Below, piece by piece: positions 1 through 64,000 of a DNA stretch of 64,000 nt (positions within the stretch are counted from its first letter, which is position 1; each line of letters starts with the position of its first letter). This stretch comes from Mycobacterium sp. ITM-2016-00317 (GTDB lineage: Bacteria > Actinomycetota > Actinomycetes > Mycobacteriales > Mycobacteriaceae): NCBI RefSeq assembly GCF_002968295.1, contig NZ_CP134399.1:1426001-1490000 (forward strand), in the 5' to 3' direction. Under the pieces are notes generated by a model. That model had not been told where the DNA came from. It worked only from the letters and a program-made list of their open reading frames with translations, and searched no databases. Position numbers and translations under genes: made by a program.

Positions 1-2
1 AC

Positions 3-2018
3 GCGGACGACGACCGGCCGTTCGCCTGGGCGCGCATCGACCACCTGGACGACGACCCCGCGCATCTGCTGCTGCACATCGCGACGGCCGTGGTCCGTCT
101 CACCGAGGACGACAGCGATCTGCTGCGCTACCTGCGCGGTCCGGGCCGGTGTCCGCTGACCCACCTGGTGCCCGCCGTGGTGCAGGCGCTGGAGGCGCAC
201 GGGCCGATCGTGATCCTGCTCGACGACGCGCACAAGCTCACGGCTCCCGCGGCCGTCGCGGCGTTGCAGACGCTGCTCGCCGAGGCCCCCGCGACGGTCG
301 TCACCGCGTTGCTGGGCCGTCAGGTGCTGCCGCTGGGGCTGGCGAGGCGCCGGCTCCAGCACACCGTCGTGGCGATCGACCAGGAGGTGCTGCGGTTCTC
401 GGCGACCGAAACCGCCGAGGCGCTCACTGCGATCCGCGGCCCGTGCGACGACGCGACCGTCGCCGCGGTCGCCGACCTCTGTGAAGGCTGGCCCGCCGGG
501 GTGGTGCTGACGGCGATGGCGCTGCGCGACGGCACCGCGCTGGAAGCGCTGGCCGAGCACGGCAATCTGGTGGTCGACTACGTGGTCGAGGAGGTCATCA
601 ACCGACTCGACGCCGAGACCGCGACGTTCCAGGTCGAGTCGGCGGTGCTGGGGCGGTTCACCGCCGAGCAGCTCGACACGGTGCTCGGGCGCGACGACGC
701 CGGACACATGCTGGCGGTGCTGGCGGACTCGGGCAATCCGTTCCTGGTCGCCCTCGACCACCCTCGGGTGTGGTACCGCTATCACCATCTGTTCGGCGAC
801 GTGCTGCGCGGTCGGCTGCGTGACACCGCTCCGGCCCGCTTCCGTGAATTGGCCACGCGCGCAGCGGATCTGTTGGAGCGTGACGGTGACATCGACGGCG
901 CGCTGATGCAGGCGCTCGACGCCGGGGACCGCGGGCGCGCGGCCGCGCTGGTGGGCCGCGAAGCGGTGCGGCTGGGCTTCGACGGCCGCGCCGGGGTGTT
1001 GGCGCGCCGGCTCGCGACGCTGGACGCGCGCACGTTCGCCGAGTACCCCGACGCGGCGGTGGCGCGCGCGTGGCTGGGCGTCACGACCGCCGACGCCGAA
1101 CTGATCCAGCGGTCGCTGATGCTCGCCGTGGCCGCCGATCGCGGGCAGAGACTGTCGGACGGCACACCGTCGGTGAAAGTCGCGGTAGCACTGATCAGTT
1201 CACTGCTCGGCGCAGGCGGGGTCGGCGATGTGGTGGAGCAGGCCGATGTGGTCCGCGCGGCCGGGGACCACCTGGTGAACCCATGGTGGGGGGCGGCCAC
1301 GGTGATGAAGGGCTCCGCCGAGGCCATGCGCGGGCACCCGACACAGGCCCGCGCGCTGCTCGACGCCGCGCTGCCGGTGATCGACGACCTGCCGGGTTTC
1401 CACGCCGCAGCACTCGCGCACCTGGCGCTTCTCGATCTGGCCGGCGGCGACGACGACGCGGCCATGGAACGCAGTGAGGCGGCGCGGACGCTGGTGGACA
1501 AGTACGACCTGTGCGACGTCGTGCCGATGATCGTCGTGTATGCGACGAGCGCGGTGATGGCCGCCCGCACGGCGGATCTGACCGGCGTCCGGCAGGCGGT
1601 GACGGTGACCGAGACGTTGCTGGCGCAGCTGGGTCATTTGTCCGCGCGCACAGCGCTTCTGGGGCATGGGCTGCTTGCCTGGACCGCCGCGGTGATCCAG
1701 GATCCGACGTTGCTGGGCCGGCATCTGGCGGCTGCAGAACGGGCCTGTCACCGCGAGCCCGGCGCGGTCGCGCTGGTGCAACGGGTGGACCGCGTCAAGG
1801 CCATGGCGGTCGGTGGCGCCCGGCCGCTGACCGCCGCCGAACTGCGCCTGCTACCGCATCTGGCCAGCCACCTCTCGCTGCAGCGGATCGCCGAGGAGTT
1901 GGTGATCGGCCGGGAGACGGCCAAGAGCCAGGCCACCGCGATCTACCGCAAGCTCGGCGTGTCCTCGCGCGGCGAGGCGGTGGCCGAGGCGAAAAGGGTT
2001 GGCCTGATACCGGAGTGA
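3..2018 (+). CDS. LuxR-family transcriptional regulator with MalT-like ATPase/TPR region (5' truncated by window)
   Basis: The reading frame is open from base 3, so the true start lies upstream; the GTG at 90 is internal. The visible 671 residues begin inside a MalT/STAND-type ATPase: a Walker B-like stretch (VILLDDAH) near visible residue 70, a winged-helix-like region (VWYRYHHLFGDVLR), then a long Ala/Leu-rich helical repeat region. The last 60 or so residues form a LuxR-type helix-turn-helix (LTAAELRLLPHLASHLS, then IAEELVIGRETAKSQ and YRKLGVSSRGEAV). MalT-type regulators couple ligand and ATP binding to DNA binding through the C-terminal HTH. The ligand and targets are unknown. The stop lies 2 bases from the end of the convergent gene at 2021. 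Confidence 0.85.
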   Translation, partial: ADDDRPFAWARIDHLDDDPAHLLLHIATAVVRLTEDDSDLLRYLRGPGRCPLTHLVPAVVQALEAHGPIVILLDDAHKLTAPAAVAALQTLLAEAPATVVTALLGRQVLPLGLARRRLQHTVVAIDQEVLRFSATETAEALTAIRGPCDDATVAAVADLCEGWPAGVVLTAMALRDGTALEALAEHGNLVVDYVVEEVINRLDAETATFQVESAVLGRFTAEQLDTVLGRDDAGHMLAVLADSGNPFLVALDHPRVWYRYHHLFGDVLRGRLRDTAPARFRELATRAADLLERDGDIDGALMQALDAGDRGRAAALVGREAVRLGFDGRAGVLARRLATLDARTFAEYPDAAVARAWLGVTTADAELIQRSLMLAVAADRGQRLSDGTPSVKVAVALISSLLGAGGVGDVVEQADVVRAAGDHLVNPWWGAATVMKGSAEAMRGHPTQARALLDAALPVIDDLPGFHAAALAHLALLDLAGGDDDAAMERSEAARTLVDKYDLCDVVPMIVVYATSAVMAARTADLTGVRQAVTVTETLLAQLGHLSARTALLGHGLLAWTAAVIQDPTLLGRHLAAAERACHREPGAVALVQRVDRVKAMAVGGARPLTAAELRLLPHLASHLSLQRIAEELVIGRETAKSQATAIYRKLGVSSRGEAVAEAKRVGLIPE

Positions 2019-2020
2019 GG

Positions 2021-3037
2021 TCAGCCCAGGGGGCAGGCCGCCAGGTTCCGCCACAGGTTCTGCAGGCTCTGGGTGCCGCCGAACAGTGTGGTGAAGTGCG
2101 TCGAGTCGACCAGCACGATGTCGCCGGCGCGGTCTCCGTCGGGCGGCATCCAGACCACCGCGTTGAACGCGGAGCCGCCCGCGTCGGTGAACGGGTGGGG
2201 GCGGCCGGGGTCGATCGGCTGACGCGCCAGCACCCGGAGATTCGCGCCCTCCGGCGCGGTCAGCTCGTAGTGGGGCAGATGCTGGTGAAAGCTCAGGGTG
2301 GGGACGTCGGCCAGCAGCCCTAGTTCGTCGAACTCCCGGAACGTGTTCAGCGCGACCGGGTCTCGTGTTCCGTCGACGACGGCGGGACGTAGCCCCCAGA
2401 TGTTGTGCACCGGCACGCCCAGCGCGCGCATCAGCGATCGGGTGTATCTGCTGAACCGCTGCTGTCGCGGCACCAGTCGGTCCCCGTGGTGCAGGTACTC
2501 GACCTGCCGCTGAGCGAGGTCGTCGGTGAACCCGACGTCGTGGTGCGGTGCCAGCAGCAGGCAGGTGCCCTCCCGGTGCAGCCACGCGCGCAGCGCGTCG
2601 ACTTCGTCACGGCCGGCTTCCAGTTCGGAGTTCAGATGGTCCAGGCCGAACACCATGAGCGTGTCGGTGTCGTCCAGGATCCGTTCGTCGATCGGCTGGG
2701 GGTAGCCGGCCTGGTCCACCCGCTGGAACACCGCCACCGGATGTCCGGTCACCTCGCCGACGAGGTCCTGGAACGACAGCGTCGACCGGTGGAACAACTC
2801 GAGTGTGCCGGCGATGCCCTGCAGGAAGTTCGCCGCGCCGAACCCGGGCGTCTCGTAGGCCGGGTACCCGACGTTGCGGACCTCGGTCAACGTCGAGAAC
2901 CGGTTGCTCATCGCGGCCGGGTCGCGTTGGGCCTCCCAGGGGTAGCTCCACGTCCAGTAGATGCTCAGCCGCCGCCTGCCGTCACGGGGTCGACGACGGT
3001 GGTCCTGGTTGTACGTGCGGGCGGGCCGGGCTGTCAT
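2021..3037 (-). CDS. Conserved hypothetical protein, last gene of the DyP-peroxidase operon
   Basis: 338 residues from an ATG that overlaps the stop of the DyP gene (TGATG at 3035-3039), so translation is probably coupled. I do not recognise the family. A central segment (LMVFGLDHLNSE, then a helix, then CLLLAPHHDVG) looks like an alpha/beta Rossmann or amidotransferase-like fold, and the protein is rich in His, Trp and acidic residues. No signal peptide or clear membrane span is visible. The minus-strand frame stays open much further upstream, to about 4921, but that part lies antisense-frame inside the next two genes and is not coding. Operon position suggests a partner or accessory function for the peroxidase. 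Confidence 0.75.
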   Translation of the reverse strand: MTARPARTYNQDHRRRPRDGRRRLSIYWTWSYPWEAQRDPAAMSNRFSTLTEVRNVGYPAYETPGFGAANFLQGIAGTLELFHRSTLSFQDLVGEVTGHPVAVFQRVDQAGYPQPIDERILDDTDTLMVFGLDHLNSELEAGRDEVDALRAWLHREGTCLLLAPHHDVGFTDDLAQRQVEYLHHGDRLVPRQQRFSRYTRSLMRALGVPVHNIWGLRPAVVDGTRDPVALNTFREFDELGLLADVPTLSFHQHLPHYELTAPEGANLRVLARQPIDPGRPHPFTDAGGSAFNAVVWMPPDGDRAGDIVLVDSTHFTTLFGGTQSLQNLWRNLAACPLG

Positions 3038-4368
3038 CAGCGCTCCCGGCCGCCGAGCTCGGTGAGGTAGCGCAACGCGCCCAGGCCGGGCAGGAAGAAG
3101 TAGCCGCCACCGCGAATCGTGGTGAAGGCGGGAATGCCTTTGTGTACCTTGCGGATAGGTCGCTTCGGCACGGTGAAATCCAGTGTGCCGTCCTGGGCGC
3201 CGCCGATCGGGTCGTGCTCGTTGCCCAGCTCGTGGAAGGTCTTGTCGTTGATCCACACGTTCTGGGCGAACTCGAACTGACGGACCAGGCTGGCGCAGAT
3301 GATGAACGCGGCGATGCCCCGGTCGACACCGTCCTCGGGTGCCCCGTCCGGCAGAGCAGGGCCGTAGGTCGCGCCCCGGCGGATCATCCGGCGCCGGTTC
3401 ATGTAGTGCGCGGTGTCGCGCGGATTGAGGCGGCGCGCGTGTGAACCCAGCGGACAGGCATACCCGAACGGGTCCATCTCCTTGTAGTTGAAATCGTTGT
3501 TGCGCATCGGGTCTGCGCCCAGTTCCGGATCGTCGACGGTGGGGGCGAGTACCAGCGGAGCGCCGCTGCGCCAGCGGCCCATGAACTTCGCCGCCAGCAG
3601 CTCCTGCTCCTGGGGCGTCTCGGCGTGGTCGGACAGGTAGGCGCGGAACGTTCCGACATGCTCCTGAAGCCTGCGGTAGGCCAGGTAACTCCCGTTGCGT
3701 GACAACGCCGCAGGCTCGGGGAGCCCCACGACGGGGCCGTCCTCGTCGGGATAGCCGAGGATGAACTCGCCCGGCTCCAGTGCCGCACCCGAACCCGGGG
3801 TCGGGTCTTCGCCCGAGCCCTTGATCACCGGTTGGGACAGCCGGTCCCGGAACCCGAAGTGGTCGTGTGCGTAGTTGAACGGCGGATGGGCGTTCAGGTC
3901 CAGGAACGACAGCGTGCGGACGCCGTCGCAGCGCGCCACAAGCCTGTCGTGTTCGCCGACACAGCGCGCATGTTCGGCGTCGTCGCGGGCGAAGAGGATC
4001 GCGATCGCGTGCAGGTCGTCCCCGGCGAGGCCGCCGACCCAGTGCCGCGGTGCGTTGGCGCCGGTGTCGCCGAGGATGTCGGCGCGCGCCGCCATGCCCT
4101 CCCGGAACTCGCCGGGAAACGTGGCCAGCGCCGCGTCCGGAACCCCGAGCGCGCGAAGGCCGTTCCAGGTGAACGCCACCGTGACCCAGCGCTTTGTCGC
4201 GTCCATGGTGGCGTCGGCCTCGGCCGCCGAGGCGACCACGTCGAGAAGCTCGGCCAGCCAGGCCCGCCCACCCTCGGGGCGCTCGAACGTCAGGAACTCG
4301 TACCGTCCCGTCATCGCCGGTGTCCGGGTGAGCAGGATGTGCTGGATGTCGTCGAGTTCGAGGGGCAT
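3037..4368 (-). CDS. DyP-type (dye-decolorizing) haem peroxidase family protein
   Basis: 443 residues. Three blocks match the DyP family: FGFRDRLSQP near residue 175, where the Asp corresponds to the catalytic Asp of the family GXXDG motif (the following Gly is Arg here); FGYACPLGSHARRLNPRDT near 310, with the family's conserved His; and RRMIRRGATYGP near 335, the usual RRG-Y-G motif. DyP enzymes reduce peroxide with a haem and oxidise diverse substrates. There is no Tat signal, so it is probably cytosolic or encapsulated. It lies between two genes of unknown function with 12-base spacing upstream and a TGATG overlap downstream, which makes a three-gene operon. Arg replacing Gly in GXXDG is unusual and may mark a divergent subfamily. 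Confidence 0.82.
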   Translation of the reverse strand: MPLELDDIQHILLTRTPAMTGRYEFLTFERPEGGRAWLAELLDVVASAAEADATMDATKRWVTVAFTWNGLRALGVPDAALATFPGEFREGMAARADILGDTGANAPRHWVGGLAGDDLHAIAILFARDDAEHARCVGEHDRLVARCDGVRTLSFLDLNAHPPFNYAHDHFGFRDRLSQPVIKGSGEDPTPGSGAALEPGEFILGYPDEDGPVVGLPEPAALSRNGSYLAYRRLQEHVGTFRAYLSDHAETPQEQELLAAKFMGRWRSGAPLVLAPTVDDPELGADPMRNNDFNYKEMDPFGYACPLGSHARRLNPRDTAHYMNRRRMIRRGATYGPALPDGAPEDGVDRGIAAFIICASLVRQFEFAQNVWINDKTFHELGNEHDPIGGAQDGTLDFTVPKRPIRKVHKGIPAFTTIRGGGYFFLPGLGALRYLTELGGRER

Positions 4369-4380
4369 CGCAAGCGCTCA

Positions 4381-4941
4381 TCACTGCATCTGGTCGAGCA
4401 TGTCGGAGAACGCCGCCTTCAGGCGCAGCGCCTTCTTGATCTCGTCGGCGGTGACGTACGGATATTCGCCGTACTCCAGGAAGCTCGGATAGTGGTGGTC
4501 GCGAACGAATTTGATGAAGGCCTCCGGATTGGTCTGCCAATCCTCGGGGAAGCCTTCGAGATTCGTGAACACCGTGGTGATTCCGGTCGCGCCGAACAAG
4601 CGCACCGCGTCCTCGGTGTACTTGTCGAAGTCGGTGTCGAAGATGCCCTGATACTGGAAATGCAGCCCTGAGCCGACGTCGAACAGCACCCAGCGCAGGT
4701 AGTGCAACCGCAACGGCGCCAGCACGTCGGGCGTGCCGGCGACCGCTTCCTCGATCTGTTTGGCGTAGGCACGCACGGCGTCTTCGCGGCCCTCCTTGAC
4801 CTTGGCGATGATCGAGAAGCCGTAGCAGGCCGGGGTGCGGGGGAAGACCGGCCCGTAGCGGCCCCGCTCGAGTTCCAGGTAGCCCTCGGGTGGGATCGCC
4901 ATCGCCGCCGGACGCGGCCAATCGCTATCGCCTGCAGCCAC
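4381..4941 (-). CDS. Conserved hypothetical protein, possible dimeric alpha/beta-barrel partner of DyP peroxidase
   Basis: 186 residues from a GTG at 4941 with an AAGG ribosome-binding site; an in-frame ATG at 4902 is a reasonable alternative. The pattern beta (FSIIAKVKEG) - helix - beta (RLHYLRWVLFDV, LHFQYQGIFDTDF) - helix - beta (ITTVFTNLEGF) suggests a ferredoxin-like alpha/beta-barrel fold, the same superfamily as DyP and EfeB proteins. The fold call is an inference from secondary-structure pattern only. First gene of the DyP operon; the gene 12 bases downstream is the peroxidase. No known catalytic motif is recognised. Confidence 0.72.
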   Translation of the reverse strand: MAAGDSDWPRPAAMAIPPEGYLELERGRYGPVFPRTPACYGFSIIAKVKEGREDAVRAYAKQIEEAVAGTPDVLAPLRLHYLRWVLFDVGSGLHFQYQGIFDTDFDKYTEDAVRLFGATGITTVFTNLEGFPEDWQTNPEAFIKFVRDHHYPSFLEYGEYPYVTADEIKKALRLKAAFSDMLDQMQ

Positions 4942-4989
4942 TGTCAGCCTTCCGGATCGTCGTCGGTCGGAGCGTATGGCGGCCGCCGA

Positions 4990-5039
4990 GACGTGTCGTC
5001 CCCCTTTCTGGGGGAACCGCCGGCAGTGCGCGACACGTC
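4990..5039. promoter_or_regulatory. 9-bp inverted repeat around a C/G hairpin in a divergent intergenic region
   Basis: GACGTGTCG at 4990-4998 and its exact reverse complement CGACACGTC at 5031-5039. Between them, TCCCCC (4999-5004) and GGGGGA (5010-5015) can form a second, inner stem. The site lies between the DyP operon (minus) and the secreted-protein operon (plus), so it could be an operator or a structured leader. Only the symmetry is seen; the binder is unknown. Confidence 0.4.
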
Positions 5040-5157
5040 GTTCCGCGGTGCGGTTTCACCCGTTGTGGGGGATGGCGGGACCACAGACCGATGCTTACGC
5101 TGACGCGGCCACGAGCCACGAGAGGCTGTGCGCGAACCCGATACCGGAGGGTGCAAG

Positions 5158-5505
5158 ATGCGGTTGGTTTACCTGCTGGTCGCCCCTGCGGTGTGGTCGA
5201 CCGGGATCGCGGTCGCGCCGCCGGTGGTCGCCGACTGCACCAGCGCCGGCGGCACGACCATCTGTTCGCAGGGCGACGTCCGAGGGGCCAGCGGCGGGGA
5301 GGGGCCGAGCGGCGCAGGCCCCTACGTGCCGTATCCGTGCGACGTGAACGACTATGCCTGCAGTCAGTGGTGGAGCAACGATTTCGACGCCGACATCGAT
5401 ATCAACCCCGGTCCGCGTCCGCCTGGCGGGCCCGACATCGGACGGCCGGGCCAGCCTGGCGGTGGCGGCGGCGGCATTGGCGGCGGCGGTCGCGGCGGAC
5501 GATGA
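5158..5505 (+). CDS. Small secreted glycine-rich protein
   Basis: 115 residues from an ATG with a strong GGAGG site 12 bases upstream. A Sec signal peptide (hydrophobic LVYLLVAPAVW, predicted cleavage after about residue 25) precedes a mature part with four Cys (CTSAGGTTIC, PYPCDVNDYAC), probably two disulfides, and a C-terminal Gly/Pro-rich tail ending in a run of glycines. Similar small exported proteins are common in mycobacteria and have no assigned function. It is followed 17 bases later by the first haemophore-like gene, so it is probably the first gene of that operon. Confidence 0.75.
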   Translation: MRLVYLLVAPAVWSTGIAVAPPVVADCTSAGGTTICSQGDVRGASGGEGPSGAGPYVPYPCDVNDYACSQWWSNDFDADIDINPGPRPPGGPDIGRPGQPGGGGGGIGGGGRGGR

Positions 5506-5522
5506 GAACAAAGGAGACACAG

Positions 5523-5909
5523 ATGTCGGCAACCTCCCGCGTGGCCTGGGTGGCTGGGCTCGCCTGCGCCGCGGTGTTCGGCGCGGCCCCGGCCATCGCG
5601 CAGCCGCCGGCACCCGCGCAGCCGCCGGCACCCGCGCCGTCGCCGGTCGTGCAACCGCCGGCACCGCCGCCACCGAACTGCACCGCGGCGGACCTGACCG
5701 GTGTGCTGACCGGGGTAATGGCGTCCACGACGGCCTACCTGTACACCCATCCGCTGGTCAACGACTTCTTCACTGCGATGGCGGACCTGCCGCCCGAGGA
5801 GCGGGCCGTGGCGTTGGCGGCCTTCATGGACGAAAACCCTCAGACGCGCGCGGAGCTGCAGGGAATTCGTCAGCCGATGGTGGATTTCCGCAACCGCTGC
5901 GGGGGGTGA
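5523..5909 (+). CDS. Haemophore-like secreted protein (mycobacterial haem-binding MHB family)
   Basis: 128 residues from an ATG with an AAAGGAG site. A signal peptide (cleavage after AIAQ near residue 27) is followed by a Pro/Ala repeat linker (QPPAPAQPPAPAP) and a helical domain: NCTAADLTGVLTGVMASTTAYLYTHP ... RQPMVDFRNRCGG split over the domain. Two Cys bracket the domain, as in Rv0203-type haemophores that carry haem to MmpL transporters. The family assignment rests on the NCTAADL start, the YLxTHPxVNxFF segment and the DFRNRC ending. A shorter paralogue follows 18 bases downstream. Confidence 0.82.
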   Translation: MSATSRVAWVAGLACAAVFGAAPAIAQPPAPAQPPAPAPSPVVQPPAPPPPNCTAADLTGVLTGVMASTTAYLYTHPLVNDFFTAMADLPPEERAVALAAFMDENPQTRAELQGIRQPMVDFRNRCGG

Positions 5910-5927
5910 CGGGCCTACGATCGTTGA

Positions 5928-6260
5928 ATGCGAAACAACTCGGCGTGGCGGGTGGCCGCCGCGGTGCTCGGCGCGACCGGCGTCGTCCTGTCCTCAGCGA
6001 CCGCGCTTGCCCAGCCGGCGCCGAACTGTACGGCCGCCGACCTGGCCCTCGCGATGACCGGGGTCAGCGCGGGCACGTCGGCCTACCTGTTCACCCATCC
6101 GGTCGCGAACGAGTTCTACACGTCGATCAAGGACATGGCGCCCGAGCAGAAGCAGGCGGCCGTGACCGCATTCGCCGACCAGAACCCGCAGATCGCTGCG
6201 GAGATGCGCGGGATCCGACAGCCGTTGATGGACTTCCGCAACCGCTGCGGGCACCACTGA
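5928..6260 (+). CDS. Haemophore-like secreted protein, second tandem copy
   Basis: 110 residues, signal peptide with cleavage near residue 28 (ATALAQ). The mature domain aligns along its whole length with the preceding gene: NCTAADLALAMTGVSAGTSA, YLFTHPVANEFY, and the same end, IRQPLMDFRNRCG. It lacks the Pro/Ala linker of the first copy. The pair looks like a tandem duplication kept in one operon. The stop is 2 bases from the end of the convergent tetR-type gene. Confidence 0.82.
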   Translation: MRNNSAWRVAAAVLGATGVVLSSATALAQPAPNCTAADLALAMTGVSAGTSAYLFTHPVANEFYTSIKDMAPEQKQAAVTAFADQNPQIAAEMRGIRQPLMDFRNRCGHH

Positions 6261-6262
6261 GG

Positions 6263-6910
6263 TCAGCGCTGACCCGGCGCGACGGCCTCGGCCAACTCCG
6301 GCGGGATTCCAGGGACTCGTAGCACCGCGTCCAGCAGAGCGTGGGCGCACAGGTCGGCGATGAAGTCGGCGTCCAGCGACGAGTCCAGCAGCCTTTGACG
6401 GCACATCTCGAACGTGAACGCCAGCCACCCGTAGACGGTGGCGCGCAGGTCCCGTTCCACCTTGGCCTCGACCGCGCCGACGGCATCGGTGATGCGGTCG
6501 ATGATCCGGCCGGCCTGGCGGTCGTTGTCGATGTCCTCGATGCCGCGCAGCACCGGATCCGACTTGCCCATCCCGAGGTAGGTCGTCCACGCCCGCTGCG
6601 GGTGCAGTTCGTCGTAGCGCAGATACGCCAGCACGCCGCTGCGAACCTGCGCGAACAATGTCTGGCCCGGCAGCGGAGGGGTGTTGGTGGCGTGGAACAT
6701 TCGCTCGCCCTCGGCGCGCACGACCGCGGCGAAGAACGCCCGCTTGTCGGGGAAGTAGTGGTACATCAGCGCGCGGGAAACCCCGGCGCGTTCGGCGATC
6801 TCGTCGATGCGGACCTCGTCGTAGGGCCGCTGTCCGAACACCTCGGCGCCGAGGGCCAGTAGTTCGTTGCGACGTTCCTCAGGTGACAGTCGCCGGCGTC
6901 CTCCAGCCAT
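6263..6910 (-). CDS. TetR-family transcriptional regulator
   Basis: 215 residues. The N-terminal helix-turn-helix is typical: VRIDEIAERAGVSRALMYHYFPDKRAFFAAV at about residues 33-63 (quoted here only as a landmark: IAERAGVS, MYHYFPDKRAFF). The C-terminal part is the variable helical ligand-binding domain. The gene is divergent from the P450 gene, with 49 bases between the start codons and a 10-bp palindrome in that gap, so it probably represses the P450 and itself. Ligand unknown. Confidence 0.88.
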   Translation of the reverse strand: MAGGRRRLSPEERRNELLALGAEVFGQRPYDEVRIDEIAERAGVSRALMYHYFPDKRAFFAAVVRAEGERMFHATNTPPLPGQTLFAQVRSGVLAYLRYDELHPQRAWTTYLGMGKSDPVLRGIEDIDNDRQAGRIIDRITDAVGAVEAKVERDLRATVYGWLAFTFEMCRQRLLDSSLDADFIADLCAHALLDAVLRVPGIPPELAEAVAPGQR

Positions 6911-6923
6911 GGGCCGATACTAC

Positions 6924-6936
6924 TTGACACATGTGT
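6924..6936. promoter_or_regulatory. Putative TetR operator overlapping a -35 box
   Basis: The perfect palindrome ACACATGTGT at 6927-6936 overlaps a TTGACA hexamer at 6924-6929. It lies midway between the divergent tetR-type and P450 genes. Symmetric sites over promoters in such gaps are the usual TetR arrangement; binding here is inferred. Confidence 0.5.
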
Positions 6937-6959
6937 AATAGCGGCGGAGGCTGGGGCGC

Positions 6960-8332
6960 ATGGCCATCGTCGGCGACCGACGGTCGTTTCCGAAGCTGCC
7001 CCACCCGCCGCGGCGCGTTCCGGTCCTCGGCGACGTGTTCGGCTTCAGTGCAGACATTCTCACCCAACCGCCTGCGACGATGGTAGGCCCGGTCTTCGAG
7101 TTCCGTTTTCTGGGAGCACGGTACGTGGTAGCAGCGGGCCCGGAAGCGGTGGTCGAGCTCAGCGACGAGAGCCGGTTCTGCAAGCACATCGGTCCCGACA
7201 TCGAGGCATTGCGGATCATGGGCGGCGACGGGCTGTTCACCGCCTACAACGACGAACCGAACTGGCAGATCGCGCACGACGTGCTGTTGCCGGCGTTCAG
7301 CCGGCAGGCGATGCGCGACTATCACGCGGTCATGTTCGATGTCGCCGACGAGTTGGTGGCGCGCTGGGACGCCCGCGCGGACACCGGCGAGGTCATTGAC
7401 GTCCCCGCCGACACCACCCGGGCGACGCTGGAGACCATCGGCCGGTGCGCGGCCGGTCACCCGTTCGGGTGCTTCGACTCCGAAGACCCGCACCCGTTCG
7501 TCGAGCACATGGTCGCCGGGCTGCAGGGTTCGGATCGGCTCGGGGTGTTGCGGGCGACGTTCCTGCCCGGTGCCGTCGCCCGGCGCGCCGAACGGGCGGT
7601 GCGCTACCACGCCAGGCAGCTGCACGCGATCGCCGACGAGATCATCGCCGAGCGCGTGCGGGAAGGGCTGGGGCGCCACGACGATCTGCTCGAGCTGATG
7701 CTGATGTCGGACCTGGAGCGGCCAACATCCGCTACCAGTTGATCAACTTCCTGGTGGCCGGGCATGAAACCACCTCCGGCGCGCTGTCTTTCGCACTGTA
7801 CTTTCTGTCCGTGCATCCGGAGGCCGCTGACCGGGCGCGTGCCGAGATCGCCGAGGTGTGGGGTGACGACGACCGGCCCGACTTCGAGCTGATCGCCAAG
7901 TTACGTTATGTCCGAAGGATCTTCGACGAAGCACTGCGGTTGCAGCCGACGGTGCCGGGATATTACCGGGCCGCCCGCGAGGACACCGTGCTGGCCGGGG
8001 TGCACCCGATGCGCAAGGGGGACTGGGTCCTTGCGCTGACGATGGGTCTGCACCGCGACCGGCGGTGGGGCGGCGACCCCGACGCCTTCGATCCGGACCG
8101 CTTCTCTCCCGAGCGGGTCAAGGCGCGCCCGGCGGGGCTGTACAAACCGTTCGGCACGGGGCCGAGATCGTGCATCGGCAGGCAGTTCGCGCTGCATGAG
8201 GCGGTGCTGTTGCTGGCTGTGCTGCTGCGCCGGTACGACCTGATCCCCGACCCCGACTACCGCCTCGAGGTCGCCCAGCGACTGACGCTGATGCCCAAGG
8301 ACTTCTACCTCACGCTCACCCGCAGAACCTGA
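6960..8332 (+). pseudogene. Cytochrome P450, CYP102-like haem domain, broken by a frameshift near 7722
   Basis: The first 260 codons (ATG 6960, GGAGG site at 6946) read like the N-half of CYP102/P450-BM3 (NWQIAHDVLLPAFSRQAM, then a Thr-rich helix region). The frame then shifts at about 7722, and the rest continues one frame over: NIRYQLINFLVAGHETTSG (I helix), DEALRL (K helix ExxR), and the haem-binding FGTGPRSCIGRQF with its Cys. The join lacks roughly ten bases compared with the family, between LERP and NIRYQ, so it is not a simple single-base slip. No reductase domain follows, unlike true CYP102 fusions. It is either a recent pseudogene or an assembly error; every catalytic motif is intact. 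Divergent from a TetR gene. Confidence 0.8.
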
Positions 8333-8339
8333 AGCGCCG

Positions 8340-9149
8340 TCAGAGCTCGCGCAGAGTGCGCTGATAGCGGCGCATGCCCTTGATCCAGCGGTCGTAGTCG
8401 CCGCCCTTGTGCCGGTACATCTCCAGCAACTCGGCGTGCGGCAACACCAGGAACCGGTCGGCGCGGATCGCCTCGACCGTCACCGCCGCGACGTCGGCCG
8501 CGCCGATGACGCCCGCCGACTGCTCGATCGACGCCGCGCCGAGCCGCCCGTCGGGATCGTCGGCGCCCCGGACCGCTTGCAGTAGTGGGGTTTCCACGCC
8601 GAGCGGGCACACGCAGCTGACGCCGACGCCGTCGTCGCCGTAGGTGATCGCGAGCCACTCGGCGAACCCGACCGCGGCGTGCTTGGTCACCGCGTAGCCT
8701 GCCGCGCCGAGTTGGGTCAGCAGTCCGGCCGCCGAGGCCAGCGACACGAAGTATCCCGACCCGCGCGACTGCCAGTGCGGCACCAGCAGCCGGGCCGCGC
8801 GGACGTGGGCGCGCAGGTTCACGTCGAGGATCGTGTCCCAGTCGGATTCTGTTCCGAGCCCGGGCTTTCCGATGATGCCGGCGTTGGCGACATAGATGTC
8901 GACCGGGGTGAACTCGCGCGCCGCCAGCGTGATCAGCGCTTCGATGTCGGCGATCTCGGCCGCGTCGGCCCGCAGCGCGATCGCCGCGCCGCCGTCCGCG
9001 CCGATCGCTGCCGCCGTGGCGTGCGCGCCGGCCTCGTCGAGGTCACCGAGGACGACGCTGACGCCGTGCGCAGCCAACTCGGTCGCGATCGCCGCCCCGA
9101 TCCCGGAGGCGGCTCCCGTGACGATCGCGGTCTTGCCGTGGAGTTCCAT
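8340..9149 (-). CDS. Short-chain dehydrogenase/reductase (classical SDR)
   Basis: 269 residues from ATG 9149; the frame is open further upstream but the family start is here. The Rossmann motif TGAASGIG is at residues 11-18, the NAG motif near 88, the catalytic Ser in SLASAAG near 140 and the YxxxK motif (YAVTK) near 155. It therefore has a complete classical SDR active site using NAD(P). Substrate unknown. Convergent with the P450 gene 8 bases away, so possibly part of the same oxidation pathway, but transcribed separately. Confidence 0.86.
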   Translation of the reverse strand: MELHGKTAIVTGAASGIGAAIATELAAHGVSVVLGDLDEAGAHATAAAIGADGGAAIALRADAAEIADIEALITLAAREFTPVDIYVANAGIIGKPGLGTESDWDTILDVNLRAHVRAARLLVPHWQSRGSGYFVSLASAAGLLTQLGAAGYAVTKHAAVGFAEWLAITYGDDGVGVSCVCPLGVETPLLQAVRGADDPDGRLGAASIEQSAGVIGAADVAAVTVEAIRADRFLVLPHAELLEMYRHKGGDYDRWIKGMRRYQRTLREL

Positions 9150-9162
9150 GCCCTGAGTCTGC

Positions 9163-9224
9163 CGCGAGCGTGCGGAAAGTAGCCCGAAAAGACGGCGTGT
9201 CGGCCGCAGACTCGCACGCTCGCG
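9163..9224. repeat. Intergenic inverted repeat (12-bp arms)
   Basis: CGCGAGCGTGCG at 9163-9174 and its exact reverse complement CGCACGCTCGCG at 9213-9224. A second pair, GTCTGC (9157-9162) and GCAGAC (9206-9211), sits just outside the left arm and inside the right arm. The modular layout looks like a dispersed palindromic repeat unit rather than a single operator. It lies between the dehydrogenase gene and the upstream aldehyde dehydrogenase gene, both minus strand. Confidence 0.5.
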
Positions 9225-9240
9225 CGACAGAGGGTGGGGG

Positions 9241-10785
9241 TCAGCCGAAGTGCACGCCCTGGGCCAGCGGCAGCTCGGTGGAGTAGTTGACGGTGTTGGT
9301 CGCGCGGCGCATGTAGGCCTTCCACGCGTCAGAGCCGGACTCGCGGCCGCCGCCGGTCTCTTTCTCGCCGCCGAACGCGCCGCCGATCTCCGCGCCCGAG
9401 GTGCCGATGTTGACGTTGGCGATGCCGCAGTCCGACCCGTCGGCGGCCAGGAAGCGCTCTGCCTCCCGCATGTCGAGCGTGAAGATCGACGACGAAAGAC
9501 CCTGGGGCACCGCATTGTTGAGCGCGATCGCCTCGTCGAGAGTGTCGTAGGTCAGCACGTAGAGGATCGGCGCGAACGTCTCCTGGTGCACCACCGCGCT
9601 CTGCGCGGGCATCCGGACCACCGCGGGCGTCACATAGAACGCGCCCTCGTCCCCGACGTCGACCCGCTCGCCGCCGGTCACCGAGCCGCCCTCGGCGACG
9701 GCCTGCTGCAGCGCGCCGACCATGTCGCGGTAGGACGCCGTGTGGATCAGCGGCCCCACCAGCGTCCCGTCGGCGAACGGATCACTGACCGGCAGCTGTC
9801 GGTAGGCCGCCACGATGCGGTCCACCAGCTCGTCGGCGATCGACGAGTGCACGATCAGCCGCCGCAGCGTGGTGCACCGCTGCCCGGCCGTGCCCGCCGC
9901 CGAGAACACGATGCCGCGCACCGCCAGGTCCAGGTCGGCGGCCGGGGTCACGATCGCGGCGTTGTTGCCGCCCAGTTCCAGCAGCGCGCGACCGAAACGG
10001 GCGGCCACCCGCGGGCCCACCTCCCGGCCCATCCGCACGGATCCGGTGGCCGACAGCAGCGCCACGCGCGGATCGTCGACCAGCTGCTCACCGACCGCAC
10101 GCTCACCGAGCAGCAGCCGACCCACCGACGACGGCGCGCCGACGTCCGCGCACGCGCGCTCCAGCAGCGCCTGACAGGCCACCGCGGTCAACGGCGTCAG
10201 CTCCGAGGGCTTCCACACCACGGTGTCGCCGCACACCAGCGCGACGGCGGTGTTCCACGCCCACACCGCGACCGGGAAGTTGAACGCGGTGATCACACCG
10301 ACCACGCCGAGCGGATGCCAGTTCTCCATCAGCCGGTGCCCGGGGCGCTCGGAGGCGATCGTGCGGCCGTACAGCTGCCGCGACAGCCCGACCGCGAACT
10401 CGCAGATGTCGATCATCTCCTGCACTTCGCCGAGCGCCTCGGAGGTGATCTTGCCGGCCTCGATGGTCACCAGCGAGGCCAGCGCCTCCTTGTGCTCGAC
10501 GAGCAGCTGTCCCAGCCGGGCCACCAGCGCCCCGCGCACCGGCGCCGGGGTGGTCCGCCATGTCGAGAACGCCTCGGCTGCTGCGGAAATCGCGGCCTCG
10601 GCGTCGGCCGTCGAGGACGCGGGCACGGTGAACAGCACGTCGCCGGTGATCGGGGTGCTCGCAGGCAGGCCTTCGGATCCGGGGTCGCCGAGCGGGACGT
10701 CGGCGCCGACGGCGGCCAGCGCGTCCCTGACGCGCGTGCGTAACGCATCGGCGGTCGGCAGCGGGGAAGTCAGGACTGTGGTCAT
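9241..10785 (-). CDS. pcd: Piperideine-6-carboxylate dehydrogenase (aldehyde dehydrogenase family)
   Basis: 514 residues from ATG 10785; the same frame is open upstream but without family similarity. It is an NAD-dependent aldehyde dehydrogenase: FNFPVAVWAWN and WKPSELTP in the cofactor domain, the catalytic Glu in LELGGNN near residue 272 and the nucleophile Cys in GTAGQRCTTLRR near 307. In the AmaB/Pcd branch these enzymes oxidise piperideine-6-carboxylate (the cyclised product of lysine 6-aminotransferase) to alpha-aminoadipate. Context supports this: lrpA and lat lie just across the divergent gap, the same order as Rv3293-Rv3290c. Probably regulated by the adjacent Lrp. Confidence 0.88.
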   Translation of the reverse strand: MTTVLTSPLPTADALRTRVRDALAAVGADVPLGDPGSEGLPASTPITGDVLFTVPASSTADAEAAISAAAEAFSTWRTTPAPVRGALVARLGQLLVEHKEALASLVTIEAGKITSEALGEVQEMIDICEFAVGLSRQLYGRTIASERPGHRLMENWHPLGVVGVITAFNFPVAVWAWNTAVALVCGDTVVWKPSELTPLTAVACQALLERACADVGAPSSVGRLLLGERAVGEQLVDDPRVALLSATGSVRMGREVGPRVAARFGRALLELGGNNAAIVTPAADLDLAVRGIVFSAAGTAGQRCTTLRRLIVHSSIADELVDRIVAAYRQLPVSDPFADGTLVGPLIHTASYRDMVGALQQAVAEGGSVTGGERVDVGDEGAFYVTPAVVRMPAQSAVVHQETFAPILYVLTYDTLDEAIALNNAVPQGLSSSIFTLDMREAERFLAADGSDCGIANVNIGTSGAEIGGAFGGEKETGGGRESGSDAWKAYMRRATNTVNYSTELPLAQGVHFG

Positions 10786-10872
10786 GGGCAGGCGACTTTC
10801 TGGTCGGGTTCGTGGTTGTGGTGGGGGTCGTGACTCAGAGGTGACGGGCGGGCGCTCCGATACAGTGCGGCC

Positions 10873-11340
10873 ATGACCGAGCCCGCTGACGCGCAGCCGC
10901 TGGACGAGATCGATCGCGTGCTGGCCCGTGAGCTGGTCGCCGACGGCCGGGCCACGCTCGCGCATCTGGCGGCGACGGCGGGGCTGTCGGTGTCGGCGGT
11001 GCAGTCCAGGGTGCGGCGGCTGGAGGCGCGCGGGGTGGTCAGCGGGTACGCCGCGCGCATCGACCCGGAGGCCGTCGGCAGCAAGCTGTCGGCGTTCGTG
11101 GCCATCACTCCTCTCGATCCCTCTCAACCCGATGATGCCCCCGCGCGGCTGGAACACATCCCCGAGATCGAGGCGTGCTATTCGGTGGCCGGTGAGGACA
11201 ACTACCTGCTGCTGGTCCACGTCGAGTCGGCGCGGGCCCTGGAGGGGCTGCTGCAGAAGATCCGCACCGCTGCCGACGTGAAGACGCGGAGCACGATCAT
11301 CTTACAGAAATTTTATAGCGACAGGCGCTACATACCGTAG
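10873..11340 (+). CDS. lrpA: Lrp/AsnC-family regulator of the lysine genes
   Basis: 155 residues. The N-terminal winged HTH (LAHLAATAGLSVSAVQSRV at about residues 33-51) is followed by a RAM/AsnC effector domain (FVAITPL, IPEIEACYSVAGEDNYLLLV, IRTAADVKTRST). In M. tuberculosis the orthologue Rv3291c lies beside lat and responds to amino acids. Here it is 87 bases from the divergent pcd gene and 53 bases upstream of lat, placed to control both. Confidence 0.9.
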   Translation: MTEPADAQPLDEIDRVLARELVADGRATLAHLAATAGLSVSAVQSRVRRLEARGVVSGYAARIDPEAVGSKLSAFVAITPLDPSQPDDAPARLEHIPEIEACYSVAGEDNYLLLVHVESARALEGLLQKIRTAADVKTRSTIILQKFYSDRRYIP

Positions 11341-11349
11341 GAACTACGG
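11335..11349. promoter_or_regulatory. Putative Lrp-binding palindrome upstream of lat
   Basis: CCGTAG (11335-11340) and CTACGG (11344-11349) form a perfect 6-bp palindrome with a 3-base spacer. It overlaps the lrpA stop codon and lies 45 bases before the lat start, followed by an A/T-rich stretch. Lrp/AsnC proteins bind such dyads; binding here is inferred. Confidence 0.4.
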
Positions 11350-11393
11350 TCACAGCACGCACAGCCGTAAAAATTCCGATAGGATCTGCGGTC

Positions 11394-12738
<1,345 letters not shown>

Positions 12739-12752
<14 letters not shown>

Positions 12753-13293
12753 GCCTGCGGATCGTCGACCGCAGCCGGGGCAGATCCGCCCCGCCGACCA
12801 GTTCGCAGCCGTGCAGTTCGGCGAGTTTGCGCGCCGCGGGCGTGAACTCGTGGTTGGTGACGACCATCGTCTGGGTGCAGTCCTGCATCGGCGCCCCGGC
12901 GACCACCTCCTGCACGGCCCCGGCGCCGACGGGCCGCGACTGCCGCTTGCACTGCACCGCGAGCCGGTTGGGCCGGTTGCCGACGATCAGGTCGACGCCC
13001 CAGTCGCCGGTCAGCGGAGTCATGATCACCGGCACGCCGCAGGTTCGGGCGATCCGCGCGATGTAGTCCTCGAACTCGGTGCCCGACATGTCGGTGTGGA
13101 CGGGTCCCTCGTTGGTGCCCGGGGTGGCTGCACCGACCACCACGGCGCGTACAAAGCGGGGGGCCGCTACCGCGCCGGCCGGAATCAGCAACCCGGCCAT
13201 CGCAGTCCAGCCGAGGTCGGCGCCGGCCAGGTAGGCCGTCGTACCTGCGGCGATTCCCAGCGCCGCGTACAGCTTCCACCTCAGCCTCGTCAC
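12739..13293 (-). CDS. Membrane-anchored Mrr-like restriction endonuclease-fold protein
   Basis: 184 residues. Two N-terminal hydrophobic stretches (about residues 7-25 and 28-52) suggest a membrane anchor. The C-terminal part carries the Mrr/PD-(D/E)XK core: MSGTEFEDYIARIARTCG helix, then DWGVDLIVGN with the Asp and LAVQCKRQSR as the QxK arm. Mrr_cat proteins cleave modified or foreign DNA, but membrane-anchored versions of unknown role are widespread in actinobacteria. Convergent with lat (14-base overlap). Confidence 0.78.
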
Positions 13294-13335
13294 GGCAGCA
13301 TCGTAGGCAACGCCGCCGACATCACTGACAGGTCG

Positions 13336-13362
13336 GGTTTATCGCCGCGGGCGTTCGGGAAC
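13336..13362 (+). promoter_or_regulatory. Putative SigF promoter
   Basis: GGTTT at 13336-13340, a 16-base spacer, and GGGAAC at 13357-13362, matching the mycobacterial SigF pattern (GTTT, 15-17 bases, GGGWAW) with one deviation in the last base. It lies 44 bases upstream of the Rv3289c-like start, next to sigF itself. Confidence 0.5.
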
Positions 13363-13405
13363 CCCGCGCACACCAACCGGCCTGCTCGAACTGGAGAACG
13401 ACACG

Positions 13406-13780
13406 ATGGCGGACCTGTCCCACCAGACCCGGGAGCTGCGGCGCGCCGCCGACTACAGCGCGCCGGGCGTCTGGGATGCGGTGCGTACGGGTTTCGCGTT
13501 CGCGGCGGCCGGGGCGGCGTTCCTGTTCGTGGCGCTGGTGTGGATCGGGACGTGCACCGGGTCGCTCGCCGACGCGGCCGGTTGCGGAGTCCCTCAGCGT
13601 GCGATGCTCGCGCTCGGCGCGCCGGCGATCCTGCTGGTCGGGGCTCTGTGGTCGCTGGCCCGCAGCTTCCGGGTGCCGCACGGGATCAGCCGCTGGGCCT
13701 GGCAGGGCGCCGGCTGGACGCTTCTGGCTCTCACGGTGCTCAGCGCCGTGCTGAGTCTTCCCTCGCTGCCCTGGCGGTAG
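13406..13780 (+). CDS. Small membrane protein, Rv3289c-like, SigF neighbourhood
   Basis: 124 residues with three hydrophobic segments (about residues 28-50, 70-85 and 98-117) and a soluble Arg-rich N-terminus. No catalytic motif. In M. tuberculosis a transmembrane protein of this size (Rv3289c) sits between lat and usfY; position and topology agree. A SigF-type promoter motif lies upstream, so expression is probably tied to stress or stationary phase. It precedes usfY by 32 bases and may be cotranscribed with it. Confidence 0.75.
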   Translation: MADLSHQTRELRRAADYSAPGVWDAVRTGFAFAAAGAAFLFVALVWIGTCTGSLADAAGCGVPQRAMLALGAPAILLVGALWSLARSFRVPHGISRWAWQGAGWTLLALTVLSAVLSLPSLPWR

Positions 13781-13812
13781 CAGACTGGAGGGGTAGTTCT
13801 AAGGAGTTACCC

Positions 13813-14121
13813 ATGAAGGGTCCCAGAGATCCAGTCGACCATTCCCGTACCACCCGGCCGCACGCCGGCGAGTCGATGACGGACAACAAGATCATGCCGG
13901 GGCTCGTGGTGATCGGTCTCGCAATCGTCAGCTTCGTCGCCACGCTGGCGGCGTTCGCCACCTCCCACGAGGGGGTGGGGTTGCTGCTCGCCGCGATCGC
14001 CGGGCTCTGCTTTGTGATCGGCGGCTCCTGGCTGCTGATCGAGCATCGCCGCGTCCGGCGTCTCGAAGAGCTTTGGTACGCAGAGCATCCGGGCACAGTC
14101 CGGCAGCGGCCCAACAGCTGA
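13813..14121 (+). CDS. usfY: UsfY-like protein
   Basis: 102 residues from ATG 13813 with AAGGAG 12 bases upstream. The N-terminus resembles the UsfY family (KGPRDPVDHSRTTRPHAGES), followed by two membrane helices (about 37-55 and 60-79) and a basic tail (IEHRRVRRLEELWY). UsfY is encoded upstream of rsbW-sigF in mycobacteria and belongs to the SigF regulon; its function is unknown. Here a larger gene (14242) and two minus-strand stress genes separate it from rsbW. Confidence 0.8.
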   Translation: MKGPRDPVDHSRTTRPHAGESMTDNKIMPGLVVIGLAIVSFVATLAAFATSHEGVGLLLAAIAGLCFVIGGSWLLIEHRRVRRLEELWYAEHPGTVRQRPNS

Positions 14122-14241
14122 ACGGTCTGTGTCGATGTCGAGATTGCCCTCAGGGTCGTGGTTGGTCGTTCTTCCGCAGCCCTGGCGGCAATGTCGGCTT
14201 GAGTCGCCGGATCTGTCAGCGCCGAGGTTCAGCATCGCTGC

Positions 14242-15126
14242 ATGCAACGGGTGTTCATCGGTAGCGACGCGTTGGCTTCCGGGGCGCTGACGAGATCGGC
14301 GCTGCGCTGGAATTACCGCCGGATCCTGCCCGACGTCTATGCGCCCGCGTCCTCGGTGTTGACCCTGCGCGACCGCACGGTCGCGGCGTGGCTGTGGTCT
14401 CGCCGCGGCGGGATCATCGCCGGCGCCGCGGCCGCAGCGCTGCACGGCGCCCGGTGGGTCGAGCAGGATGTGCCGGTCGACCTGATCTGGCGGTGTGGCC
14501 GTCCGCCACCTGGGATCGTCGTGCGGAACCAACGGATCGACGGGGACGAGGTCACCGAGATCTCAGGCATGCTGGTGACGACGCCGCAGCGCACCGCGCT
14601 GGACCTGGCCCGGCATCTGCCCCGGGACCTGGCGGTGGCGCGACTGGATGCGTTGGCCAATGCGACGGAGGTCAAGGCAGTCGACGTGCTGACACTCGCG
14701 CAGCGTTATCCCGCGTCGCGCGGATCGCTCCGGGCAGTGCGCGCGCTGAGTCTGATGGACGGGGGAGCCCAGTCGCCGCGTGAGACCTGGTTGCGGCTGG
14801 TCCTTGTCGACAACTGGGAAGACCGGGTATGCACCCAGATCCGGGTGGGCGAAGGTCGGGAGGTGGCCTACCTCGACATGGGGTACGACGAGCCGAGGAT
14901 CGGCCTCGACTACGAGGGAGCCCATCATTACGCGGACCGTGGCACGTACGTCCGCGATATCGGGCGGGCCGAACTGGTCGAGCGTGATGGATGGATCGAC
15001 ATCAAGGTCGTCAAAGAGCATTCGCCGCAGTTTGTCGTCTGGCGTGTCAACGAAGCGTTCACGCGCCGGGGCTACACGCCGAGATTGCGCCTAGGGCCGC
15101 GGAACCGCCGACGACCACGACCGTGA
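14242..15126 (+). CDS. AbiEi-like/DUF559-type protein, possible nuclease
   Basis: 294 residues. The N-terminal half has the layout of mycobacterial proteins annotated as AbiEi-like: LRWNYRRILPDVYAP, then SRRGGIIAGAAAAALHGARW, then a conserved VTTPQRTALDLAR. The C-terminal half (VGEGREVAYLDMGYDEPRIGLDYEGAHHY, listed only as landmarks AYLDMGY and GLDYEGAHH, then a Lys/Glu-containing strand) resembles Vsr/DUF559 nuclease-fold domains with an E-x-H arrangement. Proteins of this type are common, often multi-copy, in mycobacteria; no function is established. Inserted between usfY and the csbD/rsbW genes. Confidence 0.65.
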   Translation: MQRVFIGSDALASGALTRSALRWNYRRILPDVYAPASSVLTLRDRTVAAWLWSRRGGIIAGAAAAALHGARWVEQDVPVDLIWRCGRPPPGIVVRNQRIDGDEVTEISGMLVTTPQRTALDLARHLPRDLAVARLDALANATEVKAVDVLTLAQRYPASRGSLRAVRALSLMDGGAQSPRETWLRLVLVDNWEDRVCTQIRVGEGREVAYLDMGYDEPRIGLDYEGAHHYADRGTYVRDIGRAELVERDGWIDIKVVKEHSPQFVVWRVNEAFTRRGYTPRLRLGPRNRRRPRP

Positions 15127-15216
15127 CCGCAATCTCGGCCGCCAGGGGAGCCGTCGAACACCGAACGGGCCCAACCGGTTGCCCGGTCAGACCCGTCCCT
15201 GCGGTCTTACTGCGTC

Positions 15217-15453
15217 TTACTGGTTGGCTTCCTGGCGCTTCTCGGCGGCCTTGGCGCCGGCGCGGGCCGACTCGGCCTCGGCTTCCTTCTCGGCCACGTC
15301 GCGCTGTGCATCGGCCTTGTCCTGCTGGGCCTTGCCCTCGCGGATCATGTCGTCGCGACCGGTGACGGTGCCGACAGTTTCCTTGGCCTTGCCCTTCACG
15401 TCCTCGACGACGCCCTTGATGCCTTCTTCGGGACCACTGTTCTTCTCGGTCAT
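15217..15453 (-). CDS. CsbD-like stress-response protein
   Basis: 78 residues from ATG 15453 with GGAAGG 5 bases upstream; an earlier in-frame start at 15567 would place the SigF-type promoter inside the gene and is rejected. The N-terminal GIKGVVEDVKGKAKETVG is the CsbD signature. The rest is a charged Ala/Glu/Lys helix (GKAQQDKADAQRDVAEKEAE). CsbD proteins are abundant general-stress proteins under SigB/SigF-type control. A SigF-type promoter motif is centred about 75 bases upstream. Confidence 0.9.
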   Translation of the reverse strand: MTEKNSGPEEGIKGVVEDVKGKAKETVGTVTGRDDMIREGKAQQDKADAQRDVAEKEAEAESARAGAKAAEKRQEANQ

Positions 15454-15516
15454 GCTTGCCTTCCGCTCGCTGGGTGGATGGGGCCTCAGCGCCCCGTCGT
15501 TTGAGCCACACCCTGG

Positions 15517-15542
15517 CTTCCCGAAGCGCTCGATGGCTAAAC
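15517..15542 (-). promoter_or_regulatory. Putative SigF promoter of the csbD-like gene
   Basis: On the minus strand, GTTT (15542-15539), a 16-base spacer and GGGAAG (15522-15517). It fits the mycobacterial SigF pattern, apart from the last base, and precedes the csbD-like start codon by 63 bases, leaving a short leader. Confidence 0.55.
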
Positions 15543-15712
15543 AGATGACCGCGGTCACACCCGACATCTCTCAGCGGCAATGGGTTTGCGGGCCGATGCC
15601 GGCAAACGCTGCGCGGGAGAACGAGCAGTGAAAGAACACGCGAAGAGGGGTTTGGTCTGCACGGAGCGTGGGGTACTGAGTCCGCACCATGATGACCACC
15701 CCACCGTGCGCG

Positions 15713-15841
15713 TCACTGCATCATCGGCGCCAGTATCAGGAAAGCGCCCGCGTATGTCGCGACGACCGTCAATATCAGGACCGCCAACGTGATACCGGCG
15801 ACTGCCAGAATCCGGCGCAGCGGGTTGGTGTGCTGAGTCAT
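15713..15841 (-). CDS. 42-residue single-span membrane protein
   Basis: ATG at 15841, stop TGA at 15713-15715. The protein starts MTQHTNPLRRIL, continues with one hydrophobic helix of about 24 residues (LAVAGITLAVLILTVVATYA) and ends FLILAPMMQ. Two Arg before the helix favour an N-in orientation by the positive-inside rule. Codon use is normal for the genome (third-position G/C). It lies between the csbD-like gene and rsbW, with a SigF-type promoter motif whose expected start site falls almost on the ATG, so the transcript may be leaderless. Function unknown. Confidence 0.6.
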   Translation of the reverse strand: MTQHTNPLRRILAVAGITLAVLILTVVATYAGAFLILAPMMQ

Positions 15842-15850
15842 AAACCCCGG

Positions 15851-15876
15851 TTACCCGGGGTCGCGATGCCGTTAAC
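15851..15876 (-). promoter_or_regulatory. Putative SigF promoter of the 42-residue membrane protein
   Basis: On the minus strand, GGTTA (15877-15873), a 16-base spacer and GGGTAA (15856-15851). The -10 matches the SigF pattern and the -35 differs in one base. The ATG begins 10 bases after the -10 element, compatible with leaderless transcription. Confidence 0.45.
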
Positions 15877-15950
15877 CGGCGCTCGGTGCGCCCATGAATA
15901 ACGGCGATACAGCCTGGGGTAATGTCGCTGGGAAGTTTCCGGGAGGTCAG

Positions 15951-16385
15951 ATGGCCGATGTGGCGAGCCACAGCAATGGACTGCGTCGCGGCGCGCAGTC
16001 GGTAGAACTGCGCGTGGCAGCCGCGCTGGAGAACCTGGCCGTGCTGCGCACGCTGGTGGCGGCGATCGGCACGTTCGAGGATCTCGATTTCGACGCGGTG
16101 GCAGACCTGCGCCTGGCCGTCGACGAGGCGTGCACGCGACTGATCCGGTCCGCGGTGCCCGACTCGACCCTGCTGGTCGTGGTCGATCCGCAGCCCGATG
16201 CGCTGGTTGTGCACGCGTCGACCACCTGCGACAGCACCGACATCCTCGCGCCGGGCAGCTTCAGCTGGCACGTGCTGAGTTCGCTGACCGACGAGGTCAC
16301 CACGTTCTCCGACGGGCAGTCGGCTGCGGACGGCGAGGTCTTCGGTATCTCCATGACGACGAGGCGAGCGAGTTCGTTGCAGTGA
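15951..16385 (+). CDS. rsbW: Anti-sigma-F factor RsbW (UsfX)
   Basis: 144 residues from ATG 15951, which has GGGAGG 10 bases upstream; an in-frame ATG at 15894 has no similarity to the family N-terminus. It is a GHKL-type kinase fold: the helix RVAAALENLAVLRTLVAAIG, the N-box-like DLRLAVDEACTRLIRSAVPD near residues 52-71 and a C-terminal APGSFSWHVLSSLTDEV. It binds and inhibits SigF and is itself released by STAS antagonists. The stop overlaps the sigF GTG start (GTGA), a translationally coupled pair as in M. tuberculosis Rv3287c-Rv3286c. Confidence 0.93.
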   Translation: MADVASHSNGLRRGAQSVELRVAAALENLAVLRTLVAAIGTFEDLDFDAVADLRLAVDEACTRLIRSAVPDSTLLVVVDPQPDALVVHASTTCDSTDILAPGSFSWHVLSSLTDEVTTFSDGQSAADGEVFGISMTTRRASSLQ

Positions 16386-17170
16386 CCCGGTCGTCGTCCC
16401 AGGGTTCGTCGTCTCGATCGAGCTCTGAATACGCGGACGTCGCTGCGATGTTCCGCGCGCTGGCCGAGCTCGAGGAGGGCTCGGCGGCTTTCCAGCGTCA
16501 GCGTGACCGCATCGTCGAGCGTTGCCTTCCGTTGGCCGATCACATCGCGCGTCGCTTCGACGGTCGCGGTGAGCCGCGCGACGATCTGGTTCAGGTCGCC
16601 CGCGTCGGCCTGGTCAACGCCGTGATCCGGTTCGACGTGAACGCCGGTTCGGACTTCGTGTCCTTTGCGGTGCCGACCATCATGGGCGAGGTCCGCAGGC
16701 ATTTCCGCGACAACAGCTGGTCGGTGAAGGTGCCGCGCCGGCTCAAGGAACTGCACCTGCGGCTGGGTGCGGCCACGGCCGAGCTGTCGCAGCGCCTGGG
16801 TCGGGCTCCGACGGCCACCGAGCTGGCCGCCGAACTGGAGATGGACCGCGACGAGGTGATCGAGGGCCTGGTCGCGGGCAGTTCCTACAACACGTTGTCG
16901 ATCGACTCCGGCGGCAGCGGCAATGAGGACGCTCCGGCTATCGCCGACACCCTCGGCGACGTGGACTTGACGCTGGACCAGATCGAGAACCGTGAGGCGC
17001 TGCGGCCGCTGCTGGCGCAGCTGCCCGAGCGGGAACGTACGGTGCTGGTGCTGCGGTTCTTCGAGTCGATGACGCAGACGCAGATCGCCGAGCGGGTCGG
17101 CATCTCGCAGATGCACGTCTCCCGGCTGCTCGCGAAGTCGCTAGCGCGGCTCCGTGACCAGTTGGAGTGA
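16382..17170 (+). CDS. sigF: RNA polymerase sigma factor SigF
   Basis: 262 residues from a GTG that overlaps the rsbW stop. Sigma-70 regions are clear: region 2 (CLPLADHIARRF, GLVNAVIRFDV, FVSFAVPTIMGEVRRHFRD), region 3 (LSQRLGRAPTATELAAELEM) and region 4 (LPERERTVLVLRFFESMTQTQIAERVGISQMHVSRLL). Length and sequence match SigF of mycobacteria, which drives the general stress and stationary-phase regulon. Held inactive by RsbW. The last 30 bases overlap the convergent STAS gene. Confidence 0.96.
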   Translation: MTRSSSQGSSSRSSSEYADVAAMFRALAELEEGSAAFQRQRDRIVERCLPLADHIARRFDGRGEPRDDLVQVARVGLVNAVIRFDVNAGSDFVSFAVPTIMGEVRRHFRDNSWSVKVPRRLKELHLRLGAATAELSQRLGRAPTATELAAELEMDRDEVIEGLVAGSSYNTLSIDSGGSGNEDAPAIADTLGDVDLTLDQIENREALRPLLAQLPERERTVLVLRFFESMTQTQIAERVGISQMHVSRLLAKSLARLRDQLE

Positions 17171-17587
17171 GCACGGGGGATCGGCCTGCACCGCGGTCAG
17201 CGCCTCGGCGACGTCGGGGCAGATCGGCAGCGCCGAGTCCGGGTCGCAGATTCGCAGGAGCCGTTTGACGGCGTTGCTGGGGACCAGCGCCCACCGGATG
17301 TCGCCGCTGACGCACTGCACGTTGAGCGTGTGCAGCGCGGAGAACCCGGCGGTGGAGAAGAAGGTCAGTCCGGACAGATCCGCGACGAGGTACTGCGTCT
17401 TGTCGGAGTTGCGCAGCGCGTAGTTGACGAACTCGATGCCGTTGGCGGCGTCGAGCTCGCCGTGGCCGGCGACGATGGCAGTGGTGGGTTCCGGCCAACT
17501 CGTTTCGAAGCGTGCCGTGTGGCAGACGACGCTGTCCTGGTCGGGAACCGGATGTTGTTCTGGGACGTGTTGCACGATGGAATCCAT
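17141..17587 (-). CDS. STAS-domain anti-sigma factor antagonist
   Basis: 148 residues. After an approximately 30-residue lead comes a STAS domain: TAIVAGHGELDAANGIEFVNYA, then YLVADLSGLTFFSTAGFSALHTL with the candidate regulatory Ser in FSTAGFS, and a C-terminal helix. Such proteins (RsfA/RsfB type) bind anti-sigma factors in a redox- or phosphorylation-dependent way and free SigF. Location next to rsbW-sigF suggests RsbW as the partner. It converges on sigF with a 30-base overlap, so antisense effects between the two transcripts are possible. Confidence 0.85.
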   Translation of the reverse strand: MDSIVQHVPEQHPVPDQDSVVCHTARFETSWPEPTTAIVAGHGELDAANGIEFVNYALRNSDKTQYLVADLSGLTFFSTAGFSALHTLNVQCVSGDIRWALVPSNAVKRLLRICDPDSALPICPDVAEALTAVQADPPCSLQLVTEPR

Positions 17588-17819
17588 TCACTAGCGCGAA
17601 TGCTGTTTTCACGCCAAGGCGGGGCCCTAGATTCTCAAAGCCTCCACGGGAACGAAGCCCCGTGTGGTGACGATGACGCTTCCCAGGCTGTGAATTCAAC
17701 CCTGTGTGAAACCATACGCCCATACCGTGATCTTGGACACCGATAAAGCAGGTTATTACCAAATCCTCAGCAGGGGGCGCCGCCGTCGCCCCCGCCGGAC
17801 GAGAGTGGGATGTTCCGCT

Positions 17820-18368
17820 GTGACACAAGATGATTCGGCGACCGGGGTGGTGCTCGCCGCGGGCGCGGGTACCCGGTTCGGGATGCCGAAGGTGCTTGCC
17901 GCCGACGGCGCCTGGTTGCGCGCGAGCGTGGCCGCGCTGCACGGCGGCGGCTGCGGTGACGTGGTGGTGGTGCTGGGGGCCGCGCTCGTCGACGTTCCCG
18001 CGCCCGCACGGGCGGTGGTGGCCGAGGACTGGGCCGACGGGTTGAGCGCATCGGTGCGCGCCGGGGTGCGGGCCGCGCGTGAGGCTGCGGATTTCGTCGT
18101 GCTGACGACTGTGGACACCCCCGACGTGGGGGCCGCGGCGGTGCGGCGGGTGCTGGCGGCTGCGCGGGCGTCGGAGGCAGGGCTGGCCCGCGCGCGCTAC
18201 GGCGCGCGGCCGGGGCACCCGGTGGTCATCGCCCGTAGGCACTGGCCCGCGCTGCTGGACACGTTGTCCGGTGACGTCGGCGCCGGGCCTTTCCTGGCCG
18301 CCCGCGACGACGTCGTCGACGTCGACTGTGCGGACCTGGGCACCGGACTCGACGTCGACGCACGGTAA
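17820..18368 (+). CDS. MobA-like nucleotidyltransferase
   Basis: 182 residues from GTG 17820; the frame is open upstream to 17706 but shows no family sequence. The nucleotide-binding loop VVLAAGAGTRFGMPK is at residues 10-24, a conserved TTVDTPDVG (metal-binding Asp) near 100 and RPGHPVVI near 133. This is the NTP_transf_3 family (MocA/MobA/CoxD-like), which adds CMP or GMP to molybdopterin or matures molybdenum hydroxylases. No molybdoenzyme genes are adjacent, so the substrate stays open. Confidence 0.8.
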   Translation: MTQDDSATGVVLAAGAGTRFGMPKVLAADGAWLRASVAALHGGGCGDVVVVLGAALVDVPAPARAVVAEDWADGLSASVRAGVRAAREAADFVVLTTVDTPDVGAAAVRRVLAAARASEAGLARARYGARPGHPVVIARRHWPALLDTLSGDVGAGPFLAARDDVVDVDCADLGTGLDVDAR

Positions 18369-18436
18369 TTCCGGGAATCCGGCGCGTTCAGGCACCCCAA
18401 GGGTGCTCTGGCGCGCCGGATTCGCTGGGAATGCGG

Positions 18437-18754
18437 TCAGCCCAACACCGCGGCAGCGAAGCGGGACACCGCCTCGGAGCCGGTACGGGCGGCGTCGTCA
18501 TGGCTTGGCCGGGCGCGGGTGGCGACGAGGCCGGTCGCCGGGTCCAGCGTCACCTCGGCCAGCAGCTCGCCGGTGGTCGGCTCGCAGACCGCCCACGAGT
18601 ACAGGGTCTCCGACAACCATTGCGCAGCAAGGGAATCGACGTAGCCGGGGCGGTGCTCACCGAGTTCGGCGAGCGCGGGCCGGTCGTCGACGCGGTCATC
18701 GGCGCGCAGCGCACGCAGATACCACGCCCCGGCGTTGATCTCGACGGGCTCCAC
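18437..18754 (-). CDS. Hypothetical protein, possible truncated GNAT-like domain
   Basis: 105 residues from GTG 18754. An earlier GTG at 18826 would force translation through a strong hairpin (18791-18818) and gives no recognisable sequence. The part YLRALRADDRVDDRPALAEL followed by YSWAVCEPTTGELLAEVTLD looks like the first half of a GNAT acetyltransferase (substrate strand, then the central beta-strands), but the acetyl-CoA loop is missing. The protein could be a reduced GNAT or an unrelated small family. No operon partner. Confidence 0.6.
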   Translation of the reverse strand: MEPVEINAGAWYLRALRADDRVDDRPALAELGEHRPGYVDSLAAQWLSETLYSWAVCEPTTGELLAEVTLDPATGLVATRARPSHDDAARTGSEAVSRFAAAVLG

Positions 18755-18790
18755 CCGGACAGCTTGCCATGTGCGGGTCCGGACATGGGA

Positions 18791-18822
18791 CGGCCCCGCT
18801 GCCGTGGCAACGGGGCCGTTTT
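18791..18822 (+). terminator. Hairpin followed by TTTT, possible rho-independent terminator
   Basis: CGGCCCCG (18791-18798) pairs with CGGGGCCG (18811-18818), with an inner GCC/GGC stem, followed on the plus strand by a short T run. No plus-strand gene ends close by, so it may instead shape the leader of the minus-strand gene at 18754. Confidence 0.4.
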
Positions 18823-18930
18823 CCACCCCTCGGTTCCTTGGACCGCCTGGTCATCCAGCAACCCGCGGGCCGAACTGGGGCAAACGATAGCCCTCTCGGG
18901 TGTCCGTAGGGATTCTTTGACCAAATACAA

Positions 18931-18970
18931 CGAAAACGGGGCGTCATCCTCTGATGACGCCCCGTTTTCG
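18931..18970. terminator. Strong bidirectional rho-independent terminator after accA3
   Basis: A perfect 18-bp inverted repeat (18931-18948 and 18953-18970) with a 4-base loop. The arms have CGAAAACGGGGC on the outside, giving an A run before and a T run after the stem in either direction. It lies 8 bases past the accA3 stop. Confidence 0.9.
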
Positions 18971-18977
18971 GTAAGAC

Positions 18978-20807
<1,830 letters not shown>

Positions 20808-20906
20808 TTAAGAGCTTTTTAAAGAAGATAACTCGCGAAGTTTATGCAGCCCAATTCGAGTGTCGGCGAGCCGGTCCCTTACCCGCCGGTAACCCCGGGG
20901 GCCTGC

Positions 20907-22079
20907 CTACGGTCGTTGGGGCGCGTCCTCGCGGGGGCTGACCTGCTCGGCCCGCCGCGCGAGAGTGTGGTGGCGCACCCGGTCACCGCCGGCGCGCTTG
21001 GCGCTGTACATCGCGACGTCCGCCTGGGCGGTGAGCCAGTGCAGCGCGTCGACGATGTTGCCGGCGTTCAGGGAGGCCACCGCCACGCTGGCGGTGCCGA
21101 CGCTGCCGGTCAGCTCGTAGCGCGTCGCGCTGACCGCCGTGCGGGCCTGCTCACCGAGGGATTCCGCGATGGGGGTGGAGGTGACGTCGGCGACCAGGAA
21201 CTCCTCGCCGCCGACGCGGCCGACGATCGCCGAGCCGGGCAGGTGTGTGCACAGCTGACGGCCCACCGATACCAGTGCGTCGTCGCCGGTGCTGTGTCCG
21301 AGGGTGTCGTTGAGCTGTTTGAAGCGGTCGAGGTCGATCATGGCGAAGGCCAGGAAGCTGCCGTTGCGCTGGCCGTCGAGCACCGCGGCGACGACGGCCC
21401 GTTCGAAGGAGCGGCGGTTGAGCAGCCCGGTCAGTGGGTCCCGGTCGGACTGGATCAGGTCGATGCCCAGCGCGTGCACCATGATCTGGATGGCCAGCGG
21501 GACGCCGGCGTTGAGCTCGAGAACGAGGAACAACATCGTCAGCCCGAGCACCGCCTGGCCGTCGGCGGCCATGTGCAGGACGTGGAACGCGGCGACGCCG
21601 ACCGCCACCGCGAGGTTGGCGGTGACCAGCCGGGCGGAGTGGAAGAAGGCCAGATAGCCGCCGGTCACGGCCAGCGCGGCGCACGCCATCAGCCCGATCT
21701 CCGGGTCGGCGGCGGTCAGGCTGCCCAGCGCGATGCACACGCAGATGCACAGTGCGAAGCCGATGGACTGGTTGCGGGTGGGCCAGCGGGTCACCCACAG
21801 CACTGCATACCCGAGGCCGACTGCGCCGGCGACCGCGCCGAGGGCGACGTGGGCGGTGTGGTTGGTCGGTGTCGGACCCCACAGTGCGTTGGCCGGGACC
21901 AGCGCTCCGGATGCGGCGATGATCGCCATCAGGGTCTGGGCGGGGCGGGCGAAGCTGCGGGCGTGCATGTAGCTGGAAAGCCAGTCGTATTGATCCGGCT
22001 GTTGCCACCAACGCCTGATCGCCCCCACGAATCCCCCGCTCAGATTCCAGAATTCCCTGCCACTCGAAGCCCCCGACAC
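20907..22079 (-). CDS. Membrane diguanylate cyclase (GGDEF)
   Basis: 390 residues. About seven hydrophobic helices fill residues 45-210. The GGDEF domain follows: RDPLTGLLNRRSFE near 217, FAMIDLDRFKQLNDTLGH near 245 (metal-binding Asp, substrate Asn) and the active-site GGEEF near 285. No RxxD inhibitory site is present five residues before GGEEF, so product feedback through the I-site is unlikely. It should make cyclic di-GMP from GTP at the membrane. The EAL gene lies 99 bases upstream on the same strand, so synthesis and breakdown may be co-regulated. Confidence 0.9.
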   Translation of the reverse strand: MSGASSGREFWNLSGGFVGAIRRWWQQPDQYDWLSSYMHARSFARPAQTLMAIIAASGALVPANALWGPTPTNHTAHVALGAVAGAVGLGYAVLWVTRWPTRNQSIGFALCICVCIALGSLTAADPEIGLMACAALAVTGGYLAFFHSARLVTANLAVAVGVAAFHVLHMAADGQAVLGLTMLFLVLELNAGVPLAIQIMVHALGIDLIQSDRDPLTGLLNRRSFERAVVAAVLDGQRNGSFLAFAMIDLDRFKQLNDTLGHSTGDDALVSVGRQLCTHLPGSAIVGRVGGEEFLVADVTSTPIAESLGEQARTAVSATRYELTGSVGTASVAVASLNAGNIVDALHWLTAQADVAMYSAKRAGGDRVRHHTLARRAEQVSPREDAPQRP

Positions 22080-22178
22080 GGGCGGTGGAGTGTTAGCTAG
22101 AGACTAGCGGTCAGCGCGCCTGTCGATGAACAGAACATTAAATCTGTTTGCGTGTCGAGCGAGCCGCCTCGGCGGTCC

Positions 22179-23429
22179 TCATCCGGCGCCGGCGGTGCTG
22201 TACTGAGACGTCGCGGAGGGCAGCCGGTCCAGCAGGCTGCGCGCGGTGTCGGCCACGCGTCGGCGGTCGAACGTGACGACCAGTTCGAAGATCCGATCGC
22301 GGCTGTCCCCGGTGGCCGGTAGTTCGCGGGCGATCAGGGCGGCGGCATTGTCCGTTCCGATCGTGACCACGATCCATTCCTGCGTCACGGGGTCGTCCGG
22401 ATCGAGGCGCACGCCCCGGATCCCGGGGCCCGGATCGTCGGGGAGGTCGCGGCCGAAGACCGCGACGAGCGGCGATCGGCGGGCGATCCCGGTGTACACG
22501 GCGCGGGTCGCGGAGTCGAAGTTGACCCGCTTCTGGACCGTCGCCAGCACGATCGGCGGGCTGTCGGCGCTCAGAGCGAGCCGCTCGATGTGCCGGGACA
22601 GTTCGAGCAGTATTCGTTTGCGCACGACGCGGGACGTGATGCCGCGTGTCGAGGTCTCGAACACCGATTGTCCGGATGATTGTGGGGACCAGGCCTGTGA
22701 GGTCGGCCGTGGGTACTTCAGCGCCGGTTCGGTCAGCGCGGCGGGCTGGCCGAACCGATACCCCTGGCCCAGCGTCGCGCCGTAGGCCAGAGCCTGCTCG
22801 AGGTGGGCGTCGGTCTCTATCCCCTCGGCGAGAATCGTCGCGCCCGTGCGTTCGTGGTGGGCGAGGACAGCGGCCACGCAACGTGCCTGATGCCGGTCGG
22901 CCTGCTGCTGGATCAGGCCGAGGTCGAGTTTGAGGATGTCCGGCGCCACGATGTCGAGCAGTGCCAGCGAGTCCCGGTGCGCTCCGATGTCGTCGAGGGC
23001 GATCGCGAAGCCGAGTTCGCGCAGCGCCGCCACCTTGCGCAGCAGAGCCCGGGGGTCGGTCAGCAGTCCGCGTTCGGTGAGCTCGAAGACGAGGTGGAAC
23101 TTCTCCGCGGCCGCGGCCAGCGCTGCATCGGAGCGGGAGTCGACGTGGGCGGTCGCGGGCTCGCAGTTGAGCAGCAGCAGCATCCCGTCTGTGGACGGGC
23201 CGTGCAGCGCGCGGCGCGCTGCGGCGCTGATGCATTCGCGGTCGAGCAGGTCGAGCCGGCCGGTCCGGCCGGCGTGCGAGAAGACGTCCTGGGGTGTCAC
23301 GCCGGTCATCGACGGCCAGCGGGCGAGCGCCTCGTAGCCCACTGGCATCTCGCCGGGCAGGGAGACGACACGTTGGAAGGCAGGGACCAGCCCGGCGCCG
23401 GCAACCGCGGCATCGAGTGTGTCCGTCAT
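22179..23429 (-). CDS. EAL-domain phosphodiesterase with C-terminal DICT-type sensory domain
   Basis: 416 residues. EAL domain at about residues 10-240 with the catalytic set in place: GYEALARW (EAL), LLLNCEP (Asn), FELTERG (Glu), IALDDIG (two Asp), LKLDLG (Lys) and ILAEGIET (Glu). Loop 6 after DDIG is not the usual GTGYSS, which may reduce activity or change regulation. The C-terminal 150 residues (VRKRILLELSRHIERLAL, then TVQKRVNFDSATRAVYTGIA and a WIVVTIGTDNAAALIAREL strand) fit the DICT sensory domain. Expected role: cyclic di-GMP hydrolysis or binding. Pairs with the GGDEF gene downstream. Confidence 0.85.
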   Translation of the reverse strand: MTDTLDAAVAGAGLVPAFQRVVSLPGEMPVGYEALARWPSMTGVTPQDVFSHAGRTGRLDLLDRECISAAARRALHGPSTDGMLLLLNCEPATAHVDSRSDAALAAAAEKFHLVFELTERGLLTDPRALLRKVAALRELGFAIALDDIGAHRDSLALLDIVAPDILKLDLGLIQQQADRHQARCVAAVLAHHERTGATILAEGIETDAHLEQALAYGATLGQGYRFGQPAALTEPALKYPRPTSQAWSPQSSGQSVFETSTRGITSRVVRKRILLELSRHIERLALSADSPPIVLATVQKRVNFDSATRAVYTGIARRSPLVAVFGRDLPDDPGPGIRGVRLDPDDPVTQEWIVVTIGTDNAAALIARELPATGDSRDRIFELVVTFDRRRVADTARSLLDRLPSATSQYSTAGAG

Positions 23430-23514
23430 CGAGTGCCCAACTACGAGTGGATCGTCATCGTCGGCGGGAGTGCCCCGTGGGGACGATGTTAATCGGGGTT
23501 CGGGACGGGTCGGG

Positions 23515-23934
23515 CTACTTGAGCCGGTTCTTGATCCGGGCGAGCATCGCCGACATGCCGCGCAGCCGCAGTGGGCTGATCAGCTTGGCCAGGCCGAGGT
23601 CGGTGTAGAAGTCGTCGGGCACGGCCAGAATGTCGTCGGCGGACTGCCCGTCCAGGCCGGTGGCCAGGATCGCGGCGAACCCGCGGGTGGTGGGCGCTTC
23701 GGCCGGTGCGCTGAAGTACAGCCGCACGTGTGCGCGGTCGTCGGCGTCGACGTGCAGGAACAGCGGCGACTGGCACTCGGGCACCGGTTCCATCGCGGCC
23801 TCTTCGAGCTCGGCGGGCAGCGGTGGCAGCTCCCCGGCGAACTCCAGCAGCAGGGCCAGCTTGTCTTGCCCCTCAACTTCTTTGAAGTCCGAGACCACCT
23901 CGGCCAGCGGAGCCGGCATGTCGCTCACACTCAT
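23515..23934 (-). CDS. SufE-like Fe-S assembly/sulfur-acceptor protein
   Basis: 139 residues. The SufE fold is shown by [33 protein letters not shown] with the sulfur-accepting Cys near residue 54, and a C-terminal [18 protein letters not shown]. In M. tuberculosis the equivalent (Rv3284) follows sseA. Here its ATG overlaps the sseA stop (ATGA), so the two proteins are coupled and probably pass sulfur between a sulfurtransferase and an acceptor. Confidence 0.88.
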
Positions 23935-24827
23935 GCGTTGCCGGGGGCCTCGCCGGGCTCCTCGCCGACCGCGACGGGCACACGCACGGCGTTGCCCCAC
24001 TCGGTCCAGGAGCCGTCGTAGTTCCGCACGCCGGGCAGACCGAGCAGGTGGGTCAGCACGAACCAGGTGTGGCTGGAGCGTTCGCCGATGCGGCAGTACA
24101 CGACGGTGTGCTCCTCGGGGGAGAGGAAACCGTAGAGGTCGTCGAGTTCGGCACGGCTGCGGAACTTGCCGTTGTCCAGCGCGGCCTTGGCCCACGGGAT
24201 CGACACCGCGGTCGGGATGTGGCCGCCGCGCAGCGCGCCCTCTTCGGGGTAGTCGGGCATGTGGGTGCGTTCGCCGGTGTACTCCTGCGGCGAGCGCACG
24301 TCGATCAGCGGTTGCTTGCCGAGGATCTCGAGCACGTCCTCTTTGAACGCCCGGATGGGGGCGTCGTTGCGTTCCACGACGGGGTAGCCGGTGGTCTGCT
24401 TGTCCGGCACATCCAGGGTGGTGTCGCGGCCGTCGGAGATCCACAGGTTGCGCCCACCGTCGAGCAGTCGCACGTCGGGGTGGCCGAACAGGGTGAACAC
24501 CCACAGCGCGTAGGCGGCCCACCAGTTGCTCTTGTCGCCGTAGATCACCACGGTGTCGTCGCGGGAGATGCCCTTGCGGTTCATCAGCTCGGCGAACTGC
24601 TCGCCGGTGATGTAGTCGCGCACGTGCGGGTCGTTGAGGTCGGTGTGCCAGTCGATCTTCACCGCGCCGGGGATGTGGCCGGTGTCGTAGAGCAGCACGT
24701 CCTCGTCGGACTCCACGATGGCCAGCCCGGGCCGGCCGAGATTGCCCGACAGCCAGTCGGCGGTGACGAGCCGTTCCGGGTGGGCATAGGACTGCAGGGC
24801 GGGGCTGGGATCAGCGGGTAGTGGCAC
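23931..24827 (-). CDS. sseA: Thiosulfate sulfurtransferase (two-domain rhodanese)
   Basis: 298 residues from GTG 24827, which matches the M. tuberculosis SseA start ([10 protein letters not shown]); an ATG at 24857 is possible. The N-terminal rhodanese domain is inactive ([10 protein letters not shown], no Cys). The C-terminal domain has [17 protein letters not shown] and the active loop [14 protein letters not shown] with Cys near residue 234. It transfers sulfane sulfur. Coupled to the SufE-like gene by a 4-base overlap. Cytosolic. Confidence 0.92.
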
Positions 24828-24893
24828 GTCCCCGAGCCTACCGGGGAGGTGGGGCACGGTTTTGGGTGATGGCGCGACGAGGTGGCGCCGGGC

Positions 24894-25277
24894 TCAGGCG
24901 GGGCTGGTGCTCCAGGCCTGCAGACGTGCCGCAATCTCGCCCAGATCGGTGATCGTCCCGGCCGCGACAGCGATGACGAACGCGAACCGGTCGTCCTCAG
25001 GCGCGCGAACGGAATGGCCGTTGATGCCCAGGAACGTCAAGCACGCGGTCCACGCGAGTCGCTTGTTCCCGTCAACGAGAGGGTGGTTGCGCGCCAACGA
25101 CTGAAACAGAGCCGCAGCCTTGAGATGAAGGTCCGGATACGCGTCTTCGCCGAGCACTGTCGCCCGCGGCCGTGCCTGTGCCGACTCCAGAAGGCCGTAG
25201 TCCCTCACAGCCACATCGGGGCCGACGGCGGCGCGCGCGATGTCCAGCAGGTCCTCGAGGTCGAGGTAGTGGATCAC
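24894..25277 (-). CDS. Doc/Fic-type toxin (death-on-curing family)
   Basis: 127 residues. The Fic-fold motif HPLVDGNKRLAW near residue 65 supplies the catalytic His and the GNKR phosphate-binding loop. Doc proteins phosphorylate or otherwise modify a target such as EF-Tu and are neutralised by a small partner. Its start overlaps the antitoxin stop by 4 bases. It lies between sseA and an acyltransferase, a position not occupied in M. tuberculosis, so it is an accessory insertion. Confidence 0.85.
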   Translation of the reverse strand: MIHYLDLEDLLDIARAAVGPDVAVRDYGLLESAQARPRATVLGEDAYPDLHLKAAALFQSLARNHPLVDGNKRLAWTACLTFLGINGHSVRAPEDDRFAFVIAVAAGTITDLGEIAARLQAWSTSPA

Positions 25278-25480
25278 GCGTCCTTCAGTCGTTCCAGGAG
25301 CCTGGCTTCTTCACGGACGACACGCTGCAATTCGGTCGCGACCCGCGTCTTATGCGCGCGCCGGTCGATGTACTCGTCGATCGCCGAAAGTGCGACGGCC
25401 TGCATCGACCGGCCCTCGGCGGCGGCTTGTCGCCGCAACGCCTCTGCCTGTTCGTCGTTCGGGCGCAGGGTCATTCCCAT
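25274..25480 (-). CDS. Antitoxin partner of the Doc-type toxin
   Basis: 68 residues: TLRPNDEQAEALRRQAAAEG, then SMQAVALSAIDEYI, the strand-helix-helix layout of a ribbon-helix-helix antitoxin, and a charged C-terminal helix (ELQRVVREEARLLERL) that would contact the toxin. It overlaps the toxin start by 4 bases (toxin downstream). Probably autoregulates the operon. Confidence 0.82.
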   Translation of the reverse strand: MGMTLRPNDEQAEALRRQAAAEGRSMQAVALSAIDEYIDRRAHKTRVATELQRVVREEARLLERLKDA

Positions 25481-25513
25481 GACCGCGATGATACCTGTCT
25501 GATACCGCCCGGC

Positions 25514-26812
25514 TCATGGGCTGAGGCTGCCTACATCGGCGGGCGGCGGTGCGGGCGGGCTCTCCAGCGCATCGGGGCGCATCGCGTAGCTGATAACGCT
25601 GAGCGTGATCAGGACCAGCGCCGCGACCGCGGCGATCTTGGTCCGCAGTTCGGCGTGGTAGAGGCCGTGCCGCATGTCTTCGCGGGCCTGGCGCCACGCG
25701 TCGACGCTCGCATAGCGCAGCGGGTTCTCGACGAGATGGTGCACCGCGACGGCCAGCCCGAAGGTCAGCGTCAGCACGCTGGCGTAGTAATAGACGCCGG
25801 GCTCCATCATCGCGGCCAGCAGCACGATCACCGGCCAGTGCGCCAGGTACAGCGCGTACGACAGGTCGCCGACGTAGGTGATGGCCCGGTTGCGCAGGAA
25901 CCCCTGTAGCGCGGGTTCACTTCCGACACCGGCGGCGATGACGAGCACGGTGCCGGTCACCGGGAGCAGGGCCCATGGGGCCGGGAAACCGGCCGACCCG
26001 TTGAGGGCGATCATGCTCACGCCGATCAGCCCGACCCCGGCCCAGGACAGCAGCGGGCGCACCCATTCCGGTAGGCGGGTCAGCGCTCCGGTCGCAGTCG
26101 CCAGCAGCGCGCCGACGCCGAGTTCCCAGGCGCGCGCGGCGGTGTCGACGACGGCCCAGGTCGGGAACGCCGACGTGGCGTAGAGAGCCCAGGCGAACGA
26201 GGCGACGACGAGAAGGCCGGTGGCCGCGGCGATCCGGGCCAGCCAACGCTCGTGACTCCAGGCGCTACGCACCGCGGCCGCGGTGATGCCCACAAGCACC
26301 AGCGGCCAGAGAACCAGGAACTGCTCCTCGATCGACAGCGGCCAGTAGTGCAGCAGCGGAGACGCGGTGTCGGCGGCGGTGAGGACGTCGGTGCCGGTGA
26401 CCGCGGAATGCCAGTTGGCGACGAAGAAGAACGCGTACAGCGCGTCGGTACCGATGTCGCGGGCAGCCGGCGGCGGCAGAACGTACACAGCGGCGACGAC
26501 GGTCGCGACCAGCACGAGCGTTGCGCTGGGTGCGATGCGGCGTATCCGGTCCCAGTAATAGCTGCGCAGCGACGGCGCGCCGTCGTCGGCCGCGGCCCGC
26601 AACAGGCTCTCGGTGACGAAGAACCCGGTGATCACGAAGAACACGTCGATTCCGACGAAGCCGCCGACAGGCACACCCCACAGGTGGTGGGCGAACACGG
26701 CCAGCACCGCGACCGCACGCAACCCCTGGATGTCCAGCCGCAAATTTGCTCGTTGTGCGCGTCGGCGTCGACGACTTTCGGATTCGCGCCATTGATCGAG
26801 CTTTGTAACCAC
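25514..26812 (-). CDS. Membrane acyltransferase 3 (OafA/YrhL type), without SGNH domain
   Basis: 432 residues from GTG 26812, which has a run of seven G upstream; an ATG 27 bases earlier (26839) is an alternative. It starts with the family motif LRLDIQGLRAVAVLAVFAHHLWG, with the catalytic His pair region, then FVGIDVFFVITGFFVTESL and YYWDRIRRIAPS, and about ten membrane helices (landmarks: LDIQGLRAV, GIDVFFVITGF, LSIEEQFLVLWP). It stops shortly after the last helix, so it lacks the periplasmic SGNH domain of the larger homologue at 46026. It probably acetylates or acylates a cell-envelope glycan. Confidence 0.88.
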   Translation of the reverse strand: MVTKLDQWRESESRRRRRAQRANLRLDIQGLRAVAVLAVFAHHLWGVPVGGFVGIDVFFVITGFFVTESLLRAAADDGAPSLRSYYWDRIRRIAPSATLVLVATVVAAVYVLPPPAARDIGTDALYAFFFVANWHSAVTGTDVLTAADTASPLLHYWPLSIEEQFLVLWPLVLVGITAAAVRSAWSHERWLARIAAATGLLVVASFAWALYATSAFPTWAVVDTAARAWELGVGALLATATGALTRLPEWVRPLLSWAGVGLIGVSMIALNGSAGFPAPWALLPVTGTVLVIAAGVGSEPALQGFLRNRAITYVGDLSYALYLAHWPVIVLLAAMMEPGVYYYASVLTLTFGLAVAVHHLVENPLRYASVDAWRQAREDMRHGLYHAELRTKIAAVAALVLITLSVISYAMRPDALESPPAPPPADVGSLSP

Positions 26813-27056
26813 GAATTTGCCCCCCCGGCATCGCGTCATGCGGTTCGTGTCAGTTCTTCGCTATCTTCCCCGCCTCACGACTTTTGGCAACCTGACGTGT
26901 GCGATGTCACCTCTGTGGCTGCGCGGTAGTGACGCGGTGGGCGCAGGCTTCACCTGCGGGATAGCTGGGTGAGTCCTGCCGGTGTGCTTGAGATTCCGGC
27001 CACCGAGCGCCGGCGGACTTACTCTGAGCAGGCCATACCGACAGCAAGGGGCCCCA

Positions 27057-27428
27057 ATGAACAGAGCATTCGTGGCGGCGGCGATGAGCGTCTGCGCGGC
27101 CGGGGCCGGGGCGGTCGTGACCGCGGGACCGGCGGCAGCGCACGCCGATGACGCGCTGATCCAGTACAAGGAACCCAACGCGGCGTGGGTGATGCCCGAC
27201 GTGAAGGACGAAATGTTGTTCAGGGCCGAGCAGGACGTCGAGGGTGTCGTCGAGAACAAGGCACTGACGTTCAAGACGGTGGCGCCCAACCACGAGGCGG
27301 TCTACAACCTCGAGGACTGGGTGGTCTGCGGTGAGTCACCGGCGGCGGGCACCCCGCTGTCGAAGGACAAGACGACGTCGGTGACGCTGTTGGTCGAGCG
27401 ACCCGGCGGGGAGGCTTGCGGGGCCTAG
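27057..27428 (+). CDS. Small secreted PASTA-like protein, copy 1 of 3
   Basis: 123 residues, signal peptide (cleavage after AAHA near residue 31). The mature part has WVMPDVKDEMLFRAEQDVEG, a strand, then NLEDWVVCGESPAAGTPLS and a final VTLLVERP. That is the beta-alpha-beta-beta plan of a single PASTA-like unit with two Cys (the W-V-C-G and the C-terminal Cys). Two shorter paralogues follow on the same strand. Single secreted PASTA-like domains without a kinase are common in mycobacteria and may bind cell-wall material; the binding target is not known. Confidence 0.72.
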   Translation: MNRAFVAAAMSVCAAGAGAVVTAGPAAAHADDALIQYKEPNAAWVMPDVKDEMLFRAEQDVEGVVENKALTFKTVAPNHEAVYNLEDWVVCGESPAAGTPLSKDKTTSVTLLVERPGGEACGA

Positions 27429-27507
27429 GGCAGGACGTGGCGATTCGCCCGGGCGGATTGCCATGGAAGCCATTGGCGGGATACCGCGCTGCCTCTAAGC
27501 TTTTCCC

Positions 27508-27861
27508 ATGGAACTCAAGGGGAATTGGCGAAGCATCGCGGTCGCGGCGGCGACCGTAGGGGTGTTCGTCGCAGGCGGGGTAGTCGTCGCACCGGTCGCG
27601 GCAGCGCAGGACGCGGAAACCTGGACGATGCCGGCGGTGCGCGAGGAGGTCCTGCAGAACGCGGTCGACAGCGTGGTCGCGGCTGCGGGGGAGAAGAACG
27701 TCCGGTTCAACGTCTACGACCGGCAGTTCAACCAGGTCGTCTACAACTACACGAACTGGGTCGTGTGCGGGCAGTCGCCATCGGCCGACAGCAGCGTGCC
27801 GGTCGGGGAGAAGCCGCGGACGGTCACGTTCGCGTTGGCGCGACCGGCGATCGGCTGCTGA
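27508..27861 (+). CDS. Small secreted PASTA-like protein, copy 2 of 3
   Basis: 117 residues; signal peptide with cleavage after AAAQ near residue 34. The mature sequence keeps the paralogue landmarks WTMPAVREEVLQNAVD, NYTNWVVCGQSPSADSSVP and a C-terminal Cys. 79 bases after copy 1. Confidence 0.72.
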   Translation: MELKGNWRSIAVAAATVGVFVAGGVVVAPVAAAQDAETWTMPAVREEVLQNAVDSVVAAAGEKNVRFNVYDRQFNQVVYNYTNWVVCGQSPSADSSVPVGEKPRTVTFALARPAIGC

Positions 27862-27952
27862 CCCAAGCTTCGTAAGTAAATCGTGACCTTGGGCTGTGAG
27901 TTGCCTGTGTGCCGTTGATTAAGGTGACAGGGACTCGAAACCAAGGGATCTG

Positions 27953-28327
27953 ATGTTGCTGAAGAAGATTTTCGTGCCCGTCATCGCCGCGGGTTTGACG
28001 CTCGGTGCCACCCTGGGTGTCTCGGCGCCGGCCGGGGCGGCCAACGAGGCGGTCGCACAGGCGCCGGCGCCCACCGCGAGTGCGCCGCTGATCATGCCGG
28101 AGGTGCGCACCATGGTGCTGCAGCGCGCGGTACGCACCCTGCACGCCGCCACCAGTAACGCCGAGCTGGATCTGCGGTTCGTCAACCGCAAGGACGTCCG
28201 CGAGGTCATCAATCAGCAGAACTGGGAAGTATGCGCCCAGAGTCCTAGTGCGGGACGGGCGATCTCGCAGAAGACGATGCGCGTCATCCTCTACGTGAAG
28301 CGGCCGGGAAGTCGCGGCTGCTCCTAG
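27953..28327 (+). CDS. Small secreted PASTA-like protein, copy 3 of 3
   Basis: 124 residues; signal peptide with cleavage after GAA near residue 29 and a short Pro/Ala linker. The mature part has LIMPEVRTMVLQRAVRTLHA, NQQNWEVCAQSPSAGRAIS and RPGSRGCS, matching copies 1 and 2 at the W-x-V-C and terminal Cys positions. 91 bases after copy 2; each copy has its own gap large enough for a promoter. Confidence 0.72.
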   Translation: MLLKKIFVPVIAAGLTLGATLGVSAPAGAANEAVAQAPAPTASAPLIMPEVRTMVLQRAVRTLHAATSNAELDLRFVNRKDVREVINQQNWEVCAQSPSAGRAISQKTMRVILYVKRPGSRGCS

Positions 28328-28637
28328 CCGGACGCGGATTCTCACTTCGCTACGCACGGCGCGGCGAAGCGGGCTGGCCGCTGATTATGGCTCCACCTGT
28401 GTCGACCGAACGCGAGTAGCCACTCAGCAAACTTGCCGCGTGCCCCCAGGGGCCTGTCGGCGGGTCCGGCGACGGATCGGCGGAGTACCGCAGACGGCCC
28501 CCGATCTGCAATAAACAAACTGGTCAGCCGATATTTCCCCATGCACAGAACGCATGCGCAGATCCCCATTTGAGATTGACATCGCACCTGCGCGGCAGCA
28601 CGCTGGTAGCTAATCCAATGGGGAGGGTGTGGGGGAT
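28328..28637. other. 310-base intergenic stretch, no gene recognised
   Basis: Lies between the third PASTA-like gene and the secreted protein at 28638. A short minus-strand reading frame (28342-28587) has no credible protein sequence. TTGACA occurs at about 28577, but I see no -10 at good spacing. Probably the promoter region of the next gene. Confidence 0.5.
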
Positions 28638-29048
28638 ATGTCTACTTTTGCCGAAAGAATGTCGGGCGCCGGAACGAAGATGCAGGTGGGGGCTGCCGCC
28701 TGCGGGATTGCCGCTGCTGCGATCCTGACGCCGGCGGTGGCCGCGCAGGCGGACATCAGCCTCCCGGTGCCCGCCGCACCTGCGCTCACCGATATCGCGG
28801 CGGCGCCGTTGATCAACTCGGTGTCGTTCGCCGAGCAGGGGTCCTGGATCTGGTTCGGCCAGACCAGGGACGACGGCCCGACCTACACCCCAGTGGTGAC
28901 GTTCTCGCCGCTCGCGCTGGTGCCGGGGTTCCTGCGGCCGCTGTTCGGGTGGTTCGAGCGGATCAACTTCACCGCGTGCTTCCTGGGGTTGAACGCCCGG
29001 ATCGGGCCCTACGGCACGCTGTCGATCGGCTTCAGCCGCGGCTGCTGA
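28638..29048 (+). CDS. Secreted mycobacterial protein of unknown function (WFG family, copy 1)
   Basis: 136 residues from ATG 28638, chosen because the same GGGGGAT spacing precedes the paralogue at 33076. Signal peptide (KMQVGAAACGIAAAAILTPA, cleavage near AAQA). The mature part has QGSWIWFGQTRDDGPTY, then LALVPGFLRPLFGWFERINF, TACFLGLNARIGPYG and the ending SRGC. Two Cys may form a disulfide. Aligns end to end with 33076-33495. No function known. Confidence 0.75.
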   Translation: MSTFAERMSGAGTKMQVGAAACGIAAAAILTPAVAAQADISLPVPAAPALTDIAAAPLINSVSFAEQGSWIWFGQTRDDGPTYTPVVTFSPLALVPGFLRPLFGWFERINFTACFLGLNARIGPYGTLSIGFSRGC

Positions 29049-29057
29049 CGCCGGGAG

Positions 29058-29687
29058 CTACGCGCGCCACAGGTCCGAGATGGCCAGGCCCGCCCGGCGC
29101 ACCAAGCGGTGCACCAACGGAAGGCTGATGCCGATCACGTTCGACGGGTCGCCCTCGATGCGGTCGACGAACCATCCGCCGAGCCCGTCGAGCGTGAAAG
29201 CGCCTGCCACGTAAAGGGGTTCACCGCTGTCGACGTAGCGGGCGATCTCGACCTCGGTGGGCTGGCCGAAATGCACCTTGGTGCTGCCGGTGTCGACCTC
29301 GGTGTGGGTGATGACGCCGTCGGATATCCGCAGCAGTGCATGCCCGGTGAGCAGGTGGCCCGCCGCGCCTGCCATCGACATCCATTGCGCGCGAGCCGCT
29401 TCCGCGGAGCCGGGCTTGCCGCGCAGGGTGCCGTCGAGGAACAGCATCGAATCACAGCCGATGACCACGCAGTCGGCCATCAGCTCCTCGGGCAGCTCGG
29501 CCGCGACACTGAGAGCCTTGGCGTTCGCCAGCTTGGCCACCACCGCCTCCGGCGGCAGATCAGGGTCTAGTGACGCGAGAAGGGCGTCCTCGTCGACGTC
29601 GGAGACGATCACGTCCGGGTCGATGCCGGCCTGGCGCAGCACGCCGAGCCGGCCCTGGGACGCCGACGCGAGCACGACGCGCGTCAT
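29058..29687 (-). CDS. maf: Maf-type nucleotide pyrophosphatase
   Basis: 209 residues. Starts with the family motif [12 protein letters not shown] (phosphate loop), has [12 protein letters not shown] near residue 78 with the metal/catalytic Asp region, and [25 protein letters not shown] near 170. Maf proteins hydrolyse non-canonical or modified NTPs to monophosphates and have been linked to septum control. Same order as Rv3282, between sseA and accE5. Confidence 0.92.
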
Positions 29688-29715
29688 CGAGCTTGTCTGC
29701 TCTTCGCGCGAGCGC

Positions 29716-29997
29716 TCATCGCCTCATGTGCATGCGTTCCAGCAGGGTCACCCGCTGCCAGCTGGTGACGTCGTAGCGCAGCTTGTCGACGGGATGGCCC
29801 CACGGGTTGAGTTCCTGCGGGCCCGGGTCGGCTGCTGCGCCGCCGCCGGCGCCGGCCAGCACGGCGACCAGCGCGGCGAGTTCCTCGACGGTGGGCTCGC
29901 CGTTGACGACCTGGAAGTGCGGGTCCGGTTGGCGCGGATCGTCGATCGTCAGGTCGCGCGGATCGGAGACCTCGACGATGTCGGCGTCATGGTTCAT
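29716..29997 (-). CDS. accE5: Acyl-CoA carboxylase epsilon subunit
   Basis: 93 residues. An acidic, disordered N-terminus precedes [24 protein letters not shown], the epsilon-subunit core that binds AccD5 and stabilises the AccA3-AccD5 complex. C-terminal [23 protein letters not shown]. Lies 30 bases downstream of accD5, clearly cotranscribed. Confidence 0.92.
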
Positions 29998-30027
29998 GGG
30001 TGGTGAATCCTTGTCTGAGGCAGCGGA

Positions 30028-31713
<1,686 letters not shown>

Positions 31714-31778
31714 TTAGAAATACTGGCGAGGCGGGGAGGGGCATCGGCCCTCTCGTTCCCGGCGGCGGTGCGGCGTGC

Positions 31779-32825
31779 TTGATAGCGTGCCGTCATCCGC
31801 GGGGGCGGCACAGGGGGAGGACTCGACTTATTTTTTCCGGAAGGCCCCGGGCGTGCTCATGGAAGGCGCGACTGCTCCTCGTCATAACCGTTGCGGTGCT
31901 GACGTTTTCGGCGATCACGCTGGTGATCCGCGCACTGCCGCTGACCAACGTTGTTGCGCTGGTAATTGCGGTGGGCGCCCCGTACACGGTGTTCGTCGCC
32001 ACGCTCGGACTTGCCCTGGCGGTGCTGCAGCGCCGGGCGGTCTTGTCGATCGTGGCGGTGGTCGTCGTGGTGGTGTCACTGGGGATCCAAGTGCGCTGGT
32101 ACTACGGCGGCGACGCCCAGGACGTCGGCGAGCACGTCGAGGTGCGGGTGTTGTCGTCGAACCTGCGGTACGGGCGCGCCGAGCCTGCCGAGTTCGTTCG
32201 CCTGGCTGTTGACAACGCCGACGTCGTCACGGTGACGGAGTTGACGGCCGAATCAGTGCGCCGTTTCCACGTCGCCGGCATCCACGAGGCGTTTCCGTAT
32301 TCGATCCTGTTCCCCGCCGCGAAGGCAGGCGGCAACGGGATATGGAGCCGCCATCCGCTGACCCCGGTATCGCCGACGCGCTTCTGGAATTCGAGCATGG
32401 TCGCGGCGCGCGTGAAGGTGCCAGGCGCATCCGCCGAGGTCGCGGTGGCCAGCGTGCATGTCACCTCCCCGATGGCGTCGTTCGACAGCTGGCGAAATGC
32501 GATGGTGGCGACCAAATCGAGGCTCGAGGGTCTGGCGCACGCCGTGGACTCGGGAACGGTCATTGCGGCTGGGGACTTCAACAGCACACCGGATATGCGC
32601 CAGTTCCGCGACCTGCTGACAAACAGCTACCGCGACGCGGTTGCCTCCACCGGGACGGGTCTCGCGCCGACGTTCCCGTCGAACGCCGCGGTGCCCCCGG
32701 TCATCACCATCGATCACGTGTTGACGCGGCAGGCTGCGGTGGCCTCTGTCACGGCTGTTTCGGTGAGTGGCACCGACCACCGTGCACTTCTAGCCACGGT
32801 CAAGATTCCGTCCACAAACCTGTGA
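31779..32825 (+). CDS. Endonuclease/exonuclease/phosphatase-family membrane protein
   Basis: 348 residues if started at TTG 31779; the start is uncertain, because a GGGGGAGG site (31812-31819) is not followed by a usual in-frame start codon. Three hydrophobic helices (about residues 31-105) are followed by an EEP domain: VRVLSSNLRYGRAEPAEF (Asn), VVTVTELTAESVRRF (metal-binding Glu), GNGIWSRHPL, VASVHVTSP (His), VIAAGDFNSTPDM (catalytic Asp/Asn) and the final VSGTDHRALL (Asp-His). A membrane-attached phosphodiesterase with the active site probably outside. Substrate unknown. Next to the polysaccharide island. Confidence 0.82.
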   Translation: MIACRHPRGRHRGRTRLIFSGRPRACSWKARLLLVITVAVLTFSAITLVIRALPLTNVVALVIAVGAPYTVFVATLGLALAVLQRRAVLSIVAVVVVVVSLGIQVRWYYGGDAQDVGEHVEVRVLSSNLRYGRAEPAEFVRLAVDNADVVTVTELTAESVRRFHVAGIHEAFPYSILFPAAKAGGNGIWSRHPLTPVSPTRFWNSSMVAARVKVPGASAEVAVASVHVTSPMASFDSWRNAMVATKSRLEGLAHAVDSGTVIAAGDFNSTPDMRQFRDLLTNSYRDAVASTGTGLAPTFPSNAAVPPVITIDHVLTRQAAVASVTAVSVSGTDHRALLATVKIPSTNL

Positions 32826-33011
32826 ACCTGAGTAAATGCCAAGAGAATGGCTCGCCAGCAAACATGCTAGGGGTCGCACCTACGACGGTGGATTGGGGCC
32901 GAAAATGGCTTACTCGGGGGTTGCTGTGAAACACGCCTGAAACGAAGAAACGCTGGTGATTGGCGGTTTTACCGGTCGGAAGAGAACATCTCGTAACTTT
33001 GCGCGTTCCAG

Positions 33012-33040
33012 TTGACAGGCCCCCGGGAGTCTGACATATT
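33012..33040 (+). promoter_or_regulatory. Putative SigA-type promoter of the secreted protein at 33076
   Basis: TTGACA at 33012-33017, a 17-base spacer and CATATT at 33035-33040. The predicted start near 33047 leaves a leader of about 30 bases before ATG 33076. Confidence 0.5.
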
Positions 33041-33075
33041 TTCAGCTAACTCAACCGGAGTGAAACGAGGGGGAT

Positions 33076-33495
33076 ATGGCTACAGTGGCCGCAAAAATGT
33101 CGAAGGTAAGCACCAAGTTCCAGGTGGCCACTGCGGCCACGGCGGTGGCTGCTGCGGCGGCCTTGACGCCTGCCGTCGCTGCCAACGCCGACATCGCACT
33201 GCCCGCGCCCACGGCGCCGGCGATGTCCGAACTGGCCAACATCGCCGCTGCTCCGGTTCTCGGCGCGGCTTCCATTGCGCAGCAAGGTGGTTGGGTCTGG
33301 TTCGGTCCGGCGCGGCCGGACGCCCCGCCGAAAACCACCATCCTTGACTTCAACACCGCGGCGCTGATCCCGGGCTTCGTCAAGCGCTGGTTCGGCTGGC
33401 TCGGTCAGCTCAACTTTGACGCCTGCATCTTCGGTGTCACGGTTTCGCTCGGGCCCTACTTCTCGGTTAAGGCCTCGATCAGCCGGGGCTGCTGA
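33076..33495 (+). CDS. Secreted mycobacterial protein of unknown function (WFG family, copy 2)
   Basis: 139 residues. Signal peptide (TKFQVATAATAVAAAAALTPA, landmark TAVAAAAALTPA; cleavage near ANA). Mature part: QGGWVWFGPARPDAPPKT, LIPGFVKRWFGWLGQLNF, DACIFGVTVSLGPY and the ending ISRGC. Clear paralogue of 28638, in the same orientation, with maf-accE5-accD5 and the EEP gene between the two. A hairpin at 33516 ends the unit. Confidence 0.75.
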   Translation: MATVAAKMSKVSTKFQVATAATAVAAAAALTPAVAANADIALPAPTAPAMSELANIAAAPVLGAASIAQQGGWVWFGPARPDAPPKTTILDFNTAALIPGFVKRWFGWLGQLNFDACIFGVTVSLGPYFSVKASISRGC

Positions 33496-33515
33496 TCCTC
33501 GTACATGCGGTTAGT

Positions 33516-33549
33516 CAGATGGGACTGCCATTGATGGCAGTCCCATCTG
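33516..33549. terminator. 15-bp stem hairpin after the secreted-protein gene
   Basis: A perfect 15-bp inverted repeat (33516-33530 and 33535-33549, core GATGGGACTGCCA) with a TTGA loop, 20 bases past the stop. No long T run follows, which is common for mycobacterial terminators. It separates the chromosomal core from the polysaccharide island. Confidence 0.7.
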
Positions 33550-33599
33550 CGTGTTCTGCCCAGGTAACGAGAATCCACCGACCACGGGAATCCTTCTAA

Positions 33600-35450
33600 G
33601 TGAATAAGTTCTCCCGCCGTCCGTTCGGCGATCGGCCGGACGATGGCGATGATCTGTCAACAAACGACGACGAGCGCCGGTTTCACTGGCTGCACGACCG
33701 GCACGGAGCGGTGTGGACCGCTCTGGCGCTGATTGTCGTTGTCATAGCTTTCGGTGTCTGGCTAGGTGTGCGCGCGTTTGACGCGAAAGACAGTTTGGAG
33801 CAGGCGCGCACCAGCGCCCAACAGGCCAAAGACGCGCTGCTGCAGGGTGACACCGAAGACGCATCCCGATTCGCCGACGAAGCGACGGTACATGCGCGGA
33901 GCGCACGCGACGCCACGCATTCGGTGCCGTGGAACATCGCGTCGGTCATCCCGTGGCTGGGCAGCCCGTTCAAGACCGGGCAGCAGGTATCCGATGTAGT
34001 GCTCGGTCTCGCCGCCGATGTGCTGAAGCCCTCCACCGACGTCGGCGTCTCGATCTCACCCGACCGGTTGTATGTGGACGGTCGCGTCGACGTCCAGGCG
34101 CTGCGCGACGAAGAGCCGCAGTTGGCCAAGTTGTCGGAGGACGCTGCGCGGCTCGATGCCGAAGCAGCCGGGATCTCAGATCCCGGGTACCTCTCGCTGC
34201 TACGCGATGCGCGTTCACAATTGCAGGACCAGACAACGGAACTAGCCGGCCTCCTCGAGAACACCGCGTTGGCGGCACGTCTCGTACCGTCGATGATGGG
34301 CGCCGACGGGCCGCGCACCTATTTCATGGGCTTCCAGACCAACGCCGAAGCGCGCGGCACGGGTGGGCTGCTCGGTGGTTTCGGAGTGCTTAGGTTCGAG
34401 GACGGGAAACCTGTCGTCGAAGATCTCGGGAAGAACACCGAACTGACGGATGCCGTGGCGACGGTCGACTTGGGCCCGGAATTCAACCAGCAGTACGGGT
34501 TCACCAATCCAAAGACGGACTACCGCAACAGCAACCAGAGTCCGCACTTTCCCAATGCTGCACAGATCTGGAAGTCGATGTGGGCGCAGAAGACCGGCAT
34601 GAATGTCGACGGCGTCATCGCGATCGATCCCATCGCGCTCAGCTATGTGCTTGGCGCGGTTGGGTCCGTGACCATGCCGGACGGGGAGGTCGTCACACGA
34701 GACAATGTTGTCGAACTGACCGAGTCGACCGCGTACGTTCGTTTCCCCACCGACCAGGTGGCGCGAAAGAACTACCTGCAAGACATCGCCAACCTCGTAG
34801 TTCAGAAGGTGACAGCGCCCGTCGAGTCACCACGGGCCCTACTGGACGCGTTAGGCAAGGCGGTCAGTGAACGCCGGATCGCCGTCTGGAGCGCGGTGCC
34901 CGAAGAGCAGGCACTTCTGGAGGAGACACCCCTCGCGCACGTGGTACCTGACGATCCCGCGCCGTATGCCAACGTTGTGATCAATAACCTCGGCGGCAAT
35001 AAGATGGATTACTACCTTCAGCGGAGCATTGAGTACGTGGCAGATGGCTGTGATGGCCAGACCAGAATGTCGACTGTCACGGTGCGGATGAACAACACCG
35101 CGCCGGCGAATGCCCCACTGCCTGATTATGTGGCCGGTACCGAAGGGCTTGTCGCCAACGTCCCGTTCGAGGTGCCACACGGCACCATGGTTTCGTCGGT
35201 GCGTCTGCTGGCCACCACGAACGCATCCGTGGTGAGCGTGCTCGCCAACGGTGAACGTGTGCCGTTCACTCGAAGCAATGAGCTCGGACATCCGTCGTTC
35301 GAAGTGCAGGTCCTGATCCCCCCGGGGCAGTCAGGGGAACTTGTCTTCCGCCTGTCGGAACCGACAGCCCCGGGTGCCGCACGCGTCCCCGTGCAGCCAT
35401 TGGTGGACGACGTCATCCCTGTGGTCACGGTGCCAGAGTGCTCGGGTTAG
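33600..35450 (+). CDS. DUF4012 membrane protein at the head of the exopolysaccharide locus
   Basis: 616 residues from GTG 33600. One membrane helix near residues 38-60, then an extracellular helical part with a coiled-coil look (AKDSLEQARTSAQQAKDALL), and the DUF4012 core: GPRTYFMGFQTNAEARGTGG, FPNAAQIWKSMW, then GVIAIDPIALSYVLGAVG, a C-terminal beta-rich region. DUF4012 proteins occur at the start of capsule and exopolysaccharide clusters in actinobacteria, with no proven activity; a role in attaching or exporting polymer is guessed from context. The Wzz-kinase fusion follows after about 100 bases. Confidence 0.85.
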   Translation: MNKFSRRPFGDRPDDGDDLSTNDDERRFHWLHDRHGAVWTALALIVVVIAFGVWLGVRAFDAKDSLEQARTSAQQAKDALLQGDTEDASRFADEATVHARSARDATHSVPWNIASVIPWLGSPFKTGQQVSDVVLGLAADVLKPSTDVGVSISPDRLYVDGRVDVQALRDEEPQLAKLSEDAARLDAEAAGISDPGYLSLLRDARSQLQDQTTELAGLLENTALAARLVPSMMGADGPRTYFMGFQTNAEARGTGGLLGGFGVLRFEDGKPVVEDLGKNTELTDAVATVDLGPEFNQQYGFTNPKTDYRNSNQSPHFPNAAQIWKSMWAQKTGMNVDGVIAIDPIALSYVLGAVGSVTMPDGEVVTRDNVVELTESTAYVRFPTDQVARKNYLQDIANLVVQKVTAPVESPRALLDALGKAVSERRIAVWSAVPEEQALLEETPLAHVVPDDPAPYANVVINNLGGNKMDYYLQRSIEYVADGCDGQTRMSTVTVRMNNTAPANAPLPDYVAGTEGLVANVPFEVPHGTMVSSVRLLATTNASVVSVLANGERVPFTRSNELGHPSFEVQVLIPPGQSGELVFRLSEPTAPGAARVPVQPLVDDVIPVVTVPECSG

Positions 35451-35553
35451 CCAAAAGGGGTCTACTCGTGGTCGGAGGCGGCATTTTGGGACAGGCAAAG
35501 CCGGCTATTCGTAGCGTGTGGAGTGCGGGGCTCTCAACATCGGAAGGGCAACG

Positions 35554-36963
35554 TTGAATCTGCAGGACTATCTAAAACTATTTAAGGTCAGGTGGGTAAC
35601 CGTCTGCGTGACGGTAGCCGCAGCTGTTCTGGTTGCGGTGGTGATGAGTCTGGTCACCACACCGCTGTACCAAGCCTCAACAAGACTATTTGTGTCAACG
35701 ACGGCAGGTTCTTCGTTAGCGGAGGCTTACCAGGGAAACCGCTTTTCGCAAGAACGAGTGATTTCTTATACGGAATTGCTGATGGGGCAGACCCTGGCGC
35801 AACGCACTATCGACAAGCTTCAGCTCGACATGACCGCAGATCAATTGCGACACAATGTAAAGGCCAGTGCGAAACCCGACACGGTGTTGATCAATGTTGA
35901 CGTGTTGGATGCATCGCCTGTTCGCGCGCGGGACATTGCTAATACCCTTTCGGACGAGTTTGTCGCCATGATCCGTGAACTCGAGACGCCGGAGGACGGT
36001 GCAACACCGGACGCACGGGTGGTTGTCGAGCAACGCGCGTCGATTCCGCAAGAACCGGTCGTGCCCCAAACAGCACGGAATATCGCTCTAGGTCTCGGAG
36101 TGGGCCTGGTCCTAGGAATTGCGCTCGCGCTCGTAAGAGACATGCTGGACAACACAGTGAAAACGCGAGAGAACCTCGAAGAGATAACAGGTGTCGGCGT
36201 AGTCGGGGCAATACCCCTCGACAAGGAAAGGCGCAAGCAGCCGGCGATTTCGTTCGAGACAGACAACGCTGCGACTGCTGAGGCATTCCGCAAGTTAAGG
36301 ACGAATCTTCAATTTTTGGCGATCGACAGCCCACCTCGTGTCTTGGTGGTGACCAGCTCGGTGCCAAGCGAAGGAAAATCCACCACGGCAATTAACCTTG
36401 CCCTTGCACTGGCCGAAGCGGATCACAAGGTACTGCTAGTGGACGGGGACATGCGTCGCCCTTCGCTGCATCAGTATCTGGATCTCTTGCAACCGGTTGG
36501 GTTCAGCACAGTGCTCAGCGGCCGCGCCCTTCTGGGCGAGGCCCTGCAAAAGACCAGGTTCCCGGGCCTGACAGTACTGACGTCAGGGTCGATTCCTCCG
36601 AACCCAAGCGAGTTGTTGGGTTCGCAATCGGCCAGGCGCTTACTTAGCGAATTGCGTTCACAGTACGACTATGTCGTAGTCGACTCGACGCCGTTGCTGG
36701 CAGTGACGGATGCGGCCATCATGGCGGCCGGCGCCGACGGTGTTCTCGTGATAGCAAGACACGGCAGTACGAAAAAGGATCAGCTTACTCACGCTGTTAG
36801 CAGCCTCCACAGCGTCGGTGCGCCTGTGTTGGGAGCTGTTTTCACGATGATGCCGACGCGCGGGAGCTCATCATACGGATACAGCTATTCCTATTATGGA
36901 ACAGAAACGCCGCGGCATGCTCCGCCCTCCGCAGAGGACAAATCAAAGTCGCTGGACGGCTGA
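35554..36963 (+). CDS. Wzz/Cap5A-type chain-length protein fused to a BY-type tyrosine kinase (CpsD-like)
   Basis: 469 residues from TTG 35554 with GGAAGG 7 bases upstream (a GTG at 35518 is the alternative). Order: N-terminal helix (VTVCVTVAAAVLVAVVMSLV), Wzz periplasmic domain (TPLYQASTRLFVST to about residue 165), second helix (ALGLGVGLVLGIALAL), then the kinase: Walker A SSVPSEGKSTTAIN, Walker A' VLLVDGDMRRPS, Walker B YVVVDSTPLL. The C-terminus has a Tyr cluster (YGYSYSYYG) for autophosphorylation. Such proteins set polymer length and control Wzy-dependent assembly through cycles of phosphorylation. Confidence 0.92.
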   Translation: MNLQDYLKLFKVRWVTVCVTVAAAVLVAVVMSLVTTPLYQASTRLFVSTTAGSSLAEAYQGNRFSQERVISYTELLMGQTLAQRTIDKLQLDMTADQLRHNVKASAKPDTVLINVDVLDASPVRARDIANTLSDEFVAMIRELETPEDGATPDARVVVEQRASIPQEPVVPQTARNIALGLGVGLVLGIALALVRDMLDNTVKTRENLEEITGVGVVGAIPLDKERRKQPAISFETDNAATAEAFRKLRTNLQFLAIDSPPRVLVVTSSVPSEGKSTTAINLALALAEADHKVLLVDGDMRRPSLHQYLDLLQPVGFSTVLSGRALLGEALQKTRFPGLTVLTSGSIPPNPSELLGSQSARRLLSELRSQYDYVVVDSTPLLAVTDAAIMAAGADGVLVIARHGSTKKDQLTHAVSSLHSVGAPVLGAVFTMMPTRGSSSYGYSYSYYGTETPRHAPPSAEDKSKSLDG

Positions 36964-37138
36964 AGTTTTGCGATAATCACCCGACAGCCGCGGGAGGCGT
37001 GAGTGCGGTGATTGCGGCGGCTTTGAGAAGAATTGCCTATTAGCGCATCCAGAATGAGTATGCGCATAAAGGGTGAATTATGGGGGTGCCCAGTTGGAGT
37101 TACTGGCCAGCTTCGAGGCGGAAGAGATTAGGTAGATT

Positions 37139-38260
37139 ATGCCAGCTTTAGCGTTAACATACCCCATGCATGGGCAGCATAAGCTGTCAAACGAGGGGTA
37201 CCGAACCCGCGACGGCCACATCATTGAATGGTTGGGGAAATTTGCCGTCGAACTGGGGTCCACGGTCGACGTTGTGTCGCGCCCTGAGCCTTGGGTCCTC
37301 GCGACTCGTCGTCGGGTACGGGGTTCAATAGCCCCGGGAACGCGTCCAGTCAGCACGATGAGCTGGAAGATCCCAAAACTCGACCCGCGGCACTGGTGGG
37401 TTCGATCCGCGAATTCTTACCCGCCGGTCAGCCGACTCGCCGACGTGCCGGCAGTGGTATGGAACCCTTTCACGGCGATTGCGCCTGAGGATCGTAATCC
37501 ATTTAGCAGGAGGTGTGCAGTAGCGTTTGATCTCCTGGATGATTGGACGATTCACTATCAATTCGGATCAGTGCGCGACCAAGTCAACGAGGCTTATAAG
37601 GCGGCGTTTGATCGTAGCAGTCACGTATTCGCAAATTCTGAGGCGACTTTAGATCTGGCGTATCGCTTTGGTCGCTCAGACGCAGTCCTGTTAACCAACG
37701 GGGTCGATCCTGAGCGGTTCTCAACCGAGTCACAGGCCAGCGGGCCGTTTACGGTTGGATACGTAGGTAAGATCGGACAGCGCCTGAACGCAGAATTGAT
37801 TAGTACAGTGTGTGAGAGCTTCCCGGATATTCGTTTCGTATTCGCGGGCTACTTCGTAGACGTCAACGATACTTACCGCGGCTTGCTTTCTCGGTTTCCC
37901 AACGTGGAGCTTCTCGGAGATGTCCACTATGAGGATGTTCCCAGCCTCATGGCCACCTTCGACCTTGGGTGGGTCCCGCACGCGGTGGGGGACGGTGAGG
38001 TGGGCGGCGATGTCATCAAGACCTATGAGTACCGGGCTACGGGGCTACAGGTCTTGACCACGCCTATCCTTGGCGCGGGCCGGAGGTTGACCGAAGGTGT
38101 CCACGTCGTACCGGCCGACGAGCAAGTTGAGTGGTTGCGCCAAGCGGCCAACGGCCGCGAAAGGCTCGACCGGATACCTGCTGAAATTCCTCCAGAACTC
38201 ACGTGGCGAGTAAAGACTCAGACCATCGCGGACGCCATCGGGCTTAGGTTGGTGTTGTGA
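37139..38260 (+). CDS. Glycosyltransferase, GT4-like
   Basis: 373 residues, GT-B fold. N-domain contacts include RDGHIIEWLGKFAVELG; the C-domain has VFANSEATLDLAYRFG, LLTNGVDPERF (donor-sugar loop), FTVGYVGKIGQRLN, VELLGDVHYEDVPSLMATFDLGWVPH, and a Gly/Asp-rich site where GT4 enzymes have E-x7-E (GDVIKTYEYRATGLQVL). It probably adds one sugar to the lipid-linked repeat unit. The stop overlaps the next start by 4 bases. Preceded by 175 bases with no gene. Confidence 0.82.
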   Translation: MPALALTYPMHGQHKLSNEGYRTRDGHIIEWLGKFAVELGSTVDVVSRPEPWVLATRRRVRGSIAPGTRPVSTMSWKIPKLDPRHWWVRSANSYPPVSRLADVPAVVWNPFTAIAPEDRNPFSRRCAVAFDLLDDWTIHYQFGSVRDQVNEAYKAAFDRSSHVFANSEATLDLAYRFGRSDAVLLTNGVDPERFSTESQASGPFTVGYVGKIGQRLNAELISTVCESFPDIRFVFAGYFVDVNDTYRGLLSRFPNVELLGDVHYEDVPSLMATFDLGWVPHAVGDGEVGGDVIKTYEYRATGLQVLTTPILGAGRRLTEGVHVVPADEQVEWLRQAANGRERLDRIPAEIPPELTWRVKTQTIADAIGLRLVL

Positions 38261-39546
38261 CTGCCATTTCGATGCGCGAGGCGCCTTGGCGACTCGGCGC
38301 GGTCGCTGTGGCGTTGCTGTTTGTTGTCGATCCGTTGGGTAACGCGCCGAACGTAATTGCACTATTTGCAGTATTCGTGGCTGCATTCGTAGTCTTCACT
38401 TCGAAGCCCGTAGACGATACGACGAACATAGGGCTGCTCGTGCTCGTAGGCCTGATGCTTGTCATTGCCGCTCTGGAACTACTCCATCCGAATGTGCCTT
38501 CACTGACGGTAGGGTTTCTCGGCTTCCGCAAATCGGCGACCATGTTATTGGGTCTCGCGATCGGGCTGGGGTGGCGCGGATCTCGGCTGTCCGGTCTGCG
38601 GTTGGTGTGGTGGTGTGTGTTCGTTTCCGCATCGGCGTCGCTGTTCGTACACCTTTTCCTGCCGTCGGTTGAGCGATCTGTTGCGCGCGGAGCAGACCGG
38701 TACACGTCACTTCTAAGCGGTGTCGAACGAATGCAAGGGCTCTTTGCCGGGCCGTTTCACGTATCCATGGCAGGGGTCTTCTTGTTCCTGACAGCGTTGG
38801 CACCGCGTGTGGTCATAACCCAGAGATGGGTGCGTATTGCTGCTGCGGTTGTGGGACTATCCTGCATATACCTTTCGCAGGTGCGGACGGGTCTTGTCGC
38901 GCTCGCAATCGGAACTTTGGTCATGATGTTTGTTACCGGGTCCGCCCAACGATGGGCAAAGCGTCTATTGATACTCGCTGCACTGTGCGTGCTTGGAATT
39001 CTCTATTTGAATCCGCTTCGGGAGTATGCCTACCGTTTCACGGCACTTCGCCTTATGTTGGAGGGCGGGTTGTCCGATAGCAGGTTCACCGAGCGATTTG
39101 TGACGTGGTCCGATAGCCTCGATATGATCAGTCGTTCGCCTCTTATGGGGAATGGTTCCGGTTCTTCGGGAGACACCTTGAAGCCATTATTCGCGAGTGG
39201 CGACCACGTAACTAGTCACAACACGTTTCTGAAGTATGCTGTGGAAGGCGGAATCGTACAGGGCCTTTTGTTCGCAGCTTTGTGTTTGTGCTTGCTATTC
39301 GCCGTGCGACCAAAGAACGATCCTACTCGATTCGGGGTTGCGGCAGGAGTCACCTTCCTTGTGTTCGCTTTTGTTGTCGCGGCTCCCGAGTCGATCCCGG
39401 TGTCATTCGGATTGGCAGTCATTGTCGGACTGTGTACCCAGCGTCAACCCGGTACGGCCAACCCGCCCACGGACGCGTTCGGAATGCGATTGCAATTTAA
39501 TCGTACGAACAGTTGGAATGCTGGAGTCGTTGCCGATAAGGCGTGA
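38257..39546 (+). CDS. Wzy-like polysaccharide polymerase (O-antigen ligase/polymerase family)
   Basis: 429 residues from GTG 38257, overlapping the preceding stop. About eleven membrane helices, and a large loop with NGSGSSGDTL ... SHNTFLKYAVEGG near residue 330, the H-N-x-F-L-x(6)-G pattern typical of Wzy_C/WaaL proteins. Wzy joins repeat units in the periplasm. Only one such gene is visible in the locus. Codon use is more A/T-rich than in the carboxylase block. Confidence 0.85.
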   Translation: MTAISMREAPWRLGAVAVALLFVVDPLGNAPNVIALFAVFVAAFVVFTSKPVDDTTNIGLLVLVGLMLVIAALELLHPNVPSLTVGFLGFRKSATMLLGLAIGLGWRGSRLSGLRLVWWCVFVSASASLFVHLFLPSVERSVARGADRYTSLLSGVERMQGLFAGPFHVSMAGVFLFLTALAPRVVITQRWVRIAAAVVGLSCIYLSQVRTGLVALAIGTLVMMFVTGSAQRWAKRLLILAALCVLGILYLNPLREYAYRFTALRLMLEGGLSDSRFTERFVTWSDSLDMISRSPLMGNGSGSSGDTLKPLFASGDHVTSHNTFLKYAVEGGIVQGLLFAALCLCLLFAVRPKNDPTRFGVAAGVTFLVFAFVVAAPESIPVSFGLAVIVGLCTQRQPGTANPPTDAFGMRLQFNRTNSWNAGVVADKA

Positions 39547-39561
39547 ACTCACCCCGAGCGT

Positions 39562-40671
39562 TTGAGCGTAGATCGGAGAAATGTGCCCTCAGTTGCGATT
39601 ATTGGGACCCGCGGCTATCCAAGTTATTACGGAGGTTTCGAAACCGCCGTGCGGAAACTAGCGCCAGCATTATGCGACATGGGGTGGGACGTCACAGTTT
39701 ATGGCAGGTCGGCGAGTCGTCCGACGGTGGACACGGGGGACACGCGCGTCGCGCGTCCCACAACTCGGGGTCTCGAGACAAAGAGCCTGAGTACACTCTC
39801 GTACGGCCTGACAGCGTCCCTAGACGCAGCACGGAAGCGTCCCGACGTCGCACTTGTGATGAATGTGGCTAATGGATTTTTCTTACCCTTATTGGAGGCC
39901 CGGGGAATCCCCACTTTGGTCAATGTGGACGGTATTGAGTGGGAAAGAGCGAAATGGAATGGCGCTGCCAAGAGGGTGTTCAAAGCGGGCGCTAAGTGCA
40001 CCGCACGCTTTGCGTCTTCGTTAGTCTTCGATGCACGCGCAATCGAGGATTACTGGCGGATCCACTTCCGTGCTCATGGGCACTTCATTCCGTACGGCGG
40101 TGATGTGCCGCCACCGTCCGAGGTCCCCGATGGGTTGAATCATCGAGGGTATGTACTGATGGTGGCCCGGTTCGTTCCAGAAAACACAGTGCCGGAGTTT
40201 TTTGAAGCCGTCCCACGGGTGGCGGAGCAATACCCTGTCGTCATTGTTGGCAGTTCGGGTTACGGCGGCGAATTTGATAGAGCTGCGCAGGCCCTGGCCG
40301 ACCGGTGTTCGGCTGTGAAGTGGCTCGGCCACGTCAGCGACGATTCGTTGCTCCTAGCTCTCTGGCAGCACGCTGGCGCTTACTTCCACGGCCACAGTGT
40401 CGGTGGGACAAATCCTGCGTTGGTCCAGGCCATGGCCGCAGGAGCGCCGGTAGTTGCGCGAGACACGGTCTACAACCGCGAGGTACTCGGAGAAGCGGGT
40501 CTGTTCGTCGAGCCAAACGCCGTCTCTATACGTGACGGGTTGCTCAAGTTGATGAGCCACGAGGAGGAGAAAGAGCGGGCCTCGCTGGCGAACGCGCAAC
40601 GGGCGGAGGCACTTTACTCATGGGACACCATCTGCCGGGATTACGAGCGTGCACTCCGTCAACTGATTTAG
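39562..40671 (+). CDS. Glycosyltransferase with DUF1972 N-domain (rhamnosyltransferase-like)
   Basis: 369 residues from TTG 39562; a GTG at 39583 preceded by GGAGAA is an equally good start. The N-terminus VAIIGTRGYPSYYGGFETAVRKLAP is the DUF1972 signature, found in enzymes that add the second sugar of capsule repeat units, often rhamnose (landmarks GTRGYPSYYGG, FETAVRKL). The C-domain is GT4: YVLMVARFVPENTVPEFFEA, VVIVGSSGYGGEF, GAYFHGHSVGGTNPALVQAM. Sugar specificity is not readable. Confidence 0.86.
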   Translation: MSVDRRNVPSVAIIGTRGYPSYYGGFETAVRKLAPALCDMGWDVTVYGRSASRPTVDTGDTRVARPTTRGLETKSLSTLSYGLTASLDAARKRPDVALVMNVANGFFLPLLEARGIPTLVNVDGIEWERAKWNGAAKRVFKAGAKCTARFASSLVFDARAIEDYWRIHFRAHGHFIPYGGDVPPPSEVPDGLNHRGYVLMVARFVPENTVPEFFEAVPRVAEQYPVVIVGSSGYGGEFDRAAQALADRCSAVKWLGHVSDDSLLLALWQHAGAYFHGHSVGGTNPALVQAMAAGAPVVARDTVYNREVLGEAGLFVEPNAVSIRDGLLKLMSHEEEKERASLANAQRAEALYSWDTICRDYERALRQLI

Positions 40672-41277
40672 CTGTACTGATTACGTTCTCGGGCTCGGTG
40701 TCCCTGGTCCGTTCGGCCTCGTTGGCTTACATACCGTCGTACTGCGTCAGCGCTAGCGATGCGCGTCGATTCCGCCGGCTCCAAGTGCTGGCAAACTTCG
40801 GCTAATTTCTGCCCGGCTCCAAGGAGTGTGTTGCCCTCGGCGCGCTTGCGGATGATCTGCCCCGCGCATGCCGGCAGCGTTAGTCCGATGCCAAGCCGGT
40901 TGTCGATTCTTCTGCCCGAACACTCGGGCGACAGAGTCCCGTAACGATTGGAGCACCACAGGGGCTCACCCGACGGGCCCGAGACGGACAGTCCCCAAGG
41001 ATCTGTAATACGCTCGGCTGGGCACTATGCGTCGACAGATAGAAGAGAGGTCTGTGGGCGAGATGGCCGGTGCCGACGTAGTGATTCGGGTCGGCTCGAA
41101 TGATGCGGCGGCCACGCTAATAGGGCTGAAGGGGGCAAGTCCGATTGTCGAGCTGCTACGGGGGGTGTGCTTGACGATTCATTGTCGACACGGACGACCA
41201 CTAGCGCCGCGCGGGGAGCAAGCTAAGTGCAGGGGTGATCGAATATCAACGACGGTGCTGAGACCGGTGGCGCACGC
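40672..41277. other. 606-base stretch without an intact gene; contains an IS3 end relic
   Basis: Separates the DUF1972 glycosyltransferase from the flippase. Its middle (40745-40975) is an IS3-family left-end relic, annotated separately. The part 41000-41277 holds a short plus-strand frame (41027-41281) that overlaps the flippase start and has no recognisable sequence. I see no other gene. Confidence 0.6.
40745..40975 (-). mobile_element. Decayed end of an IS3-family element (start of orfA)
   Basis: Read on the minus strand, GGTGAGCCCC-TGTGGTG-CTCCA and the following 180 bases align with the terminal repeat and first part of orfA of the IS3 element at 61194-63864, including GCAGATCATCCGCAAGCGC and GGGCAACA. 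Start codon context and frame are lost. It shows that an IS3 copy or a one-ended remnant once sat beside the wzx gene. Confidence 0.65.
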
Positions 41278-42702
41278 ATGAGGCTCTCGACCACCGCGCG
41301 ATTGGCCATGCTATGGACGAGCATGAGCCGGGTCGGCATCCAAGGCCTGCAACTCATTACATTTGTCATTGCGGCGCGGTGGCTTTCGCCAGCCGATTAC
41401 GGTACTTACGCGATTGTAGCGATCGTGGTGACGCTGTCGACACTCGTCAACGATTTCGGCCTCCAATCGGCTCTAGTTCACGATGCGAACCCGTCGGCTT
41501 CGCGTTTTGCGAGCGCATTCTGGCTTAATGCGGCTGTCGGCGTCACGTCCGCGGGAATGATCGCGGCCGTCGCCTACCCTGCCCAGTTGATACTTGAATA
41601 TAAGGACCTAGCGGTTGCGTTGGCCGTGGCTGGCAGCTCGTTTGCGCTATCCATCACTGTTGTCCCAGTTGCATTGCTGCAGAGACGCCTTCAGCTAGGT
41701 CGCCTCGCTGCCATCGAATTCACTGCCAATCTAGCCGGTGCGATGGCCTCAATCTACCTCGCTTGGCTAGGTCTCGGGGTAATCAGCCTGTCCATAGGTC
41801 CGGTTGTGACTGCATTACTGATGTCGTTTGCGCTAGCTGTTGCGACGCGGTATGTCCCTACGGCGAGACCGACCATTGGAGACGTTCGCGCACTGTGGGG
41901 ATTTAGCGGTTCGATACTAGCGTTCAATGTGACGAATTATCTAACGAAGAACTTTGACATTCTTGTCCTGACCGTGGTCAGCACTCCCCAACAGGTGGGT
42001 ATCTACTCACGCGCTTATTCCATATTCTCAGCACCGTTGACTCAGGTCGGCGCAGTCGTCGGGAGAGTCCTATTCCCGATGCTCGCTCAAGTACGGGATG
42101 ATACTGCCGCACTGAGGGATCGATGGCTGAGGACCACATTTGCGAGCACGGCAATATTTTTGCCGGTCTCGATTGCGTTCGCGGTTACGTCGCCGTACGT
42201 CATCGGCATTTTGTTCGAACCTCGGTGGCAGCCAATGGCGCTGATCGTCTCAATTCTCTGTATCGGCGGGCCTGTTCGGCTGGTTACTAGTGCATTGGGA
42301 TACTTATACCAAGCGACGGGACACACCAAAGAGCTGTTTCGCGTCACTTTAGCTGCCACGGCGGCTCTCACGGTCGGGGTTCTCGCGGGAGCAGCGTGGG
42401 GTCCGATTGGCATCGCCTGGGGTGTGGCTATTGCTACCAATGTCCAAGCCTATGTCCCGTTGTCGGTGGGACTTCGATTCATCAATATGACTGTGCGGAA
42501 TCTTCTCTTCGAGTTTAGGTGGCTTGTCGTTGCTGGTGTAGTGCAGCTGCTAGTGATGGGTGGGATCCGGCTGGGCGGCGGTTTTGGGTCTGATTGGGCT
42601 TCGCTGCTAGGTTCGCTGGCACTAGGCTTGGCGAGCTACGGGGTAACCGCCTGGATACTTGATCGCCGCTTTTTTGGCAGGCTTGTTGGCAGGGCTGTAT
42701 GA
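41278..42702 (+). CDS. Wzx-like polysaccharide flippase, copy 1
   Basis: 474 residues, about 12-14 membrane helices. The start TARLAMLWTSMSRVGIQGLQLITFVIAARWLSPADYGTYAI is typical of the MOP/PST exporter family (Polysacc_synt_3; landmark ARWLSPADYGTYAI), followed by NDFGLQSALVHD, NYLTKNFDILVLTVVSTPQQVGIYSRAY. It should flip undecaprenyl-linked repeat units outward for Wzy. Closely follows the GT-Wzy-GT block in the same direction. A second, unrelated flippase lies at 50892 on the other strand. Confidence 0.88.
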   Translation: MRLSTTARLAMLWTSMSRVGIQGLQLITFVIAARWLSPADYGTYAIVAIVVTLSTLVNDFGLQSALVHDANPSASRFASAFWLNAAVGVTSAGMIAAVAYPAQLILEYKDLAVALAVAGSSFALSITVVPVALLQRRLQLGRLAAIEFTANLAGAMASIYLAWLGLGVISLSIGPVVTALLMSFALAVATRYVPTARPTIGDVRALWGFSGSILAFNVTNYLTKNFDILVLTVVSTPQQVGIYSRAYSIFSAPLTQVGAVVGRVLFPMLAQVRDDTAALRDRWLRTTFASTAIFLPVSIAFAVTSPYVIGILFEPRWQPMALIVSILCIGGPVRLVTSALGYLYQATGHTKELFRVTLAATAALTVGVLAGAAWGPIGIAWGVAIATNVQAYVPLSVGLRFINMTVRNLLFEFRWLVVAGVVQLLVMGGIRLGGGFGSDWASLLGSLALGLASYGVTAWILDRRFFGRLVGRAV

Positions 42703-43088
42703 CCTTTTGCTCTGCCAACGTGTGGGATAAATACCGCGATCGCAGTGATATTTGCAGTGGAACCCACGTGAATTGGCTCGATGCAGCCGGGCGGAACCGT
42801 GGAGTTGAAAGTTCTTGGTTCAGCCAATGATCTCTTCTCGAAACCATGCAGCGAAAGTGTATTTAAATTCAGGGTCTGGTCGATTGGGGAGCTGGATAGG
42901 CTGTTTGGGCATTGTGCAGGGTCGTTCAAATTAGCCGCCTAAGAATAGGCCAATCGGGCATGTGGAAGACTTCTCCGATGGCGATGAAGTCAACTCGCAC
43001 GGCAAGGTCGCTATCCAGGATCTAGCACTCCGGTATCCTGAAGGCGGCGACTGATATCGAAGAATAGCGGTGTCGTTATTCTGATTGG
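42703..43088. other. 386-base stretch between convergent genes, nothing recognised
   Basis: Short frames on the minus strand (42515-42929) are antisense to the end of wzx or lack protein-like sequence. A/T content is higher than in the flanking genes. No repeat, hairpin or IS end is evident. Confidence 0.5.
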
Positions 43089-43982
43089 TCAGGTCGCAAT
43101 CGCCTGTACGATGCGTTGGCGGGAGACGGTGTCGTACGTTGAGGCAATCTGGTCATCATTTCTGGATTGATGGATGTTTGCAATATAGAGCCCCTCGCTC
43201 TGACTGTTCGGTATTAAAGGAAACTCGAGTGGGCAGCGAAATACTTGTTGTGTAGGGATGCCCGCCTTGACGCTGATGTGGTGGAGCCAGATGTCATCGG
43301 CGCTCGGCGCTCGCTCCAAGAATTGAGTCCCAGCGCTTCGCAGGGCTGCTTGCATCTCAAGTGGATAGGCCAGCCCCGACACTCCGGTAGGAAAGTGGGC
43401 AAAACTAGCCCTAGAAGTCCAGCACTCCTTCCAATCTTTGTACGGCGCAAACGACCCGTCCATTTTCAGTCCGACAGTGTGGGCCCGATAGGCAGTCAAA
43501 GTCGCTGGCTGCGCGCGGCCCAAGAGACGTTTGAGCCAATATCGTGGCACGATCACATCGTCGTCCGCTGTCACGAGGGTGGGCGCTGACGCCGGACCAC
43601 ATCCGCCAGAACTGACGTAGGGCCAGTATTTGGTATGGGGACCGAAGTTACTGGTCAGTCGAACTTCCAATCCCCTTGCCTGCAGCCGAGACAGGGTCGA
43701 TGGCAAATGAGCGAATGCGTCTGGGTCATCGAGCCACAGGATCATCCGTCGCGGTAGCACGTCGCCGCGACCGATCGACTCGAGTGCCAGGTGCACCGAC
43801 TTGATCCGATTGCCGTGTGTAGTCATGGAAACGTCAGCGGGCGCACTTCCGAGGAGGGGCGCCTCGGGTGAGGCATTTGCCCGTTCCAGAAGCGCGATGT
43901 CCTCGTATAGGTGTCGACCCGCGTGCAGATGGTATGCCTTCCGAACCGTTCTCGGAATGACTGGACGCGCGATGCCGGCCAT
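43089..43982 (-). CDS. Putative glycosyltransferase
   Basis: 297 residues from ATG 43982, which has GGAAG about 10 bases upstream; a start at 44018 would overlap the acyltransferase relic. The pattern SVHLALESIGRGDVLPRRMILWLDDP, then RLQARGLEVRLTSNFGPHTKYWPYV and LVTADDDVIVPRYWLKRLL near residue 143 (a DDD metal-binding site) fits a GT-A type transferase as found in capsule clusters (landmarks MILWLDDP, TADDDVIVPRYWL). The acceptor is unknown. On the opposite strand to the first glycosyltransferase block. Confidence 0.7.
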   Translation of the reverse strand: MAGIARPVIPRTVRKAYHLHAGRHLYEDIALLERANASPEAPLLGSAPADVSMTTHGNRIKSVHLALESIGRGDVLPRRMILWLDDPDAFAHLPSTLSRLQARGLEVRLTSNFGPHTKYWPYVSSGGCGPASAPTLVTADDDVIVPRYWLKRLLGRAQPATLTAYRAHTVGLKMDGSFAPYKDWKECWTSRASFAHFPTGVSGLAYPLEMQAALRSAGTQFLERAPSADDIWLHHISVKAGIPTQQVFRCPLEFPLIPNSQSEGLYIANIHQSRNDDQIASTYDTVSRQRIVQAIAT

Positions 43983-43989
43983 AGGTCGG

Positions 43990-44406
43990 CTACTTCCGAG
44001 TTCTATTGCGGTTGGCAAGGTGCGGGGAGGTCCACTGAGTATCGACGGCTAGCTGATGGGATCTAAGCGGCAATAGGACGAGCGTCGAAACGAAGTAGGT
44101 GAGAAGCGGAACCACGTTGGCGGCAGGAATGATCCGTCGCGCGCGAACCCAGTAGAAATGCCTGAATGACAGGTTGCCTGCTAGTTCCGATCGGACCAGG
44201 TTTCCGGTGATCAGGATCCCTGAAATCGCGAAGAACACGTCGAGGCCAATGAGGCCCCCACCTGGCCAGCCCCGTAGCTGATTTGCGAAGACCGTGAGAA
44301 GAGCGACCATCCTTCGACCCTGAATGTCGAGTCGCTGATTGGGACGTGCCGGATGGCGCCTTGGACGGCGTGAGTGCCGCAAAAACCAGCCCAACGCTGA
44401 AGTCAT
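43990..44406 (-). pseudogene. N-terminal fragment of an acyltransferase 3 gene
   Basis: 138 codons encode only the first three helices of an OafA-type acyltransferase: NQRLDIQGRRMVALLTVFAN, GLIGLDVFFAISGILITGNL, HFYWVRARRIIPAANV, then the sequence leaves the family at about 44035 (after SHQLAVDTQW). The active-site pattern is altered (RRMVALLTVFANQL in place of LRAVAVL..HH). A separate 44-codon piece of a similar gene lies at 45911. Both are truncation debris. Confidence 0.8.
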
Positions 44407-44744
44407 AGATTAGCTCCCCCCGTAGCTGAAACAGATACTAGCGGGAGAACTGGCAAACCGCGAGTAGGGCGCCGATTGGCGCTCTTTTCAGCGCTTTAGG
44501 GGCGTGCGCTCCTGCAGAGCTAACGTCGCTGACGGTCCCGACCCGGGCGCAGGCCACTGTTAAGCGACGTCCGTCGGGGAGGTGGTCTCGGTGGTTCTTT
44601 CTCGTGGTGAACGGCGATTGAAAGTTCAGCGCGCATTACACAGCTGAGTGGAGTGTCGTAACGAAGCACCCTGCTGGTGGTCCCTCGTCCGAGCTCGGCG
44701 AGGCGGGCGGATGAATCTGCGGTCGATCAGTCCCGTCTTGTGGA

Positions 44745-45420
44745 GGCGACGCTGGCTGGATCCATGAAAAGTATCTCGTGGCGGTACTGTCGCAAGAGGT
44801 TGCGGCTCGCGAAGCCTCTGGCGCGGCGACCCGCATCCGCTCGGCCGGGTTGCCGACCCGAAAGTCGTTAGAAGACTTCAACTTCGATCATCAACCGGCG
44901 GTCAGCGAGGACTGATCGCCCACCTGGGCACTGGGCCGCGTTCCTAGCTAAGGCATCCAACGTCGTGCAGCTCGGGCCGCCCGAACCGGCAAGACCCACC
45001 TCGCGATCGGACTGGCGGGTCAAGGCGCCCAGACCGGTCATCGCATCGCGTTCGCCACCGCGGTGGATTGGGTCGCCCGCCTCAGAGCCGCCCACAACGC
45101 CGGCAGAGTCCCCCCGAACTGGTCAAGCTGCGGCGCACCAGTCTGCTTGTCGTGGACGAGGTCGGCTACATCCCGTACGAGCAGGATGCCGCGAACCTCT
45201 TCTATTGGTATCCAACCGCTACTAACACGCCTCGCTGATCCTGAACTCGAACCTGACGTCTGCCTGCTAGGGCGACGTGCTCGGAGATCATGTGTTCGCC
45301 GCTGCGATGATCGACCGCATCGTTCACCACCCGAAGGCCTGACTCTGAAAGGCCCAGCTATGTGCTCAAATACTCCGGAATTAACGCACTGCCCTCCGCC
45401 AGAGCCGACAACACGGCACA
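44745..45420 (+). pseudogene. Decayed istB ATPase gene of an IS21-family element
   Basis: Translated in pieces from several frames: YLVAVLSQEVAAREASGAAT, LPTRKSLEDFNFDHQPAV, then LGPPGTGKTHLAIGLAGQ-like Walker A with a broken P-loop start, HRIAFATAVDWVARLRAAHNAG, SLLVVDEVGYIPYEQDAANLFY (Walker B), and AAMIDRIVHHPE at the end. At least three frameshifts separate these blocks. The partner istA is not visible. Confidence 0.8.
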
Positions 45421-45433
45421 GTAGGCCACGACC

Positions 45434-45480
45434 ACGTGGCCTACTTTCACCGTCGGTTCTGGCCTACTTTTCAACCGTCG
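45434..45480 (+). repeat. IS21-type end motif (copy 1 of 2)
   Basis: The pattern GTGGCCTACTTT-x-CCGTCG followed by CTGGCCTACTTTTCAACCG lies just past the istB relic. The same pair, with changes, recurs at 49202-49246. It probably marks the downstream end of an IS21-family element. Confidence 0.5.
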
Positions 45481-45501
45481 TCACCACTCGCGTTTACTTT
45501 C

Positions 45502-45538
45502 GTCCCTGGCCCGATCGTCTGCCGACCGGGCCAGGGAC
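45502..45538. terminator. 12-bp stem hairpin beside the tRNA relic
   Basis: GTCCCTGGCCCG (45502-45513) pairs perfectly with CGGGCCAGGGAC (45527-45538), loop of 13 bases. On the minus strand it follows the tRNA 3' relic by about 8 bases, as a tRNA terminator would. Confidence 0.55.
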
Positions 45539-45545
45539 CCATCCT

Positions 45546-45590
45546 GCTCCTCTGGCTCGACTCGAACCAGCAACCTTTCGATTGGATGTG
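45546..45590 (-). tRNA. 3' end of a tRNA gene (relic, tRNA-Asn-like)
   Basis: Minus-strand sequence AAGGTTGCTGGTTCGAGTCG continues with AGCCAGAGGAGCA. It has a variable-loop-like AAGGT, T stem GCTGG, T loop TTCGAGT, a T-stem 3' arm with one mismatch, and a 7-base acceptor 3' arm plus discriminator. No matching 5' half is seen upstream, so it is a partial gene. The pattern is close to the 3' half of mycobacterial tRNA-Asn as I remember it. 3' tRNA fragments are the usual leftovers of tRNA-targeting integrative elements. Confidence 0.45.
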
Positions 45591-45910
45591 ACACGGTCTT
45601 CGACATCAATGGGCACGGCCTTTCCCACCGCCGGCGGACTCCAGGACTAACAAAGATGACTGCACGATCGAACGCCATCCACTTTGCTCAGCCACGCGCA
45701 GAAACCGTCACAAGTCTTGCAAAAACCATCCATCCTCGTCCATTGCCATCACACTTGCCCAAACGTAGAGGTTCGCGCGGAACAGGCATGATCGGACGAT
45801 CACCGGCAAGACTGGGTTGATCGCTGATCAGTCTTCGACTGGTGCAGGTATAACGGCGCGTCAGCCAAACCTACACACGACGGCGGTAGCGGCGCGCGCA
45901 ATCTGGCCAG

Positions 45911-46042
45911 CGCCTCGACATTCAGGGCTTGCGGATGGTCGCGGTACTCACCGTTTTCGCGAACCACCTGTGGGGCTCGCCGCACGGAGGGGCGCTAGCG
46001 GAGCGCCTCACCGAGCAAGTTCCGGTCACCGAGGGGCACTGA
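45911..46042 (+). pseudogene. Short acyltransferase 3 fragment
   Basis: Frame starting CGC 45911 reads RLDIQGLRMVAVLTVFANHL and WGSPHGGAL, the conserved N-terminus of OafA-type acyltransferases, then loses similarity and ends at TGA 46040-46042. Its 3' end overlaps the end of the intact acyltransferase at 46026 on the other strand. It resembles the relic at 43990 (same MVA.LTVFAN), so both may come from one gene split by rearrangement. Confidence 0.7.
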
Positions 46043-48170
46043 GCGCCTGTCGAATACCTTCCACGATGGCCGGCGCCAGCGTTCTGATGTAGGTGGCCGT
46101 CAGGTGGCCTCCGACATCGGAGTAGACGATCACATCGCCAATCACAGAGGGGCAGCGGTCTTCCGTGCAGTAGTAAGCGGTGAGGTCGATCAGTGTGGCG
46201 GCGGGAGTCCGTTCAGCGGCGAATTCGAGCGGGTCGCGTCTCTCCAAAGCTTCGCTTCGCGGTGTCGCGCATTCGCCGGTCGTGTCGGCCCCGAAACTGA
46301 CTCGCGTGAGACAGTTGATGGACTCCTCGCTGACGGCCGGGTTGTCGGCCAGGACGGCTATGCGCGCACCGCCCGCCGCGACAGGCCGCCACGCCCGAAC
46401 GTAGTGGGCGGGGTCTCCACCGTTGCGTGACGCCGTGGTCACAACGAGGTCGTATCTCTGCTCCAGCAGGGCGCGGTTGATGTCGTCCATTGCTGTCGCG
46501 CACGGGGCCTGGGCTGGCTCCTGCCAGGCGCATCCCCACCCGAGGTAGGTGGTGAGCTGCCACTTGTACGGCTCCAGATACGGCGCGATGGCGACCAGAA
46601 CCCTCGCCCCGTGGGAATCGCCTACAAGGGCGATTCGAGTGGCGTCAGGCCCGTCGTAGCCGTAGGTGCATGAGTTGAGTGGCTGATCCTTCGGAGTCCA
46701 GCAGGTCGGCGACCCCCCGTCGGTGGCGAATTTGTCAACGCTCGGGGTCAACTCCACGTCGGGGTTTCGCAGCGCGCACTCAGCATTCGTCATGGCCGGC
46801 GCGCCGAAACACGGGTCTTTACCGGGGAGAGAAGCAACGGGCGGGGTGACAACCCGGGACGCGTTCACCGGCGCCGGCGCCAACGGTGGCGGTACTTCGA
46901 TCACGAATTCTTCGTCGGCCTGCTCGGCGACCGCCCGCATGTCGCTGAAGCGGATACCAACAATTGAGACGATCACGATGGCGCACAACGCGAACCCTAT
47001 GAAGCTCCACGCCGTGAGGCTGAGTCTGGGTCTCTGCCACCGCTGAGTCTTCATCGGCGGGTCCAGCAGCCAGTCAGATCTGCGGATGGGGTTCTCGTAG
47101 AAGTGGTAGGTGATCGCGGTCAGTCCAAGCGCCAGGATGATCGCCAGCGCGTAGAACAGGGGGCCTTCTGGGATGACGGCGACAAGCAAGACGATCACCG
47201 GCCAATGCCACAGGTACAGGGTGTAGCTGGTGTCGCCGAACCATTCCGCGACGCGGTTAGTGAGCATCGGCACGTGACGCACCTGACCACCGTGGAACGC
47301 GGCGATCACCAACGCTGTGGACAGGACGGGCAGCGCAGCCCACGGTGCCGGGAACTGAACCGTTGAGTCGATGAGAAACAACGACGCCGCCACACCCGCC
47401 AAACCCGCGTAGGCCAGGACGGGGCGGGCCTGATCGGGGATGCGGGTCAGCCACGGGCCCGCGATGGCCATGAGCGCGCCCACACCCAACTCCCAGATGC
47501 GGGTGAATGTGGAGAAGTAGGCCGCGTTCGGGTCCGTACTTGAGAGCAGCATCGCCCACGTGAACGAGGCGGCGACGATGAGGAACATACTGCCGAACAG
47601 CGCCCAGTGCCGCGTCCAACCGTGGCCGCGGCGGCTCGCCTTCCGTGTGATGGCGAACAGCGCAAGCAGCACCCACGGCCACACGAAGTAGAACTGCTCC
47701 TCGATGGACAGCGACCAGTAATGCTGAATCGGAGAGGGTGGCTGGTCTTGTTGGAAGTAGTCCGTGCCCTGCATCTCGAAATTGATGTTCGCCCCAAACA
47801 CTGCGGCCCAGAGGGCGTCGAGCAGCGTCGACTTGGCGCGGGTGGCTGTCAGCAGTAGGTGCGCGCCGATCACGGTGACCACGAGCACGAGCAGGGCTGA
47901 CGGCAGGATGCGTTTCACGCGCCGCACGTAGAAGTTCTTGAACGACAACTCCCCGGTTCGACTGCGCTCCTTCAAGAGCAGTCCGGTGATGAAGAAACCG
48001 GACAGTACGAAGAACACGTCGACGCCAACGAACCCGCCCGACGGCCAGCCGAACAAATGGTCGGCAAACACGACGAGCACCGCCACGGCGCGCATCCCCT
48101 GTAGATCAGGACGCTTAGCCATCTCGAACACAAGACGGTTGGAAACCCGCGTTCCAGCGTGTGTAGTCAT
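46026..48170 (-). CDS. Acyltransferase 3 with C-terminal SGNH domain (OafA type)
   Basis: 714 residues. N-terminal half: about ten helices with PDLQGMRAVAVLVVFADHLFG, GVDVFFVLSGFFITG, FYVRRVKRILPSALL, HYWSLSIEEQFYFVWPW. An eleventh helix near residue 385 leads to a Pro-rich linker and a periplasmic SGNH esterase-like domain: IALVGDSHGARVLVA (block I Ser) near 540 and YSDVGGHLTATYIRTL (Asp/His block) near 685. The pair moves acyl groups, usually acetyl, across the membrane onto an extracellular glycan. It fits modification of the island's polysaccharide. Flanked on both sides by IS debris. Confidence 0.92.
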   Translation of the reverse strand: MTTHAGTRVSNRLVFEMAKRPDLQGMRAVAVLVVFADHLFGWPSGGFVGVDVFFVLSGFFITGLLLKERSRTGELSFKNFYVRRVKRILPSALLVLVVTVIGAHLLLTATRAKSTLLDALWAAVFGANINFEMQGTDYFQQDQPPSPIQHYWSLSIEEQFYFVWPWVLLALFAITRKASRRGHGWTRHWALFGSMFLIVAASFTWAMLLSSTDPNAAYFSTFTRIWELGVGALMAIAGPWLTRIPDQARPVLAYAGLAGVAASLFLIDSTVQFPAPWAALPVLSTALVIAAFHGGQVRHVPMLTNRVAEWFGDTSYTLYLWHWPVIVLLVAVIPEGPLFYALAIILALGLTAITYHFYENPIRRSDWLLDPPMKTQRWQRPRLSLTAWSFIGFALCAIVIVSIVGIRFSDMRAVAEQADEEFVIEVPPPLAPAPVNASRVVTPPVASLPGKDPCFGAPAMTNAECALRNPDVELTPSVDKFATDGGSPTCWTPKDQPLNSCTYGYDGPDATRIALVGDSHGARVLVAIAPYLEPYKWQLTTYLGWGCAWQEPAQAPCATAMDDINRALLEQRYDLVVTTASRNGGDPAHYVRAWRPVAAGGARIAVLADNPAVSEESINCLTRVSFGADTTGECATPRSEALERRDPLEFAAERTPAATLIDLTAYYCTEDRCPSVIGDVIVYSDVGGHLTATYIRTLAPAIVEGIRQALSAPR

Positions 48171-48318
48171 GACCCCCCCGAAGACACAACAGGGCCTAAC
48201 TGTAAATCACAATGCGTGGGGCTGCTGCCTTGCCGGTCTGGTCAGCGCATGCATGGAGAGCCCGCGGTGGCCACCGTCCTCACCCTAGGCGGCATGAACT
48301 TCGGCCGGGCCGAGACCT

Positions 48319-48447
48319 GGGCCAACTTCGCCGCCGCCTCATCGGCAGACGATTCAGAACGAGACAAAGCGATTCACTCCTGTCCGGTGGCAAGCATTCC
48401 TGACCACCGTTCAGGCCCAACCACTTACATGTCAATGAGACACGCCC
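48319..48447 (-). mobile_element. Terminal fragment of the same IS256-family element as 61332-62745
   Basis: About 129 bases nearly identical to 62615-62745: the first codons of the transposase gene (minus strand), its AGGAG site and the right terminal repeat with the outer GTGTCTCATTGAC part. The transposase body is missing. It shows a former copy deleted or recombined at this point. Confidence 0.85.
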
Positions 48448-48524
48448 CTCTGCGGCGGCACGGCGTTTCACCGCCACCGCGGCACGGCGGGCCACGAAGA
48501 CCACCATCGGCGAGCCCGGCGCCC

Positions 48525-49130
48525 CGCGCCAAACTCATTAGCGACAACGGCGCTCAGTTCAGTCTCCCGCGACGGCCATCAACCCGTGCACTTCCAGCAA
48601 CGCTTGGCCGCCACGGGCATCCGCCAACTCGGCTCCCGACCTGCTCACGCCCAGAGACACGGCAAGCTGAAAGCTCTAACATCGCACCTTCGAGTGCTTC
48701 TACGGCGACCATGGACCGGCCGCGACGGTCGTCAAACTCCAAGCGCCGTGCGATCATTCCGTTGGTACTACGAACCACAAGCGGCCCCACCAAGGGATCA
48801 GACGGCAATTGCCGGTCGAGGCCCGCCAAGCGCTTCCCGAGGTCGGCCGCGACGATCCGCGTCCTCCACCTAAGACCGGACCACGGGTGCTCATGGTTGG
48901 CCCGACGCGCAGCGTCATCTGTCGCAGGCGCAAGGTCGGCGTCGGGCAGCACTGGAAGGCCAACGCGTGACCGTCCTTGAGGCCGCACCCGTCCACGTCG
49001 TGGTACTCAACCGCGCCACCGCAGTCGTCGTGCACGAAATGGTCCTCGGGCCGGTGGGTGCCTATGGCGGCAAGGGAAGAAGCGCGGCAGGCAGCGCAAG
49101 AACCCCTAAACCGCAGCACCGAAAGAAGTT
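48525..49130 (+). pseudogene. Decayed integrase-core (DDE) transposase, IS481-like
   Basis: Pieces in several frames: LISDNGAQFS (second catalytic Asp), VHFQQRLAATGIRQLGSRPA then HGKL, CDHSFRWYY-like block, HQGI/QLP, and a C-terminal beta-rich tail VTVLEAAPVHVVVLNRA then AVVVHEMVLGP. The order matches a transposase with rve domain and C-terminal barrel. Several frameshifts; non-functional. Confidence 0.7.
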
Positions 49131-49201
49131 TCAGCAATGTGCTGACAACAACGTGTCAGGGATGTACCCGTCCGTATAAAGATAACCATTGACCACGTGG
49201 C

Positions 49202-49246
49202 GTGGCCTACTTTTCGCCGTCGCTCCTCTGGCCTAGATTTCGACCG
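49202..49246 (+). repeat. IS21-type end motif (copy 2 of 2)
   Basis: GTGGCCTACTTTTCGCCGTCG then CTGGCCTAGATTTCGACCG, matching the pair at 45434-45480. It abuts the left terminal repeat of the IS30 element, which appears to have inserted beside it. Confidence 0.5.
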
Positions 49247-50573
49247 GGTGGTTTCTAGGGGTTGTCGCAACACTTCTCTAGGTTCTGGAGGTTGTGTTGA
49301 CATCAATTCGTCGTGTGAAGAAGGGGCCGGGGCGTCGTCCGCAGTCGGCCAAGCGTCAACGGTTCATGGAGTTGCGGGCGCGGGGGTGGAGCGTGCGCGC
49401 CGCGGCCCGCGAGGTCGGCGTGTCCCGGTCCGCGGCGACAAACTGGACCAAGGGCTACAAGACCTACCGCAACGGCGTGGAGGTCGGGTTCATCCCGCCG
49501 CTGGATCCATTGGAAGTCCGCGAGATCAACACGCGATACCTGTCGCAGGATGAGCGCATCGAGATCGCTGATCTGCGTCGCTCCGGGCTGAGTCTGCGGG
49601 CGGTTGCCGGCCGGCTCGGTCGTGCGCCGTCGACGATTTCGAGGGAGCTGCGGCGCAACGCACCAGCAGGCCGCGGATATCAACCCTTCGATGCCCATCG
49701 ACGAGCCACCGCGCGACGAGCACGTCACCATCGACGCCGGGTCGACACCAATGAGCAGCTCAGCAGCGCGGCCACCGAGTTGCTGCTCCAGCGGTGGAGC
49801 CCGCAACAGATCAGCCGTCACCTTCGATTGCGCTTCGCAGACGACCCGTCAATGCGGTTGTCCCACGAGAGCATCTATCAAGCTGTCTACCAAACGAATT
49901 CGCGGTTCCTGCGACACCCACGCGACTGGCACCGCACCGTCGTTCACCGCTACGTACCGGTCGCGATCATCGCCGAGGACACCAGCATCAGCAGCGCCGG
50001 CGACCGCGGTTCCAACAGCCAATGCTCACCATTCACGACCGTCCGTTTCCGGTGGACGACCGATCCGAGGCTGGGCACTGGGAGGGAGACTTGATCGTCG
50101 GAAACAACCACAGCTCGGCGATCGACACCTTGGTCGAGCGCCAGACCAGGATGGTGCGGTTGGTGCACCTTCCGCGCAGTGACTCCGACTCCCTGGACGC
50201 CGCCCTGGTAGCCCGTATGCAGGATCTGCCACCGGCGCTGCTGCTGCGGTCTATCACCTGGGACCAGGGCACCGAGATGGCCCGCCACCTCACTACCGCC
50301 GCCAAGCTGGGCACACCCATCTACTTCTGCGACTCCCATTCGCCCTGGCAACGCGGCACCAATGAGAACACCAACGGACTGTTGCCCGACTACTTCCCCA
50401 AGGGCGTCAGCCTCATCGGTCATTCGCCAGCGCACCTCATGGCCGTCGAAGGAGAACTCAACAACCGTCCCTGCATGGTCCTCCAAGACCGTTGCCCGGC
50501 CGATCTATTCGAAGCCCTGCTAACGTCCAAGAGCCCATCGATGTTGCGACGTTGACTAGAACTCACCCCGTCG
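49241..50573 (+). mobile_element. IS30-family insertion sequence
   Basis: Imperfect terminal repeats: 49241-49272 and 50542-50573 (reverse), sharing CGAC, GGGTG, TTCTAG and GTCGCAACA, 24 of 32 positions by eye. Length 1333 bases, normal for IS30. It encloses one transposase gene, which is frameshifted. No clear target duplication is seen at the flanks. Confidence 0.8.
49294..50555 (+). pseudogene. IS30-family transposase, frameshifted near 49918
   Basis: GTG 49294 with a GGAG site. First frame: HTH region (RARGWSVRAAAREVGVSRSA), then YLSQDERIEIADLRRSGLSLRAVAGRLGRAPSTISRELRRN (landmark GRAPSTISRELRRN), to about FLRHP. The rest is in the next frame: SPLRTGRDHRR, MLTIHDRPFP, GHWEGDLIVG (first catalytic Asp), WDQGTEMARH, FCDSHSPWQRGTNENTNGL (second Asp, Glu). 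All catalytic residues survive; a single frameshift breaks the gene. Confidence 0.85.
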
Positions 50574-50891
50574 GCAAGCGCTCAATCAGATTCGGGTATC
50601 GCCGCGGCGCGGACGGCAGCGATGGTGCGCGTCCGCTTGCACTACGCATCCCGTTCCTGGTGCGATCGCGGGCTGCGCTATACCGGGGACGGTTAAACCT
50701 GAAGAAGGTCGCGATCTGGTCAATCGCCACTCCGTTGACGCGGTTGCGAGCGATGCGCACGACATCGCTTCAGCCCGCGCACACAGGCTAGGTCAACTCC
50801 GACCACCTATTCGGCCAACAGACCCGAAGTGAGTGTTGCAATTTGCAATATCGCGCAGTAGGCCATGACCCCTCACTGATGGGGGCCACCG
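50574..50891. other. 318-base stretch after the IS30 element, nothing recognised
   Basis: Lies between IS30 and the second flippase. A minus-strand frame (50563-50760) has no family look. GCAGTAGGCCATGACC at about 50852 resembles the sequence before the IS21-type end at 45418, so more IS21 debris is possible. Confidence 0.45.
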
Positions 50892-52157
50892 CTACGAACG
50901 CGACAAAAGCATCTTAGGGATTAAAGCAAAGTCATCTCGGCGCAGCACCAGCGCGGCGCCCGGTACCTTAAGGGCGAAGAGGGACAATATGGCCGTCACC
51001 CAATATCCGAGGGCCGAAGCGCAGGCCGCAGAGGAAGCGCCCCCGCCCAACGCGCTGGCTATCGCTAAGCCCGCGATCCCCACTCCGGAGCCGACCACCT
51101 GGCACAAAGTCATAGCGCCACCTCGGCCCTGACCCGCTAGGCACATACACGCTACATAACCGAAAACGAGTCCCACAGAACCAATTAACCCGATCAAAAC
51201 AGAAGGTATGGACGCGGCAAAGGCCTCGCCGAACACGAGGGGCACGGCGAATGGGACGAGTGATGCTAACGCACCGGACAGTAGGAACCCGAGAATGCCT
51301 GAGGCGCGGATCAAAGGAACGATGTCGGCGTTGCCGGATCCCGCAACACGAAATGCATACGCACCGAGACCCTGGGCAAATGCGACAGGTATGAGGCTGA
51401 TCGTAACTGAGATCGAATAGAGCCCCGCAGTCTGGGCTCCCATAAGGGCCACGATCAAGGCCTGGTCAAGGCGGAACGCAGCAGCCTGGGCAAGTTGTGC
51501 ACCGTAATACGGCATGCTCGACTTAGCTAACGTGACGGCGGGGTATCGGGGCGGCTTTACTCTCGGACGCACAAAGAACCCAACGATCACGGCATTGAGA
51601 ACATTGGCCGCAGCGAATGCGCCAATCGCGCTCGATACCGTCAGCATGCCGCTCAGTCCGAACCCCACGACGCATATGGCGAACGAAACACTCGGGGCGA
51701 GGTTGAGAGCCCCGTAAGCCAAGTAATCCCCCCGGCCGAGGAGGATGTGGACGTCGCAGATCCAGACGATGCTTGCCGGCGTCGTCACAAGCGCGGCCGC
51801 GAACACAATCTGCACAGTGTGACTGGAGTCAGGTAGGAGCAGGTCTGGCAGGAATACGGCAAGCAGACATGCTGGCAACAGTGCGATGCCGGCAATCTTC
51901 CTGACCGCCCACGCCACACCACGGAGATCGCCATCTTCGACTACCAGTCTTCTCACGCGCGTAGGTAGTCCCAATGACAACAGCAGTGGGCTAAGGAGGA
52001 GCACTGCTGTCGCGGTCGCAACGAGACCTCTGCCGTCGGGACCCAACACCCTAGCCAGTACCGGAGCGGTAAGGAGCGACATGGCACCAGCCGAGATACG
52101 GCAGAACGTTACGCAGAACGGCCGATTCAACTTCTTGTAGGCCGACGAGAACGACAC
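50892..52157 (-). CDS. Wzx-like polysaccharide flippase, copy 2
   Basis: 421 residues, about 12 membrane helices. Starts KKLNRPFCVTFCRISAGAMSLLTAPVLARVLGPDGRGLVATAT (landmark ARVLGPDGRGL, a family signature), then YYGAQLAQAAAFRLDQALIVALMGAQTAGLYSISV. A MOP-family exporter distinct from the copy at 41278. Same strand as the pyruvyl transferase and nitroreductase upstream, which suggests a separate export module for a pyruvylated glycan. 143 bases separate it from the pyruvyl transferase. Confidence 0.87.
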   Translation of the reverse strand: MSFSSAYKKLNRPFCVTFCRISAGAMSLLTAPVLARVLGPDGRGLVATATAVLLLSPLLLSLGLPTRVRRLVVEDGDLRGVAWAVRKIAGIALLPACLLAVFLPDLLLPDSSHTVQIVFAAALVTTPASIVWICDVHILLGRGDYLAYGALNLAPSVSFAICVVGFGLSGMLTVSSAIGAFAAANVLNAVIVGFFVRPRVKPPRYPAVTLAKSSMPYYGAQLAQAAAFRLDQALIVALMGAQTAGLYSISVTISLIPVAFAQGLGAYAFRVAGSGNADIVPLIRASGILGFLLSGALASLVPFAVPLVFGEAFAASIPSVLIGLIGSVGLVFGYVACMCLAGQGRGGAMTLCQVVGSGVGIAGLAIASALGGGASSAACASALGYWVTAILSLFALKVPGAALVLRRDDFALIPKMLLSRS

Positions 52158-52300
52158 CTAAGTCCCGTCCTCTGCCATAACCGGACGTTCAAGTATCGAC
52201 GCGACCAACGTAATTCGCACTAGGTTACGAAAACTCAAACCCCTAGGAGCCGATGTCGCAGACCTCGGTGCGGCGCACAGGGATTTGACACCGACGCGTG

Positions 52301-53437
52301 TCAGGAGGACACCGCCTGCTCAATCTGATTCCACATATTCACCGATCCACTGCGGTAAGAGTCAACGCAGCGTTTAAGATCGTCGACTTCAGCGCCGGCA
52401 AAGCCCTCCAGCTCCTCGATGTGGGCGGCAACCTCGTCCCTAGACAAACGAAGGAATGGATCGAGCAACCGCTTCTCATGGTGGAAATCTTCCATCAAAT
52501 GCTGGTACTTGTGGCTCCACCCGTGCGCGATCAATGGTGTCGCCTGAGTGAGGCAACTGACTGCGGCGTGGAACCTGCCGACTACGGCATAGGGGGAACT
52601 CCCTAGAAGGGATTTAAGCTGCACACCGTTATAGCCGTCAACGACCTGGAAATTGCCGACTTGTTGAGCAACTTCCTTCAGAATTCGGGTATCCTTCCTG
52701 CCCTCGTGCGACAGACCATATACCTGCCGCCCGGCAGCTCGTGCAGCTAAGGCAAATTCGACGAGGTTCCGGATGTAATTTTTCGCATCTTCGGCTGTCC
52801 GCGCGCGCGCCACTATGTTGTAGTTCGGGATTACGGGTACCGCCCCTGAAAGCTGATGCCAATCACTGTCGTGACCCTTGACAAGACATGTGAAGTCGGG
52901 TGCGGACTCCACGGAAGCGGAGATATCGAACCTCTCAACCAGAGCGTTAACATGGGTAAGCGAGGTGGGGTCACGTGCAAAGACAATCTTGCCAGTCGAA
53001 AGGGCGGCTGCGGATGTCTCAGCTGTAGATTCGAACGGTCCGAAGGCTTGGGGTAGGAAAAAGATTGGAGTACCGAGTTCGCCAAATGTTTGAAGTATTT
53101 TGGATCTGCCGTCGACGAACTGCTTCCACGAATCTGAGTAAAAGAAACCAGAGGCGTCTAAGACGATATCGATGTCGCGGTAGTCGACTATATCGCCTTT
53201 CGCCCATAGACCTTTTGAGAATTCGGTGTGTGGGACACGCGCCGACATGGGCAGCATTGTGAGCGCACCAACGCGCCGCCGTTGGAGCATATTTCCGACT
53301 TTTGCGCTCAATACCGGCGTGCCCCGGAATCGCCGCGTAATTTCCTGGATGGCGGCGATCATCATCAGATATGCGCCCTGATTGCGAAAATCAGTGCCGA
53401 TTATGAGAATCTTGCGGCTATCTTCGGTTATTTTCAA
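52301..53437 (-). CDS. Polysaccharide pyruvyl transferase family protein
   Basis: 378 residues. ILIIGTDFRNQGAYLMMIAAIQEI at the N-terminus is the family's first Rossmann motif (G-x-x-F-x-N-x-G). Later: DIVLDASGFFYSD, PIFFLPQAFGPFES, IVFARDPTSLTHV, PNYNIVARA and YAVVGRFHAAVSCLTQATPLIAHGWSHKYQHLM, matching the CsaB-like C-terminal R-x-H-A site. These enzymes transfer pyruvate from PEP to form ketal-linked pyruvate on sugars, giving the polymer negative charge. 14 bases downstream of the nitroreductase gene. Confidence 0.88.
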   Translation of the reverse strand: MKITEDSRKILIIGTDFRNQGAYLMMIAAIQEITRRFRGTPVLSAKVGNMLQRRRVGALTMLPMSARVPHTEFSKGLWAKGDIVDYRDIDIVLDASGFFYSDSWKQFVDGRSKILQTFGELGTPIFFLPQAFGPFESTAETSAAALSTGKIVFARDPTSLTHVNALVERFDISASVESAPDFTCLVKGHDSDWHQLSGAVPVIPNYNIVARARTAEDAKNYIRNLVEFALAARAAGRQVYGLSHEGRKDTRILKEVAQQVGNFQVVDGYNGVQLKSLLGSSPYAVVGRFHAAVSCLTQATPLIAHGWSHKYQHLMEDFHHEKRLLDPFLRLSRDEVAAHIEELEGFAGAEVDDLKRCVDSYRSGSVNMWNQIEQAVSS

Positions 53438-53451
53438 CTGTTATGCCTGTT

Positions 53452-54630
53452 CTATACTTCGCTGAACGACCTGATGGCGTCAATGTTACCTTTGGCTGAC
53501 AATGCAACCAATCTCTCCGGATCTGCGTACCCGAAGGCGATCAACATAATGACTCGTTCGGTATTGGCTAGATTAAGATGTTTACGGATGCGGGCGTCGC
53601 GCTCGGGAATGTCGGGCCAATTGATCATGCACGATGCGACACCTTGGACCTCCAGGCCGTAGACGAATGCCATCGCGGCCAGGGATGAGTCGATGTATAT
53701 GAGGTGCCGGTCTCGTTCATGAAAGAACGCCGATAGATCCCCGATAACCACGGCTATGCCGGGGATTTGGTGAGCGTAGCCACCGGTGCCCATTGCGCAC
53801 TCGGCGATTCGTTGGACGCCCGGGTGCGTGTCGATGAACTCGAACCTGTAGGGAGCGCGGTTGCAGGCGGTGGGGGATTCTGAAGCGATTTCAACTGCGC
53901 GATCGATGACCGCACGATCGACTTGGCGGTCTTCGAACCACCGCACGGACCGTCTGCCGACCGCAAGCCGACGTAAGGCTTCGATGTCAATACCGGATTT
54001 CTCAACGTCAATGGAGTGGTGATGCGGGCCTGAGTCAGATAGGTCTTGTCGGCTGACCTCTGGACCGAAGGTCTTCAAGAAGTCGGATTCTGCTGAACGG
54101 ATCGCGGGGGACTCTGCCTCGCGGGTTGCCTCAAAGTAGGACGCCAAAACCGCGAGGACCCATTGGGCCTCGGCATCGCGGTGAGCGTCGCCTTCGGCGC
54201 CGTAAACACGAACCGCCGCGGCCACCGTGACTCCGATGTAGTCGGAAGCAAACTCGGAACGCCGAGGCCACGAGATCAAGCCCTTCTCGAGTCGGTGGAC
54301 GTTGCGGCGTAACAGAAATCGATGATAGCCCTTCGTTTGATCTGCCTGGTATTGCTTTATTCCACTCCTGACTGCTTTCTGCTCCCTGTGTATGCCACTG
54401 CTGGCGAGCACCAGTCTCGGCCTGCGCAACATGATCTTGCGATAGGTGGCCGGGAAATCAGTTGCCAACGAACGCAGCACCCGGAACGTCCTGACCTTGC
54501 CAGACGACTCGTATGCGCCCGCGCTAAAGGTCTTTCGAACGTCGGCGGGTGGGATGTTCTCAGTCGCACTCGAAGGTCGCGGGTCCAAGCCGCTGTCCGA
54601 GCACTCCCCAATCTGTGGCTGTAAAGCCAT
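53452..54630 (-). CDS. Nitroreductase-family protein with a long N-terminal extension
   Basis: 392 residues from ATG 54630, preceded by GGAGGGGG. The first 190 residues are a helical extension containing FLLRRNVHRLEKGLISWPRR, a motif I associate with nitroreductases in glycan clusters. The flavin-binding fold follows: LAVGRRSVRWFEDRQVD (phosphate site), ASESPTACNRAPYRFEFID, then AGGYAH-type and YIDSSLAAMAFVYGLEVQGVASCMINW (landmarks RRSVRWF, SPTACNRAPYRF, IDSSLAAMA). Probably an FMN oxidoreductase that modifies a sugar or a pyruvyl group; the reaction is not known. Paired with the pyruvyl transferase 14 bases downstream. Confidence 0.78.
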   Translation of the reverse strand: MALQPQIGECSDSGLDPRPSSATENIPPADVRKTFSAGAYESSGKVRTFRVLRSLATDFPATYRKIMLRRPRLVLASSGIHREQKAVRSGIKQYQADQTKGYHRFLLRRNVHRLEKGLISWPRRSEFASDYIGVTVAAAVRVYGAEGDAHRDAEAQWVLAVLASYFEATREAESPAIRSAESDFLKTFGPEVSRQDLSDSGPHHHSIDVEKSGIDIEALRRLAVGRRSVRWFEDRQVDRAVIDRAVEIASESPTACNRAPYRFEFIDTHPGVQRIAECAMGTGGYAHQIPGIAVVIGDLSAFFHERDRHLIYIDSSLAAMAFVYGLEVQGVASCMINWPDIPERDARIRKHLNLANTERVIMLIAFGYADPERLVALSAKGNIDAIRSFSEV

Positions 54631-55119
54631 GAAACCCCCTCCGCATGTTGTAAAGCCGTCTCGCCCCCTCGACATTCAATGCAGCGACACCGTTTCCGAG
54701 TGGGACCCGTTTCGTGCAGTGGACGTACAACGTGAGTGGCTCGTATACCGCCGCAATAGTAGCCGCAACAGGTTTGCCAGGTGCGATGGGCGGCTGCGGC
54801 CTTAGTCTGCGTATAGCAACGTTGATTAACACGGCAACCGAGGCACTTTCGCTGATTGCGCACCCCGGATACTCCAGCACAGGCTACGCGTGCTTAGTCG
54901 ATCTACGGGGCGTTGCTGTGCATGCCTAATCACGTCGTATGCCCTGGGCTAGCCATTACGCGCGCACCCCGCACCGAGCCGGATGTCGGGCGTCTAGGAG
55001 CAGTAGTTGCCCGCAGTTGTAGGAGACGGCCGACCGCTGCGAACAGCGATGCCGCCCTATTGTCAATCCGCCAGTCGCTCGCAGGAATCTACGGATCAAG
55101 GGTTGGCTGTATCTGGGCA
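54631..55119. other. 489-base stretch upstream of the nitroreductase, nothing recognised
   Basis: Small frames on both strands (54714-54929 plus, 54560-54880 minus) lack family resemblance. It should contain the promoter of the nitroreductase - pyruvyl transferase - flippase run, but no clear -10/-35 pair stands out. Confidence 0.45.
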
Positions 55120-55780
55120 TCAGGCTGGTAGCAGTCGGCTGACTAGCGGTAGTCCTTCGAGTGCGCTGTGGCGGCGTTGAGTGTTGTAGAACTCGGCCTA
55201 GGGTGCGGGCTGCGTTGGATGCGAACACCCGCCGGTGGGTAGGTTCGCTTTGCAAGCTGCGGTTATAGCGCTCGACCTTGCTGTTTTGCCATGGGCGGTG
55301 CGGTTTGATGACAGGCGCTTGGCACCCAGACGGTCGATGGCTGTCGCGACGGCCGCTGAGCGCCGTCAGCGCAGTTGGTTGTCGTGGTCTACCTTCGATG
55401 CGCGAAATGCCATGCTATTTAAGGTATGCGTGGCCTGGGCGATGAACTGGGCACGGGCGATCCCTTCTCATCAGCGTGGAATTCTGAGTGCGCCAGCCGG
55501 CTGTGGTCATAGACCATCGAGTGCACGTCGTCATACCCGATAGCGCGACCACAGACCTGTTCGCCGCACCCATGAGCACCCCACCCACCCCGTCGGCGTT
55601 ACGACCGAGCTCCACCATCGACGTGAACCAGTTCGCCAGCACGATCCCGCTCGTAGCGCCGTGCGTGGCTTTGAGGCCTTGATCGCCCTCCGGTCAGCGG
55701 ATCGCAGTCATGCCGGTAGGGCTCCCCGCGGTGACCCAGGATCCGACCGACGGTCCGCGCGCAATGGCGGGCTCAGGCGC
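55120..55780 (-). pseudogene. Decayed IS481-family transposase
   Basis: Minus-strand pieces across frames: TVGRILGHRGEPYRHDCDPL, YERDRAGELVHVDVVELGRN, GYDDVHSMVYDHSRLAHSEF then HADEKG, HRRVFASNAART, and YNTQRRHSALEGLPLVSRLL before the stop at 55120. Order and spacing are those of an IS481 transposase. At least four frameshifts and a missing middle (the IKPHAPWQN region is corrupt). Terminal repeats not identified. Confidence 0.8.
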
Positions 55781-56018
55781 CTAGCCAAACCTAGCCCTCG
55801 TCGATGCATGCGACGAGCCGCGATCCCTGGCTCTGGGCCCGCTTCCAGCCTGCTCATGGCGTTGCATAATCGGCAAACGACCATGCACATTGGAACGGGC
55901 ATTGCGGTGAGATCGAGAACCTCCGGTTTGGTGATGGCTTCGACAAGCCACACGTCACTGGGAGGTTCTTCCTACATCAAGCCTAAATGCCCGCTAGCAA
56001 TGTCATGTCTCAGTACAC
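55781..56018. other. 238-base stretch between the IS481 relic and UDP-glucose dehydrogenase
   Basis: No gene, hairpin or clear IS end. It may be the remaining part of the IS481 element's 5' region. Confidence 0.35.
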
Positions 56019-57344
56019 CTAGCGCCTACCCATTCCCCGATACAGCCAGCCCGCGCCTCGCCAGGAATCGGCGTCAAGACAGTTTCGGCCGTCGATAATG
56101 CGTTTGTGGCGCACTATCCCGTTTAGGTCGTGAGGGGTCAACTTTCTGAATTCCTCCCACTCCGTCAGCACCAGAGTGACGTCAGCGCCATGGCACGCTT
56201 CACGGACGTCGTTCGCATAGTCGAGGGTGGGGAACATCCGCCGAGAATTCTCGATAGCTTTAGGATCGTACACAGTCACGGCTGCGCCCTGTAACTGTAT
56301 TTGACCCGCAATATTTAGCGCCGGTGAATCACGTATGTCGTCGGAGTCCGGTTTGAATGCGGCACCAAGCACAGCCACGGTCGTCCCAATGAGTGAGCCG
56401 CCTACGACCTCACGAGTAAGCTCCATCATTCTGGTGCGGCGCCTCATATTGATGCTGTCGACCTCTCGGAGGAAGGTCAGCGCTTGATTTGCTCCAAGTT
56501 CGCCCGACCGGGCCATGAACGCGCGGATGTCTTTCGGTAGACATCCTCCGCCGAATCCGATACCTGCATTGAGGAACCGACGCCCTATTCGGGCGTCGTG
56601 ACCGATCGCGTCGGCCAGCATGGATACGTCGGCTCCGGCGGCTTCGCATACCTCGGCCATGGCATTGATGAACGATATTTTCGTCGCCAGAAATGCGTTC
56701 GCAGCGGTCTTGACGAGTTCGGCAGTTTCCCGATCGGTAACAAGAAAAGGGATACCTTCGTCGACTATCGCGGAGTAGACTTCTCGGGCGACTGCTTCGG
56801 CTCTCCCCGGATTGTTCACATCAATGCCCAGTACGATCCGGTCCGGATGTAATGTATCCTGAACCGCAAAACCTTCTCGCAAGAACTCTGGGTTCCATGC
56901 TAATTCGACGAGTCCCTTCGGCGCGATTTCGCTGATCAACGCGCTAAGTCGAGCGGCGGTGCCCACGGGGACGGTCGACTTCCCGAAGATTGTTGATGGC
57001 TTTGCGATCAGAGGGGCAAGGGATCGAATTACCGACTCCACGAATGACACGTCAGCAGCGAATTCGCCGCGCTTCTGCGGCGTCGCGACTCCAATAAAGT
57101 GGACGTCTGCGAAGTCGGCGGCTTCTTTGTATGACGAGGTAAAGCGCAGGCGACCAGCTTTGATGTTGGACTGGATTATCTCGTCCAAGCCGGGTTCATA
57201 AAAGGGTGCATGTCCGCTGGATAGCATTTCGAGCTTCGCGGTATCAATGTCCACGCCCACCACTTCGTGGCCTAATTCCGCCATACACGCGGCATGCGTG
57301 GCGCCCAGGTACCCGGTGCCGAACACGGCTATGCGGCAAGTCAT
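56019..57344 (-). CDS. UDP-glucose 6-dehydrogenase
   Basis: 441 residues from ATG 57344, with a G-rich site (GGGGGGGAT) 5 bases upstream; an ATG at 57374 lacks one. NAD Rossmann motif AVFGTGYLGATHAACMAELGH near residue 6, KSTVPVGTAA, WNPEFLREGFAVQDTLHPDRIVLG, and the catalytic Cys in GFGGGCLPKDIRAF near residue 256; C-domain LGAAFKPDSDDIRDSPAL. It oxidises UDP-glucose to UDP-glucuronate, supplying uronic acid for an acidic polysaccharide. Divergent from the beta-helix protein gene. Confidence 0.94.
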   Translation of the reverse strand: MTCRIAVFGTGYLGATHAACMAELGHEVVGVDIDTAKLEMLSSGHAPFYEPGLDEIIQSNIKAGRLRFTSSYKEAADFADVHFIGVATPQKRGEFAADVSFVESVIRSLAPLIAKPSTIFGKSTVPVGTAARLSALISEIAPKGLVELAWNPEFLREGFAVQDTLHPDRIVLGIDVNNPGRAEAVAREVYSAIVDEGIPFLVTDRETAELVKTAANAFLATKISFINAMAEVCEAAGADVSMLADAIGHDARIGRRFLNAGIGFGGGCLPKDIRAFMARSGELGANQALTFLREVDSINMRRRTRMMELTREVVGGSLIGTTVAVLGAAFKPDSDDIRDSPALNIAGQIQLQGAAVTVYDPKAIENSRRMFPTLDYANDVREACHGADVTLVLTEWEEFRKLTPHDLNGIVRHKRIIDGRNCLDADSWRGAGWLYRGMGRR

Positions 57345-57687
57345 TTCGTATCCCCCCCCGGCGCCGCAGTTCATTAGCGGTAGCCTTAGTTGTCATTGGA
57401 TCGCAGTCGCCGGCCGAGGATCGGTATGATCGTCACGGCACCCAGCACGCAGCATAGGCATGCGCACGTCGTTACGACGTATCAGGGAGCCTAGCGCACA
57501 AGCGTTTTGGCGTTCGGTTTAACGCCCGTCGGGTGGCGACATAGGGCCGCCGGGTTGCCGCGCAGCTGGTTTGACACAGTTGGCGCTCCTGCTACCGACG
57601 CGCGTAGGCCACGAATGATCTAGAGTGACCGTATTGATACCGTTCCAGAGCAATCGATTCGGCGAGAAACGCAAGGGGAAGCGGTAC

Positions 57688-59316
57688 GTGGCAGCTGTCA
57701 GCCGCCGGCTACTCCTCAGTTCAGCAGCAGTAACTGCAGCTAGTGCTGCGTGTGCGGCACCTGAACGTGAGACGTCGGGAAATCGCCAAGCATTGGGAAG
57801 TCCGATCAGAGAATCTCAGAACCCACGCGATTTTGGAGCGCTTGGTGATGGCAGGCACGACGACACAGCAGCTTTCCAGCGAGCATACGATGCGCTTGTT
57901 GCCGAAGGCGGCGGCGTCCTTGAGTTGTCGCAGGGAAATTTTTATATTCCGGGCGGTCTTGAGATTGCTGAGCCCGGCACCAGCGTCGTGGGACTCCAAG
58001 GTGCTCGTGTCGGTGGCGGCGAACTGACTATCGGCCCACGGGAATACGAAAAGGACACTGGCGGTGTCGATTTCACCGGCACCCAGATCAGCGGCATAGT
58101 TTTCGATGGTGGCAAGGAATTTGGCGCCCAGCGCTGCTTGGTATTGCGGAACGTCCGGGGTTTGGATATCCAGGGGAATGTCTTCACATCGGCGGAGAAG
58201 GGTATCGCGGTTGAAGGCAAAGATGGCAATGAGAAGTTCCATACCTCGGCAATGCTGAGAATCTCGGGTAACCGATTTGCGAAACTTGTCTTCGGTGTCT
58301 ACGCGGACACCAAGGACTGGGATGTCCTATCCGACTGGTCCATCTCCGACAACTACTTCAATTACTGCTCCGACACCTCCGTGTGGATAGCTTCGTCGTC
58401 GGATGCTGGGCCAGGGGGGGTGGATGGCCTCAACTTTTCTGGCAACACCATATTCTCTTTGAGTCACAATGCGCGGCAGGCTGACTTATTTCAGCAAAAG
58501 CGATACAACTTGCGGCTGGGTCAGACTAACTGGCTTCGAATTATAAATAACAATTTCTTCGAGGCGGGCTTAGCGGCCGTGCTTCTTGATAGCCCGATCA
58601 ATTTCTCGTTCGTTGGTAATCACGTCGCGTGGCCTGGCCAGAGAACACTGTCTGATGCATTGGAGATTCGCAATGGAAGACCTGTTGGAGTCATAGAGGG
58701 GAATACTTTTGCTGACTGGACTCACTCCGCGGTCGGCCTTTACGACCTAGACAGATTCGACGGAATTGAGATCGGCCAGAACTCATGGACGTGGCGAGAG
58801 TCGCCGAACTCTTGGACGGGAGACGAGGCCCTTCCCGGGTACCGTGTCTTTGCATCCGAAGGCGGCGGTACCGGCCGCCCTGTCGTTCGCGATTTCCACC
58901 CGTCAGGCTCTTACGACAGCATTCGGGGTGGGGTAGGCAGCCAATCTCGGGACATCAAAACTCCCTCTGGCGGTGTGTCCGGGGTGCTCCGGCGTGGTCT
59001 TGAAGTGAGCGACCCAGCAACAGTCTTCGTCCTCGGAGATATAGTTGATTCGCCCAATTTCGGGGGGGTTGTCTGCATAACGGCCACTGATGCTCAAGAG
59101 TCCGGCAGTATTGCGACATATCTACTGTTCCTCTCGGCCAAAGGTGAGTTCTGCAAGGTGATCGAATCTGCCGGCGATATCCAAGGGGAACAGGCTAACC
59201 ATCCGAGCTTTTCTTGGGACTTGGCCGGCCCTGAGCTTCGGGCGACGCCAATAGGGTCGACCGGCGGTTCATTTAACTTCGATGCCGTGGCATTCGGCGC
59301 GGTATCCCCGAAATGA
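57688..59316 (+). CDS. Exported right-handed beta-helix protein (pectate lyase-3 like)
   Basis: 542 residues from GTG 57688, which has AGGGGAAG 8 bases upstream (an in-frame GTG at 57625 is the alternative). The N-terminus SRRLLLSSAAVTAASAAC has a twin-Arg and hydrophobic core followed by Cys, so Tat export and possibly lipidation are likely. Then NPRDFGALGDGRHDDTAAFQRAYDAL, the standard opening of Pectate_lyase_3/GH28-like helices (landmark DFGALGDGRHDDTAAFQ), and many coils with N-rich ladders (LRISGNRFAKLVFGVYAD, IINNNFFEAGLAAVLLDS). Probably cuts, epimerises or binds the acidic polymer; catalytic residues are not assignable by eye. Confidence 0.8.
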   Translation: MAAVSRRLLLSSAAVTAASAACAAPERETSGNRQALGSPIRESQNPRDFGALGDGRHDDTAAFQRAYDALVAEGGGVLELSQGNFYIPGGLEIAEPGTSVVGLQGARVGGGELTIGPREYEKDTGGVDFTGTQISGIVFDGGKEFGAQRCLVLRNVRGLDIQGNVFTSAEKGIAVEGKDGNEKFHTSAMLRISGNRFAKLVFGVYADTKDWDVLSDWSISDNYFNYCSDTSVWIASSSDAGPGGVDGLNFSGNTIFSLSHNARQADLFQQKRYNLRLGQTNWLRIINNNFFEAGLAAVLLDSPINFSFVGNHVAWPGQRTLSDALEIRNGRPVGVIEGNTFADWTHSAVGLYDLDRFDGIEIGQNSWTWRESPNSWTGDEALPGYRVFASEGGGTGRPVVRDFHPSGSYDSIRGGVGSQSRDIKTPSGGVSGVLRRGLEVSDPATVFVLGDIVDSPNFGGVVCITATDAQESGSIATYLLFLSAKGEFCKVIESAGDIQGEQANHPSFSWDLAGPELRATPIGSTGGSFNFDAVAFGAVSPK

Positions 59317-59681
59317 GAAATCAACATTACAGGTCTCGCTTCCAACCGGGCCGAGGCGCTTACCTCGCTCGATGCGTTTGCGCCTCGCCGACATATATGT
59401 GTTCTCGGGCGAGCATTGGGAGCTAGCCGGGGGAGGTCTTGATGCTGCTAACAGCTGGCAAGCCCTATCGAAATGAAGTTAGCAGCAACAATTAGTTGGG
59501 GACGTGGATTCGCAGTCGTAGTTACGTTACTGTGGTCTTGGCTGCAGGGGTCGATGTGGCGAGTTATGCGATGCAATATTTGGGCGGTACGGGATGTGAA
59601 TGCCGCGTTCGTAGCATGCTCCAATGTCCAGAACCTTTAGCCGCGATCGTCGGTTCATTCGGTCATAAGTTAATGTGAGGG
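59317..59681. other. 365-base stretch with a possible terminator hairpin
   Basis: CGAGGCGC (59352-59359) and GCGCCTCG (59380-59387) form an 8-bp stem 36 bases after the beta-helix gene, a possible terminator. The remainder has no protein-like frame and probably carries the promoter of the methyltransferase gene. Confidence 0.45.
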
Positions 59682-60440
59682 GTGCGGATACAATTGTCAT
59701 CGTTGAAAGCGCGCGTGCGGAAGCAGCTGCCAACACCTATTAAGAATCGCTGGTTTATTGTTAGCGGCGTACGCAAGCTGGTTCGCAAAGAGCGGCGGGA
59801 ATGCAATCTTTGCGGGTACACTGGGCGGTTCTGGCCATATGGGGATCCGCCTCGGCCGTCGGCTGTCTGCGGAAACTGTGGGTCGGTTGAACGTCACCGA
59901 TTGATGCGTTTGTGGGTCGAACGGAATCCAAGTGCAATCGATAACGCGGCAGTTTTGCACTTCGCGCCCGAACCTGCTTTGACCCAGTTGTTCAGGGGGC
60001 GGTCAAGTCGATATCAATCGGCGGACCTAAATCCCGAAGTCGCCGACACGGTGCTCAATATCGAAGAGATCGCGCTTCCTGATGAGTCGGTCGACGTGAT
60101 TGTTTGCTCTCACGTTCTCGAGCATGTTAATGATGCAAAGGCGCTGAGGGAGTTTCATCGTATTCTAAAGCCAGGCGGTCGCGCACTATTGATGTTTCCG
60201 ATCGTCGAGGGTTGGGATACGACCTACGAAAACGAAGCCCATACGTCGAAGGCAGACCGCTTCCGGTATTTCGGGCAGGACGACCATGTGCGGTACTTCG
60301 GCAAGGACGTTCGAGATCGGATTCTGAGCGCCGGACTCAAGCTGACTGAGTTCACCGCGACTGAACCAGATGTTTCTCGCTACGGGTTGGTGCGAGGCGA
60401 GAAGGTCTTCGTCGCCCTGAAACCCGAACAGGATTCGTGA
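59682..60440 (+). CDS. Class I SAM-dependent methyltransferase with N-terminal zinc-ribbon-like motif
   Basis: 252 residues from GTG 59682 (GAGGG just upstream). CNLCGYTGRF and CGNCGSVERHRLM near residues 41-75 make two CxxC pairs, probably a zinc ribbon. The methyltransferase core follows: VLHFAPEPALTQLFRG (motif I variant), YQSADLNPEVADTVLNIEEI, LPDESVDVIVCSHVLEHVNDAKALREFHRILKPGGRALLMFP (landmarks VIVCSHVLEHV, LKPGGRALL). Such proteins occur in glycan clusters and methylate sugars. Last intact gene of the island before the IS nest. Confidence 0.84.
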   Translation: MRIQLSSLKARVRKQLPTPIKNRWFIVSGVRKLVRKERRECNLCGYTGRFWPYGDPPRPSAVCGNCGSVERHRLMRLWVERNPSAIDNAAVLHFAPEPALTQLFRGRSSRYQSADLNPEVADTVLNIEEIALPDESVDVIVCSHVLEHVNDAKALREFHRILKPGGRALLMFPIVEGWDTTYENEAHTSKADRFRYFGQDDHVRYFGKDVRDRILSAGLKLTEFTATEPDVSRYGLVRGEKVFVALKPEQDS

Positions 60441-60688
60441 CGATCTCGGTGGCCATGCGAGCGCTGTACCAATCGGGCATCAGTCCCGTACCCAACCCCT
60501 TTGACGATTGAAGTGCGCGCTGGCCCGCTGGTCCCGAGGACTCTCATGCCGATAACGAGCGGCATATCAGGCGGTGCTGTTCGTTATGGGGATGCAGCAG
60601 CGGTGACTTGTCGGATAGTGCCACTTGGGGTGGTGGACTTAGGATCGGCGTAGGTTCACGCGCAGTGATCAACGAGTCGTGGCGAATG

Positions 60689-61193
60689 CTAGGCGGTTTG
60701 ACGGCGCTCCGCGAGGGGTTCGGCTGCTTGCTGTTTGGCGGTGATCACTTTGTGTAGTTCGGCCATGGAGATATCGGATAGGTAGCGGCGGGTGACCTGC
60801 CATTCGTCGTGGGCTTCGATGACCAGCGCGGTGGCCAGTCGTAGAACGCGGCGCGGTTGGGGAAGATCTCCACGACATCGGCGCGACGTTTGATCTCCTT
60901 ATGAGCCGCACGATCGGGTTGTTCGACCAGATCTTCTGCCAGTGCGCCTGCGGGAACGCGGAGAAGGCCAGGACGTCGGTTTTGGGCTTGTCCATCATCG
61001 CGGCCACTTTTGGAGAACTTGATGAGAGCGTGGCAGCGACCTGATCCCATTGCGTGGCGACCTCATGAGGGTCGGTGTGGGCGAATCGTGCTGACCGCCG
61101 CGGTCACCGCGGGCGCGTGTTTGGCGGCCATGACTCTGTGCAGGTTGCGCATGAAATGGACTCTGCAACGCTGCCAGGATGTTTCGGCGCACT
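60689..61193 (-). pseudogene. C-terminal part of an older IS256-family transposase (outer layer of the nest)
   Basis: Minus-strand: CAETSWQRCRVHFMRNLHRV, AAKHAPAVTAAVSTI, AAMMDKPKTDVLAFSAFPQAHWQKIWSNNP, EIKRRADVVEIFPNRAAF (other frame), SDISMAELHKVITAKQQAAEPLAERRQTA then stop 60689-60691. The catalytic Glu block NNPIERL is NNPIVRL, and there are frameshifts. Its 5' half continues on the far side of the IS3 insertion at 63865, and the reading frame rejoins exactly when the IS3 and one ACT are removed. Confidence 0.85.
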
Positions 61194-61331
61194 TGAGGGG
61201 GATCCATTCGGTGGTCCAGTCGCTATGAGGCTTGGGGTTGGTGGGTCGTGGTCCACTGTCGGGCGAACTCCGCTGGGTGAGTTCACCGTGGGCGGAGTGG
61301 GGCCGGTTGGCGTTGTTATCGCCGCGCCCGT

Positions 61332-62745
61332 GGGCTTGTCAAGATAACTGTGTAAGTAGTTGTGGCCGTTTTGGTTTGGTGGGTGCTCTTTAGAGTGGAA
61401 GTCGGTCGGGGAATTGGATGGCGAAGGCGTTGAGCGCTTCAGTCCAGCGGTAGGTTCCTGATCCTGGGTTTGATCCTCGTTTCTGGTTGATGTTGCGGAT
61501 GGCTAGATACAGCAGCTTGAGCGCGGCAGCGTCGGAGGGGAACGAGCCGCGGGCTTTGGTCACTTTGCGCAGCTGGTAGTTCAGCGACTCGATGGCGTTG
61601 GTGGTGTAGATGATCTTGCGGATCTCGACCGGGAACGCCAGGAAGGGCACGAACTCGGCCCAGGCCCGGTCCCAGACCGCGACCGCTCCCGGCGATTTGG
61701 TCTTCCACTCGGCGCGGAAGTCCTCCAGGGCCAGTTTGGCGGCCTCTTCGGTGGCCGCGGTGTAGATCGGGCGCAGCGACTTAGCCATTTTTTTGCGGTC
61801 GGTGTAGGAGGCGTAGCGCATGCTGGCCCGCAGCAGATGCACCACGCAGGTCTGGATGATGGCCGCCGGCCAGACTGCGGTGATCGACTCCGGCAGCCCT
61901 GTCAGCCCGTCACAGCAGACGAACAACGCATCCCGGCAGCCCCGGTTGCGCAGCTCGGTGAGCACTCCGTGCCAGAACTTGGCGCCCTCGGTCTGCTGGA
62001 TCCAGACTCCCAGGACCTGCTTGATCCCGTCGATATCGACCCCGATCACCACGTGAGCGGCCTTATTGGCCACCACGCCGCCGTCGCGGATTTTCAGGCG
62101 AATCGCGTCGATGTAGAGGATCGGATACACCGGATCGACCGGGCGCGACTGCCACGCGGCGATCTCGTCGGCCACCACGTCGGTGACCCGCGAAATCGTC
62201 GCCGGCGACACGCTCGCGCCGTAGACCTCGGCCAGGTGCTCGGTGATATCGCGGGTGCTCATGCCGCGGGCATACAGCGACAAGATCATGTCCTCGACCT
62301 GCCCCAAGCGGCGTTTGCGTTTGGGCACGATCTGCGGGTCGAAGGTGCCGTTGCGGTCGCGCGGGACCTCCAGATCGACCGGGCCGGCGGTGGTCAGCAC
62401 GGTCTTGCGGCCGTGGCCGTTACGGGAGTTGCCCGAGCCGTTACCGGCCGGATCCCCGTGCTCGTAGCCGAGGTGATCAGCGATCTCGACATCAAGGGCA
62501 CGTTCGAGGACGGACTTGGTGATCTGGGCCAACAGCCCATCAGGACCGTCGATGGGGGTGCCCGAGGCCTCGGCATCAGCCAACAGCGCATCCACAGCAG
62601 CCGCCGGCAGGACCTGGGCCAACTTCGCCGCCGCCTCATCGGCAGAGGATTCAGAACGAGACAAAGCGATTCACTCCTGTCCGGTGGCCAGCATGCCTGA
62701 CCACCATTCAGGCCCAACCACTTACACAGTCAATGAGACACGCCC
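61332..62745 (-). mobile_element. IS256-family insertion sequence with intact ends and transposase
   Basis: 31-bp terminal repeats (61332-61362 and 62715-62745 reversed), 24 matches by eye, sharing GGGC, TGTC, ACTGTGTAAGT and GTTG. Exact 8-bp target duplication GCGCCCGT at 61324-61331 and 62746-62753. It interrupts orfB of the IS3 element: the orfB end YNANRPHSAHGELT-like sequence lies at 61230-61323. The intact duplication and open transposase mark it as the youngest layer. Confidence 0.93.
61390..62664 (-). CDS. IS256-family transposase
   Basis: 424 residues from TTG 62664 with AGGAG 9 bases upstream. The Transposase_mut fold is complete: N-terminal LGYEHGDPAGNGSGNSRNGH, VPRDRNGTFDPQIVPKRKRR, ILSLYARGMSTRDITEHL; catalytic blocks YPILYIDAIRLKIRDG (first Asp), ALFVCCDGLTGLPESI (second Asp), TNAIESLNYQLRKVTK (Glu). 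It ends SGTYRWTEALNAFAIQFPDR. No frameshift or stop, so it should be active. A 129-base end fragment of the same element lies at 48319. Confidence 0.94.
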   Translation of the reverse strand: MSRSESSADEAAAKLAQVLPAAAVDALLADAEASGTPIDGPDGLLAQITKSVLERALDVEIADHLGYEHGDPAGNGSGNSRNGHGRKTVLTTAGPVDLEVPRDRNGTFDPQIVPKRKRRLGQVEDMILSLYARGMSTRDITEHLAEVYGASVSPATISRVTDVVADEIAAWQSRPVDPVYPILYIDAIRLKIRDGGVVANKAAHVVIGVDIDGIKQVLGVWIQQTEGAKFWHGVLTELRNRGCRDALFVCCDGLTGLPESITAVWPAAIIQTCVVHLLRASMRYASYTDRKKMAKSLRPIYTAATEEAAKLALEDFRAEWKTKSPGAVAVWDRAWAEFVPFLAFPVEIRKIIYTTNAIESLNYQLRKVTKARGSFPSDAAALKLLYLAIRNINQKRGSNPGSGTYRWTEALNAFAIQFPDRLPL

Positions 62746-62753
62746 GCGCCCGT

Positions 62754-63425
62754 CTTCGATGATCACCCAGCTTCCAACAGTGAGCCGAAGCGCCACGAGC
62801 TGAGCAGTTCAGCACGCAGGCGGCCGTTGAACGGCGCGACCCATGCGTTCTGACACGGTGACCCAGCATCAATGAAAAGTCAACCGGCACTATTGAATCA
62901 GCACCAATCGCTCACCGCGTGCGCGACGAACTCAGGCCGGTTGTCGAAGCGCACATAATGCGGCGCCCCGTGCGCAAGGGCCAGCAGATCCAAGACATCG
63001 ACGACGCCATCGGCGTCGATAGAACGATCAACCTCGATCACATGTGCTTCGCGGATGAAGTCATCGATCACGGTGAGCATCTTGAGGGTGCGACCGTTAG
63101 CGGTCGTGTCGAACTGAGAGGCCATCGCCCAGATCACGTTCGGACGAATCGGTGACATCGCCCCCACGGCCCCCCTGATACCGGTCAGCCGCTTCTTCCT
63201 GCGCCGCTGTGGTACGCGCAGCCCCTCCTCACGCCACAACCGGCGAATGCGCTTGTTGTTGGCCTTCCACCCAGCCCGACGGCCATCTTGGCCGCCCGCC
63301 GCCGGCCCCAGCGAGGACGATCGACCTAGAACCGGAAGATCAGGCCCCGCAACTCGACCTCCTCGGCGGTCACCGCCGCCCGTGTCAGGCGCATCGTCGA
63401 GCGGTGCAGACCGATGACCGCACAC
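62754..63425 (-). pseudogene. IS3-family orfB (5' and middle part), decayed and split by IS256
   Basis: Minus-strand: AGWKANNKRIRRLWREEGLRVPQRRRKKRLTG, SPIRPNVIWAMASQFDTT (first catalytic Asp of the family WAMDF is lost, reading AS), VIDDFIREAHVIEVDRSIDADGVVDVLD, GAPHYVRFDNRPEFVAHAV (second Asp kept); then a stop, and shifted pieces SPCQNAWVAPFNGRL and SSWRFGSLLEAG to 62754. The 3' end is at 61230-61323 beyond the IS256 insertion (landmarks only; several frameshifts). Confidence 0.85.
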
Positions 63426-63444
63426 GCGCGGCGCTCAAACACCC

Positions 63445-63831
63445 CTAACCGCTCACGCAGCACCGCAACGGCACTGCGCCTACGGTTCGGGGTGAGAAGT
63501 TTCGAGCCGAAATCTCCTTTTTGAGCATGTCGATGTCGAGGGCCTGGTTGGCGACCAGCTTCTTGAGTCGCGCGTTCTCACCCTCAAGCTCCTTGAGCAA
63601 TTTGGCCTCGTTGGCCTTCATGCCGACATACTGCGCCACCCAGCGGTGCCACGTCGACTCGGCGATCTCCAGATGTCGGCAGACCTCGGCCAGTTGCTGT
63701 CCGGTCCCGAGCAGCTTGTTGCCCCAATCAGCTTGCGGATGATCTGGTCCGGGGGCATGCCGCCGGTGCTTATTCGATGCCATGTCGTCGTCGGTCCTTC
63801 CTTGCCCGCAGACCGAGGCAACGAGTCGCAC
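63445..63831 (-). pseudogene. IS3-family orfA, with compensating frameshifts
   Basis: Frame of 128 codons; the family start is the internal MASNKHRRH. After HAP the sequence is out of frame (GPDHPQADWG in place of PDQIIRKLAEG), then returns for NKLLGTGQQLAEVCRHLEIAESTWHRWVAQY and the leucine-zipper part ENARLKKLVANQALDIDMLK. The DNA-binding helix is therefore corrupted although the frame is open. Normal IS3 layout with orfB downstream. Confidence 0.8.
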
Positions 63832-63864
63832 AACAACTGGACCACCACAACGGCCTCACCTCAA

Positions 63865-64000
63865 ACTGTTGGGCGACAGCCGATTTCAAGCCCGCGGGCT
63901 TCGGAGGTGACCAGGTGCACTCCGGTCAGGCGGCGGGCTCTGAGTGAGGCCAAAACTCCCGCCAAAACAAGAAGGATTCGTTGTTACCGACGGCGGTGCC
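63865..64000 (-). pseudogene. Upstream part of the outer IS256-family transposase, cut by the window edge
   Basis: Minus-strand: ESFLFWREF, then LRARRLTGVHLVTSEARGL, a one-base shift, KSAVAQQ. Joined to 61190 and downward after removal of the IS3 element and one ACT, it reads SAVAQQCAETSWQRCRVHF in one frame, the normal IS256 order. The rest lies beyond 64000. Confidence 0.8.

Follow-up and report, generated by a model that had tools for sequence, protein, structure and literature searches.

A 64,000-nt window of Mycobacterium sp. ITM-2016-00317 (Bacteria; Actinomycetota; Actinomycetes; Mycobacteriales; Mycobacteriaceae in GTDB; assembly GCF_002968295.1, contig NZ_CP134399.1, positions 1,426,001-1,490,000 of the forward strand; "the window" hereafter means this whole stretch) very probably carries a capsule-type polysaccharide locus of the Wzx/Wzy-dependent kind, whose ends are conserved and whose centre is exchangeable. 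The evidence consists of gene content, genomic site, co-occurrence, exchange of the centre and fold prediction, from which we infer a polymer, its chemistry and a ligase step. Accounts of the mycobacterial surface usually name arabinogalactan, lipoglycans, glucan and glycolipids, and the open-licence literature, covered mostly by titles and the beginnings of abstracts, offered no precedent for Wzx/Wzy loci in mycobacteria.

All parts expected of Wzx/Wzy assembly were found, namely a priming transferase, Wzx, a predicted Wzy, and a Wzz/BY-kinase together with its cognate phosphatase (Table 1). The genes listed in an earlier note on this DNA are open frames at the positions given there, and Pfam backs most of their family labels. 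The Wzy-like protein has at least eight hydrophobic segments, and the Wzz-kinase carries PSEGKST at residue 283, VDGDMRRP at 308 and VVVDSTP at 386, which we take to be Walker motifs. Of three glycosyltransferases claimed earlier, the two of GT4 type on the plus strand stand, one of them (GTa) with a match below the Pfam cut-off, while the label of the third (GTc), on the minus strand, is unproven because the protein has no match in Pfam or NCBIfam. Some of the accessory genes have counterparts elsewhere: the beta-helix protein, whose N-terminus shows by eye a Tat-like signal and a lipobox-like Cys, has a 59% relative in the G192 locus, and distant relatives of the nitroreductase (28-29%) occur in the comparable loci G225 and G207. 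Neither the Rfam nor the tRNA scan gave a match in the 64-kb window.

Table 1. Features of the locus and its surroundings. Positions above 64,000 are window-equivalent coordinates obtained through the adjoining stretches L102 and L103.
Feature	Position	Strand	Evidence or remark
DUF4012 protein, 616 aa	33600..35450	+	Pfam 1.8e-45; alignment; models and fold comparisons
Wzz chain-length protein fused to BY-kinase, Tyr-rich tail	35518..36963	+	Pfam Wzz, AAA_31; motifs; NCBIfam TIGR01007 182 bits, above cut-off 108
GTa, GT4-like glycosyltransferase	37139..38260	+	Pfam Glyco_trans_1_4 4.9e-5, below cut-off; weak match to TuaH, 1.3e-8
Wzy-like polymerase	38257..39546	+	Pfam Wzy_C 1.5e-16; 4-base overlap with GTa
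GTb, DUF1972/GT4 glycosyltransferase, rhamnosyltransferase-like	39562..40671	+	Pfam; NCBIfam Cps2T 4.1e-43, 148 bits vs cut-off 500
Wzx flippase 1	41278..42702	+	Pfam Polysacc_synt_3 5.6e-57; MOP flippase NCBIfam 1e-50, below cut-off
GTc, 309-aa protein, possible glycosyltransferase	43089..44018	-	coding-like by composition only
AT3 acyltransferase gene fragment	43990..44406	-	
Second small AT3 acyltransferase fragment	45899-45991	+	
AT3-SGNH O-acyltransferase, intact	46026..48170	-	Pfam; AT3 fused to SGNH; SucT NCBIfam 217 bits, far under cut-off 1275
IS30-like transposase, two overlapping frames	49294..50555	+	
Wzx-like flippase 2	50892..52157	-	Pfam Polysacc_synt 7.9e-11
Polysaccharide pyruvyl transferase	52301..53437	-	Pfam PS_pyruv_trans 4.9e-13; CsaB-like match 7.7e-10, below cut-off
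Nitroreductase-like protein	53452..54675	-	Pfam 3e-18
UDP-glucose 6-dehydrogenase	56019..57374	-	Pfam 3.5e-58
Beta-helix protein, lyase/epimerase-like	57625..59316	+	weak Pfam 1.9e-5, below cut-off
SAM methyltransferase	59682..60440	+	Pfam Methyltransf_11 3e-13
IS256-type (Mutator) transposase	61390..62664	-	Pfam 3.6e-123
IS3-like transposase pieces	62898..63831	-	
Methyltransferase-like	64606-65289		outside window
RmlC-RmlD	65369-66817		outside window
RmlB-like	66836-67831		outside window
RmlA-like	67834-68730		outside window
LMW tyrosine phosphatase	68870-69454		outside window; LMWPc 8.7e-26
Polyprenyl-phosphate hexose-1-phosphate priming transferase	69737-71227 (L102:5737-7227)		outside window; PF02397 4.5e-69; TIGR03025 425 bits, above cut-off 296

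The locus was earlier thought to end at 60440. It continues past the window, where the priming transferase, the phosphatase and the rhamnose genes lie, and reaches 7-12 kb beyond the edge. Its end lies near 71.2 kb with the priming transferase, or at 75.9 kb by a wider count that also takes in another priming transferase, a prenyl diphosphate synthase and an oxidoreductase. The reported A/T-richer composition was confirmed by calculation, with a G+C of 0.595 (33600-69454) versus 0.690 (1-31700) and 0.686 (72171-103999) in the flanks and a third-position G+C of 0.59-0.69 in the central genes versus 0.8-0.97 in most upstream genes; the AT3-SGNH gene is an exception among the central genes (0.80). 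Remnants or copies of insertion sequences (IS3-, IS21-, IS30- and IS256-like) lie at 40.7-50.6 kb and 60.7-64.5 kb, with pieces of a broken AT3 acyltransferase among the debris. An island made up of insertion sequences only was rejected, as transposases are few compared with the polysaccharide genes. Because of the IS remnants and the broken acyltransferase inside it, and because one glycosyltransferase is unproven, this copy of the locus may be decaying. The stronger view that it is an IS-broken, non-functional remnant making no polymer draws on the same debris and fragments and is nevertheless improbable, given that every core part (priming transferase, Wzz-kinase, Wzx, Wzy, phosphatase and sugar-nucleotide genes) is an intact open frame.

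Wzx/Wzy-type assembly with a BY-kinase, as proposed in the earlier note, is upheld, and the uronic-acid-containing, pyruvylated and acylated polymer that it envisaged is likely, judging by gene families. On the same basis, which underlies the whole order of events proposed here, the priming transferase that lies shortly beyond the window would load hexose-1-phosphate onto polyprenyl phosphate, and glycosyltransferases would then attach sugars, probably rhamnose (from the Rml genes) and glucuronic acid (from UDP-glucose dehydrogenase). The unit would be decorated with methyl, O-acyl and pyruvate groups, flipped by Wzx and polymerised by Wzy, with chain length presumably set by phosphorylation cycles of the Wzz-kinase and the low-molecular-weight phosphatase. 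Outside the membrane, the DUF4012 protein, with its predicted LytR-CpsA-Psr (LCP)-like domain, may bind the lipid-linked polymer and pass it to, or hold it at, the cell wall. The product might instead be an oligosaccharide linked to lipid or protein, as in a glycolipid or an O-glycan, rather than a long polymer, with the Wzy-like protein acting as a ligase: PF04932, named 'O-Antigen ligase', spans ligases as well as polymerases, and pyruvylated mycobacterial glycolipids are known from the accessible part of one paper (PMC6801904). We regard such a product as very improbable, since a Wzz co-polymerase coupled to a kinase and a phosphatase constitutes a polymer-length system and a dedicated priming transferase and flippases are present. 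For the favoured long polymer, no route across the outer membrane is evident, because no Wza-type exporter was found in the genome (no matches to PF02563, against 4 of 14 control genomes with matches); an exporter of this type belongs to the Gram-negative form of Wzx/Wzy systems only.

Comparison within the genus relied on 248 genomes, one per species, whose genes were called with our own codon-score script, so that starts and small genes in them are approximate; gene names such as accD5, birA, purK, purE and rpl were assigned by sequence or family and are uncurated. Half of the 14 fetched DUF4012-bearing loci share the accD5 site (G000, the present genome, and six others), and the other seven lie elsewhere. 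Among the six co-sited genomes, one of which was not covered to the end of the locus, accD5 is 92-97% identical, DUF4012 62-65% and the kinase 73-78% in all six; at the other end, the phosphatase is 56-63% identical in five, and the priming transferase (79-80%) and a PH-domain gene (85-90%) are each conserved in four. UDP-glucose dehydrogenase has matches in five of the six and the Rml genes in one (64-77%). Eight central genes (both flippases, three of glycosyltransferase type and three more) have no match in any of the six. Wzy was found in its own genome only (1/248, none in the other 247), and partial matches at 25-26% occur in two co-sited genomes. The G+C-poor centre is thus swapped between relatives with similar flanks. 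Other loci possess Wzx/Wzy parts of their own, as 66 proteins from five loci included matches to Wzy_C (4), Bac_transf (4), LMWPc (4) and Polysacc_synt (3). M. vaccae, too, possesses a related locus. A site shared by relatives and an exchanged centre between similar flanks, the features that characterise serotype loci, are both present here in a comparison between species, each represented by one genome.

In 10 of 10 DUF4012-negative genomes examined, the distance from accD5 to the PH-domain gene is 0.1-6.7 kb, versus 44.4 kb here, and none of the profiled locus genes occurs at the site. On these ten genomes, an origin in the core genome is therefore rejected, as is the outcome that the earlier note had set against its own reading, a conserved core cluster with a different product. 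Nor is an isolated acquisition borne out, given that the DUF4012/Wzz-kinase pair is present in about 30% of the genus sample with site and ends conserved. DUF4012 was detected in 76 of the 248 genomes, and among the matches listed a matching Wzz-kinase (at least 56% identical, a cut chosen after viewing the match list) in 72, all of which have DUF4012; four genomes have DUF4012 without a close kinase among those matches, in which fragments may be missed. Of 79 DUF4012 places, 74 are on the same contig as such a kinase and 64 within 3.5 kb of one. Close kinase relatives extend to 12 of the 31 genera sampled in the GTDB family, and DUF4012 to 110 of the 396 genomes sampled across the phylum. Beyond the genus, 15 of 20 DUF4012 stretches contain one or more of five gene types (kinase, priming transferase, phosphatase, UDP-glucose dehydrogenase, Wzx), 10 contain kinase or priming transferase, and five contain none of the five; the corresponding count was 0 of 10 in control stretches, a weak control because these were taken from one site and from other taxa.

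The most informative addition is the LCP-like fold predicted for DUF4012, which the earlier note had used as a label only. The protein is modelled as an N-terminal membrane helix, a helical region, an LCP-like domain (about 235-442) and a C-terminal beta domain (pLDDT 65-70). Residues 222-450 resemble the LCP fold in predicted models, with domain TM-scores of at most 0.46. Foldseek with the full-length model gave no match at 1e-3 and no LCP protein among the 50 rows listed; VIA-align placed LCP proteins in 12 of 50 listed rows, all over residues 234-443. Among the 26 top fold-comparison entries, the profile did not confirm 4obm as an LCP protein, and 9a9g is Psr by title only. At the sequence level, PF03816 gave no listed match at E 0.01, no PDB relatives were found (one match at E 0.35), and a shallow comparison with LCP profiles was negative (probability 1.4%). 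A deeper one scored 33.4 (E 3.4e-4, probability 37.7%), against controls of 21.5 at best in 100 column shuffles and 14.5 for the reversed profile. The LCP invariants were not recovered: in the second half (R230, R232, D239, R242 and Q246 of L124), four of five lack a counterpart in DUF4012 and the fifth is unconserved, and the first half (D61, D90, R111, D112) is not profile-alignable and was compared by eye only. DUF4012 has its own set, E250, R252, D343 and K468, whose full conservation in 27 diverged sequences suggests a catalytic or binding site.

That DUF4012 performs the wall-attachment step is accordingly a tentative proposal. It may instead be an extracytoplasmic partner of Wzz/Wzy that binds the lipid-linked polymer and guides chain length or release only. 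Such a role, quite plausible although short of even chances, would suit its position beside the Wzz-kinase (the 64 of 79 places above), the lack of conserved LCP counterparts in the alignable part and its naming as an auxiliary envelope protein in the accessible part of a Bifidobacterium longum study (PMC5412050); the fully conserved charged residues speak for more than this. The broadest formulation, in which mycobacteria widely carry exchangeable, serotype-like Wzx/Wzy capsule loci and DUF4012 represents a second, LCP-fold class of envelope glycopolymer ligases with a charged site of its own (E250/R252/D343/K468) that anchors the polymer either to the wall or to arabinogalactan, is rather unlikely as a whole; if true, such anchoring would make a Wza exporter unnecessary. 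The role of DUF4012 is directly testable because an LCP-like fold is now predicted for a domain of unknown function, and the available text of open-licence papers that name DUF4012 does not mention LytR. If an exchangeable locus of capsule type is present in about one third of the species of the genus, the surface antigens, phage receptors, clumping and biofilms of environmental mycobacteria would need to be reread.

Wzy-type capsule loci such as the Klebsiella K and pneumococcal cps loci combine conserved ends, a variable centre and a fixed site with Wzx, Wzy and a BY-kinase. The present locus differs from them in lacking a Wza exporter, in that DUF4012 takes the position of a known attachment protein, and in its mycobacterial host. 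DUF4012 resembles the LCP proteins (Cps2A, TagT/U/V, LcpA) in the predicted fold of residues 222-450, in profile similarity and in being membrane-anchored, presumably outside, and differs in having neither a PF03816 match nor the LCP invariants and in its additional helical N-terminal part and C-terminal beta domain. We know of no outer mycomembrane that a polymer of Bifidobacterium longum would have to cross. The capsule/EPS locus of B. longum 105-A, as far as described in the accessible part of its report, likewise has conserved ends and a strain-specific centre and shares with the present locus a priming transferase, DUF4012 adjoining wzz, glycosyltransferases, polymerase, flippase, pyruvyl transferase, acetyltransferase, rhamnose genes and a tyrosine kinase, although it belongs to another order of Actinomycetota and its kinase is separate from wzz in the table of that paper (PMC5412050). 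In Rhodococcus, eight loci hold kinase relatives at 52-53%, with no DUF4012 found in the fetched stretches, and a plasmid carries DUF4012 together with UDP-glucose dehydrogenase, pyruvyl transferase and priming transferase. Capsular polysaccharides and exopolysaccharides of Rhodococcus, including those of R. equi serotypes, are described in the accessible part of one paper as containing glucuronic acid, rhamnose and pyruvate acetals and as varying with serotype, a chemistry measured there that matches the one predicted here from gene content (PMC12786566).

Gene and Pfam checks of the window upheld the genes from which the earlier note had proposed an acidic exopolysaccharide locus in this 6.06-Mb, single-contig genome (G000:C1:1426001-1490000). 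The DNA downstream of the window (L102) encodes a methyltransferase-like protein, an RmlC-RmlD fusion, RmlB- and RmlA-like proteins, a tyrosine phosphatase of low molecular weight (8.7e-26) and a priming transferase (Bac_transf 4.5e-69; TIGR03025 exceeding its cut-off). It also holds genes for a GAF protein and a further priming transferase, as well as for a cis-prenyl diphosphate synthase and an FAD oxidoreductase; Bac_transf genes number four in the whole genome. Judged from sequence, the capsule-type locus is real and probably working. Its apparent novelty lies in how it is distributed and exchanged among mycobacteria, and in a predicted LCP-like fold of DUF4012. Small secreted proteins (families F13/F14) similar to the Ala-rich one listed below also precede DUF4012 in other loci.

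Features of the two Wzx/Wzy-type loci (window positions; those past 64000 continue into L102)
Feature	Position	Strand	Other coordinates
Small Ala-rich protein, probably secreted, directly before DUF4012	33076-33495
DUF4012 gene	33600-35450	+
Wzz-BY-kinase fusion (kinase)	35518-36963	+
Glycosyltransferase GTa	37139-38260
Glycosyltransferase GTb	39562-40671
IS3-, IS21-, IS30-, IS256-like remnants or copies and AT3 gene fragments	40.7-50.6 kb and 60.7-64.5 kb
Flippase Wzx1	41278-42702
Possible glycosyltransferase GTc	43089-44018
Flippase Wzx2	50892-52157
Cis-prenyl diphosphate synthase and FAD oxidoreductase, right locus end	73881-75932		L102:9881-11932
Second Wzx/Wzy-type locus (L104, L105)			G000:C1:about 5218100-5230000

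DUF4012 was present in 76 of 248 genomes of the genus and in 110 of 396 in a phylum sample, with none in 14 control genomes. Kinase matches at E up to 1e-30 occurred in 149 of the 248, a count that takes in paralogues of 30-55% identity. At a cut of 56% identity, chosen after the match list was seen, the kinase was found among the matches listed in 72 genomes, all 72 with DUF4012; 172 genomes had neither, the kinase again being counted among the matches listed. Among these same matches, 74 of the 79 DUF4012 places shared a contig with a kinase of at least 56% identity, and 64 of the 79 had it within 3.5 kb (same strand in 63). Named kinase carriers, from which the genus of the window's genome was recognised as Mycobacterium/Mycolicibacterium, include M. 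austroafricanum, M. vaccae, M. iranicum, M. bacteremicum, M. rhodesiae and M. hippocampi. Across the GTDB family, kinase relatives (E up to 1e-100) extended to 109/301 genomes and 12/31 genera; in the stretches fetched for the kinase-relative scan, DUF4012 accompanied 13 of 48 loci and none of the eight from Rhodococcus. On Rhodococcus plasmid pDK1 (NZ_CP118323.1), DUF4012 (56%) has neighbours that encode UDP-glucose dehydrogenase, pyruvyl transferase and sugar transferase, and such loci can therefore be plasmid-borne. A contig labelled as a Verrucomicrobia MAG (L034; kinase 73%, DUF4012 70%) is probably mycobacterial and mis-binned.

When 14 DUF4012-bearing loci were fetched with their flanks, accD5 (Pfam Carboxyl_trans) adjoined seven (G000, G225, G140, G082, G054, G085 and G099), what we take to be ribosomal protein genes lay beside five (G034, G056, G096, G192 and G198), and two were at neither place. 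The distance from accD5 to the PH-domain gene was 44.4 kb in the present genome versus 0.1-6.7 kb (G+C 0.647-0.717) in ten DUF4012-negative genomes, whose site stretches matched no profile for DUF4012, kinase, priming transferase, phosphatase, UDP-glucose dehydrogenase or Wzx. G192, with its own locus at the other site, carries a priming transferase (76%) alone at accD5.

In the six other genomes with the locus at accD5, of which G085 was covered short of its locus end and G225 short of the PH-domain gene, accD5 (92-97%), the kinase (73-78%) and DUF4012 (62-65%) matched throughout, the phosphatase in five (56-63%), and the priming transferase (79-80%; 37% in G082) and PH-domain gene (85-90%) in four each. 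GTa, GTb, GTc, Wzx1, Wzx2, pyruvyl transferase, beta-helix protein and second methyltransferase matched in none of the six; Wzy gave partial matches (25-26%) in two, its own genome being the sole match at 1e-10 among the 248. Sixty-six proteins from five of these loci, those lying whole in a fetched stretch, with DUF4012, the kinase, most IS genes and the flanks set aside, contained Wzy_C, Bac_transf, LMWPc and UDP-glucose dehydrogenase domains (four each), Polysacc_synt (three) and cytidylyltransferase (three, possibly for nonulosonic acids); each locus thus has its own Wzx/Wzy-type centre, with differing sugars. The G054 and G099 loci have families F43 and F85-F89 in common.

The lower G+C that the earlier note perceived was confirmed (0.595 in the locus; 0.690 and 0.686 in its two flanks). 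At third codon positions, G+C reaches its minimum in the central genes (0.59-0.69 for most of them), takes a middle value in DUF4012 (0.75) and comes close to the host's usual level in the priming transferase (0.84); on this pattern, the centre has the look of imported DNA and the ends that of resident DNA. The IS material and AT3 fragments are marks of pieces arriving and leaving.

The second locus, of normal G+C, encodes a Wzz-kinase (50% to that of the first locus), a glycosyltransferase, Wzy_C, Wzx, and the heptose proteins GmhA (exceeding the NCBIfam cut-off), GmhB-like and HddA-like. M. tuberculosis is known to carry orphan heptose genes, so the setting seen here may give a clue to what such genes make.

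At the first locus, synthesis would be primed on polyprenyl phosphate, building a short rhamnose- and glucuronic acid-containing repeat decorated with pyruvate, O-acyl and methyl groups, which would be flipped, polymerised by Wzy under Wzz-kinase/phosphatase control, and finally attached in a DUF4012-dependent step. A dedicated lipid carrier may come from the prenyl diphosphate synthase and oxidoreductase, which matched at 65-69% in five of the six co-sited genomes; the ten DUF4012-negative site stretches showed neither gene. A whole-genome profile search returned no Wza exporter. The nearest measured chemistry to the predicted polymer is that of Rhodococcus equi capsules, which contain glucuronic acid, rhamnose and pyruvate and vary by serotype (PMC12786566).
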